From: a virus
DNA length: 37,282 nucleotides
Virus record (IMG/VR): IMGVR_UViG_3300010883_000142
Span: 1 to 37,282 of that record
Strand: one strand, 5' to 3'
The stretch's first letter is position 1. Each line of letters starts with the position of its first letter. The notes below the pieces were generated by a model. That model searched no databases and had not been told where the DNA came from. It was given only the letters and a program-made list of their open reading frames with translations. The translations under genes and the position numbers were made by a program. Of the stretch, positions 1 through 37,282 are shown piece by piece.

Positions 1-480
1 GCGCATACATTTGACCGTGATGTTGATTCATGACTGTCATAAATGCGTGCTTGCACATACATTCATGACTATGACCTTAGCTGTTGACCTAGATTAGATG
101 ATGACCTGGGGGTAGGCATTAAGTGTTTGACCTAGATTACATGGATGCTGTCCGAAGGACACCCCCCTATGCTTCCGTCGTTTCGCCTTTGACGTGTCTG
201 ACGAATATGTATCAGGGCGTGTGGATTTGAGGCTAAATATAGTTGACTACGAAGAACTACACAAAGCGACAATATGACACACTTTGTCCTGTGCGTCAAA
301 TGGGCCGATCAAGCCCACAAGCCCGATCCTGGCCGTTCGTATCCGGCCCCTACTCGTTAGCCCCCTAGAATCGGCCCCTTGTTTCTCTCACTCGATTCTG
401 TGCCCTATATATAAGGAGTAGATCCTGCACGCTCACTTGTCGTGTGTCCCTTTGTAGTCATTCGTAATTCTTAAAATAAT
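1..480. other. Non-coding control region rich in TGAC repeats
   Basis: I see no convincing gene here. The first 280 bases contain eleven TGAC tetramers on the plus strand (starting at 12, 31, 66, 72, 85, 102, 128, 190, 199, 244, 275), many as TTGACC or ATGACC/T, where about one would be expected by chance. A small hairpin, TGTCC-GAA-GGACA, lies near 149-159. If the two genome ends join, this is the divergent gap between the minus-strand early arm and the plus-strand late arm, a natural place for an origin, operators or a packaging start. The role is inferred; the repeat density is directly visible. Confidence 0.5.
84..143 (+). repeat. Direct repeat TTGACCTAGATTA-N-ATG, two copies
   Basis: TTGACCTAGATTA followed by one base and ATG occurs at 84-100 and again at 127-143, 43 bases apart. 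Both sit inside the TGAC-rich region. A shorter pair, ATTCATGACT, occurs at 26-35 and 61-70. This looks like an iteron or operator array and not like a coding repeat. Confidence 0.6.
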
Positions 481-482
481 TC

Positions 483-511
483 TTGACATTTTTCCCTGTA
501 TGCCGTAGATT
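483..511 (+). promoter_or_regulatory. Sigma70-like promoter for the late/structural arm
   Basis: TTGACA (483-488), a 17-base spacer and TAGATT (506-511) make a near-consensus sigma70 promoter with predicted start near 518, about 47 bases before the first gene. The -10 box is flanked by an inverted repeat, GTATG (498-502) and CATAC (515-519), and a second TTGACA faces the other way at 534-529. These could be operator half-sites. It is the only strong promoter I see in front of the plus-strand gene block, so host RNA polymerase probably starts the late transcript here. Confidence 0.65.
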
Positions 512-564
512 AAACATACGAGTAGAAGTGTCAACGTAGGCTTTTGTAGTCCGTTAGGGTGAGC

Positions 565-1266
565 ATGGCACGGAAAAATCAACCGAGCGCATTGATCCAC
601 ACGATGGCCTGCCTTTACCTCGTGGGCCGAACTCATCCTGAGATTGCAGAGATCGTGGGCCGGACGCGTGAGAATGTCACCCGCTCGCTAGAATCTCCCA
701 CTGGTCAGGATATTTTAACCAGGATCCGTCAGGAAACACAGGCGCAGATATTCGATCCAGTGACACAGCAGTTAGATTCATACGCTCGAGAGGCGATGGA
801 TGAGCTGTGGGCCATGCGGGATACGGTCGAGTCTGAAAAATTAAGAAAAGATATTTTCATCGACGTCCTGCATATGGCAGGTTATCGTCCACATACGAAC
901 ACTGATAGACAAGCTGAACAGTTGCCCACCATCGTGATGGGACAAGTGAATATGCAAGTAAACATGGCCTCTGGAGAAGGTCCGAATCCCGGACCTATTC
1001 CCGTTGCTGCCAAACTTGCGTTACCTGAGGATGATCATGGATACGACGAAGATGAGCAGACTGGGGCCGGCAGCGGGAAGCCTCAGCGACAGCATGAAAC
1101 AGGGCAAGAGTATACACCAGTCGAAGCCAGCGATGACCCACGGTTCGAAAGTGTCGGCAGGTGGTCATCCGGTGAAGTCGAGCATGGACCGGACAGCGAA
1201 AGTAGCGTCGGGTCTGGGGACGCACGGGGGGAACAATTCGAGCCCACCTTCACCGTCGAACAATGA
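565..1266 (+). CDS. Probable terminase small subunit
   Basis: A 233-residue protein. Residues ~10-55 form a helix-turn-helix-like region (LVGRTHPEIAEIVGRTREN) as in phage small terminases that recognise packaging-site DNA. A helical middle (to ~120) follows, then a long acidic, low-complexity tail. It is the first gene after the promoter and lies upstream of the large terminase, the usual place for TerS. I chose ATG 565 because AGGGTGAG lies at the right distance; GTG 559 in the same frame has a worse site. The last ~230 bases also encode another protein in a different frame. The assignment rests on the HTH and position, not on a diagnostic motif. Confidence 0.6.
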   Translation: MARKNQPSALIHTMACLYLVGRTHPEIAEIVGRTRENVTRSLESPTGQDILTRIRQETQAQIFDPVTQQLDSYAREAMDELWAMRDTVESEKLRKDIFIDVLHMAGYRPHTNTDRQAEQLPTIVMGQVNMQVNMASGEGPNPGPIPVAAKLALPEDDHGYDEDEQTGAGSGKPQRQHETGQEYTPVEASDDPRFESVGRWSSGEVEHGPDSESSVGSGDARGEQFEPTFTVEQ

Positions 1267-1312
1267 TAATAAGCCTGATGGCAAAAACCATGGCACAGTG
1301 GGGACAGCGTAA
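1037..1312 (+). CDS. Small basic hypothetical protein overlapping the small terminase gene
   Basis: A 91-residue Ser/Gly/Lys-rich protein read in a different frame from the terminase small subunit gene, overlapping it by 230 bases. Support for translation: GAGG sits six bases before ATG 1037, and the stop overlaps the next ATG as TAATG (1310-1314), the junction style used across this genome. It has no cysteine and no membrane segment, and I recognise no family. Its low complexity mirrors the low complexity of the terminase tail, so one of the two frames may be under little constraint. No function is proposed. Confidence 0.5.
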   Translation: MDTTKMSRLGPAAGSLSDSMKQGKSIHQSKPAMTHGSKVSAGGHPVKSSMDRTAKVASGLGTHGGNNSSPPSPSNNDNKPDGKNHGTVGTA

Positions 1313-1506
1313 TGGCTGAGCGCACAAAAGGTAAAACAACTGGCAAAGGCCTGTGGGGTGGATCACTCACGCAGGGGATGAAAGCAGGGAATACTTCATC
1401 TCCTTCATCACCCCACGCACAGCTTTCGGGCTCGCAGTCATATCCGCACAAGCCTGCTGAGTCGAAGTCCTGGCCCCCGAAAGGTTCGATCAGGAGCGCG
1501 AATTAA
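1312..1506 (+). CDS. Small hypothetical protein, probable frameshifted gene (5' part)
   Basis: A 64-residue Ser/Pro/Gly/Lys-rich protein starting in a TAATG overlap with the previous gene. Its Ser-Pro stretch (NTSSPSSP) resembles NSSPPSPS in the previous protein. The in-frame end after residue ~54 looks unlike the rest, while the -1 frame from about 1473 stays open and ends in an ATGA overlap with the next gene. The functional product may therefore be a fusion made by frameshifting at the C-run 1474-1478 (codons CCC CCG). A sequencing indel there would give the same picture. Confidence 0.5.
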   Translation: MAERTKGKTTGKGLWGGSLTQGMKAGNTSSPSSPHAQLSGSQSYPHKPAESKSWPPKGSIRSAN

Positions 1507-1565
1507 TCAATCGAATATTGAAAACTGGGATGCTGCGGGCAAAAGGTAAGAAGAGGAAGAAATGA
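1461..1565 (+). other. Open -1 frame: likely 3' part of the frameshifted gene
   Basis: This frame has no usable start of its own other than ATG 1530, which would give only 11 residues. It encodes a convincingly protein-like charged segment (APERFDQERELINRILKTG, then a Lys/Arg-rich end). The stop TGA at 1563-1565 overlaps the next gene's ATG at 1562 exactly as in other junctions of this genome. Reading GCC CCC GAA from 1473 instead of CCC CCG AAA from 1474 would join it to the preceding 64-residue frame, giving a protein of about 84 residues. Confidence 0.45.
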
Positions 1566-1834
1566 GTTATTCAAGTGAACAACGTACACAAGCCATTGCA
1601 GGGGCAAGTTCTGTTAGAACAGCACGGCAGAACGTATCTCAGGCACTTCCCATGCAAGCCATTGCTGAGACCCCGCATGAACGCCCGAAGCCTGTCGTCT
1701 CGTTCCACATGGAAAAGAAAGTGGGGGACGCGACTCTTACGGTATATGGGTCGGATGGTCAGGAGAAGGAAGCAAAAGAAGCAATAGATCGTGCAGCAAA
1801 GAAGTTTCGTGGAGGAGTAGACACAGATGAGTAA
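1562..1834 (+). CDS. Hypothetical protein (90 aa)
   Basis: A small soluble protein. Residues 1-45 are polar and probably disordered. Residues 46-90 have alternating hydrophobics (VSFHMEKKVGDATLTVYG) and then a Lys/Glu-rich helix, which suggests a beta-hairpin plus helix. AGAGGAAG precedes ATG 1562. The gene overlaps the M15 peptidase gene by 8 bases, so the two are translated together. I recognise no family. Confidence 0.7.
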   Translation: MSYSSEQRTQAIAGASSVRTARQNVSQALPMQAIAETPHERPKPVVSFHMEKKVGDATLTVYGSDGQEKEAKEAIDRAAKKFRGGVDTDE

Positions 1835-2234
1835 TCCGCAGCAGCTAACGAAGAATTTTCACAGTGAGGAGTTTGCATGTCGGTGTTGTGGCGACGATCG
1901 CATGGCAATTCGTGTGGTCGAGAGGTTGGAAAAAGCACGCCAGGTTTTGGGGCGTGCTATACGCATTTCTTCTGGTGTGAGATGCCCTGAGTATAATCGA
2001 ACGGTAGGAGGCTCTCTAACCTCTTCTCATTTGGTTATACTCAGGGATGGCTTACTAGAAGCATGTGCCATTGACCTGGATGTGTATGATGCGCATTATG
2101 GTTACAAATTATTTAATGCGTTAGTTGCTGTGGGATTTGATCGTATTGGGCTGCGTTCGAAAGGTGATCATCGTTTTATACACACAGATCGTGATGAAGA
2201 TAAATCATCACAGGTATTGTGGACATACGCATGA
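1827..2234 (+). CDS. M15-family zinc peptidase, likely endolysin
   Basis: A 135-residue single-domain protein matching the M15_3 (D-Ala-D-Ala carboxypeptidase-like) fold used by phage endolysins to cut the peptidoglycan peptide. Visible family features: NFHSEEFAC near the N-terminus, SSGVRCPEYN (48-57), GGS...SSH with His68, AIDL with Asp83, and FIHTD with His119. These give the expected His/Asp/His zinc set. Oddity: His68 and Asp83 are 15 residues apart, whereas the usual H-x6-D spacing is about seven, so there is a roughly eight-residue insertion. There is no signal peptide, so export would need a holin. Its position among packaging genes is unusual for a lysis gene but occurs in phages. 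Confidence 0.75.
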   Translation: MSNPQQLTKNFHSEEFACRCCGDDRMAIRVVERLEKARQVLGRAIRISSGVRCPEYNRTVGGSLTSSHLVILRDGLLEACAIDLDVYDAHYGYKLFNALVAVGFDRIGLRSKGDHRFIHTDRDEDKSSQVLWTYA

Positions 2235-3769
2235 ATCAGCACCAACGAAATGATGACATATTTAATTGGCCTACGCCAACAGCGAAGCAACATGAATTCA
2301 TCCACAGTAAGGCGAAATATCCTGAGCTGTGTGGTGGATGGGGAGCAGCGAAAACATGGGCGCTTTGTATGCGCGCTATTCTTCAGGGCATCAACTCGGA
2401 TGTATTCGGCAACCTGTGTGGGAACCGTATAATTGTTGGGCGGTGGACAGCAAAAGAGTTGAAAGATACGACACTGAAGGATTTTATGCAACTCTTGCCC
2501 AAGAAGTGGCTCTCGGGTCGAGAGTTTGGTCTAAACCGCCAAGATATGGTAATCAAGATTCCAGGCGGAACAGAATACGTTTTAGCGCATTTCGAGAACT
2601 TTACAATCGGTGGAAACTACAGCGCGATATTCATTGATCAGAGCGAGGAGCTCGACGTAGATACCTGGGATATGTTACCTGGTCGTATCCGTATGATGAA
2701 CACGCTGCGTGGTGAGCCGATTCCAGAATTTTGTCGGTGTATATGCACAACGAGGAATCCCAATGGACATTCATGGCAGTATAAGAAATGGGAACTCAAT
2801 CGCCTCGCAGGGGAAAGAGGCTCTGGACGCTATGACGAAAGATACCATAGCATCCCATGCACTACACACGACAATGCAGAAAACCTCCCGCCTGATTATA
2901 TACCCAACCTGGAGCGTTCGCTATCTCCTAAAAAGTATCGCATTTTCGTGGGAGGTTCACACGAGGCATTCGAAGGTCAAATCTACGATGAGTGGAATTA
3001 CGACGGATGTGTAAATGAGATTAATGAGATACCAGCGTCTTCGTGGCCTAAGTATGTCGGAATTGATCACGGCTATCCTGCTGCTAAAGTTGCGATATTT
3101 TGTGCTGTTAAGCCGAATAAGGATGTTCTGTGTTACGACGAAGTAGTGATGGAAGATACGCAGCTGAGTGCATTTGTAGAGCGCGTGTTGGCAAAGATGC
3201 AATTGCATCAGAGAGAGATGGCAGAGAATGAGGGATGGGAGCCGAGAGGACTGGAAGATATCTGGCTGTGGCCGCATGATCCCTCGATGGGTCGACGAAC
3301 CGACGATGACGCGTCTCTCACCATCTCTTCGTTATATTTGCAGGAGTTCCGCAGACAAACATCCGGACGATACACTCCTGCGTTCCACAAAGCCAATAAC
3401 AGTATCGACGCAGGCAATGATAAGGTAAACTGGCTGTTCTGGAATAATGAGGCAGGACGTGATGGACTACCGAAAGAGACTGTTAATCCTCGGTGTGGTA
3501 AGTGCATCGAGTCTTTTGAAACTTACCATTACAATCCTAAAACTGAACGGCCCATGCAAGAGGATTCGGGTTATTATATCGACGTGTGTGATGCACATCG
3601 CTATATTATCTCTACGATCTTCCAGGGCGATTTCATGATGGTGCCGAAGCAGAAACGGCAACGCACACATGTTGATGATGTGATGGATCAGATACGCAAC
3701 GCGCAAAGCATGGAAGATATCAATCACGTAGCACATGACAATGGATGGGTAACACATGGACATAGGTAG
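2231..3769 (+). CDS. terL: Terminase large subunit
   Basis: The 512-residue packaging motor: an N-terminal ATPase and a C-terminal RNase H-like nuclease. Visible motifs: Walker A GGWGAAKT (35-42), Walker B IFIDQSEE (133-140), the coupling-type motif CTTRNPNGHSW (~173-182), and the start of the nuclease domain YVGIDHG with its first acidic residue Asp279. ATG 2231 overlaps the peptidase stop as ATGA; a GTG at 2219 is in frame but less likely. The motor drives DNA into the prohead through the portal encoded two genes downstream. Confidence 0.93.
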   Translation: MNQHQRNDDIFNWPTPTAKQHEFIHSKAKYPELCGGWGAAKTWALCMRAILQGINSDVFGNLCGNRIIVGRWTAKELKDTTLKDFMQLLPKKWLSGREFGLNRQDMVIKIPGGTEYVLAHFENFTIGGNYSAIFIDQSEELDVDTWDMLPGRIRMMNTLRGEPIPEFCRCICTTRNPNGHSWQYKKWELNRLAGERGSGRYDERYHSIPCTTHDNAENLPPDYIPNLERSLSPKKYRIFVGGSHEAFEGQIYDEWNYDGCVNEINEIPASSWPKYVGIDHGYPAAKVAIFCAVKPNKDVLCYDEVVMEDTQLSAFVERVLAKMQLHQREMAENEGWEPRGLEDIWLWPHDPSMGRRTDDDASLTISSLYLQEFRRQTSGRYTPAFHKANNSIDAGNDKVNWLFWNNEAGRDGLPKETVNPRCGKCIESFETYHYNPKTERPMQEDSGYYIDVCDAHRYIISTIFQGDFMMVPKQKRQRTHVDDVMDQIRNAQSMEDINHVAHDNGWVTHGHR

Positions 3770-4073
3770 TTATATTCTGGGTGGTGTGGTAGTATGGGCG
3801 GTGGGAATGGTATCATACATGGTAATACGTGCAGAACGCTCGTCACAGCATACTCTGGATGCTCTACTTGTGCTCACGGATAAACAAGCAGCTGTAACGG
3901 CTGCTGGTATGTCTCGTGCTCGGCAAGCTCCTAAGCCAGGGCCTGTAGATGAAGCAGCTAGAAAGCGTGCAAAATCCCGTGCTGATACAGATCGTATTAT
4001 TGAGGAAATTGAAGCAACGGGTGTTATAACGCTTGATCAAGAGCATATCTTAGGAGAAAACGGTGCCCTCTGA
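3756..4073 (+). CDS. Small membrane-anchored hypothetical protein
   Basis: A 105-residue protein with one N-terminal transmembrane helix (GSYILGGVVVWAVGMVSYMV, residues ~4-23), then a charged, helical, Lys/Arg-rich cytoplasmic-type region. It overlaps the large terminase by 14 bases and the portal start by 11, so it is translated with both. A membrane protein between terminase and portal is unexpected. It could be a holin- or spanin-like protein near the M15 endolysin, or a virion membrane-contact protein. I recognise no family. Confidence 0.7.
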   Translation: MDIGSYILGGVVVWAVGMVSYMVIRAERSSQHTLDALLVLTDKQAAVTAAGMSRARQAPKPGPVDEAARKRAKSRADTDRIIEEIEATGVITLDQEHILGENGAL

Positions 4074-6072
4074 ATTTGACGCAAATCAAGCTATTAAAAA
4101 CCGTATGACGACCGTTGCGCCAGCTGAGCTGTATAAGCTGATTGATGATCGTTATATTAGGTGGTTGGATCATACAGCTGGTCTGCGTAATCAGTGGCGA
4201 TTAAATAGCCTATTTGCACAAGGCTTTCAGTGGGCTGCGTTACAGCCATCCCAGAACAAGGTGATTCTGCCTCCTACGACACGTTCGCGCAGGCGGATCA
4301 CGTTTAATCTTATTAAGCCGTGGCTGCTTGATACAGAGGCGAAACTTGATGTAGCCCTCCCGACATTCGATGTTACACCTAATAATACCGCACAGGCCAA
4401 TAAAGATGCAGCAAAAGCCGCTGAGTCATATGGACAGCATCTGTGGCGACAGCTCGAGATGCGGGAGAAATACCGGCAAATTGTTCGTCATAGTGAGCAT
4501 TATGGTGGTTGTTTTGGTGTGCTTGATTGGGATGAAACTATCGGCCCACTTTATTCTCGTCGCCAGCAACTTCCTGATGGTAGTGGACCCTCGTTAGTCG
4601 GTGGTAAACCTCAGGATGAAATGTTTACACTTGGCGATATCCGTTATGATATTTATTCTCCTGATAATGTTATAACGGATGAAGAGAATACGGACCTGGA
4701 TGAGAAGCCGTATATCATCTTAGCGAGCTGGATGAGCCTGGACAACATCCGTGAGAAGTGGGATGATGGTCATCTTGTGCTGGAGGAAAAACGTGCACAG
4801 CCCCAGTTTGATACAATGGGGATGATGGACATGGCGACAGGGATTCGTGGTAAGGCCATGCAACACGGTGATGGCCAAGGTAATCCTGGTGCGCTGGTGT
4901 TCAAGATGTATATGAAACCACAGCACAGTGCATCGAATGGTTTGGTGACGACATTTGCGAATGGACAAGAACTTGAAAAGAGCGAGTGGCCTGAAGAATT
5001 TGCGAAAATGGAGGGCTATCCTGTTGTCAAATATGACTGGTATCGCCATCCCCATGTATTCCGTGGTGAATCTCCGCTCGTGGATCAGATTCCCATCCAG
5101 CGTGAAATTAATGTAACGATCAGTCAGATACGTGAAAATCTGGACATGATCTTAGCTCTGAAATGGCTCAATCCACATGGCTCAGGGGTGGACGATATTA
5201 ATGACATCGCGGGACAGATTATTGATTATGTCCCTGGATTTAAACCTGAAATACTGCAGCCTGGATCTATACCAGCATTTGTCCCACGACATCTTGACTT
5301 CCTCATGGCAGCAATGGAAGATGTGCAGATCCTTCACAAACCTAGCAAGGGTAAAGTGCCTGCTGGGGTTAAATCTGGTGTTGGGATCGAGCTACTGCAA
5401 GAGCAAGATGATCGTCCGCTTTCCGTGCCTGAGAATAACTTACATGCGTCACTTGATAAAACATTCACCAAAGCGCTGCAGATCGCTTCGGTTGCAGTTG
5501 CTACGGAGAGGATGATACAGTATGTTGGTCCGAACAAGCGACGACAGGTGCTCGCGTTCAAGGGAGCTGATCTCCGTGATAACACAAACATCCACCTATC
5601 AGTTGTCGGGGGGTCGAGTAAATCTAAGACAGGCATCATCAAACGTATCATGGAATTTGTCCAACTCGGAATGTATCGAAAAGAAGGGGGTGGGGTAGAT
5701 ACTAATCGTGTGATGGAAATGGTGCGTGTTGCTCATCCGGATGTAATGTATGAGGAAGAGGACAGGCACAAGGACCTCGCACAAGATGAGAACGATATGT
5801 TGTGGGACCCACAGGCACCGCCTCCAGTGCCGCAAGAGTGGGAGATGCATAATATACATCTTGATGAGCTGGAATTGGAGATGAATACCATCAAGTGGAA
5901 ACAACAGGTGCAAAAAGATCCTGCTTTTGGGCAGAAATGGATTGCCCACAGGGAAGGACATTTGCAGTATATTATTGTAGCTTCACAACGTGCTGGTCAG
6001 AATGCTCTTGCATTGCAGGGACAGTTGGCGCAACAAGAACAGGGTGGTGAAGCGCCAGCCTCTCAGCAATAG
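4063..6072 (+). CDS. Portal protein
   Basis: A 669-residue protein with the size, position and features of podophage portals: a charged N-terminus, WRLNSLFAQGFQW, RRRITFNLIKPWLLDTEAKL, a long central region, and an acidic helical C-terminal part ending in a Gln/Ala-rich tail. It forms the ring at the capsid vertex for DNA passage and is the docking site for the terminase and connector. It starts at GTG 4063: AGGAGA lies six bases upstream and the start sits inside the previous gene. No ATG fits as well. Confidence 0.85.
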   Translation: MPSEFDANQAIKNRMTTVAPAELYKLIDDRYIRWLDHTAGLRNQWRLNSLFAQGFQWAALQPSQNKVILPPTTRSRRRITFNLIKPWLLDTEAKLDVALPTFDVTPNNTAQANKDAAKAAESYGQHLWRQLEMREKYRQIVRHSEHYGGCFGVLDWDETIGPLYSRRQQLPDGSGPSLVGGKPQDEMFTLGDIRYDIYSPDNVITDEENTDLDEKPYIILASWMSLDNIREKWDDGHLVLEEKRAQPQFDTMGMMDMATGIRGKAMQHGDGQGNPGALVFKMYMKPQHSASNGLVTTFANGQELEKSEWPEEFAKMEGYPVVKYDWYRHPHVFRGESPLVDQIPIQREINVTISQIRENLDMILALKWLNPHGSGVDDINDIAGQIIDYVPGFKPEILQPGSIPAFVPRHLDFLMAAMEDVQILHKPSKGKVPAGVKSGVGIELLQEQDDRPLSVPENNLHASLDKTFTKALQIASVAVATERMIQYVGPNKRRQVLAFKGADLRDNTNIHLSVVGGSSKSKTGIIKRIMEFVQLGMYRKEGGGVDTNRVMEMVRVAHPDVMYEEEDRHKDLAQDENDMLWDPQAPPPVPQEWEMHNIHLDELELEMNTIKWKQQVQKDPAFGQKWIAHREGHLQYIIVASQRAGQNALALQGQLAQQEQGGEAPASQQ

Positions 6073-6099
6073 CATCAACTGCAGCATAAAGGAGATTAG

Positions 6100-6978
6100 A
6101 TGTTTGAGCAGATGATATTGATGGAGCAGGCACCAAGCCCTGAGGGTGACAGTGCTGCTGGCAGTGGAGAATCCACCAAGCCTACATTACCCTCGGATGA
6201 CATGGAAATCGAGCTCGCAAGTGGCGATATTGTTACTTTCGGGGAAATCAAATCAGGCTATTCTCGCACAGCTGATTACACAGTAAAGACTCAAGAAGCA
6301 GCAGAGATGAAACGGCAGGCTGATGTGGCTACGGTTGACGCAGCTGCCGCAACTGCTGAGGCTGCAAACGACTCTGCGCGTGCGCAGGAACTTCGTGATG
6401 CAGTTCAAGCTGATCTCGTTTGGTATAACACTCATGACCAGTCACAGTGGGCTGGTTACACAGCGGAGGTGGATAAAGCTATGGGCGTGAATTATTCTGC
6501 ACCAGCTGCAGCTCCCGTGGCGCCGACCGCGGACCCTCGTGATGCAAAGATTGCTGAGCAAGATGCCAGAATCAATGCTCTTGAAGGCACGAATGTCAAG
6601 ACAGCCAATGAGAAATTGGTAGACACGGCACTCGATTCGATCGAAGCAACTGCTGGATCACAGGGACATGAGCTTGTTACATCGAAATTGCTGCTTAAAT
6701 CTGTCCAGGCACATCAGGCACAGAACAATGGTAACTTACCGAATGCTGCGGAGATTGCGAAATACTCCACAGAGTTGCAGACCGAGCTTGTGAACATGGG
6801 CGTGCCAGTTCCTCGTGGGAATGTCGGCCCGAACGGTTCAACGAAGCCTCGACCTGCAGGTGATGTTGCTGCTGATGTTCAGCCAGCCTGGAAAGAACTT
6901 AACATCAAGAAAGATCGTGTTAAGGTTGAGGAAGCACTGGGTAATATTCTGCGTGAGAAGGCTGCTGCTAGAGGATAA
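6100..6978 (+). CDS. Probable scaffolding protein
   Basis: A 292-residue acidic, Ala/Glu/Gln-rich helical protein immediately before the major capsid gene, the standard place for a scaffold. Residues ~60-115 and ~145-160 look like coiled coil, and a Pro/Ala linker sits near 130-145. Residues ~25-60 (MEIELASGDIVTFGEIKSGY) resemble the short beta segment seen at the start of several phage scaffolds. A strong AAAGGAG site precedes ATG 6100. The call comes from position and composition; no catalytic protease motif is visible. Confidence 0.7.
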   Translation: MFEQMILMEQAPSPEGDSAAGSGESTKPTLPSDDMEIELASGDIVTFGEIKSGYSRTADYTVKTQEAAEMKRQADVATVDAAAATAEAANDSARAQELRDAVQADLVWYNTHDQSQWAGYTAEVDKAMGVNYSAPAAAPVAPTADPRDAKIAEQDARINALEGTNVKTANEKLVDTALDSIEATAGSQGHELVTSKLLLKSVQAHQAQNNGNLPNAAEIAKYSTELQTELVNMGVPVPRGNVGPNGSTKPRPAGDVAADVQPAWKELNIKKDRVKVEEALGNILREKAAARG

Positions 6979-6984
6979 TATCCG

Positions 6985-8250
6985 ATGGGTGCATTAACAA
7001 CCACGGATTACGATGCAGTGTTTCATGAGTTCTGGCTCCCGTTGTTCGAGGTTCAGTTCAACGAGCAGTCGGTGTTGATGGACGAAGTTATTATGTCCAG
7101 AGACACAAAGAACGTGGCGAATCTGAATGCCCATATTGCGATGGAAGTTGAGTCGTGGGCTGGATTTGCAACTGCAGCGGAATCTGCAAACCTGGTGAGT
7201 CCGAACCCAGGTCAGTATAAAGAAGCCATCATTCCGATGCGCTTCCATTACATGGCCTTTGATATGACTGGTCAGGCGATTGATTCAACACAGAGTGACG
7301 CTGCTGCTGCGGCTCCTGCGTTCAATCGTGAAATGACCACGAAGATCAACGTGTTCCACCGCCAGACAAACCGTATGATGCATTCTGACGGTTCTGGCGT
7401 TCTCGCAATGGTCGATGGTGCACCGGGTGCCACGATCACGGTTGACAATGCGTATGGTATCGCCAATGATATTAATGGTCACCTCTTCCTCTCGAAGGGT
7501 GTGAACATTGAGATCTGGTCTGCAAAGACCGGTGGAGCATTGCGCGGAACATGCACAATCAACGCTGTTACGCCAGGCACGGGTGCTTCAACGTCAGCTA
7601 TCTTGACGGTCGATGCGGTTCCTGGTGGCACATCCGACAATGACTACATCTTCCTCGAAGGTGCACGCGGTATCGAGATGATGGGTCTGCTCGGCGGAAT
7701 TGACGGCACGTCGTATGTGTCGAATTTCCAATCTGTTAACGCGAGTACAGCGGGTAACGAGTGGTGGAAGGCTCAGGTTCGTGACGCCGGTGATGCTGGT
7801 GGAACGGCTGGAACGGTCTTGCCCCTCACGCGTAACCGGATCAACCAGGTGATGGAGGATGTGGTCTTCATCGGTGGTGGTGACGTGCGTTTCATCCTCT
7901 CGAATCCGGCTGTCCAGCGGACATATGGCGACATGGCTGCACGCGATCGTATTGTCGTCAATGAAGTTGATCTGGATAACGGCTGGAGAGGCTTGTCATA
8001 CAACGGCATTCCGTGGATTGCGGATTTCTATGCTGTTGGCAAGCAGGCAATGTTCATCGATCCGAGTACAATCTCGGTGTATGAGCTGTCACGACCCCAG
8101 TGGATGGATCGTGGGGATGGTATTCTGAAGCAGGTTTCGGACAGTGGTGGTGATCTCGATGTGTGGAGAGCACGTTACTACTGGTATTCTGAGCTCGGCT
8201 TCTCCAAGCGCATGGGGAATGGTGTCCTGCGCGATATCCAGGAGATTTAA
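6985..8250 (+). CDS. Major capsid protein
   Basis: A 421-residue protein with the length, order and composition of an HK97-fold capsid subunit of the podophage type: an N-terminal helical arm (FHEFWLPLFEVQFNEQSVLMDEV), a central beta-rich region with many Gly/Asp/Thr, and a C-terminal WYSELGFSKRMGNGVLRDI end. It follows the scaffold by 6 bases. AGAGGATAA provides the ribosome site. The region is relatively GC-rich with regular codon use, as expected for a very highly expressed gene. Confidence 0.85.
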   Translation: MGALTTTDYDAVFHEFWLPLFEVQFNEQSVLMDEVIMSRDTKNVANLNAHIAMEVESWAGFATAAESANLVSPNPGQYKEAIIPMRFHYMAFDMTGQAIDSTQSDAAAAAPAFNREMTTKINVFHRQTNRMMHSDGSGVLAMVDGAPGATITVDNAYGIANDINGHLFLSKGVNIEIWSAKTGGALRGTCTINAVTPGTGASTSAILTVDAVPGGTSDNDYIFLEGARGIEMMGLLGGIDGTSYVSNFQSVNASTAGNEWWKAQVRDAGDAGGTAGTVLPLTRNRINQVMEDVVFIGGGDVRFILSNPAVQRTYGDMAARDRIVVNEVDLDNGWRGLSYNGIPWIADFYAVGKQAMFIDPSTISVYELSRPQWMDRGDGILKQVSDSGGDLDVWRARYYWYSELGFSKRMGNGVLRDIQEI

Positions 8251-8253
8251 CCG

Positions 8254-8928
8254 ATGCGTAAGATTCTTGTTGTATTCGCGTTGCTTGCCTGCTTTGTTAC
8301 GCAGGCAGATGCACAGAGCCGCGGTCATCGCTGGTTCATCCCGTATAACGATTTCAACCGTGTGCCGGGCTCGGATGTGATGGCTGCAGGATCGGCCATT
8401 ACAGCAGAAATCAGCACATTCGGTGTCAGTGGTATTCCTATGGCGACAGCTGATCTAGCTGCGCTTACGACCATGTGGCCGACGGAGTATCATAACAACC
8501 TGTATCCGGTTGCTGTGCGTATTATCTGGGCCTCGGATTCTGCAGGAGATGATGGCAGTATTGATTTCCTGTTCTCCATTGAGGAAAAGTCGTTTGGTGC
8601 GCAAACCGCATTGGAGGCTGCCACTGTTGCAATGGCAGATGATATTGCATTTGCAGCTGAAACGTCCAATGTTCAATTCGGTGTTCAAACCACAGCCTGG
8701 GACTCACTCGGTGTGGTTGCCATGTCGACGTATAATGGCGAAACACTGGTGCAGATGATGGTTGAGCTGAATGATGAAGGTGATACCACGTCAGATGAAG
8801 TGCATCTGCTCGGTGTTGAAATCTTCTTTGTGCCACCCGATTTTAAGGGTGCGAATTTCTACGTTCCTGGATCGACGGCACAGGCAGCGACGAATGGTAT
8901 CGCATTGCCAAGACGTGCTGGCTTTTAA
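8254..8928 (+). CDS. Exported hypothetical protein next to the capsid gene
   Basis: A 224-residue protein with a clear signal peptide: MRK, hydrophobic ILVVFALLACFV, then a TQADAQ cleavage region giving a mature start near Gln21. The mature part is rich in beta-type sequence and small residues with no Cys, and ends in LPRRAGF. It sits 3 bases after the capsid gene with AGGAG upstream, so it should be made in quantity. A Sec signal on a gene in the capsid block is odd: the product may act in the envelope or at the cell surface, or the signal may be a membrane anchor. I recognise no family. Confidence 0.75.
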   Translation: MRKILVVFALLACFVTQADAQSRGHRWFIPYNDFNRVPGSDVMAAGSAITAEISTFGVSGIPMATADLAALTTMWPTEYHNNLYPVAVRIIWASDSAGDDGSIDFLFSIEEKSFGAQTALEAATVAMADDIAFAAETSNVQFGVQTTAWDSLGVVAMSTYNGETLVQMMVELNDEGDTTSDEVHLLGVEIFFVPPDFKGANFYVPGSTAQAATNGIALPRRAGF

Positions 8929-8930
8929 CA

Positions 8931-9036
8931 AACCCCGTGTGCCCCCTTTGCACATCTGAACGGGTAACCTGCAGGTTGCGAGAAGTGTCTGGGCTGGGTA
9001 ATCCAGCTGACTCAGGCTTCTCCTTCCTGTGGGGTT
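8931..9036 (+). ncRNA. Candidate structured RNA, cloverleaf-like
   Basis: The 129-base gap after the exported protein gene folds by eye into a closed multibranch structure. P1 is AACCCC (8931-8936) with GGGGTT (9031-9036). P2 is TGTGC/GCACA (8938-8942/8950-8954). P3 is GTAACC/GGTTGC around a TGCA loop (8964-8979). P4 is GAGAAG/CTTCTC (8980-8985/9017-9022), stacked on CTG/CAG and GCTGG/CCAGC. It lacks tRNA features (no T-arm consensus, no CCA end). It could be a terminator/processing element or a translational control structure ahead of the gene at 9058. Folding was done by eye only. Confidence 0.4.
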
Positions 9037-9057
9037 AGTCCGAAAGGCGGACCTATT
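9034..9057 (+). promoter_or_regulatory. Palindromic element copy 1
   Basis: GTTAGTCCG, AAAGG, CGGAC, CTATT: an imperfect palindrome (5-bp stem, 5-base loop, plus outer A-T pairs around one bulge). It ends directly at the ATG of the next gene with no clear Shine-Dalgarno between. Three relatives occur at 18991, 30613 and 36481. Relative to its gene this copy is in the opposite orientation to the other three. Confidence 0.7.
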
Positions 9058-9369
9058 ATGGCATATGAAATAAACTTTCTCGGTGATAACCACGCCACCG
9101 TGCACGGGGTCTGTGACGGGACAGCTGACACGGCTCTGGCTACGTTGCCACCGAATCCTTGGAATGATGCGCAGATTGCGTGTATGTCCGAGGGCGAAGG
9201 TGTTTATGTTGAGGATGACGGCTCTGTTGCACCTCGTCAAAGCGGTGCGTTGCAGGCCACGATCGATGTTCGTTCTTCCGTAGCGGGAGGAAAGTTCTTC
9301 GTTGTCCACTGTTTCAAACTTGGCTCGGGCGAAGGCAACGTCCGGGATCACAGTGCAATAACTACGTAA
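9058..9369 (+). CDS. Small probable virion protein
   Basis: A 103-residue soluble protein with mainly beta-type sequence and no membrane segment. It lies between the capsid block and the connector genes, where podophages often encode head decoration or closure proteins. Its start abuts palindrome copy 1 and its stop overlaps the next ATG (TAATG). No canonical ribosome site precedes ATG 9058, so initiation may depend on the upstream structure. No family recognised. Confidence 0.7.
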   Translation: MAYEINFLGDNHATVHGVCDGTADTALATLPPNPWNDAQIACMSEGEGVYVEDDGSVAPRQSGALQATIDVRSSVAGGKFFVVHCFKLGSGEGNVRDHSAITT

Positions 9370-9650
9370 TGCCAGGCAAATCCATCCATATGCTTTCGTG
9401 TGCGCGAATGTTCTACACGGAAGAAACAGCAAAAGAGCTGGCTTCAGCCTATGACATACAGGCCGAGTCGATTCTTACAGCCTCTGCGATCCTATTCGTT
9501 GTTGGGACTAAGCGTGCGTTTGAAGGCATATGGATGGATGTTCGTGACGGTTATCACTTTATGCGAGGCGAATATGTTGAAGGTCGAATGCTGTATACAC
9601 CCTCATGCAAGATGGGCGCTCAGCAAGCTGAAAGAGAAGAAGCAATATAA
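9369..9650 (+). CDS. Hypothetical protein (93 aa)
   Basis: A small protein with one moderately hydrophobic stretch (ESILTASAILFVVGTKRAF, ~33-51), which may be a buried helix and not a true membrane segment. It starts in a TAATG overlap with the previous gene and its last 77 bases overlap the next gene in another frame. Position suggests a head-completion role, but no family is recognised. Confidence 0.65.
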   Translation: MPGKSIHMLSCARMFYTEETAKELASAYDIQAESILTASAILFVVGTKRAFEGIWMDVRDGYHFMRGEYVEGRMLYTPSCKMGAQQAEREEAI

Positions 9651-10242
9651 GTCACCTGATGACAGGCTTGTGCAGCAAGCGTTGGGGCTGACGACTGAGT
9701 TTACTGATCATGCATTAGATAACTCACATCCGTTTGTTTCACAGCGCTTGCTCCAGAAGCTACATCAGATTGATGAGCGATTGTTTCTCTGCTGGGAATT
9801 ACAGCACTACTTTGACCATCGTTGGCACGTCAAGTATCTCGACACGCACATTGAGTCAGGGACACCAATTGAAACTTCGATCGTCATTTTACAGTGGCCC
9901 TATGCGGTGCAGATACATGAAACTGCAGCATATCTGCCCTTTGATGGAGAAGCTCTTGCTACTGTTCGTCGGCTTATGCATCAAATACGTAATGGAACAC
10001 AGTCTGCGATAATTGAAGGTGTCCACGTCCATCAGGAAAAGAAAGAGACTGATCAGATTGCTGACCGCGAGGACATGGCAACAGAGATGGACAAGGAGCA
10101 ACGCAGATTGCAGGAACGTATATCAGGGAAAAGAAACATCTCTGATCCTGGATGGGAGCGTGGTGTGGGACAGAATGATGATGGCACGTATTATACGGAC
10201 GGGCCTGGTGCCCATTCACATACACGAACGAAGGCTATATAA
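9574..10242 (+). CDS. Hypothetical structural-region protein (222 aa)
   Basis: A soluble helical protein: N-terminal basic segment (LSKLKEKKQYKS), a middle with HYFDHRWHVKYLD, and a polar C-terminus rich in His, Gly and Lys (HSHTRTKAI). The frame is open further upstream, but ATG 9574 has GAGG five bases before it, and the upstream part lies under the previous gene. Its stop overlaps the connector start as TAATG. In podophages a gene here often encodes a small head-tail or accessory virion protein; no specific family is recognised. Confidence 0.65.
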   Translation: MLKVECCIHPHARWALSKLKEKKQYKSPDDRLVQQALGLTTEFTDHALDNSHPFVSQRLLQKLHQIDERLFLCWELQHYFDHRWHVKYLDTHIESGTPIETSIVILQWPYAVQIHETAAYLPFDGEALATVRRLMHQIRNGTQSAIIEGVHVHQEKKETDQIADREDMATEMDKEQRRLQERISGKRNISDPGWERGVGQNDDGTYYTDGPGAHSHTRTKAI

Positions 10243-11087
10243 TGCCCGCTATTCCGCTGATTGAAATGATTGAAAATGTCCGCGATATCGTGGATGATGA
10301 GAATAAGAACACGCATACAGATGCGGAGATTCTCAGCTATATTAACGCAGCGGTCGGGTTCTACGACGGTATCCTTGCGGAGTTTGCTGAGAAAGCATTG
10401 ATGCAGTATCGGGATGTGTCTCACGATGGTAGTGAGTTGCAGGACGTGATGCCGTATCTGCCCCGTATTGTGGGTGTTGAGCGCACGAGTAACACGCCTC
10501 GAACAGAAACCATACCACTTCCACGAGGATTTGATGACAGGTTATCATTCGTTGGCGTCAACGCAGGAACCCAAGAAGGTTTCTACTACGTCCAAAACAA
10601 CCAACTTGCAGTCGTTCCACAGCAATCAAGTGGCACCGATCGTGTGTGGATGGTCTTACGAACGCCAGAGCTACATTACGGGACGCTTACAGCAGGGGCA
10701 ACAACCACTAGCCTCGTATTTGGAGCGACACCCACAAAGGGCAATCTAGTCAAAGTAGACGATGCGTATAACTTCATACCGTTCATGCTGACAGTTTCAC
10801 GTGAATTAGGTGTAATTGATGATTTTACCTCATCGACACTTACTTCCACGTTACAACAGACACTATTGAATGACCCTGCTTCTGCTGCATACAGCATGTT
10901 ACCGCCCATCGACCCCGAGTTTCACTGGTTATACATATGGGATGCTGTGATCAAATGTCGTATTCGCACACATGAAAATACGATGGAACCTGCATCAGAG
11001 CGTCAGCGGTTAGAATCTCTCCTCATGCAACGTATCCGGAAAAATCAATCACAGCGTTCGCGCTATTACACAAGGCACGGCTGGTAA
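10242..11087 (+). CDS. Probable head-tail connector / adaptor protein
   Basis: A 281-residue protein beginning with helical MIENVRDIVDDENKNTHTDAEILSYINAAVGFY, which resembles the start of podophage adaptor proteins that ring the portal. A beta-rich centre (~100-170) and a helical C-terminus with YIWDAVIKCRIRTHENTMEPASERQRLESLL follow. It sits just before the beta-propeller protein and is joined at both ends by TAATG overlaps, matching the usual order portal, capsid, adaptor, stabilisation protein. The call is by pattern and position. Confidence 0.6.
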   Translation: MPAIPLIEMIENVRDIVDDENKNTHTDAEILSYINAAVGFYDGILAEFAEKALMQYRDVSHDGSELQDVMPYLPRIVGVERTSNTPRTETIPLPRGFDDRLSFVGVNAGTQEGFYYVQNNQLAVVPQQSSGTDRVWMVLRTPELHYGTLTAGATTTSLVFGATPTKGNLVKVDDAYNFIPFMLTVSRELGVIDDFTSSTLTSTLQQTLLNDPASAAYSMLPPIDPEFHWLYIWDAVIKCRIRTHENTMEPASERQRLESLLMQRIRKNQSQRSRYYTRHGW

Positions 11088-12781
11088 TGAGTATTGGTCT
11101 CCCATCAGTATTGATGAGCGACAGGCGCCAGCGGTATTCTCGTGGAGGCCGTCGCAATCCTGTATATCGACCGTCAGTAGAGCACGGTGTGAACGATACG
11201 CCATACTCAGCTACGATCGCCACATCACAAGTGAGCAAAGCTGTGAACTTTGATCTCTCAGAAGGTGGGGAGCTCGAAACACGTGGTGGAACGCTCAAGC
11301 TGTCAGATACAGCCGTGGCGTCTATCGGTAATCTCTGCAGCTATCATCTGTTCGTCAAGCGTGAGACAGACGGCACACTCACACGCACTAAGATGAAGAA
11401 GTCAGGGACGGTGTTGTATAAATTCAATGCGTCCACAGTAGTTTGGGATTCCGTGCAGACTGGGTTGGCGTCTGCACGTGCGTCTATGGTCAATTTCATC
11501 AGTTCTGCTGGCGCGGAGGTCATGTTATATGCAGATGGCACGAACTTCCTCATGTATGACGGCACCACGGTCACGGACATTCTTGCGAATTACACGGCAG
11601 GGAATGGAATTGATTGCCCACGGTATCTGTTTGTTAAGCATAGCGTATGTTTTGCTAGTGGGGACGATAGTAATCCTGACATTATATTCTGGTGCGACCC
11701 TCTTAAACCTGATAGTAACTGGCCCAGCCAGGGCTTTGCGATACTTGAGGGTGGTGTTGACAAGATCACCGGTATCGGGCAGCTATACAGTTACGTAGTG
11801 GTTACGTGTTTGAATTCGATCTACCTGATGACAGGGCGCACATCGGCCACATTCACCTTGTTCTCTGTTCACTCTGGCACAGGATGCACAAGCCACTGGA
11901 GCGTCGTGAGTGAAGGTGGATTCGTGTATTGGGCGAATCAATCAGGCTTTCAGATTGGCAAGTTGAGAGCTGCAGAAGATGATGGTATGGATGTGGAGTA
12001 TATGTCGCAGAACATGGCGAACACGTTCAAGACGATCACCGCAGGCTCCTGGGATGATATTGTAGGGGTATATCATGACGGCACGAAATCTATCTACTGG
12101 ACGGTCAGGACTGGTGCTAATTCTCAGCCTGATAAGTTGTTTGCTTACTCTACTGTGCGTAGTCATCCGGCACAAACGGTGCCAGAGTTCGGACCAGACC
12201 TGCGATACGTTTGGTCGGGGTATCATAGTGGTCTAGACTACAACTTTGTTGGTGTATCTGGTGATGCAAATGGTACAGATGAATTGTATGTTGTGGATGC
12301 TGCGGGGAATACTTACCTGATGCATAGTGGATATAAGGATAAACGTGCTGTAGGTGCAGAGACAGGCACGAACATATCGTTTGAGGTTCGCACACGTGCA
12401 GAGACATTTGGAGGCGCAGGAGTTACCGCCCGCGTGATGGACTTCTTTCCTGCTATGTATCAGCGCCATAATTCAGGATTCAGCATCCAGTTCCTGATTA
12501 ACCATTCGTTGTTATTTCCTGCCACGCCTCAGGTAGTCAAGTTTACAGGAAGTATCCCATACTGGAATTCAGGCACAGATGCTGCTATTACATCTGAATG
12601 GAGCAGCACAGTGTGGGCTGACAATGCGATTCTGAACGCAAAGATTGGGTTGAAGCAGAAATGCTATTCAATCATCGCCATTATAACATCTGATGGTAGC
12701 AACGCGCATGAAGAGGGGACGTGGGTTGGGTATGATATGCTTTACCAGCGCGATCCTATTCCACAAGGGAAGGCTGCATAA
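11087..12781 (+). CDS. Beta-propeller tail / DNA-stabilisation protein
   Basis: A 564-residue protein with repeated blade-like patterns: ...LFVKRETDG...LYKFNAST, ...MLYADGTNFLMYDGTT, ...SYVVVTCLNSIYLMTGR, ...VSEGGFVYWANQSGFQIGKL, ...GVYHDGTKSIYWTV. This is how P22 gp10-type packaged-DNA stabilisation proteins and related podophage tail hubs look. A polar N-terminal segment precedes the propeller and a beta-rich tail domain follows (~430-560). It should attach under the adaptor and carry the fibre encoded next. TAATG overlaps at both ends. Confidence 0.65.
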   Translation: MSIGLPSVLMSDRRQRYSRGGRRNPVYRPSVEHGVNDTPYSATIATSQVSKAVNFDLSEGGELETRGGTLKLSDTAVASIGNLCSYHLFVKRETDGTLTRTKMKKSGTVLYKFNASTVVWDSVQTGLASARASMVNFISSAGAEVMLYADGTNFLMYDGTTVTDILANYTAGNGIDCPRYLFVKHSVCFASGDDSNPDIIFWCDPLKPDSNWPSQGFAILEGGVDKITGIGQLYSYVVVTCLNSIYLMTGRTSATFTLFSVHSGTGCTSHWSVVSEGGFVYWANQSGFQIGKLRAAEDDGMDVEYMSQNMANTFKTITAGSWDDIVGVYHDGTKSIYWTVRTGANSQPDKLFAYSTVRSHPAQTVPEFGPDLRYVWSGYHSGLDYNFVGVSGDANGTDELYVVDAAGNTYLMHSGYKDKRAVGAETGTNISFEVRTRAETFGGAGVTARVMDFFPAMYQRHNSGFSIQFLINHSLLFPATPQVVKFTGSIPYWNSGTDAAITSEWSSTVWADNAILNAKIGLKQKCYSIIAIITSDGSNAHEEGTWVGYDMLYQRDPIPQGKAA

Positions 12782-14508
12782 TGGCTATTGCAATTGATTC
12801 AGGCACCGCACTAGTTAATGGCGAGGCCAATGATGCTGCTGACGTCAATGCTCGATTTACTACGATGGACGCGAGTATTGAAGATGCGTTATCATGGCTT
12901 ACTGAGATTACTGATGGACTCAATGTTGAAACCACATCAGTAGCTGCAGGTGCTATTAAGACTGTGATGGAAGTAGAGTGGGACCCGAGCAATGGTTCGA
13001 ATCTCACAGACAATGCATCAGGCGTAGCTATTGATTTGATAATGCCTGACGATGCTGATAACCAGGATGTGTTTGCACGTATCATTGCAATGTGTGTCAG
13101 TGATGCTACGGGGGCAGAAGAAGGTGAGATATCGCTTAGAGGTATAGATGGAGGAACTGCCAATACTGAGTGGGTTACGGTTAGTGGTGCAGGAACAGAT
13201 ATTCTAATCGGTAAATTAACAGTCCAGGATGCTACAGATTCTACAAGAACAACTACAGGATCTATCCAGACTGCCGGTGGTTTAGGTGTAGCTAAAGATC
13301 TCTACGTTGGTGATGATATTCTGATGGCGTCAGGGGGAGTGATTAATTTTGCTGCGAGTAATTCTACGATCACGCATTCTACAGGGCTGTTGACGCATAA
13401 TGTAGCTTGGACTAACACTGGCTTGATTACTGCCACTGCAGGCGTTACATCTGGCAGTAACATCATCTCTGACGCTGATTCCACAGATGATCTTGGAACT
13501 GCGTCCGTGCGATGGGCCAATGTCTATACAGATAGCATCGGAGACACAAGTCAGGATCTGACGGTTGCGGCCACTACAGTGAATTTGCCGACCGGGCATA
13601 TCTTCGATTATAACGACGGCAATGCGGTTATCACTCACTCTTCAGGGGTAATAAATGTATCTACCGGAGCTTTGCAGGTAGGCGGTGTAGCTGTTGCCAC
13701 TGGTGCAGGCGTGTCCCTGTCGGGGTCTACGAACAATACCATCGTCACGGTGACTGGCGCGAACGCGATGTTGGGTGAAGCCAACCTGACGTTTGACGGG
13801 GCAATCCTTGAAGCACGGGGAGCAGTAGCTACGCCGGGGAGACTGCATCTCACCACAGCAGAATTGACGGTTGTCGATGGTAATGTTCTTGGGAAAGTAG
13901 ACTTCTCTGCTCCGCTTGAGTCGTCAGGCGACGACGCTATTGCGATTGCCGCGAGTATCTGGGCAGAGGCAGATGATACATTTGCGGCAGATAACAACGC
14001 GACAGACCTTGTGTTTGCTACAGGGTCATCCGAAATCGCCACGGAGAAGATGCGGATCGACAGTGATGGCTACGTCACGAAGCCATCGAACTGCTATGTA
14101 TCGGTCTGGAACAGCGCGGCTGACAATGATGTCTCAGGTGACGGCACGGTATACACGATAGCTTTCGACACGGAAATAGATGACATAGGTGCCAACTTCT
14201 CGTCAACCACATTTACGGCTCCAGTGACAGGGAAATACCTCATTCAAGGCTCTATTTATCTTGCAGGAATAAATACCAGCCACGAAATCGCAGGTTTGAA
14301 CCTAGTAACGAGCAACAGAACATACCGCTTCCTGCATCTAAATCCTGGTATTGTTCCAAGTGACAATAATTATCCTATTTCTTTAGTTGCTGATATGGAC
14401 GCTACGGACACGTTCACTATAACGCTTACGGCCTCGGGATCTTCAAAGGTCGTAGATGTTGGAGGTGGTGCCCTTGCCACATACTTGCAAATCCAACTCG
14501 TCCAATAA
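12781..14508 (+). CDS. Tail fibre with C1q-like C-terminal domain
   Basis: A 575-residue Ala/Thr/Gly/Asp-rich protein. It contains motifs common in phage fibres and appendages: GSIQTAGGLGVAKDLYVGDDI (~160-180), DLGTASVRWANVYTDSIGD (~238-256), and EIATEKMRIDSDGYVTKPS (~420-438). The last ~130 residues resemble a C1q/TNF-like jelly roll (FTAPVTGKYLIQGSIYL..., ending LATYLQIQLVQ), a usual trimeric receptor-binding tip. It follows the propeller gene via TAATG. It most likely recognises the host surface. Confidence 0.8.
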   Translation: MAIAIDSGTALVNGEANDAADVNARFTTMDASIEDALSWLTEITDGLNVETTSVAAGAIKTVMEVEWDPSNGSNLTDNASGVAIDLIMPDDADNQDVFARIIAMCVSDATGAEEGEISLRGIDGGTANTEWVTVSGAGTDILIGKLTVQDATDSTRTTTGSIQTAGGLGVAKDLYVGDDILMASGGVINFAASNSTITHSTGLLTHNVAWTNTGLITATAGVTSGSNIISDADSTDDLGTASVRWANVYTDSIGDTSQDLTVAATTVNLPTGHIFDYNDGNAVITHSSGVINVSTGALQVGGVAVATGAGVSLSGSTNNTIVTVTGANAMLGEANLTFDGAILEARGAVATPGRLHLTTAELTVVDGNVLGKVDFSAPLESSGDDAIAIAASIWAEADDTFAADNNATDLVFATGSSEIATEKMRIDSDGYVTKPSNCYVSVWNSAADNDVSGDGTVYTIAFDTEIDDIGANFSSTTFTAPVTGKYLIQGSIYLAGINTSHEIAGLNLVTSNRTYRFLHLNPGIVPSDNNYPISLVADMDATDTFTITLTASGSSKVVDVGGGALATYLQIQLVQ

Positions 14509-14517
14509 GGAGACAAC

Positions 14518-14781
14518 ATGCCACTCACCATCACCGTAGAAATCTCAGACATCGACGTTCTGGCCCTCAAGAACGATCTGCTCGACATTGACGATTGGGT
14601 GCAGAAAGCCGTAGCAGGGAAGATTTACAGTTGCAAGACACGGATGCTTCAGGCAGGCACAGACGCGATGATTAAAGACCCTGCCTTCACCGATGCCATC
14701 CCCTCTGGTGAGGATGAACTTATAACGCTCATCGCATCCAGGACACTAGACAGAGTAGCACGGGAGGCAGAGGCAGTATGA
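14518..14781 (+). CDS. Hypothetical protein (87 aa)
   Basis: A small, mostly helical protein beginning MPLTITVEISDIDVLALKNDLLDIDDWVQKAV. It has the strong site AAGGAGA before ATG 14518 and an ATGA overlap with the next gene. It heads a run of very small coupled genes behind the fibre. The amphipathic helices suggest a fibre-associated or chaperone-like small protein, but no family is recognised. Confidence 0.75.
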   Translation: MPLTITVEISDIDVLALKNDLLDIDDWVQKAVAGKIYSCKTRMLQAGTDAMIKDPAFTDAIPSGEDELITLIASRTLDRVAREAEAV

Positions 14782-14936
14782 CCAAGAAGAGGCTGGAAGA
14801 TCGGCTGACGCTCTTGCAGGCAGAGTTAGCGAAGGCAGGGAAGAAAGCAGTAGATAACGATGCTACCTGCGTCATCCTGAAGAACCGCATCGATGAAGTT
14901 GCGGGACTGCTTAAACCGGAAGAGGAGAAGTCATGA
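14778..14936 (+). CDS. Small coiled-coil protein (52 aa)
   Basis: Translates as MTKKRLEDRLTLLQAELAKA... and ends KPEEEKS. It is almost entirely heptad-like helix. It starts and ends in ATGA overlaps with its neighbours (14778-14781 and 14933-14936), which is the main evidence that it is a real gene. No family recognised. Confidence 0.6.
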   Translation: MTKKRLEDRLTLLQAELAKAGKKAVDNDATCVILKNRIDEVAGLLKPEEEKS

Positions 14937-15007
14937 TCCCGCGCGGAAAGTTGGTTTCGGTTGGCCGCTTTGTGTACGAACTCTCCGAAAAGGAATACAA
15001 GGAGTGA
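14933..15007 (+). CDS. Tiny protein (24 aa) linking two coupled genes
   Basis: Translates as MIPRGKLVSVGRFVYELSEK plus YKE before its stop. Its ATG overlaps the previous stop, GAGGAGAAG precedes it, and its own stop overlaps the GTG start of the next gene (GTGA at 15004-15007). It may be a true microprotein or a translational bridge carrying ribosomes to the membrane protein gene. Confidence 0.45.
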   Translation: MIPRGKLVSVGRFVYELSEKEYKE

Positions 15008-15423
15008 GCGATCTGTTAGGTTCAGGCACTGAGGCTTTATCTCTCATCGCCCCTGAATGGCGACCGTTTATAGTTTTGTTATTTGCAGGGATCGGTTACC
15101 GTGTTGCAAAAAAGCGCGGCTGGGTAAATGGCGATCATTCGCTCACGCAGGCCGAGATCCAGAATCTCCTTGCTCCTGCCATTGTCCGGATCTCAGCCGT
15201 TGAGATTGAGGTCGGAACTCGCTTGCCGAAAATCTTGGCCGAACTCAGGATGGATTTACAGGGGGACATAGCGGCAACGCAAGAGTTAGCGGCCTCTGTT
15301 CGAGATACAACCGAACAACTGAACCGAAATGTCAATACCTCGGTCGTAGTCCTGACAAAAATAGATGCCCTGCGTGATGTGCTGATTGGGTTGGACGCAA
15401 AAATTGGAACAATGGGTAAGTGA
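15004..15423 (+). CDS. One-TM protein, holin-like (139 aa)
   Basis: A GTG start at 15004 sits in a GTGA overlap after AAGGAATACAAGGA. Residues ~16-32 (PEWRPFIVLLFAGIGYRVA) form a single membrane helix followed by KKRGW, then a polar, coiled-coil-like region (~50-139) with regular hydrophobic spacing. The frame is open further upstream, but that part overlaps three small genes. With the next gene it makes a pair of one-TM coiled-coil proteins, reminiscent of holin or spanin arrangements. Function is inferred only from topology. Confidence 0.6.
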   Translation: MSDLLGSGTEALSLIAPEWRPFIVLLFAGIGYRVAKKRGWVNGDHSLTQAEIQNLLAPAIVRISAVEIEVGTRLPKILAELRMDLQGDIAATQELAASVRDTTEQLNRNVNTSVVVLTKIDALRDVLIGLDAKIGTMGK

Positions 15424-15800
15424 TTTCAAAGGGATATCCGACCTTGAGTAAACAGGACAGCATAGAAATAACGCAGTCAAGTAAAGTGAATTTGGATGTA
15501 AAAACATTGGTCGGAATTGTTTCTGTGATATTGTCCATCGCTGGAGTGTATTTCTCTCTACAAGGACAGATTGCACAGTTGCAACTAGATGTGATCAGGA
15601 TGCAGGATTCCTCTACAATGAACACCGAGTTCCGTATTAAATGGCCTCGAGGCGAATTGGGTGCATTGCCAGACGATGCGAAGCAAGATTTGAAAATTGA
15701 GTATTTACAGAAAGATGTTACAGCTTTGCGGGGAGAGTTATCAGATATAGACGGAGAAATGGATGCCTTGAAAGTTAAAGGAAGCGACCAACAACGCTAG
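15420..15800 (+). CDS. One-TM coiled-coil protein, spanin/holin candidate (126 aa)
   Basis: GTG start at 15420 overlapping the previous stop (GTGA). A membrane helix at ~29-47 (LVGIVSVILSIAGVYFSL) is followed by a long heptad region (QGQIAQLQLDVIRMQ, later LQKDVTALRGELSDIDGEMDAL). An inner-membrane anchor with a periplasmic coiled coil is the architecture of an inner-membrane spanin, but no matching outer-membrane lipoprotein gene is visible. Confidence 0.6.
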   Translation: MISKGYPTLSKQDSIEITQSSKVNLDVKTLVGIVSVILSIAGVYFSLQGQIAQLQLDVIRMQDSSTMNTEFRIKWPRGELGALPDDAKQDLKIEYLQKDVTALRGELSDIDGEMDALKVKGSDQQR

Positions 15801-15810
15801 ACGACAGACA

Positions 15811-15891
15811 GTGGAAAGTGATCCTGAGAACGACATGCGCAAAAAGAAAGTGGCGACTAATGGTCAAGTTCCTGCACCAAGTCCTGGTTGA
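15811..15891 (+). CDS. Possible microprotein (26 aa)
   Basis: GTG 15811 or the in-frame ATG 15835 opens a short frame ending QVPAPSPG, with charged residues before it (ESDPENDMRKKK). The composition looks more like real protein than the overlapping frame that starts at GTG 15818. The ribosome site is weak, so this is tentative. Confidence 0.25.
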   Translation: MESDPENDMRKKKVATNGQVPAPSPG

Positions 15892-16141
15892 TCCAGTCAA
15901 AACCGGTGACGTGTTCAGGTTGTGTCATGCGGGCACGGAAGATATCGTGATGCTGGATGAGACACAACCCCTGGATAAGTTCCGCACCTGGCTTGATCCA
16001 GATGCTGCGTCACAGTTTCGTAAGGTGTGGCTGCTTGGGCATAGAGAAGCCTCGTTGGCACCTGGGTATGTGAATAAGGGGCAGGCCCTGAGAGCACTCA
16101 AGATGTGCCAAGATAACGATATAGAGGTTATAGATGCCTGA
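15860..16141 (+). CDS. Hypothetical protein (93 aa)
   Basis: Starts MVKFLHQVLVDPVKTGDVFRL and continues as an alpha/beta-looking soluble protein to IEVIDA. I prefer ATG 15860 over the in-frame GTG 15818 because the extra N-terminus (ILRTTCAKRKWRL) looks non-coding, though neither has a strong ribosome site. It overlaps the next gene by 8 bases. No family recognised. Confidence 0.6.
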   Translation: MVKFLHQVLVDPVKTGDVFRLCHAGTEDIVMLDETQPLDKFRTWLDPDAASQFRKVWLLGHREASLAPGYVNKGQALRALKMCQDNDIEVIDA

Positions 16142-16403
16142 TCATTTTGAGGAAACGGCCCCGCAAGCCACAGCAGCAACAGATGGTCAGATTGTGCAAA
16201 CGCCAACTGGTATGGTGATTGCTGCGCTGACACGGGATAGCGAGGTGATTCTGGCACAAATGACGAATCAAGGGGGAATACAGATACATGATGTATTGGG
16301 GCAGGTCATGCTAGCAAATATCTTGATCGCGCTGGAGAAGATGAACACACAACTAGAGGTCATTACTGACGCTTGTTTCTCTGATGAGGACGTGACACTA
16401 TGA
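16134..16403 (+). CDS. Hypothetical protein (89 aa)
   Basis: A soluble acidic protein: polar N-terminus (1-25), beta-type middle (TGMVIAALTRDSEVILAQM), and a helical end (VMLANILIALEKMNTQLEVITDA). It is coupled to both neighbours (8-base overlap before, ATGA after). The helical C-terminus could form a bundle in a virion complex. No family recognised. Confidence 0.65.
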   Translation: MPDHFEETAPQATAATDGQIVQTPTGMVIAALTRDSEVILAQMTNQGGIQIHDVLGQVMLANILIALEKMNTQLEVITDACFSDEDVTL

Positions 16404-16945
16404 ATCTACGCGATCCATTAACTATGATCGGAGGCCGTGTTGAGGATGATGGCAACACGCTGGTGCGTGCTATCACGGAGACAGGCCTCGAACACGAATC
16501 ACAGCAGCATGAACGCGCATATACATGGACGTCAATCCCATATGATGGGGCTGCGCAGGACACAATCATCTGTGTGCGTAATGACAGCAAGACGCTGATC
16601 CTGCATCCTCAGTGGATAGTTATCAATAACGGTGCTACAGCCAGTGAGTATCAGATTTACATCGTGACAGCTGCATTTACAATCGCAGGCACTGTGATCA
16701 CACCGCTCAATATGAATACGAAGGGTGCTGTGAATCCTGATATCTCTGCGTATGCGGATGAGACTGGTAATACAGCCCAGGGTAGAATGTGGGAACGCAC
16801 GTATATGCCTGTTGACTCTCGTAGATTTTTTGATCTGCGTGGGCTTGATCTCAACCAGGATCATGCGATTGGTGTGGATATGGTTGCAGATGGTGGTGGA
16901 GAGCAGTCCATTACAATCTGTGCTCACCACGGACCGGTGCATTAA
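16400..16945 (+). CDS. Probable minor virion protein (181 aa)
   Basis: A beta-rich soluble protein (TIICVRNDSKTLILHPQWIVINNGATASEYQIYIV...) with regularly alternating polar and hydrophobic residues, ending SITICAHHGPVH. It begins in an ATGA overlap. Together with the next two genes it looks like a set of small beta-sandwich virion proteins, perhaps appendage or head-surface components. No specific family is recognised. Confidence 0.65.
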   Translation: MNLRDPLTMIGGRVEDDGNTLVRAITETGLEHESQQHERAYTWTSIPYDGAAQDTIICVRNDSKTLILHPQWIVINNGATASEYQIYIVTAAFTIAGTVITPLNMNTKGAVNPDISAYADETGNTAQGRMWERTYMPVDSRRFFDLRGLDLNQDHAIGVDMVADGGGEQSITICAHHGPVH

Positions 16946-17389
16946 ATGATCGGGGTAGGCATACGCGATTTGCTGTTCCCACGTAGAACTGCGCGTGTGA
17001 ATCGTGTAGGTGAGCTAGCGACAGGTCGGTTGCATTTCGACGAGGCTCACGTCAATGCAATCGCTGTGGCAGATACTGCATATAATTATGCGTTGCCTGT
17101 AGCAGGATTCAATTTCATAATCACGACAATGTTGGCGTTTGCATCGAAAGATGTGAATGATGCAACAGCTACATTAATTGAGATTTATACTGCCACGTCA
17201 CTTACGTCAACTGTGGTGGATACTGAGATATTATCGTTTGGTATGGGTAAGCTGACAGTGTTACCTCTTGTGCCATTGAACCTGTTGATTCCAGAAGGTT
17301 ATTGGCTGAATGCAAAGTCATCTGATGCTATAATCAATCTCAGCATCTTGGGCCATTACGTTAAGCGATTGGACGAGCTAGATGGCTAG
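16946..17389 (+). CDS. Probable minor virion protein (147 aa)
   Basis: A beta-rich protein directly abutting the previous stop. FNFIITTMLAFASKDVNDATATLIEIYTATSLTSTVVDTE suggests a jelly-roll or sandwich fold; NLLIPEGYWLNAKSSDAIINLSILGHYV follows near the C-terminus, a pattern seen in phage appendage domains. It overlaps the next gene by 8 bases. The role is inferred from context. Confidence 0.65.
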   Translation: MIGVGIRDLLFPRRTARVNRVGELATGRLHFDEAHVNAIAVADTAYNYALPVAGFNFIITTMLAFASKDVNDATATLIEIYTATSLTSTVVDTEILSFGMGKLTVLPLVPLNLLIPEGYWLNAKSSDAIINLSILGHYVKRLDELDG

Positions 17390-17663
17390 TCAGAAAAAAG
17401 TTTTCGTGGGCGGTGTGGCTGTAGAGCTCGTCGCACAGAACGAGTCTCGGACGTTATTGACAATACAGAACATCTCTGGTGTTGATATTTATTATGGTGA
17501 CAGCACGGTCACGATTGCTAATGGCCAGCTGTTACGTGCCGGAGCAACCATTCGTGAAGAACGCACCATTGAAAATGATCCATACTTCTATATCGGTGCT
17601 ACATATGCGATATGTGCAGGTAGTGCTGATATACGTGTATGGGATAAGGAGCGAGTGAGATAA
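17382..17663 (+). CDS. Small beta-sandwich-type protein (93 aa)
   Basis: Residues ~5-90 alternate as a compact beta domain: VFVGGVAVELVAQNESRTLLTIQNIS, DIYYGDSTVTIANGQLLRAGATI, YFYIGATYAICAGSADIRVW. This resembles small phage structural proteins that display a single beta-sandwich. The stop overlaps the next ATG as TAATG. No named family is assigned. Confidence 0.7.
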   Translation: MASQKKVFVGGVAVELVAQNESRTLLTIQNISGVDIYYGDSTVTIANGQLLRAGATIREERTIENDPYFYIGATYAICAGSADIRVWDKERVR

Positions 17664-17830
17664 TGGAAACTTTTCTTATTGAAAATTGGGGCTGGATTCT
17701 CATGGGGTTCATGATTGCAGAGAAGATTGTGAAGCTCACGCCTACGAAATATGATGATATTCTGTTTGACATGACCAAAGATGTGATCATGAAACTCGCG
17801 GGTAAAAAGGGGGTCGAGTCCGACAAATAG
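17663..17830 (+). CDS. Small membrane protein (55 aa), holin candidate
   Basis: Translates as METFLIENWGWILMGFMIAE and continues KIVKLTPTKYDDILFD... to GVESDK. Residues ~7-20 are hydrophobic (one short TM segment), followed by a charged, amphipathic tail. It begins in a TAATG overlap. Size and topology fit small single-TM phage holins, but similar proteins are used elsewhere, so this is only a candidate. Confidence 0.55.
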   Translation: METFLIENWGWILMGFMIAEKIVKLTPTKYDDILFDMTKDVIMKLAGKKGVESDK

Positions 17831-17888
17831 CAGGTCTCGCAACTAACCTTATCCCTGGGGGCAATGTGGTGAGGAAGGTGGGCTGGGT

Positions 17889-18056
17889 ATGGGGTATGAT
17901 CCGTTCAAGGCGCAAGACGCGTATGTAAAAAGGTTGAAAGCGAAACATGGACACAAGATTAGAAAAGTGGTCCCTAAGCACGCAGCAAACCATGTCATGT
18001 CTTTTGGTAAACTTGCTGGCGGGATATCTGGTGGTGGGCTTTCATTGGACTTATGA
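17889..18056 (+). CDS. Small basic protein (55 aa)
   Basis: Translates as MGYDPFKAQDAYVKRLKAKH, then GHKIRKVVPKHAANHV..., ending in a Gly-rich segment and LSLDL. AGGAAGG lies ten bases before ATG 17889. The Lys/Arg/His-rich first 35 residues suggest nucleic acid or surface binding. A longer overlapping frame (from 17947) exists but is less protein-like. Confidence 0.5.
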   Translation: MGYDPFKAQDAYVKRLKAKHGHKIRKVVPKHAANHVMSFGKLAGGISGGGLSLDL

Positions 18057-18095
18057 CATACATACTTTGGCGGGTAGTGAAATGAAAGGAACAAC

Positions 18096-18674
18096 ATGCG
18101 TTATATTATTCTGTTGCTTATGGTTGCTGTCTCAAGCACCTACGCACTGGAAGGAGACGCATCATACTCCAATACAGACGGAGTTGTCCAGCTTGCAGGG
18201 CAGGGAAAGCACTGGTTTGGTGCTGGACTCAGACTTGATGGTCGCTACAATAAAGTCGAGGGACGTGAAGATCGGTTCTCCTACGGCTTCCTCTCACGTC
18301 ATTACGGGTGGGGAATTGTTAATGAAACGACTGGCAGGATCTTCGATACCCATCGCGCAGTTGCTTCCAATATCGGCTTTGGAGGACAGCATATCACATT
18401 GGCGGCAGGTGGCCAGCGAGAATGGCCAGACGGTGCTGAGTCAACGACTCTCGCAACTCTTACAGCGAGACTCAACAAAGTTGGGTGGGCCTATGAAGAT
18501 GGTCGTGGAATAACGCTTGAGGGTAGATATACATACCTGACAGACGGTGACGATGATCGTCATGATTATCAAGCAGAGGGCCGAGTAAACGGTAAGCACG
18601 TATATGTGGGCGCACGGTATGATCATGCGCGTGATGTAGTGATTCAAGGTATTTTCCTGGGGGTCAAATGGTAA
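18096..18674 (+). CDS. Phage-encoded outer-membrane beta-barrel-like protein
   Basis: A 192-residue protein with a textbook signal peptide (MRYIILLLMVAVSSTYA, cleavage near 17/18). The mature part is a series of amphipathic beta strands with Gly/aromatic belts: HWFGAGLRLDGRYNKV, DRFSYGFLSRHYGWG, HITLAAGGQREW, ITLEGRYTYLTDG, HVYVGARYDHARDVV. It ends in a strand with a terminal aromatic residue (IQGIFLGVKW), the signal recognised by the BAM machinery. This fits a small (about 8-strand) outer-membrane barrel of ~19 kDa. GAAAGGAAC precedes ATG 18096. Known phage-encoded OMPs such as lambda Lom alter the host surface; a role in superinfection exclusion is inferred. Confidence 0.7.
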   Translation: MRYIILLLMVAVSSTYALEGDASYSNTDGVVQLAGQGKHWFGAGLRLDGRYNKVEGREDRFSYGFLSRHYGWGIVNETTGRIFDTHRAVASNIGFGGQHITLAAGGQREWPDGAESTTLATLTARLNKVGWAYEDGRGITLEGRYTYLTDGDDDRHDYQAEGRVNGKHVYVGARYDHARDVVIQGIFLGVKW

Positions 18675-18838
18675 TCGACGGAGCACTGTTAAGTATTGGA
18701 GGTATCATAGCTCTCCAAACTGGTGCGCTGGTATGGCGACTGTCTGACCTGTCGCGTCAGGCCAAGACTACAAATGCACGTTTGAGTCGTATTGAGAATA
18801 AACTCTTTCCTGTAGGTAAACATGAACAAGCGAACTGA
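18668..18838 (+). CDS. Small membrane protein (56 aa)
   Basis: Translates as MVIDGALLSIGGIIALQTGA then LVWRLSDLSRQAKTTNARLS and on to HEQAN. It has one TM helix (residues ~4-24) followed by a heptad-like helix. The XhlA/holin-type topology, with a TM then a coiled coil, suggests a lysis or envelope role. It overlaps the barrel gene by 7 bases and the next gene by 17. Confidence 0.6.
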   Translation: MVIDGALLSIGGIIALQTGALVWRLSDLSRQAKTTNARLSRIENKLFPVGKHEQAN

Positions 18839-18995
18839 GAAAGAAAGTAAGGGGATCGGCACACGTGTCGCGGGGGCTGAGGTTCAGTATGAAGAAGAGC
18901 CTCGAGATTATCAGCCACTGATATCACACCGATCTGCGAAGACGAAATCGCAGCCGAAAGATGAGCGAAGCCAGCGTCGTAGACCTATTTATTAG
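18822..18995 (+). CDS. Small charged hypothetical protein (57 aa)
   Basis: Translates as MNKRTEKESKGIGTRVAGAE, then VQYEEEPRDYQPL..., ending DERSQRRRPIY. It is highly charged, probably disordered, and has no membrane segment. TAGG precedes ATG 18822. Its stop codon lies inside palindrome copy 2. No family recognised. Confidence 0.55.
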   Translation: MNKRTEKESKGIGTRVAGAEVQYEEEPRDYQPLISHRSAKTKSQPKDERSQRRRPIY

Positions 18996-19014
18996 GTCCG
19001 GAAATCGGACTAAC
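18991..19014 (+). promoter_or_regulatory. Palindromic element copy 2
   Basis: ATTAGGTCCG, GAAAT, CGGAC, TAAC: reversed relative to copy 1 on the plus strand. GTCCG/CGGAC pair around a five-base loop, and TTA/TAA pair outside a one-base bulge. It begins inside the stop codon of the preceding small gene and is followed by TAAGGAG and ATG 19029. There is no T-run, so it is not a standard terminator. Confidence 0.7.
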
Positions 19015-19028
19015 TAAGGAGAACCTGC

Positions 19029-19301
19029 ATGACTGTTCAAGTGGTTACGGGCACAGCGCTGTTGAGCGCAGGAGCATTTGTAATAAATACACCGATTCGA
19101 CTTCTGGGTGCTCGGATGCATCACACCACAGACGCGAATGCGGTGATTCTGCTGGACGCATCTGACGGTAAGAATGTCACCACGCTGAAGGTGACGGATG
19201 AACAAGAAACAGATGAAACATGGTTCCCGAATGGTGGGTTCCCGTGCAAGGATGTTCACGTCACAGCGAGTGCCGGATCTGTTTACATTTACTTTGAATA
19301 G
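19029..19301 (+). CDS. Small probable virion protein (90 aa)
   Basis: A beta-rich small protein (VQVVTGTALLSAGAFVINTPIRLLGARMHH..., ending DVHVTASAGSVYIYFE), like the small beta-sandwich proteins at 16.4-17.7 kb. TAAGGAGAA gives a strong ribosome site, and palindrome copy 2 lies 14 bases before the start. It opens the internal-protein gene block. No family recognised. Confidence 0.7.
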   Translation: MTVQVVTGTALLSAGAFVINTPIRLLGARMHHTTDANAVILLDASDGKNVTTLKVTDEQETDETWFPNGGFPCKDVHVTASAGSVYIYFE

Positions 19302-19309
19302 GACCCACT

Positions 19310-20866
19310 ATGCCTGAGGAAGATTTCAGAGACCCAGCGCGACGTAGGCTCCTAGACATTGCGGATAATGCGTCGGCAGAAAAAGGTGAGATTCAGACAC
19401 AGTTACCTGATGTATCCGTGCCGAGTCAGTTCGACACGCCCATCCAGTCTACGGGGATACGCCAGGACGTGCTAGCTGGTGTGCAAGGCAATTTCGATCG
19501 TAACATCGCACAGATTCAGGAGAATGCTTTGCAGAACCGGCGGTTTAGGGCCGGTTCAACCTCCAATGCCGAACTCAACGAGGCGCGTTCATCACGTAAT
19601 CAAGCAATCGGTGCATTGGGGCAGGTTGAGCTGCAGAGTCAGGGTCAGGTATTAGGCGCGTTGGGTGGGCTAGCTCAGGTTGAGCAGTCTGGTCAGGAAG
19701 CTCGTAGCACACAAACAGATTTACTGACGTTCGAGCAACAGAAGGTCGATATTATGGCCGGTGGGCTGGCAATTGATCAGGGGCGTTTGACACTTGATCG
19801 AGACAAGCTGGGTGAAACAGCACGGCAGTTCGATCTATCTTCTGTGGATCAGCGAGCACAGTTCCATGCTACGATCGCAGCCACAGCTGAACAGAATGGT
19901 TTGGATCGTGCGCAGACTGCCGAACTTGCTGCGGCCTCACTCATGGAAGGTGCTCGACAATTTGATGTGGCTGATGCAACACAGCGCCAACTGGCTGGTG
20001 ACGCACTGGCAGAAGGTGCGCGACAGTTTGGATTGACACAGGAACAGACACGTGAGCTGGCTGATCAATCGTTGGCTGAATCGGCACGCCAGTTTGATCA
20101 GTCAGATGCCACACAACGTGATCACTTTACGCGTGAGATTGATGAGCGAGCACGTCAATTCGGCCTCGATCAAGATCAGACAAAAGAACTTGCTGCGAAT
20201 GCTCTCAGTGAAGGTGGACGACAGTTCGACCTCTCGCAAGAGCAAGATTTTGCACTTCATCTATCTAACATTGCAGAATCGTCACGACAATTTGAGCTCT
20301 CACAGGAGCAGACATTAACACTTGCACGTGAGGCCACGACTGAAGCTGCGCGTCAATTTGATCTCAGTTCAGGTCAGGACGCAGATCAATTCTCACAGAA
20401 CATCATCGAGACTGCACGACAGTTTGACTTCTCGCAGGAACAAGCACGTGATCTCGCGATTGAAAGTCTTGCAGCTAACGAACGTGTGGCGAACTCGCAG
20501 CTCAATGTTCAGCATCTAGGGAACATGATCTCACTGTTGACAGATGGGACGCAGGCACTCACAGCAGAAGATGGTAATAAGATCATCTCGGCCGCATTTG
20601 CAATGGGTGACATGGAAGCGTCATTAAACATATCACCTACTGCTGATCAGGCTGTAAATAACGTGCTTGAGATTTCTAGTCAATCATCTCCAGAAGCGCA
20701 GATTACACGTGACCTGGTTACGCGTCCAGATATATGGGGACTTGATCCTCATGAAGTCAGTGCGCTGTCAGATGAAGAACTCACGCAGTATGAGAACTTA
20801 GATTTCGATGGAGATGGAACTGTCAGTATGTCTGACTATATTATCTATTCTGCACGAGGAGGTTGA
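19310..20866 (+). CDS. Repeat-containing internal virion protein with dockerin-like calcium loop
   Basis: A 518-residue, Gln/Ala/Glu-rich helical protein. Residues ~171-390 are ten tandem 22-residue repeats around ARQFD/G-L-x-Q-E-Q-T-x-E-L-A-x-x-x-L-x-E-G/S, alternating between two sub-types (RQFD.SDATQR and RQFGL.QEQT), so the larger unit is 44 residues. The C-terminus carries DFDGDGTVSMSDYI (~500-513), an EF-hand/dockerin type calcium loop with Asp at positions 1, 3, 5 and 12. A long repetitive helical protein next to the lysozyme and giant ejection protein suggests an internal head or ejected protein spanning the envelope. The role is inferred from context. Confidence 0.7.
   Translation: MPEEDFRDPARRRLLDIADNASAEKGEIQTQLPDVSVPSQFDTPIQSTGIRQDVLAGVQGNFDRNIAQIQENALQNRRFRAGSTSNAELNEARSSRNQAIGALGQVELQSQGQVLGALGGLAQVEQSGQEARSTQTDLLTFEQQKVDIMAGGLAIDQGRLTLDRDKLGETARQFDLSSVDQRAQFHATIAATAEQNGLDRAQTAELAAASLMEGARQFDVADATQRQLAGDALAEGARQFGLTQEQTRELADQSLAESARQFDQSDATQRDHFTREIDERARQFGLDQDQTKELAANALSEGGRQFDLSQEQDFALHLSNIAESSRQFELSQEQTLTLAREATTEAARQFDLSSGQDADQFSQNIIETARQFDFSQEQARDLAIESLAANERVANSQLNVQHLGNMISLLTDGTQALTAEDGNKIISAAFAMGDMEASLNISPTADQAVNNVLEISSQSSPEAQITRDLVTRPDIWGLDPHEVSALSDEELTQYENLDFDGDGTVSMSDYIIYSARGG
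19820..20479 (+). repeat. Ten tandem 66-bp coding repeats
   Basis: Each 66-bp unit encodes 22 residues beginning (A/S/G)RQF. Units differ at the DNA level, so the repeat is old or under divergent codon choice. Sub-types alternate, giving a 132-bp super-repeat. The register is kept perfectly for ten units, which argues for a rod or solenoid of fixed pitch. Confidence 0.85.
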
Positions 20867-20867
20867 A

Positions 20868-21266
20868 ATGCGACTTGATGATGGAATGCACTGGACTTAT
20901 CGACGTGGTAAGCATTGGTGGTTTCAAGCAGCTACGTTAGGATTGCAGGCTATCGGTATGGGTTTGCAAGCTGCGAATGCCCCGAAAGATAAAGATCCAC
21001 GTCGAACGGAACAGGAAGAGCATATCAAACGTGTTGATGATCAATTCACGCGTATTCGTATGGCACGTGAAAGTGACCAGAATAAGGGTATTCATGGCAA
21101 TGTCATGAAAACTCTCGGCACGATTGATGACAGTTTCAAAGCACAAACACCTTCGGGAAAAGCTGCACTGGCGAAGAGCCAGGGTGGGACTGCTACTGAT
21201 GCACCTGTAATCTCGACTGATGATGTAGCACCCGCACCTTCACCTGATGACGAGGAGCAAAAGTAA
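20868..21266 (+). CDS. Small internal virion protein candidate (132 aa)
   Basis: Starts MRLDDGMHWTYRRGKHWWFQ. A moderately hydrophobic helical stretch (AATLGLQAIGMGLQAANA, ~21-38) is followed by charged helix (EEHIKRVDDQFTRIRMARES) and a Pro/Ala/Asp tail. GAGGAGG precedes ATG 20868; an in-frame start at 20808 would overlap the previous gene. A hydrophobic helix followed by a coiled region is common in podophage ejection proteins. Its stop overlaps the next gene (TAATG). Confidence 0.65.
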   Translation: MRLDDGMHWTYRRGKHWWFQAATLGLQAIGMGLQAANAPKDKDPRRTEQEEHIKRVDDQFTRIRMARESDQNKGIHGNVMKTLGTIDDSFKAQTPSGKAALAKSQGGTATDAPVISTDDVAPAPSPDDEEQK

Positions 21267-22399
21267 TGGCTAGATCAGATGTTCTTCGTGGAATTGGGGC
21301 CGGCCTGAGTGCGGTCGGTCAGGGGATGAGTGATATACAATCTCAGCGGGATAACCAAGAGAATCTTGATGCTGATCGTAAACTTCAAGAGCGCATGACA
21401 GTTGTTGCTGAGAAGAATCAAAAAGGTGAGGACGCATGGAAAAGTTTTCAATCTGACTTCATGGTTCAAGGTCGGATGATTGAGATCACGGAGAAGAATC
21501 GTGATTTCTACGAACGAAATCTTGATCGCACACTCGCGGCTATGCGTGATGCGAACCAGGCGAATCTACAAGTATCACTCGAAGGGATGCGTCAGAGTGG
21601 TGCTGGTGATCGTCAGGGTAAGGGCTTCGCGCATGACAATGAAATGGCTGACAAAGCCAATCAAGCTAAAGAAATGCTAATGGAGAACGAGGCTACGATG
21701 GCCCTGTTTAGTCGGGCGCGTGCCGCGGGAATCGACATGGCAGGTGAAAAGGTCAAAGCCATGATTACTACAATGGCTAATCTCACACCTGATTCTGAGG
21801 GTTACGAAGAGAAGAAGATTCAGTTCGATAAGATGCAGAAAGAATTTTCAGATATACTGAATGAAACGGTGGACTTTGGTAAGAAAAATGCTGATGGTAG
21901 TATGGATCTACCAGACGCTGTGCCGGTTATGCCGGTAGCACTCACGACTGATGAAGGTGAGCCACGTGAAGTTCTGGCAATCGGGCAAGACGTGTTTGAA
22001 GGATTAACGACGCAATTTGAAAAGAATCCTGGAGCTGTTGATGCATGGGGTATGATTAAAGTTGCTGCTGGTGAAATGACCGAGGATGAGTGGGGAAAGA
22101 TTCGTCGTAAGCTACAGCCAACAGATGCGATCACGATCATTACAGGAACTGCTGCGAATATTCTCGGCACACTTGCGAAGGCGGGAGATTCCATCCTGGC
22201 TAAGATGTTAGAATCTGCAATGGGCCGTAAGAAGTTTACACCACCGTCAAATGGTGCGCCCGCATCTCCGCAGGCACCTCCGCCACGAACACCACAAGGT
22301 GGCCAGCGTCCACAGACTGCTGGTGGGCCGCCAGATCCTGCACCTAATCAGTCAGCTGCTGCTTCTCCACGATCATCTGGTGGAAGGTATAGTTTCTAA
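21266..22399 (+). CDS. Internal virion protein candidate (377 aa)
   Basis: A largely helical soluble protein. The N-terminus MARSDVLRGIGAGLSAVGQGMSD is weakly hydrophobic, residues ~25-200 are charged coiled-coil-like, a globular part follows at ~210-310, and the tail is Pro/Ala/Gly-rich (310-377). It is coupled by TAATG at both ends and sits between a small hydrophobic-helix protein and the lysozyme. Podophages typically have two to three such ejection proteins here. Assignment rests on order and composition. Confidence 0.65.
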   Translation: MARSDVLRGIGAGLSAVGQGMSDIQSQRDNQENLDADRKLQERMTVVAEKNQKGEDAWKSFQSDFMVQGRMIEITEKNRDFYERNLDRTLAAMRDANQANLQVSLEGMRQSGAGDRQGKGFAHDNEMADKANQAKEMLMENEATMALFSRARAAGIDMAGEKVKAMITTMANLTPDSEGYEEKKIQFDKMQKEFSDILNETVDFGKKNADGSMDLPDAVPVMPVALTTDEGEPREVLAIGQDVFEGLTTQFEKNPGAVDAWGMIKVAAGEMTEDEWGKIRRKLQPTDAITIITGTAANILGTLAKAGDSILAKMLESAMGRKKFTPPSNGAPASPQAPPPRTPQGGQRPQTAGGPPDPAPNQSAAASPRSSGGRYSF

Positions 22400-22812
22400 T
22401 GGCTGAAGAAACTCCACAAGAAGAGCCTCTCGATCCACAGATCGTAGCTCTAGCACGTGCTATACGTCAGGTAGAAACTGGCAATAAGGCTGTGAAGGGT
22501 GCTAGTGGAGAGATGAAATCTCGATATCAATTTATGCCTGCTACCTGGAAAACGTTGGCAAAGAAACATTTAGGAAATGCTGATACTACACGTTCAGAAG
22601 AAATTGAAAATGAGGTCGTGTATAAAGAACTGCTGTTTCTTGCAGATGAGAAAGGCTATGATGTAGGGCAGATCGCATCTGTATGGAACAGCGGTAAACC
22701 TGATTTCACAGGTAAAGGCACGAATAAAAAAGGTGTGAAATTTGACACGGGTGCATATCGTGATAAAGTATATAAAGCGTATGTAAAATTTCGTGATGCA
22801 GAGGAGGAATAA
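22399..22812 (+). CDS. Virion lytic transglycosylase-like lysozyme
   Basis: A 137-residue SLT/lysozyme-like protein: ALARAIRQVETG with predicted catalytic Glu26, then GEMKSRYQFMPATWKTLAKK (~39-58), a helical middle, and IASVWNSGKPDF near ~100-110. This matches the G(E)-SRYQFMPATW layout of phage tail or internal lytic transglycosylases. It likely opens a hole in peptidoglycan during DNA entry, and not at lysis, because it has no signal peptide and sits with the ejection proteins. TAATG overlaps at both ends. Confidence 0.8.
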   Translation: MAEETPQEEPLDPQIVALARAIRQVETGNKAVKGASGEMKSRYQFMPATWKTLAKKHLGNADTTRSEEIENEVVYKELLFLADEKGYDVGQIASVWNSGKPDFTGKGTNKKGVKFDTGAYRDKVYKAYVKFRDAEEE

Positions 22813-25800
22813 TGGCTCTCGATCTAGCAGATTTTAACAAATTCATGTCAACACAGGATTCAATAGCAGCGAATCCACAACCGGCCCCTCCTGGTGAGGC
22901 TATTGCGTTTCCATCTGCGGGTGGGCAACCTCCATCACCTGTCAGTGCACCTCCGGATGGGATTCAGCCAGAACCTGCGGGACAGAATTTCGCAGAAGAG
23001 AATCCACACCTCAACGCGTTCGCACGTGGGCTGGGAAACAGTGCGACACTTGGGGCCGTGGACCTCGCGACAGATGAGATATTCACCACAGAGGGTATGG
23101 CACAGCTAGCAGGCCAGGCTGTTGGTGAGATTCCGTTCTGGTTTGTAGGTGGTAAGTTGACATCCATGGCCCTGCGCCAGGGTGCGAAGAGTATCCGTGC
23201 GATCGAACAGGCTGGTGGTGCATTCGGTAAGGTGGCAAAATTCACCCGTGTGCATGGTGTGAATGTGGGTCAGGCCGCGACAGCAGTAGGCGTGGATGTG
23301 GGCCGCGCTGTTGTAGGTAATGATCCTGACGCACTGAGTGCCAGTAGGCTTGCACTTGATGTGTCTATGCCGTTTGCATCTTCGATTATAAAAATCGCTC
23401 GAACACGTGGTGTGCATCGAAGAGCTCAGGAGCGGTTGTCACATGCACATGATGCTAACACAGCCCGCGTGAATGCGGAGATCTCGGGTGAAGCCCCATT
23501 GTCAGTGGCTGAGCATCGTGTGAAACAGGCCGAATTGAATCAAGCATATGATGCACTCACGCCAGAAGATGCTAATATCCTGCGTCAAATGGATGATGTG
23601 TTCACAGCACATGGTGGTGATCCTGGACATATTGAATCACAGATGAATCTGATTCGTATGGGTGCACCGATTGATGAGGTGGCGGTCCTGCATAACATTG
23701 ACGACGTAGGTGAGTATTTACAGTTCCATCGTAATTACCCGATTAACAAACCTGCCGCGAAAACAACGTGGCGTGAGATTGCAACAACACGTCAGAATCA
23801 GGATCTATCTGTCATACGTGAACGGTTGACAATACGTAATCGTGACTACGGGCCACAGGGGCAGATTGGTGGCAAGAGTCGTTTGGGTGAGCTGGCAGAG
23901 GAAGGTGAGGAAGCAATACTCTCACGGCCAGGTAAGCCTGTAAACACCAAAACACCTATACGATCAGCTGGTAAGTTCACGTCTGTAAGAACATTAGCCC
24001 AGCGTCCACGTAACACTGTCGTTGGGGAGGCGGCTGAAACTGGTATGATTGAGCAGCATATGAGACACCCAGTGCATGGTAGTAGTGGTGTTGGTGATTT
24101 TCAATTGGATGAAGCAGGCGAGGCAGGCTTCGATGCGGCATACGATCGACTGAATGATATCACACGTGTTGAGGTGCCGAAGGGTAAGATCGGTGATGCA
24201 GCACGAACATTCATGGATGGTGTGTCAGGACTCCCTGTGATCAATGACATGGTGATCTCAGCTGTGCGTGTCGTTGAAAGTATGGGGCCGGCTGGTCGTC
24301 AAATGGGCGTGTTACTTCGTAAGGCTCGTATGTGGAATGCTATGCGAACGGGGCAGGCACAAGCTGATATGCTCAACGCGTTTAATAAGATGGAATCAGC
24401 TGAACAGTATCAGCAGCTTGTGGGTCACTTAGCCCGTGGAGATGCGACAAGTGATCCAGCTGTGAGAGTAGCTGCAGAGGCATTCCGCACGCATCATAAG
24501 TATGTAGAAGGGATGCTAGTCAGGCAGGAAGTCACGGTGTTGATGGCTGATGGCAAGACGAAGAATCTCCTGGGTGATATGCTGGAAGAGAACTTTTTTC
24601 CACAGGTGCATAACTGGGATAAGGTATTAAAAGAGGAGACTACGTTATCCACGATTGGTAGTAACCTGAGGAAGAAATTTGGTAATGTATTCGGAGGTAT
24701 TACGGACAAACAGATTGGAGAGCAGTATATTCACAAGGCACGTAATATGAAGATGCCGAGATTCTCCTCCCTGTATGAGCGTAATATGAATCTACCTGGA
24801 TGGCTTGGTGATCCTGAGTCTCTGGCAACACGTGGGAATAAAGGCTATATCGCTGATGTGCAGGAGTCGATACTCAATTTCTTCGAGGATAGCTACTCAC
24901 TCGCAGGAAGTAATCGTGTGTTTGGTGCGCCGAAAGGATTTAAATTATTCGACGATACAAACATGCTAACAGATCTTGCACCGGTTCACAGTTTCTTGAA
25001 GAAGATTATCAACCAGTCTGAAGATACTTTACGTGCATCTATTAAAGCTGGAAAGGACCTGCCTCTAAAGCACAAGAAAATCTCGGCATTCGAGACACCG
25101 AAGGGTGTGGAGATCGCTGCGAACCAGGGTAGTAAAGAGGCACGTGGGCTGCTTAATCAAGCACGACAACATTTTGGGGATGATCCTGAGTATAAGCAGC
25201 TACCCTGGAAGATGCAGACACTGTTGTCGCAGATGAAAGAGGATGGACATAACGTGAAGATTGCGCAGGACCTGCTTGAGAGTGTGATGGGCACGAGAGC
25301 ATTTCGACCCGATCATATCAAAGCGTCTGAAGCGGCCCGTAACCTGCAGATCATCACGAAGCTCGGCACGCTCGTAGTGGAGAACATTGGTCAGGTCAGT
25401 TTCACCACAACTAAAGTAGGTGTGACAAACGCGCTGAAGGGTCTGCATGCACTGATGCGTGACTGGTCAGGTAGTGTGGAGTTTGCGCGTGTGGCAGGTG
25501 TGCTAGGTGAGAATGCGATCCGTGGATTGGAGGCTGAAGCTGGTCGATCAATGGCTGGTAGGTTCCTAAAGAGCTCAGGCTTTCAATTCTCAGAGAACCT
25601 GCTTCGCACACACGCAGCGGTAAGTGGTAAAATCTGGGTGGAGGACTTGTTCCGCACAGTCGCTAAGGGGCCGACAAATCACACGGCTAAGATTGCCCTG
25701 CGCAAGCTGGAGAAGATTGGGTTTGACACGAAACAGTTTGTGAAAGATGGGCAGCTAACAGAGTTTGGTCTGGACGTGATGAAGGGCCTGGATGGAAACA

Positions 25801-26861
25801 GTGAACAAAAAGGTCTGGCAAGGATGATCCAGAAGATGGCAGGATTTGAGGTGTCACACCAGACACAATTCCTCGTTGACGTGATTGATAGCCCAATTTT
25901 TCAATCTACACCAATGGGGAAAGTAATGCTGCAGTATAAGAGCTTCTTATCCAACACAACTAAATTTGTTGTAAGAGACGTGTTCGATGAGGCTCGACAG
26001 GGCAACCCAATGCCGCTGATTAGAATGGTGCTCACCGGCATTACTATTGGCGAAATTACCCAAAGCGCACGTCAGCTTGCCACGGGTGAGGACCCTGCAT
26101 CACGTGGACAACAGGGCTGGATCAGAGACCTGATTGCGGATGTGCCGGATGATGATGAAGCAGCGGTTGCGTGGATGGGTAAGCAATTCAGCGAGTCTGA
26201 TGTTGCAGCACGGCTTGTAGAAAACGTAGTTGGGATCGGTTACGGTGGTATGTTCGTTGCCATGCTTCAATCTGCGACCACAGGCGGGAAATTACGGATG
26301 ATGGAGTTCCTCGGTGGGCCGACTGTGGGAACAATAGTAGACACGGGAGCAGCTGTAGCAAAAGCAGCTGGAGGCGACGGCTCTCAACTAGCGCGTCGAG
26401 CACTACGTGAGGGTGGGGGTATTGCGGGGACACTGACAGGTATTCCGGGTGCAGCATTCGCGGGTGCAGCTGCTGGTAAGTCATTAGCAATAGCCGCAGT
26501 TCCGACTGAATTTCAACAGGAAAGATCATTATACACAACTCCTGAAGAGATGGCTGAGGTGACGAAACGTCAGGTGGTTAGAAGTTATAACGAGGTTCGT
26601 AACCTTGCTGTGACTGAAGTGGCAAATGGTAATAATAGTAAAGCTGTGCAGATTTTATCTAACTGGAATAGTAAAATCAGCGGTCAGATTGAACGGCTGA
26701 TTTCTGTGGGTGGCTTGAACTCAGGTGTTGTGCAGCGAATCATGTTCGATGATGCTGATATAAAACGAGTCTTGTCCCCGCAGACGGAGGAACCTGGTGC
26801 TTTCGATCAAACTGTGGCGCGGTTGGGTGCGGGAGCGGATCGGGTGGAGGAGATTTTTTAG
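22812..26861 (+). CDS. Giant internal / ejection protein (1349 aa)
   Basis: The largest gene in the window and the last of the plus-strand arm. The N-terminal ~70 residues are Pro/Ala-rich. Residues ~80-135 hold weakly hydrophobic helices (FWFVGGKLTSMALR...). The long middle is helical and charged. Near the C-terminus are Gly/Ala-rich amphipathic segments (GGGIAGTLTGIPGAAFAGAAAG, ~1200-1221) that could insert in membranes. Size, position after the lysozyme, and composition fit the largest podophage ejection protein (like T7 gp16 or P22 gp16/20 in role, not in visible sequence). It starts in a TAATG overlap and ends before the convergent terminator. Confidence 0.7.
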   Translation: MALDLADFNKFMSTQDSIAANPQPAPPGEAIAFPSAGGQPPSPVSAPPDGIQPEPAGQNFAEENPHLNAFARGLGNSATLGAVDLATDEIFTTEGMAQLAGQAVGEIPFWFVGGKLTSMALRQGAKSIRAIEQAGGAFGKVAKFTRVHGVNVGQAATAVGVDVGRAVVGNDPDALSASRLALDVSMPFASSIIKIARTRGVHRRAQERLSHAHDANTARVNAEISGEAPLSVAEHRVKQAELNQAYDALTPEDANILRQMDDVFTAHGGDPGHIESQMNLIRMGAPIDEVAVLHNIDDVGEYLQFHRNYPINKPAAKTTWREIATTRQNQDLSVIRERLTIRNRDYGPQGQIGGKSRLGELAEEGEEAILSRPGKPVNTKTPIRSAGKFTSVRTLAQRPRNTVVGEAAETGMIEQHMRHPVHGSSGVGDFQLDEAGEAGFDAAYDRLNDITRVEVPKGKIGDAARTFMDGVSGLPVINDMVISAVRVVESMGPAGRQMGVLLRKARMWNAMRTGQAQADMLNAFNKMESAEQYQQLVGHLARGDATSDPAVRVAAEAFRTHHKYVEGMLVRQEVTVLMADGKTKNLLGDMLEENFFPQVHNWDKVLKEETTLSTIGSNLRKKFGNVFGGITDKQIGEQYIHKARNMKMPRFSSLYERNMNLPGWLGDPESLATRGNKGYIADVQESILNFFEDSYSLAGSNRVFGAPKGFKLFDDTNMLTDLAPVHSFLKKIINQSEDTLRASIKAGKDLPLKHKKISAFETPKGVEIAANQGSKEARGLLNQARQHFGDDPEYKQLPWKMQTLLSQMKEDGHNVKIAQDLLESVMGTRAFRPDHIKASEAARNLQIITKLGTLVVENIGQVSFTTTKVGVTNALKGLHALMRDWSGSVEFARVAGVLGENAIRGLEAEAGRSMAGRFLKSSGFQFSENLLRTHAAVSGKIWVEDLFRTVAKGPTNHTAKIALRKLEKIGFDTKQFVKDGQLTEFGLDVMKGLDGNSEQKGLARMIQKMAGFEVSHQTQFLVDVIDSPIFQSTPMGKVMLQYKSFLSNTTKFVVRDVFDEARQGNPMPLIRMVLTGITIGEITQSARQLATGEDPASRGQQGWIRDLIADVPDDDEAAVAWMGKQFSESDVAARLVENVVGIGYGGMFVAMLQSATTGGKLRMMEFLGGPTVGTIVDTGAAVAKAAGGDGSQLARRALREGGGIAGTLTGIPGAAFAGAAAGKSLAIAAVPTEFQQERSLYTTPEEMAEVTKRQVVRSYNEVRNLAVTEVANGNNSKAVQILSNWNSKISGQIERLISVGGLNSGVVQRIMFDDADIKRVLSPQTEEPGAFDQTVARLGAGADRVEEIF

Positions 26862-26895
26862 GCCGTGGCATAAAGAGCGATAGCGTCAGGATAAG

Positions 26896-26931
26896 GGCCG
26901 TGAGGATGATGGTTATTCTCACGGTCTCTTT
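26896..26931. terminator. Terminator between convergent arms
   Basis: GGCCGTGAG (26896-26904) pairs with CTCACGGTC (26918-26926), nine pairs including one G.T, with a 13-base loop. On the plus strand it is followed by TCTTT. It lies between the stop of the giant ejection gene (26861) and the stop of the minus-strand helicase gene (26936), so it probably ends both transcripts; the plus-strand T-tract is short. Confidence 0.65.
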
Positions 26932-26935
26932 CCAG

Positions 26936-28213
26936 TCATATCTCATCGAGGTCATCAAACTTTGGTGTGTCTGATCCCATGTAACGCATGGTCCGATAGA
27001 AGGTCCATATCTCCCCGCTTGTAGTTTTCCTCTGCTGCATCTCAATCATCCCGGTTGTTCTAAGAGCCACGATAGCTTGTTGGATGCTTTCAGGGTCCAT
27101 GTAATTGAAGAGTCGTCTGGCGAGGGCGCGAGCAGTAATTCCATTGGCTCCGCCATGTGTCTTGATAGTGCTGAGAACACGCATAGTATTTCGCTGTGAG
27201 GGGTCGGCTTGGGCTCCAGCAAGCGCAACATGCATGTTTGATCTGACCCCTTTGAGCATCTGAACGGCAGCTTGAATGTGTGGTGTGTGGATTTCCCATT
27301 CAGCACCAGCTGATAACGAGAAGACCATCGCCAATTTAAGGATGTGATCGTGCTCGCGTTCGTAGAAACCAGACTCTTGCTCAAGCTCACTTCCTTCCTC
27401 GCGATTTCCATACCATTCGTCGAAGAACTTGCCTGACTCCTCTGTAAATTTCATTTGACCACGCTTCAGGCTGATCTGCCGTAGATCCTCCACCAATGAG
27501 TCTCTCAGCCGTATGAGCGCATCCGTTACAACAGGCCTCGCTACCTTCAGCTTCGGCTTGGCACCATACACGAGAATTGTGCGTGACACAAATCCCTCCC
27601 CGAATATTGCAGGTGTCATATTTTCCTGCATCCATTTCGGGGTAGTAGCTCCAAGCAAAGACACATGCACATCTTTCAACCTGTCCACCCCAGAGTTCTT
27701 CGTTATATGATCGTGCTCGTCTGGACAATCGTATAGCTCCGTGAGTAAATCAGGCATTCCCATGGACTGCATACCCTTGCTGAGGAACGCACCGAGTTCT
27801 GGTGAGAATAGCATGTGGGGCCGGTAGATGTTGACAGGCTCGCTCCCCGCAATAACTGTGGGATCTTCTACTCTCTTGTTGAGCGATCGTATAAGTGCCT
27901 CTGGGTATATCTTCCCAGGCACAAACTGTCGATCCAGCCGGTCGCCAAGCGCGGCACGAACAACTTTCCTGGCTGTGCCAACACTCGCGCCTTTTCGACA
28001 TGCTCCCGAGCCAGCCACTAAAACGATATAATGATTCGGATATAATTTGTAAAATCCCTGATCTAACCATACGTCACGACCAACAGCAAAACCCACAGTA
28101 GCAACAGCACACCATGTATGAAAGATGTCCGGCGATTCCTGGCCAGCGGTGAACCGTAAGTATTTTTCAATATAGCTCTCATCTGCCACGACCTCCCCCT
28201 TATCCACACTCAT
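26936..28213 (-). CDS. DUF3987-type P-loop helicase/primase-helicase candidate
   Basis: A 425-residue protein. IVLVAGSGACRKGASVGTA (~64-82) is a P-loop of the kind seen in DUF3987 proteins, where the G-K-T/S is relaxed. VHVSLLGATTPKWMQENM (~184-201) is the usual Walker B/sensor region of that family. The C-terminal ~100 residues look like a winged-helix (ITARALARRLFNYMDPESIQQAIVALRTTGMIEM). It is the last gene of the replication arm, after the polymerase. The start is uncertain: GTG 28240, ATG 28213 and a GTG just after GGGGGAGG are all possible; I used ATG 28213, which overlaps the polymerase gene by 14 bases. Confidence 0.7.
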   Translation of the reverse strand: MSVDKGEVVADESYIEKYLRFTAGQESPDIFHTWCAVATVGFAVGRDVWLDQGFYKLYPNHYIVLVAGSGACRKGASVGTARKVVRAALGDRLDRQFVPGKIYPEALIRSLNKRVEDPTVIAGSEPVNIYRPHMLFSPELGAFLSKGMQSMGMPDLLTELYDCPDEHDHITKNSGVDRLKDVHVSLLGATTPKWMQENMTPAIFGEGFVSRTILVYGAKPKLKVARPVVTDALIRLRDSLVEDLRQISLKRGQMKFTEESGKFFDEWYGNREEGSELEQESGFYEREHDHILKLAMVFSLSAGAEWEIHTPHIQAAVQMLKGVRSNMHVALAGAQADPSQRNTMRVLSTIKTHGGANGITARALARRLFNYMDPESIQQAIVALRTTGMIEMQQRKTTSGEIWTFYRTMRYMGSDTPKFDDLDEI

Positions 28214-30611
28214 ACCAGTTAATACCGCTGGAGAATTCACAGGGTATACGTAGTGTCAATCCCTGACATTCCATAGGTAAAGGCTGTTCAAATTCCTCGA
28301 TCACCATTTCACGTATCACGTCCAGATGCTCCGTGCGACATTGGCCCATCACACTATCATGAACCTGACCTAACACCATTGCGATATCTAAGTCGAACCG
28401 ATCTTCTAACCTGATCATTACTTTATTGAGGGCATCGCCAACAGTGCCTTGCGGAATAAAAGCATATGCCTCTCTGAAAGTTCCGTCATCAAGGCGCCCG
28501 AAAAATATGCGCTTTCTGCCGAAACAATTTTCGAGAGTGCGGGTCCGTAAGACTTGCTGCTTTTTGAGCTCCCGCCAATTAACCACGGAGTGTAACGTGT
28601 TATTAAGATTGTTATAGCAAGATTGAGCGTTCTGCTGAGTGAAGGGCATTTTTGGCATATAGTTGTTGACAAGTTCCACCAGTTTGCCAGGTGCCATTCC
28701 GTAGTTCCAGGCGTGACCAACTCGTTTAGCAAGATCGCGGATGTCTCCAACCACATCTTTAGGTGCGAGGCCTGTGATAATGTTCCCGATAGTTTCATGA
28801 TACATGATTCGGGACTCACTCTTTCCATAGAGACGGTGATTTGTAAGAACGTCCAGCATAACTTCATCACCGGATTCCCACGCCACGACATATGATTCCG
28901 CACTGGCCATGTCACATTGCCAGAAAGTCCAGCCAGGATCAGGGATGTAGAGGTGGCGAACGACCTTTGGCTGATTCTGTAAGTTACCACCACGTCGATA
29001 GGCATTCGACGAAGATGACAATCTACCGGTCTCAGTTCCCCCGGCTGCATCAGCTTTATGGGCCGACCCTGCGATATTGTAGCTTGTTCGCACGCGACCG
29101 TCAGGGTCTTCGAGGGGTTTAAGATAAGTGCTGATGAGCTTAGCTTTCTCTCTAACTGTAAGAACTGCATCAAAGAATTCAGCATGCTTTGGAAACTTTC
29201 GTCGAAGGGTGGCAAGCTGTGTCTGCCCCAGTGATGACTTTTGTGATCTCCTGTCGACTTGTTTCGGTAGATTGAGGGTGCCATGCACAAACTCTTTCAT
29301 TTGTTTTGGTGAGTTTACGTTGAACTCGTTACCCACGATCTCATTGACCTTAGCACGTGCCGTAGCCAGCTCACCCTCGAAGGTATCTTTGAGAGTTTTG
29401 CGGGCCTCCTTATCAAGAAGTATGCCCCTCCGTTGGATATTAGCAAGAGCTCGTGAGAGGGGGTGGTAATGGCTGACGTAAAAATCCCAGAGTTTGAAAT
29501 GTGTTAGCTCCTTGCAGAGGGTTTCCCATGATTGATACGTAACGGCACAGTCGAGTGCGTTGTATTCCCAGTGGGCCAAATTGTAATTGACATCGTTTGC
29601 TTCTTTGGCCATCTGTTTGAAAAATGGTTCGTCCGAATACACAGACGCCAAGAAAGCCAATCCATGTGGGAGCTCGGAATATATGCAATGATGCATAAGC
29701 ATGGTGTCGTAGACTGCACCGCGAACTTGCACTCCCCAGACATCAGCCAGGAGGGTGGTGTCATAGATGCCATTTTGTGTGATCTTTGCAACAGGCGTAT
29801 CGAGCAGATCGCGGAGAGCTTCGACAAGAGTTGCCTCTTCAAAGGGAGAGAATTGTCCTGTAAAAGGTATGGAGATTGCTCGTGTAGAGGACGTTGCAAG
29901 TCCAAAGACGGTGATAGTTTCATTGAAGGTTTCGATGTCGAATGCGAAGATTTGACCTGCGGCTTTGCATGCTGCGATGAATTGTAAAAAATATTCTGCG
30001 GATTTGACTGTATCCATATCTTGTCGAGAGCGGAGCGATCGTCTGACGTGTCGTCCATAAAGATACAAATCCTTTTTTGCTGATTCGAATTGTCTCGGGC
30101 CTGCTTCCCAATATCTTCGTAGCTTCTTTGCATCCTGTTTACATATGACGTCAAGTGTCCAGTCTTTAGCAATGGCTCCTGGTGCATACATACAGAACAC
30201 ATCGTATTTATCTTGGACCACAAGGGAACCTCTATACAAGCCGATCCCCTTATGACCCACGACAGTTTCCATTGCCAGGTTGCCTAAGCATATGACTAGA
30301 TCACGCGGGTGTTCATGCACCCACTTCAGGCATTCTTCTTTTTCCTCCGCCACATCAACTCCAATAGATGGTAGCTGATGTAGCATAGAGTTAGGAGGCC
30401 TGAGAGGTATGACAGTGCCAACCAAACATTCACTACGAGTGATGCCAGCTCGAAATAGTAAGTCATCGAACAGCTTCTTTCCGGCCCATCCAACATACGG
30501 ACGGCCTGCTTTAGATGCCGCATCGTCAGGGAACTCACCTAATACTACGATACGTGCATCCCGTGGCCCATCTACTCTGACCCTGCGCGGGTCGTCAAAT
30601 GCTATTGGCAT
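28200..30611 (-). CDS. polA: DNA polymerase A fused to an N-terminal UDG-like domain
   Basis: An 803-residue fusion. Residues ~18-155 resemble family-4 uracil-DNA glycosylase (GEFP at 25-28, GRPYVGWAG 36-44, RPPN 71-74), but the usual His-Pro motif is replaced by YAPGA (142-146) and the iron-sulphur cysteines are missing, so it may be inactive. The 3'-5' exonuclease has DIE (Asp225, Glu227), Asn280/Asp284 and Tyr350/Asp354. The polymerase has TETGRLSSSS (526-535), motif A Asp567, O-helix RDLAKRVGHAWNYG (625-638) and motif C VHDS (750-753). His633 aligns with E. coli Phe762. This is the phage replicase. Palindrome copy 3 lies one base before the ATG. Confidence 0.9.
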   Translation of the reverse strand: MPIAFDDPRRVRVDGPRDARIVVLGEFPDDAASKAGRPYVGWAGKKLFDDLLFRAGITRSECLVGTVIPLRPPNSMLHQLPSIGVDVAEEKEECLKWVHEHPRDLVICLGNLAMETVVGHKGIGLYRGSLVVQDKYDVFCMYAPGAIAKDWTLDVICKQDAKKLRRYWEAGPRQFESAKKDLYLYGRHVRRSLRSRQDMDTVKSAEYFLQFIAACKAAGQIFAFDIETFNETITVFGLATSSTRAISIPFTGQFSPFEEATLVEALRDLLDTPVAKITQNGIYDTTLLADVWGVQVRGAVYDTMLMHHCIYSELPHGLAFLASVYSDEPFFKQMAKEANDVNYNLAHWEYNALDCAVTYQSWETLCKELTHFKLWDFYVSHYHPLSRALANIQRRGILLDKEARKTLKDTFEGELATARAKVNEIVGNEFNVNSPKQMKEFVHGTLNLPKQVDRRSQKSSLGQTQLATLRRKFPKHAEFFDAVLTVREKAKLISTYLKPLEDPDGRVRTSYNIAGSAHKADAAGGTETGRLSSSSNAYRRGGNLQNQPKVVRHLYIPDPGWTFWQCDMASAESYVVAWESGDEVMLDVLTNHRLYGKSESRIMYHETIGNIITGLAPKDVVGDIRDLAKRVGHAWNYGMAPGKLVELVNNYMPKMPFTQQNAQSCYNNLNNTLHSVVNWRELKKQQVLRTRTLENCFGRKRIFFGRLDDGTFREAYAFIPQGTVGDALNKVMIRLEDRFDLDIAMVLGQVHDSVMGQCRTEHLDVIREMVIEEFEQPLPMECQGLTLRIPCEFSSGINWYECG

Positions 30612-30612
30612 A

Positions 30613-30636
30613 GTTAGTTCGCTTTCCGGACCTATT
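30613..30636 (-). promoter_or_regulatory. Palindromic element copy 3, abutting the polymerase start
   Basis: On the plus strand it reads GTTAGTTCG, CTTTC, CGGAC, CTATT. It ends one base from the polymerase ATG on the minus strand, with no recognisable Shine-Dalgarno in between. In the mRNA (minus) sense the stem has one C-A mismatch; in the plus sense it is a T-G wobble. That suggests recognition as DNA, or tolerance for a mismatch in RNA. Confidence 0.7.
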
Positions 30637-30644
30637 AAATTTGT

Positions 30645-30662
30645 GGTGCCCCCTTTGACACC
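30645..30662 (-). promoter_or_regulatory. GTGCCCCCTTTG box hairpin near the polymerase gene
   Basis: GGTG (30645-30648) and CACC (30659-30662) enclose CCCCCTTTGA. The 12 bases GTGCCCCCTTTG are identical to 8939-8950, where they form helix P2 of the structured region before palindrome copy 1. On the minus strand the box reads CAAAGGGGGCAC, about 35 bases before the polymerase ATG. Confidence 0.5.
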
Positions 30663-30664
30663 TG

Positions 30665-30985
30665 TTACTTCTTCACCTGCTTCTTTACTTCTTTCACAGC
30701 CTCAGCCCGTGTATCAGCGGGCGGTGTCGGGTCCTGCATCTTAGAGATAAGGCTCTCGCGATCTGCTGCATGAGACTCAGCTGTTGCCTCGCGCTGCTTG
30801 AGAACCGTCTCCGAGAATTCGTCACCTCCACGCGCCAACTCATCCGGACCGCCTTCGGGCCGTGCTGCATATGTGCGAGTCTCCATTTCGTCAGCCGGCA
30901 TCAGGCTAACTGCTTCTCTGGAAACCTCGTCCTCCCCACCTTCCGGTCGTGGGGACCATTCGCGTGTCATCTGTGGATCTGGCAT
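30665..30985 (-). CDS. Acidic hypothetical protein (106 aa)
   Basis: A highly charged, probably disordered protein with a twice-repeated RPEGG motif (RPEGGEDEVSREA and RPEGGPDELARGG), followed by a Lys/Ala/Glu helix ending VKKQVKK. A strong GGAGGTGA site precedes ATG 30985. It lies immediately upstream of the polymerase gene. No family recognised; it could be a polymerase accessory or histone-like acidic protein, but that is only a guess from position. Confidence 0.7.
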   Translation of the reverse strand: MPDPQMTREWSPRPEGGEDEVSREAVSLMPADEMETRTYAARPEGGPDELARGGDEFSETVLKQREATAESHAADRESLISKMQDPTPPADTRAEAVKEVKKQVKK

Positions 30986-31094
30986 CTTGTATCACCTCCT
31001 TTCGATTTGTGCATTTATAGCACGGAATGTGGTGCTTACTACCGTCACTAAGATGTGACACTACATAGCCGTGGCCATTACACCAGTTACACAC
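30906..31094 (-). CDS. Small zinc-ribbon-like protein (62 aa)
   Basis: A GTG start at 31094 overlaps the previous stop. CNWC...CYKC form two CxxC pairs 19 residues apart, with CNGHG resembling the CxxCxGxG of DnaJ-type zinc fingers. The remainder is basic and Gly-rich. Its last 80 bases overlap the next gene in another frame. The paired cysteines are the main evidence; the start is uncertain. Confidence 0.5.
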   Translation of the reverse strand: MCNWCNGHGYVVSHLSDGSKHHIPCYKCTNRKEVIQDARSTDDTRMVPTTGRWGGRGFQRSS

Positions 31095-31422
31095 TGGGAA
31101 ATTCTTTGAACATGACTTCCATGTCATAGTATACTTCAATCTCATAATCATGTGCGAGTGCAACTTCTTCATCCGCACCCTTCGATTCGCCACGTAAACG
31201 GAGCAACACATCACACTGTTTGACCCACTCACATGACAGGGCCAACCACTCACTCTCAGCACGTGCATATCGCTGTGCTACGAAATGTGAATGGAGAGGC
31301 CAGAACGGTGCGTAGCCTGCGTCTATCAGTGTGTTCGCTACGTGGATTTGATTCATTACATTCTCACACCGGACAATGTAATTCTCGTGCCAGTATGGTG
31401 ACGCGATATATACTTTAATCAT
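31087..31422 (-). CDS. Nucleoside 2-deoxyribosyltransferase-like / DUF4406-type protein
   Basis: A 111-residue protein beginning MIKVYIASPYW. It has the family layout YIASPYW, then an alpha/beta region with DAGYAPFWPLHSHF, then WVKQCDVLLRLRGESKGADEEVALA, where the Glu in GADEE is at the usual catalytic position. Such phage proteins are thought to act on nucleosides or as small modified-base enzymes. CAGGAGGT precedes ATG 31422. Confidence 0.7.
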   Translation of the reverse strand: MIKVYIASPYWHENYIVRCENVMNQIHVANTLIDAGYAPFWPLHSHFVAQRYARAESEWLALSCEWVKQCDVLLRLRGESKGADEEVALAHDYEIEVYYDMEVMFKEFPSV

Positions 31423-31579
31423 GTTTACCTCCTGTCTTGAGGGCGTCACGTAATCCACTCAATGCAAGTGCATAGTCACTCAGTGGATGTGGTGGCGTTG
31501 CGTGCAAGAGCATCATTTGTGTCGCATTCCGTAGCGTCTGTAGCTGTGCCTCAAGTTCCTCGTATGTGGGCTTTACCAT
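31415..31579 (-). CDS. Small coiled-coil protein (54 aa)
   Basis: Starts MVKPTYEELEAQLQTLRNAT, with a heptad-like helix followed by a Pro/Leu-rich end. GAGGGTGAAG precedes ATG 31579, which overlaps the stop of the ParB-methyltransferase gene; the 3' end overlaps the next start by 8 bases. No family recognised. The EELEAQLQTLR helix is typical of small phage proteins that dimerise. Confidence 0.6.
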   Translation of the reverse strand: MVKPTYEELEAQLQTLRNATQMMLLHATPPHPLSDYALALSGLRDALKTGGKHD

Positions 31580-33024
31580 AGCTTCACCCTCTTGATACGA
31601 TCGACAGCCTCTACCCCACACGTCTCCAAGATGGAAACATCCCATTCTGATATGCGATCTCGAGCTGTATGAACTGCTTCAATGTCAGCGTCAAAACCTT
31701 GAACCTTCATCCACCGCTTACGGGCCGCGAGGATATGCGACCCGCTACCTGAGAATGGGTCGAGAAATCTACCGTCTGGTTCTACTGACACGTTTAACAT
31801 GTGGTCAATTAATTGGAGTGGTTTCTGGAATCTGTGCTCTTTCTGTGTTCCGAATATTGGTTTGACCTCAAGGACATCAGAACGAGGAACTGCACCCTCT
31901 CGTTCACGTTTTCCAGTTGTCGCGAATATAATAGCTTCATGGTTAAGGGGCCAGTGCGTGAATGGAGGTTTATATCCCTGAACAGGTTTGCTCCAGATGA
32001 GTGGAATTCCTCGAACCGTAAAGCCAGCGCGATCCATAATGTCTGCGATGGAGTAGAAGTTCGTCTTACGATTCCAAGCAAGCCCGCAGAACAAATATAT
32101 ATGAGAGCCCGGTCGCAATACGCGATACATTTCCGGTATGGTATCTTCCAGGAGCGCAAATACCCTGTCCTCATTGTCGTCAAAATTCCGATCTGCATAG
32201 ATGGCGTATCCCAGCCCCTTTTCACCAGCCGATCCTTCGAGCGTTCCATACGGTGGATCAGTGATGATAAGGTCCACACTGTCGGTCTCCAGACTTTTAA
32301 GCCCTTCGAGTGCCTCCACATGACGAACCTCATCTCGTTTGGTCACGATGGTTGGATCAGCTTTGAGTGCCTCATCCTCTTCGACACGTCGCTCATCTGC
32401 TGCTACCTTCTTTGCACCTCTGTTCACCATCTGATTGATCTCACGCTTTACCATGTCCTTATTCTGGCCTGCCTTTTTATATATCTCGGCACGCTTTTCT
32501 TCTGTCAGTAGGGACATGACCTCTGCTATCCGTATGTCCTCACTTACTTGTGTCTTTTTCAACCCGACCACGTTACCCGTATCCTCTGCTGTCCATCGTG
32601 GTTTGGCTGGATCAGCAGGCCCCTTCATGTTAGCGGGATTATTTGCGCTTTGAATTTTGTGGAATTTTAGCAACGCTTCGTTGTATTCACGAGGCGTAAG
32701 CGTCTTGCGATGGAGATTTTCTTCTAGCTCCATTTCAAAACGCTTTTCTTCGCTGATCTCACCACGCTGATCAATGAAATTCTCAGCGATGTCCCAGTCA
32801 ATAGGACACTCATCGTTAGGTTTTGTTTTATCTACATCACGCAGGAGCTTCAAGGCTGTGAGCCGACGCTCGCCTGCGATAAGATTCATCTCACCATCTA
32901 CTACGATTTTATGAACCGGCCCGCCAGTTGCTCTGATGGAAGAGGCTAGCTTATGGATGGGATACTCATCGTTGCCCATCTCCTCACGCTGTCTATCATT
33001 AATCTTTATGTCGTCTAATACCAC
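31573..33024 (-). CDS. ParB-like nuclease/regulator fused to a DNA methyltransferase
   Basis: A 483-residue fusion. The N-terminal ParB domain has LIAGERRLTALKLL (48-61, with the GERR box) and a helix-turn-helix region at ~145-175. The C-terminal N6-adenine/N4-cytosine methyltransferase has IITDPPYG (253-260, catalytic DPPY) and LDPFSGSGS (421-429, SAM-binding), in the beta-class order of catalytic motif first. I chose GTG 33024 because GGAGG lies five bases before it; the ATG at 33036 has no ribosome site. Likely roles are modification of phage DNA against host restriction, with ParB supplying specificity or nicking. Confidence 0.85.
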   Translation of the reverse strand: MVLDDIKINDRQREEMGNDEYPIHKLASSIRATGGPVHKIVVDGEMNLIAGERRLTALKLLRDVDKTKPNDECPIDWDIAENFIDQRGEISEEKRFEMELEENLHRKTLTPREYNEALLKFHKIQSANNPANMKGPADPAKPRWTAEDTGNVVGLKKTQVSEDIRIAEVMSLLTEEKRAEIYKKAGQNKDMVKREINQMVNRGAKKVAADERRVEEDEALKADPTIVTKRDEVRHVEALEGLKSLETDSVDLIITDPPYGTLEGSAGEKGLGYAIYADRNFDDNEDRVFALLEDTIPEMYRVLRPGSHIYLFCGLAWNRKTNFYSIADIMDRAGFTVRGIPLIWSKPVQGYKPPFTHWPLNHEAIIFATTGKREREGAVPRSDVLEVKPIFGTQKEHRFQKPLQLIDHMLNVSVEPDGRFLDPFSGSGSHILAARKRWMKVQGFDADIEAVHTARDRISEWDVSILETCGVEAVDRIKRVKLW

Positions 33025-33049
33025 TGGAACCTCCATTAGAGTTATTGTC

Positions 33050-33109
33050 GAGGGAAGGTGCAGTCCCCCAGGAGTCCTGTCTGAAGCTCCTTAAGCTGCA
33101 CCCTCCCTC
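33050..33109 (-). ncRNA. Long leader hairpin before the ParB-methyltransferase gene
   Basis: Bases 33050-33063 and 33096-33109 pair over 14 positions. On the transcribed (minus) strand the single irregular position is a U.G pair, while on the plus strand it would be an A-C mismatch; this favours an RNA structure. Inside the loop AGGAG (33070-33074) can pair with CTCCT (33087-33091). No U-run follows. It ends 25 bases before GTG 33024 and could control translation or stability. Confidence 0.55.
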
Positions 33110-33119
33110 TGGCACGCGC

Positions 33120-33158
33120 AAACCCCGCTCATGGGAAATCCCTAGTTTCCCAGGGTTT
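33120..33158. other. Nested hairpin in the gap upstream of the leader
   Basis: Outer arms AAACCC (33120-33125) and GGGTTT (33153-33158) enclose GGGAAA (33133-33138) and TTTCCC (33146-33151). On the plus strand it is followed by TGTTTTT, so it could terminate plus-strand (antisense) transcription here; on the minus strand it would be a stable element of the mRNA. It lies between two minus-strand genes. Confidence 0.45.
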
Positions 33159-33176
33159 GTTTTTCCCTCCACGTGC

Positions 33177-33449
33177 TTAGTCTAGCGCGTCAGCTTCTGC
33201 CCGAAGTTCTGCTGCACGTGTCTTGCGGTAGCGTTTCAGCTTGCGCTCTTCATCCGCGATCAGTGCACGAGCCTCAGCAATGTCTTCTTGATGATTTTCA
33301 ATCGCACGTTTGTCTGATGCAATTCGCTGTTCTGCATCTTGAATCCTGCTTCGTGTATGCATGGTATTCTCCTCCACGTCCCAATCCATTTGCATTAAAC
33401 AAGTGCCATGTAAAAGAACGTGTTTGTGAAATTCATGTGGATCAATCAT
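33177..33449 (-). CDS. Small coiled-coil protein (90 aa)
   Basis: Starts MIDPHEFHKHVLLHGTCLMQ. Residues ~30-90 are a nearly continuous charged coiled coil (RIQDAEQRIASDKRAIENHQEDIAEARALIADEERKLKRY). AAAGGA precedes ATG 33449. The frame is open further upstream, but that part lies under a hairpin and the previous gene. No family recognised. Confidence 0.65.
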   Translation of the reverse strand: MIDPHEFHKHVLLHGTCLMQMDWDVEENTMHTRSRIQDAEQRIASDKRAIENHQEDIAEARALIADEERKLKRYRKTRAAELRAEADALD

Positions 33450-33461
33450 GGTATCCTTTGT

Positions 33462-33496
33462 GGTGGACAGGGCCGGAGAGGGTAGCCCTGCCCACC
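33462..33496 (-). other. 12-bp intercistronic hairpin
   Basis: Bases 33462-33473 pair with 33485-33496 over 12 positions around an 11-base loop. On the transcribed minus strand the irregular pair is U.G; on the plus strand it is an A-C mismatch. There is no U-tract. It sits between the DUF669-like gene and the coiled-coil gene, 12 bases before the latter's ATG, and may tune relative expression or protect the upstream message from decay. Confidence 0.5.
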
Positions 33497-33508
33497 TGTG
33501 GACGCGTA

Positions 33509-33940
33509 TTACACCGCGTCGATCTGTGCAACACACTTCTTCACGTTCGTCTGATCCTTACCCGTGTTCGGGTTGACCGTGATTGACGTTTCAACATTCA
33601 GCTCCAGGCCCTTCAGAGAGTTGACGAAATCAGGTGTGATCACGCCTCCCTCCCAACGAACGCCACAGGCTGTGCAGAAATCTGTGAACATTCCCAGGCC
33701 ACGTCCCTCGATGGGCGTGTTGAAGAACAGGGTGTAGTCATTGTCATCAGGGTCCACACAGTCGATGGTCTTGAGACGCCATCCCAGATACTGTGCCTTC
33801 GGTCCCTGCTTATGCTGAACGCTGTCGATCCGTGCGCGATACACGTCAGGCACGAGAACCTTGTTCGCCTTGTCAACAGCTTCGTCGAAATCACCTACTT
33901 CGATTGGGTCGAATGTTGCGTCTGAGGTTTCTTCAGCCAT
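33509..33940 (-). CDS. DUF669-like single-strand-binding/recombination accessory protein
   Basis: A 143-residue acidic protein. Residues ~28-60 (VPDVYRARIDSVQHKQGPKAQYLGWRLKTIDCVD) and ~75-95 (NTPIEGRGLGMFTDFCTACGVRW) follow the pattern of DUF669-type phage proteins, often encoded beside RecA-like or Sak-type ATPases, as here. A probable role is ssDNA binding in recombination or replication. AGGAGC precedes ATG 33940. Confidence 0.6.
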   Translation of the reverse strand: MAEETSDATFDPIEVGDFDEAVDKANKVLVPDVYRARIDSVQHKQGPKAQYLGWRLKTIDCVDPDDNDYTLFFNTPIEGRGLGMFTDFCTACGVRWEGGVITPDFVNSLKGLELNVETSITVNPNTGKDQTNVKKCVAQIDAV

Positions 33941-33986
33941 GTTAATTGCTCCTGGTAGTGAGATGTGAATGGCTTGTTACGTGATA

Positions 33987-34802
33987 CTACGGTGTTGGAA
34001 CTGGTGTTGATGTGTCCTCCTCCTTTCTGCCAGCGAACCACTCTCTAAACATGGGCGTGAAGTCCTGCTCAACAATACCATCCTTGCCTCGCAAGCCCTT
34101 GATCATGGTCCTGGCTTTGGTCTGTGCATCAGGAACTAATCTCCAGTTGTATTTATTTGGAGCAGCACGGCTCGATACCACGTGCGCGTAGTAAATCTCA
34201 GGGAATAAACGAACGAGTTTCTCAGGCAACTTGCCAGTGAGAACCAATCTATTAAAGGCGCGCCCTGAGAGGTCGTCTTTCTCCAAGTGCGTGTGGACAG
34301 TAGTGATAATTGCATGTGAAACCGGTAGGTTCTGCATGTCCAAACACCACTGTTGAGTCGCGTGCATCTCATGGTTCCAATCTTGAAGCTGTGGAGCTTG
34401 ACCGAGCCTGTTGTTATCTTTCGCAACCGCAGCGAGGCTGGTAAGTGATAGTGCTGTGATGCTGTCTGTGACAAAGACATGAACCCCACTCATTTTCTTG
34501 GCTTCGTTTTCGAGCCACCATCGTGCCGCTCCAAAAGCTTCAGGGTCAGAACCAGGAATGCCACCGAACCTATACACATCAAAATTAGGATGGTCGAGTA
34601 GCTCATCTCCGTTCTGATCGAAATCTGCCACCACTATTTTCGGGTTCTCTACGCCACATGCTTTCAAGGCGTTGGGAAGTGTCAAAAACGAGGTGGTCTT
34701 CCCTGTCGTCGATTCCCCTGCGAGCAGTATCCTCAATCTCTCCGAGGACTTTGTCGCTTTCCTGACGAGCTGCTCCGCTCTCTTCGCTCCGATTGCAGGC
34801 AA
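33987..34802 (-). CDS. RecA/Sak4-like ATPase, TTG start
   Basis: A 271-residue P-loop ATPase: Walker A GESTTGKT (29-36), an Asp-containing strand VVADFD (57-62), Walker B HVFVTDS (108-114), and a DNA-binding-type C-terminus. It matches the AAA_24/Sak4 type of phage recombination or annealing ATPase. The start is TTG 34802, with AAGGAGG seven bases upstream; no ATG or GTG fits. The 5' ~200 bases overlap the preceding acidic gene in another frame. With the DUF669-like protein and the Cas4-like nuclease it forms a recombination module. Confidence 0.75.
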   Translation of the reverse strand: MPAIGAKRAEQLVRKATKSSERLRILLAGESTTGKTTSFLTLPNALKACGVENPKIVVADFDQNGDELLDHPNFDVYRFGGIPGSDPEAFGAARWWLENEAKKMSGVHVFVTDSITALSLTSLAAVAKDNNRLGQAPQLQDWNHEMHATQQWCLDMQNLPVSHAIITTVHTHLEKDDLSGRAFNRLVLTGKLPEKLVRLFPEIYYAHVVSSRAAPNKYNWRLVPDAQTKARTMIKGLRGKDGIVEQDFTPMFREWFAGRKEEDTSTPVPTP

Positions 34803-34941
34803 TTTCTACCTCCTTTTCCATTGCGTCATCACGCAGTTGGTCGAATTTTGAATCCCAGTATTCATCTTCTGCGAGCTGACGTGCTTCGTAATCCTCTTCA
34901 TCAAACACATCCTCATCTTGCGGATCGATGCTCCAGCTCAT
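34603..34941 (-). CDS. Acidic hypothetical protein overlapping the Sak4-like gene
   Basis: A 112-residue protein: residues 1-45 are very acidic (SIDPQDEDVFDEEDYEARQLAEDEYWD) and clearly coding; residues ~47-112 are encoded by bases that also encode the ATPase in another frame, an overlap of 200 bases. Its ATG overlaps the previous stop (ATGA). The ATPase ribosome site (AAGGAGG) lies within it. The C-terminal part may be little constrained. Confidence 0.55.
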   Translation of the reverse strand: MSWSIDPQDEDVFDEEDYEARQLAEDEYWDSKFDQLRDDAMEKEVEIACNRSEESGAARQESDKVLGEIEDTARRGIDDREDHLVFDTSQRLESMWRREPENSGGRFRSERR

Positions 34942-35147
34942 GACTCGTCCCCGTGTGGTCTATCTTCAAACGACAGGGAAATGTTGGCATCCATCACGTT
35001 CTTACCGTAGTCATTTTTGGTGAATGCGATGCGCTGTCCCTTTGCAAACAGGGACGGATACTCTGATGAGATTTTCTGTGACAGATCCTCAGCTGCATTG
35101 TTCAGGATCGTATTCAAATGCGCGAGCCTACGTGCGGTCAGTTTCAT
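34938..35147 (-). CDS. Hypothetical protein (69 aa)
   Basis: A small alpha/beta protein (MKLTARRLAHLNTILNNAAE, later RIAFTKNDYGKNVMDANISLSF). GGAGGGCTC precedes ATG 35147, and its stop overlaps the next ATG. It lies between the Cas4-like nuclease and the ATPase. No family recognised; a recombination accessory role is only suggested by position. Confidence 0.65.
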   Translation of the reverse strand: MKLTARRLAHLNTILNNAAEDLSQKISSEYPSLFAKGQRIAFTKNDYGKNVMDANISLSFEDRPHGDES

Positions 35148-35158
35148 GAGCCCTCCGT

Positions 35159-36196
35159 TTATGTATCGTCATCCCTGTTGAGTGGGTCCCACACCTCAGT
35201 CTCAAACAGCTGTTCTGCCAGCGTATCACGAGTCTCGCGAGGCTGGGAACAGAGATCGTAGAAATTACATATACGATTAAACTTCTGACACGCGTCACTG
35301 TCCTGACGTGGCAGGCGACCTGTCTCATCCGCTGTTGCTATCTTGCGACGGACCTCTTTAACATGGTCAACCATATCATCCCACCACTCGTCCAGGTATG
35401 GCTTCTGTGCGAGCGTGGTGTCCCGGAAGAATTTCTTGTTATCATTATACTTCGTCTTTGTCTTGAGAATCATGTCAAAGTAGAAGTAATCTCCCGCCTC
35501 TTCAGCCCAGGGTGAGTGGCGTTTGAGCCAATACATGTAACCTCTGAACTGTTGAGATATTTTGAAAGATGAGATGAGAGCGCCAGATAACATCGAAGCG
35601 GTCTTGTGATCCATTCCAACGACCTGCCCTGATCGCTTATCACGAAAAACTTTGTCGACCACCCCGCAATACACAGGTCCACGCAGACGCCCTGTGCCGG
35701 AACAAAGGACACAGTCCTGTCGCGGAAGAGGCTCTCCAGGTATAGGCGTTGGGCTGCCCATCCACTGTTCCACGTAACCTGCACCGTTACATTCCTCACA
35801 GTCATGTTCTGGGTCCAATCCAATATCCATCGCGAAGTATTTCTCAATCCCGAGGACTTCCATGTTCTTGATCGTCGGTTCCCACTGTTTCCAGTAGTCG
35901 ATGATTGAATCGCAACCCATCTTGACCGTGTGCTTTGCAGCTGTCGTATCCGTGTGCTCGAACTCCTCAAAAATCGGAGTGTATCCACGCTGGAATACCG
36001 TCGCTGCTTCTACCGGATCGTGTGTCTTATACATGGTATCCATAGCATGATGATACCAGATACCGTATTCGAGTGCCGGTGTCATTGCACCTGCGTTCTG
36101 CACGTAGTGCCTATGATGCCTCCAGTAACCCTTCAGGTCACATAGACGCCACGTCTGCAGCTTATGATTGTCATACCTTTCGATTGTGGTTGACAC
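35159..36196 (-). CDS. Cas4/RecB-like PD-(D/E)XK nuclease with zinc-finger insertion
   Basis: A 345-residue nuclease. GIWYHH (~45-50) is the conserved His motif, GVVDKVF (Asp181) and GMDHKT (Asp196, Lys198) are the PD-(D/E)XK residues, and QQFRGYMYW (Gln216, Tyr220) is the RecB QxxxY motif. Cys19, Cys303, Cys310 and Cys316 match the four Fe-S cysteines of Cas4/AddB-type nucleases. Between the His motif and Asp181 lies an extra zinc finger, CEEC-NGAG and CVLC-SGTG (133-170), like DnaJ's CxxCxGxG. I chose GTG 36196 because AGGAGG lies five bases before it. Likely 5'-3' exonuclease for recombination. Confidence 0.85.
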   Translation of the reverse strand: MSTTIERYDNHKLQTWRLCDLKGYWRHHRHYVQNAGAMTPALEYGIWYHHAMDTMYKTHDPVEAATVFQRGYTPIFEEFEHTDTTAAKHTVKMGCDSIIDYWKQWEPTIKNMEVLGIEKYFAMDIGLDPEHDCEECNGAGYVEQWMGSPTPIPGEPLPRQDCVLCSGTGRLRGPVYCGVVDKVFRDKRSGQVVGMDHKTASMLSGALISSFKISQQFRGYMYWLKRHSPWAEEAGDYFYFDMILKTKTKYNDNKKFFRDTTLAQKPYLDEWWDDMVDHVKEVRRKIATADETGRLPRQDSDACQKFNRICNFYDLCSQPRETRDTLAEQLFETEVWDPLNRDDDT

Positions 36197-36464
36197 GAGG
36201 CCCTCCTGTTCGTTGGTCAATGATTCCATGACGGCCATTAAATTCAGCCAACTCAGCGGGCGTTGCTTTCGATGTGTCGATGTGCCAACAGTCGCTGAGG
36301 TAGAACCACTCACGACCTGTGTTATCACATCTAAAACACACTCGACCCGCATCGATCGGATTCTCATCGAGCTGCATGATTGGCATAGATAGTGGTGTGC
36401 CCCCGCACCTTGAACACGCTTTCGCGATCAGTATATCACTATCATGTGCTGCTATAAGTGGCAT
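36171..36464 (-). CDS. Zinc-ribbon protein (97 aa)
   Basis: CSRCGGTP (~18-25) and CFRCDNTGRE (~43-52) are two CxxC pairs, consistent with a zinc ribbon. The rest is soluble and polar (SDCWHIDTSKATPAELAEFNGRHG). AAAGGAGGG precedes ATG 36464, with palindrome copy 4 sixteen bases further upstream. It overlaps the nuclease start, so the two are probably co-translated. It may bind nucleic acid alongside the nuclease. Confidence 0.7.
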   Translation of the reverse strand: MPLIAAHDSDILIAKACSRCGGTPLSMPIMQLDENPIDAGRVCFRCDNTGREWFYLSDCWHIDTSKATPAELAEFNGRHGIIDQRTGGPRVNHNRKV

Positions 36465-36480
36465 TACGAGCCCTCCTTTT

Positions 36481-36504
36481 GTTAGTCCGCTAACCGAACT
36501 CTTT
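36481..36504 (-). promoter_or_regulatory. Palindromic element copy 4
   Basis: On the plus strand: GTTAGTCCG, CTAAC, CGAAC, TCTTT. In the minus-strand transcript it forms AGTTCG/CGGACT around a five-base loop with one U.G pair. It overlaps the end of the small gene at 36490 and is followed by AGGAGG and ATG 36464. It is the most diverged copy. Confidence 0.6.
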
Positions 36505-36585
36505 ATCCACGGCCTGCATAGCCTCGATGACTGGCATACCGTCAGACATTAGTTGCTGCATTCTTGCTAACTTTATTGCTTTCAC
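36490..36585 (-). CDS. Small hypothetical protein, uncertain start (31 aa)
   Basis: Starting at GTG 36585 (AGGA five bases upstream) it reads MKAIKLARMQQLMSDGMPVI then EAMQAVDKEFG, a helix-turn-helix-like piece. The frame is open to ATG 36687 and beyond (65 or 98 residues), with a Lys/Arg/Ser-rich extension, but that overlaps the previous gene by 145 bases and has no good ribosome site. Its end is part of palindrome copy 4. Confidence 0.4.
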   Translation of the reverse strand: MKAIKLARMQQLMSDGMPVIEAMQAVDKEFG

Positions 36586-36937
36586 GTTTTCCTGCTCGTT
36601 TGGCTTTCTTTGCAGGCTTGCTCCCGCTTTCTTCGCTCGCTTTACTTTCTTCGGCGAGCTGGCTCTTCTCGATTTGCTTTGCGTCATACGCGTCACGATC
36701 TCGTCCGTCGAGAGCGATCTGCAGGGTATGAATAGCTGACTTAACAGCGTCACTGGCATCTGTTCGTTCACGCTGCACCTCTTCAATGTATACCTGGAGC
36801 CGTGTGCCCTTACGGATCACGTCAGAAATGCTACCGTGTATGCCAATGTATTTATACAGATTGTCAATGCGTGCAAGGTCGGCATTCTGAATCCTTACAC
36901 GCATTGGAGTTGTGTTTTCTAGCGCGTGCCGTGGCAT
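36542..36937 (-). CDS. Ribbon-helix-helix-like DNA-binding protein
   Basis: A 131-residue protein. Residues ~12-55 (MRVRIQNADLARIDNLYKYIGIHGSISDVIRKGTRLQVYIEEV) look like a ribbon-helix-helix: a short strand, a helix, a Gly turn and a second helix. A charged helix and a Lys/Ala/Ser tail follow. AGGAG precedes ATG 36937, which overlaps the previous stop. It is a plausible regulator of the early arm, or of the repeated palindromes, but that link is only a hypothesis. Confidence 0.65.
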   Translation of the reverse strand: MPRHALENTTPMRVRIQNADLARIDNLYKYIGIHGSISDVIRKGTRLQVYIEEVQRERTDASDAVKSAIHTLQIALDGRDRDAYDAKQIEKSQLAEESKASEESGSKPAKKAKRAGKRESNKVSKNAATNV

Positions 36938-37155
36938 TACTTACTCCTGTGAATTGGTTTGATTGCCCAGTTTGTGGAAACCTGACAGTTACCACATGAT
37001 GGATCTTGATGTTTCATGAGATACTCAGTTGAGATGCCCAATTCAGTTTTACATAACCTGCATACTAACGTGTGTCGTGTGTTCTCTGCTAACAACTTCC
37101 CGTGTGGCTTGCATAAGTTATTCTCTACCGGAGGGAGGTCACAGAATCTGCACAT
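36937..37155 (-). CDS. Multi-CxxC zinc-binding protein (72 aa)
   Basis: Starts MCRFCDLPPVENNLCKPHGK and contains three CxxC pairs (CRFC, CRLC, CGNC) and a further CKPH. That is enough for two zinc sites. The rest is polar. ATG 37155 overlaps the stop of the gene to its right (TAATG), and its stop overlaps the next start. It resembles small phage HNH-like or zinc-knuckle proteins, but no nuclease motif is visible. Confidence 0.65.
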   Translation of the reverse strand: MCRFCDLPPVENNLCKPHGKLLAENTRHTLVCRLCKTELGISTEYLMKHQDPSCGNCQVSTNWAIKPIHRSK

Positions 37156-37282
37156 TAGTTCATCCTATGATTACCACCATCAAAAGGGTTGATGATAGTT
37201 TTGGGTGCGTGTGCTACCTGCATCTGCTTGGCCTTTTCTTCGATGAGTGCATGAAACGCGTGGAGATCAGCCTCAAGCATCA
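37155..37282 (-). CDS. Partial gene at the right edge
   Basis: The visible 41 residues run MLEADLHAFHALIEEKAKQM to a GGNHRMN end, with the TAA at 37157-37155 overlapping the next ATG. The start may be ATG 37280 or lie outside. If the window ends are joined in a circle, the frame continues through position 1 to an ATG at minus-strand 10-8, giving an intact gene four codons longer. No family is recognised; the visible part is helical. Confidence 0.55.
   Translation of the reverse strand, partial: MLEADLHAFHALIEEKAKQMQVAHAPKTIINPFDGGNHRMN

Follow-up and report, generated by a model that had tools for sequence, protein, structure and literature searches.

Dispersed palindromes in a phage genome and its relatives as candidate two-fold DNA sites of a ParB-methyltransferase fusion protein

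The window, which is the whole analysed stretch of 37,282 nucleotides of the virus record IMGVR_UViG_3300010883_000142, contained five copies of a palindrome and a gene for a protein combining ParB-like and DNA methyltransferase domains. The strand of each palindrome was defined by the orientation of AGGTCCG..CGGACTAAC. The features considered were the following.

976..998, minus strand: palindrome copy 5, within the terS reading frame 559-1266, with three mismatches to the motif; overlooked in the earlier note
9034..9057, minus strand: palindrome copy 1, directly followed by the ATG of the gene 9058-9369
18991..19014, plus strand: palindrome copy 2, 14 nt 5' of the ATG at 19029, with an RBS in between
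28200..30611, minus strand: UDG-exonuclease-polA fusion (DNA polymerase), downstream of copy 3
30613..30636, minus strand: palindrome copy 3, 1 nt before the DNA polymerase ATG (30611)
31573..33036, minus strand: 487-aa ParB-HTH-DNA methyltransferase fusion, the candidate trans-acting partner
31639..32343, minus strand: N6/N4 DNA methyltransferase domain of the fusion, residues 232-466, with DPPY (260-263) and FSGSG; CcrM Z 25.2
32470..32700, minus strand: helix-turn-helix (HTH) DNA-binding domain of the fusion, residues 113-189 approximately, helices 150-157 and 161-175
32704..33036, minus strand: ParB NTP-clamp domain of the fusion, residues 1-111, with GERR (55-58) and ENxxR (106-110)
36481..36504, minus strand: palindrome copy 4, 16 nt before the ATG at 36464 of a 97-aa gene that precedes the Cas4-like exonuclease
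36542..36937, minus strand: ribbon-helix-helix-like protein, the partner proposed in the earlier note; no Pfam match at E 0.05

An earlier note on this DNA had described four copies at 9034-9057, 18991-19014, 30613-30636 and 36481-36504, with distances to the ATG of 0, 14, 1 and 16 bases, and all of these values were confirmed. The shared motif GTTAGTYCG-N5-CGRAC had exactly four matches within the window. The description of each copy as lying just upstream of a start codon held for copies 1 to 4 but not for the fifth copy at 976-998. This copy was located inside the terminase small subunit reading frame, so not every copy stands in front of a start codon. With respect to AATAGGTCCG-N5-CGGACTAAC, copies 2, 3 and 4 faced their gene, as did the clear copy of a twin contig, and copies 1 and 5 faced away. 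A matrix of all five copies scored them with 23-27 bits and the next-best place in the window with 7.8 bits, a result that is by itself circular because the scored copies are in the matrix. In leave-one-out matrices, each copy reached 17.8-25.2 bits and exceeded the best match in 40 shuffled windows, with narrow margins over the shuffle maxima for the copies at 976 (21.0 versus 19.5 bits) and 36481 (17.8 versus 16.8 bits). A tRNA T-arm was ruled out as the identity of the 976 copy, since no tRNA was found. An Rfam search gave no match at E values up to 1.

The twin contig L027 (IMGVR_UViG_3300036814_001041) was 99.8-100% identical to the window over the shared parts and had 6.76 kb that the window lacks. 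This additional part held a clear extra palindrome copy at 9445-9467 with 21.4 bits. A weaker L027 copy at 8390-8412 had 14.6 bits, below the maximum of 18.1 bits from 200 shuffles. Across viral contigs, the exact motif was present in eight stretches: two twin stretches, five with one common conserved flank and a single one. Conservation of the palindrome sequence itself was rejected, as the relaxed motif GTYCGNNNNNCGRAC was present in only two of nine polymerase relatives, at two places per record at most. The sequence that copies 1 and 2 have recurred exactly at 14 places in bacterial and archaeal genomes, one per returned stretch, compared to a rough chance estimate of about 120; given these single occurrences, it is no evident host element. 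The expectation that relatives carry the motif at matching gene boundaries failed for the sequence, but a relative with a 48% identical polymerase had its own palindrome at two of these boundaries. In the relative G008, such a palindrome was located at the orthologous boundary of copy 1 (9034..9057), and the counterpart of copy 2 lay 13 nt ahead of the syntenic gene. Of the five sites of the window, only two stood at a gene boundary shared with G008.

Many related phages held a palindrome family of their own, with 4-16 copies of about 23 bp that differed in sequence and were similar in architecture. The window palindrome is real and is one of a class of dispersed sites found among a group of phages from the environment, of which each phage has its own version. 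G008 had nine copies of TAAAnTTTCA-NNN-TGAAAnTTTA and G009 had six copies of TAAATTTCGGAAACCGAAATTTA. Further full-length records, G023 and G025 among them, had families of 5-16 copies. In a prediction check, four records were listed that the ParB-methylase covered to 80% or more; two of them were newly examined and both had palindrome copies. Desulfofustis phage LS06-2018-MD01 held nine copies of TATGTCCCAAATTGGGACTAA (at most four in shuffles), which is close to the window's site. Vibrio phage VS-ABTNL-3, also among the polymerase-list relatives, held four (at most three in shuffles). A first scan of short loci placed 38 of 83 above their three shuffles, 14 of them by at least two, and a scan of 88 sequences placed 28 above shuffles, 13 of these with just two copies. 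At looser settings, controls without the ParB-methylase also exceeded shuffles, namely G014 (five copies, mostly clustered) and Shocker (six).

The sites were strongly biased towards intergenic positions, with 122 of 180 outside called genes compared to 18.4 expected. Tandem junctions held 92 sites (12.9 expected) and convergent junctions 18 (2.7 expected), an about equal enrichment, and 12 sites were located at divergent junctions. In 10 of 21 family-bearing sequences, a palindrome stood at a fixed place within the polymerase gene instead, the UDG/exo boundary. Compared with randomly drawn gene junctions, the sites were more evenly spaced (combined p 2e-9 over 17 genomes), with individual significance in seven of the 17.

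Covariation between the two halves within a copy was detected in none of 21 families at p < 0.05, so the palindromes look like two-fold-symmetric DNA sites rather than RNA hairpins. In an earlier family set, the halves were less alike within a copy than between copies in 15 of 19 cases. A two-fold palindrome with independently varying half-sites is a feature of parS/KorB-operator-like sites and was found here. In the G008 element, the fifth position is variable; it formed Watson-Crick pairs in none of the nine copies and one G.T pair. RNA folding of copies 1, 2 and 3 was no better than that of shuffles (z 0.15, -0.55 and 0.37), and copies 4 and 5 folded better (z -2.3 and -3.8). A terminator scan of half of the window, with three copies inside, included none of them among the 11 terminator-like sites listed. 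Neither compensating changes in the stem nor a U-tract, the marks of an RNA hairpin or intrinsic terminator, were found at the palindromes. The former argument that the stem is kept through a G.T pair was not strand-consistent, copy 3 giving a C.A mismatch in the mRNA sense. From the functions offered earlier, operators for a phage regulator were retained in the form of dyadic sites at the DNA level. The hairpin-promoter, RNA-processing and translational readings were unsupported, given the absent covariation, the shuffle-like folding of three of five copies and the enrichment at convergent junctions, about as strong as at tandem ones.

The candidate partner matched the profiles of Spo0J (E 1e-27) and Noc (E 2e-24), the latter match covering the DNA-binding domain and running through position 197. 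Pfam ParB_N remained below threshold in the window's own protein. G55, R58, E106, N107 and R110 were invariant in 30 of 30 and 47 of 47 sequences. A separate N-terminal model was compared, since structural alignment of the full model listed the methylase only. It aligned with Myxococcus ParB (Z 11.2 over residues 2-110), Noc (Z 10.8 over residues 1-214) and KorB (Z 10.2, rmsd 6.8, 177 residues, over residues 1-220), and Caulobacter ParB, too, aligned along most of the length of the model. Isolated DNA-bound ParB-family domains aligned weakly to residues 91-231, and their Z of 4.6-5.2 was no better than that of unrelated HTH proteins, e.g. sigma region 4. The GERR (C) and ENxxR (P) motifs and the central HTH of a ParB-family clamp were thus both present. 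The C-terminal dimerisation domain of canonical ParB was not found; residues 232-466 form a DNA methyltransferase instead, and the protein is therefore not a canonical ParB. A ParA partner (PF13614) was detected in none of 20 records, some of them incomplete, and in all 14 control genomes. Nucleotide binding by the phage ParB-methylase would not be assured; 17 of 28 ParB-fold proteins tested bound no nucleotide (PMC12704722).

The ParB-methylase was present in 73 of 88 sequences of this phage group, some of which overlap, and none of the 18 full-length records in which a matrix defined a family lacked it. An automated procedure called dispersed families in 21 of 27 genomes with the ParB-methylase and in one of 10 without it (p 0.0003). 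This single genome was T7, whose repeat presumably reads like T7's own promoter. Six ParB-methylase genomes remained without a call: MW202489, G015, G017, MelJY34, VS-ABTNL-3 and the window, which had a value of three versus a null of three. In G013 and G030, what was called may be coding or GC-rich repeats. The co-occurrence partly reflects shared descent, because the ParB-methylase is nearly universal in the phage group. Comparisons of an 18-residue recognition segment favoured a site specificity that follows the HTH, with descent as a confounder: G018 and G038, both with ATTAT-type sites, were 89% alike in this segment and 53% in the methylase domain, the values for G018 and MW202489 (TTTAC type) were 39% and 71%, and pairs with the same core exceeded pairs with different cores across 11 genomes (p 0.029). 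G022, with ATTAT-like sites and an ATTAC-like helix, did not fit. The methylase domain followed palindrome distance about as closely as the HTH did (Spearman 0.76 and 0.77; partial values 0.42 and 0.44), and a Mantel test did not separate the two as correlates.

Other proteins of the window were considered as partners. The ribbon-helix-helix protein named as a candidate in the earlier note is unlikely in this role, as only the window and its twin carry it among the 88 sequences. Fifteen replication-arm proteins were traced, and those with wide conservation were large replication enzymes and the ParB-methylase; the genes for exonuclease, Sak4 and polymerase were conserved as widely as that for the ParB-methylase. 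The small replication-arm proteins occurred in at most 16 of 88 sequences, a count that covers the small early genes within the analysed flanks. No repressor family and no RNA polymerase was found among the PHROGs matches of 28 window proteins, and a T7-like promoter reading of the palindrome was rejected on the latter result. GGACTAACTA presumably resembles T7 promoters. The annotation of MF497422 includes a 'putative RNA polymerase'.

On balance, and with considerable doubt, it is probable that the palindromes are dispersed two-fold sites bound by the phage's ParB-family protein, in which a methyltransferase replaces the dimerisation domain. They are proposed as parS/KorB-operator-like loading sites for this putative clamp. 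The parS and Noc-binding sites of bacterial ParB and Noc are also two-fold sites of a ParB-type protein with the same N-domain and HTH. These systems differ from the window, where no ParA was found, a methylase takes the place of the C-terminal dimerisation domain and sites occur genome-wide. KorB is a ParB-family CTPase clamp that reads the RK2 operators (OB), which are likewise short sites of a ParB-family protein and are used for silencing near and far from promoters (PMC11790492). Unlike the window protein, KorB has no methylase and acts with KorA, and OB has 16 bp compared to about 23 bp here, where sites differ between phages (PMC11790492). Stoperators of cluster A mycobacteriophages are similar in their many copies across the phage genome, but they are asymmetric 13-bp sites of the immunity repressor, whereas the present sites are palindromic (PMC3203893). 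The SAS/ESAS repeats of cluster K also stand beside start codons, ESAS with imperfect 17-bp inverted repeats, but SAS is a 13-mer without symmetry whose position depends on start codons, to which the present sites are not tied (PMC3203893). The SAS sequence GGGATAGGAGCCC, which belongs just upstream of starts, gave one match with two mismatches in the window, with 0.46 expected.

Operators of another dimeric transcription regulator of the phage, a repressor or an activator, which would co-evolve with its sites and serve many operons independently of the ParB-methylase, are conceivable but unlikely. Such a regulator would suit sites that cluster at gene boundaries, adjoin start codons in copies 1-4 and have their own sequences per lineage, and many window genes are without known function; however, convergent junctions were enriched about as much as tandem ones, 10 of 21 sequences had sites inside the polymerase gene, and small replication-arm proteins did not exceed 16 of 88. 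Improbable are sites of a host protein with a nucleoid, partition or regulatory function (e.g. ParB, Noc or LexA) and with a sequence that follows the host: the G008 half-sites TTTCA..TGAAA presumably resemble bacterial parS, but the sequence of copies 1 and 2 occurred exactly at 14 places across the genome collection, a single one in each returned stretch, and G008 and G009, from one metagenome (3300025286), differ in their inner boxes. Equally doubtful are dispersed replication, recombination or packaging sites, used for initiation or modification by another phage enzyme. The even genome-wide spacing and the matching conservation of exonuclease, Sak4 and polymerase would agree with this function, but these enzyme families are not known to include a palindrome-specific dimeric DNA binder. 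RNA hairpins with a role in termination, RNA processing or translational control are very improbable: palindromes near stops and starts and the folding of copies 4 and 5 speak for them, but compensating changes in none of 21 families, the unpaired fifth position in G008, shuffle-like folding of copies 1-3, the absence of the three scanned copies from the terminator-like sites and the sites at divergent junctions speak against.

If the ParB-methylase binds the palindromes, homology to Spo0J, Noc and KorB suggests that a dimer would read both half-sites through the HTH. With less certainty, nucleotide binding might bring the N-terminal domains together as a closed clamp, which would then leave the site by sliding, as in ParB and KorB. 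Sites a few kb apart could allow the protein to reach the whole genome, and phage DNA might be methylated or marked, or transcription silenced or insulated over distance. A tentative extension, possible but not favoured, is genome marking, in which the methylase-fused clamp would load at evenly spaced private palindromes, slide and coat or methylate its own DNA. Self-DNA would then be recognised by the palindrome array and not by the short target of the methylase alone. New in this reading would be the site array and a delivery through sliding, as modification directed to specific sites by phage ParB-like proteins was suggested before (PMC6536676).

Thirty-six phage methylases that carry a ParB domain at the N-terminus, including those of Paracoccus phages, were described in a study of the ParB-TLS locus that cites Iyer et al. 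2013, together with the earlier suggestion that ParB-like proteins steer modification machinery to specific sites of the virus genome during packaging (PMC6536676). The Paracoccus genes adjoin terminase genes, unlike here, and the passages on these loci give no site sequences (PMC6536676). Palindromes of the window type would be the sites to which such proteins steer modification, and the suggestion would become testable. Fusions of a ParB-CTPase fold with an N6_N4-methylase are frequent in phages and have the same architecture as the window protein (PMC12704722). The main text of that study does not contain 'palindrom', and its passages on them name no sites; these fusions, whose role was left open there, gain candidate DNA sites. 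About 20 natural pairs of site and HTH are available for testing specificity. If true, a sliding methylase would be a new way to direct a DNA-modifying enzyme across a whole genome.

The four palindromes of the earlier note (9034-9057, 18991-19014, 30613-30636 and 36481-36504) were re-examined in the sequence and are present as described. A matrix made from the sites themselves scored five places in the window at 23-27 bits (976, 9034, 18992, 30613 and 36481), the next-best place reaching 7.8 bits. Left out in turn, every site still exceeded the best of 40 shuffles, by a narrow margin for 976 and 36481. The window is one complete IMG/VR record. Its only near relative found was the twin contig L027 (IMGVR_UViG_3300036814_001041; 38,002 bases), a circular permutation of the window with 99.8-100% identity over shared parts. 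The twin brings 6.76 kb more, which by arithmetic implies a genome of about 44 kb. Copies beyond the original four were the following.

976-998, window: fifth palindrome copy, within the terminase-small-subunit (terS) frame
L027 9445-9467, twin: clear extra copy
L027 8390-8412, twin: weaker extra copy

A second open frame, 1004-1312 (+), which overlaps the 3' portion of the terS frame and stops at the following start, is a possible gene within a gene. Several imperfect repeats spaced 66 nt at 19946-20457, in a 518-aa protein, are probably a 22-residue repeat. In the twin, a stretch absent from the window holds a DUF7192 protein adjoining an AAA (dynein-related) ATPase (L027 5593-6429 and 6429-7343, minus strand).

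Relatives were gathered via a two-sequence polymerase alignment as the best 80 of 140 in viral contigs, among which the closest polymerase had 48% identity. A repeat search that used no window motif gave each of the two closest relatives its own palindrome family: TAAAnTTTCA-NNN-TGAAAnTTTA in G008 (nine copies) and TAAATTTCGGAAACCGAAATTTA in G009 (six copies). Scanned loci were mostly pieces up to 22 kb; 38 of 83 held a family above three shuffles, with an excess of two or more copies in 14. For full records, seeds were picked from the locus scans and extended with matrices, yielding 5-16 copies in each of 18 full-length records, the window among them, and 4-6 in each of three shorter loci. 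Families included GCG.ATTACA....TGTAAT.CGC in G034 and G031 (13-14 copies), ATTACTCcgGAGTAAT in G039 (12), CCTAGGtCA.a.t.TGaCCTAGG in G020 (13) and CTtTGATACA...TGTATCAaAG in G046 (13), with further families in G023 (6) and G025 (8). Some family-bearing records are close relatives (G031/G034, G016/G018, L086/L087 and G020/L047). The sequence is not conserved among relatives; the kind of element is. In L090, part of G039, the element at 2267-2312 is lengthened into an almost perfect nested palindrome of 46 bp. Its outer boxes (GTTATT/AATAAC) stand 12 bp from the inner ones (ATTAC/GTAAT), an arrangement that hints at four contacts.

Conservation at the same gene boundaries, set earlier as a test of the motif, did not hold for its sequence, and did hold in G008 for that phage's own palindromes at two boundaries: a homologous gene (103/96 aa) follows both window copy 1 and G008 32273, and a syntenic one (90/98 aa) follows both window copy 2 and G008 24413. 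G008 and G009 share a site at the convergent junction of the primase-like and large internal-protein genes, where the palindrome contains the stop codons of both. A palindrome also lay within the polymerase gene in 10 of 21 palindrome-bearing sequences, 516-540 nt from the match start and close to the uracil-glycosylase/exonuclease domain boundary, each phage using its own version.

G008 16660-16682 (L033): convergent-junction palindrome, TAAA..TTTA giving both stops
G009 21921-21943 (L034): convergent-junction palindrome, likewise
28200-30611 (-), window: DNA polymerase fusion; uracil-DNA-glycosylase superfamily 15-167, 3'-5' exonuclease 206-369, polA 403-801

With genes called by a simple, crude script, 122 of 180 sites in 18 genomes lay outside genes against 18.4 expected, and 58 within. 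Convergent junctions held 18 sites (2.7 expected), divergent 12 (2.8) and tandem 92 (12.9). These positions speak against a promoter-only or terminator-only role. Spacing was more even than that of random gene junctions (combined p 2e-9, 17 genomes), significant alone in seven (G000, G047, G020, G046, G040, G048 and MW202489) and non-significant in ten. The palindromes probably act as DNA, and an RNA role is disfavoured. If an RNA stem were selected, halves within one copy should be more alike than halves across copies; such resemblance was significant in 0 of 21 families. The variable fifth position in G008 formed a Watson-Crick pair in 0 of 9 copies, with one G.T. RNA folding was better than shuffles for window copies 4 and 5 and no better for copies 1-3.

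Fifteen replication-arm proteins of the window were traced in a set of 88 sequences that includes some overlapping or duplicate records. The polymerase was present in 86, Sak4 in 80, the exonuclease in 77, the ParB-methylase (31573-33036, minus strand) in 73 and the primase-like protein in 62; two small proteins occurred in 16 and 8, and the remaining eight in 1 or 2 each. The ribbon-helix-helix protein (36542-36937, minus strand), formerly the partner candidate, was confined to the window and twin. The ParB-methylase is the sole widely conserved traced protein from a family known to read palindromes. Its N-terminal profile matched Spo0J (1e-27) and Noc (2e-24), the latter through the DNA-binding domain. 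The predicted N-terminal model (pLDDT 86, pTM 0.71) aligned with Caulobacter ParB (Z 10.9, 161 residues, rmsd 4.3), Noc (Z 10.8, 173 residues, rmsd 4.7) and KorB (Z 10.2, 177 residues, rmsd 6.8). DNA-bound domains aligned weakly (Spo0J Z 5.2, KorB 4.8, ParB 4.7, Noc 4.6), with scores like those of unrelated HTH proteins. An N6/N4 DNA methylase makes up residues 232-466 (CcrM Z 25.2, 231 residues, rmsd 3.0). A search of 20 records turned up no ParA.

When each genome was compared with ten shuffles of itself by an automated finder, a dispersed palindrome family was called in 21 of the 27 that have a ParB-methylase and in 1 of the 10 that lack it (p 0.0003). The genomes are not independent, because they were picked as relatives or by ParB-methylase. 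L030, with a weak ParB match only (E 5e-13), was scored as lacking it. ParB-methylase genomes without a call were the window, MW202489, G015, G017, Mel-JY34 and VS-ABTNL-3; of the positive calls, those in G013 and G030 are possibly spurious. The sole call among genomes without ParB-methylase was T7, and under looser settings G014 and Shocker, also without it, likewise exceeded shuffles. Four phage records matched at least 80% of the ParB-methylase. Two had come up before: MW202489, with a family (six copies by matrix), and Mel-JY34, with none. The two new ones, under settings other than the finder's, were VS-ABTNL-3 (four copies) and Desulfofustis phage LS06-2018-MD01 (nine copies of TATGTCCCAAATTGGGACTAA). 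The protein of the last (L184 10342-11634) has DFPY in place of the window's DPPY, and its methylase is therefore possibly altered or inactive, although the phage retains its nine palindromes. Within the longer-HTH group, two phages with ATTAT half-sites, G018 and G038, shared 89% identity in the recognition segment and 53% in the methylase, against 39% and 71% for G018 and MW202489 (TTTAC). Same-core pairs had higher residual identity (p 0.029, 11 genomes), G022 was a misfit, and a Mantel test did not separate HTH and methylase.

In PMC12704722, ParB-fold/N6_N4-methylase fusions in phages are surveyed and their role is left open; 'palindrom' is absent from its main text. PMC6536676 describes 36 ParB-methylases in Paracoccus phages and relays the suggestion of Iyer et al. 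2013 that ParB-like proteins of phages guide the modification of DNA to particular virus-genome sites. The idea of site-directed modification is therefore not new, and the addition here is concrete candidate sites; no published sites for phage ParB-methylases were found in the literature searched, with subscription papers and preprints outside its scope. The palindromes resemble parS and KorB operators and are candidate sites for a ParB-methylase. We infer that the palindromes, whose families, symmetry, placement and association with the ParB-methylase were observed directly, are read by this protein. Because the sites avoid genes, occupy every junction kind and are evenly spaced, a clamp-loading array fits better than a promoter set. 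KorB is described in PMC11790492 as reaching promoters up to 1.5 kb away. More speculatively, and by analogy with KorB, the ParB-methylase might load and slide in an NTP-dependent manner, the outcome of which could be methylation, silencing or insulation.
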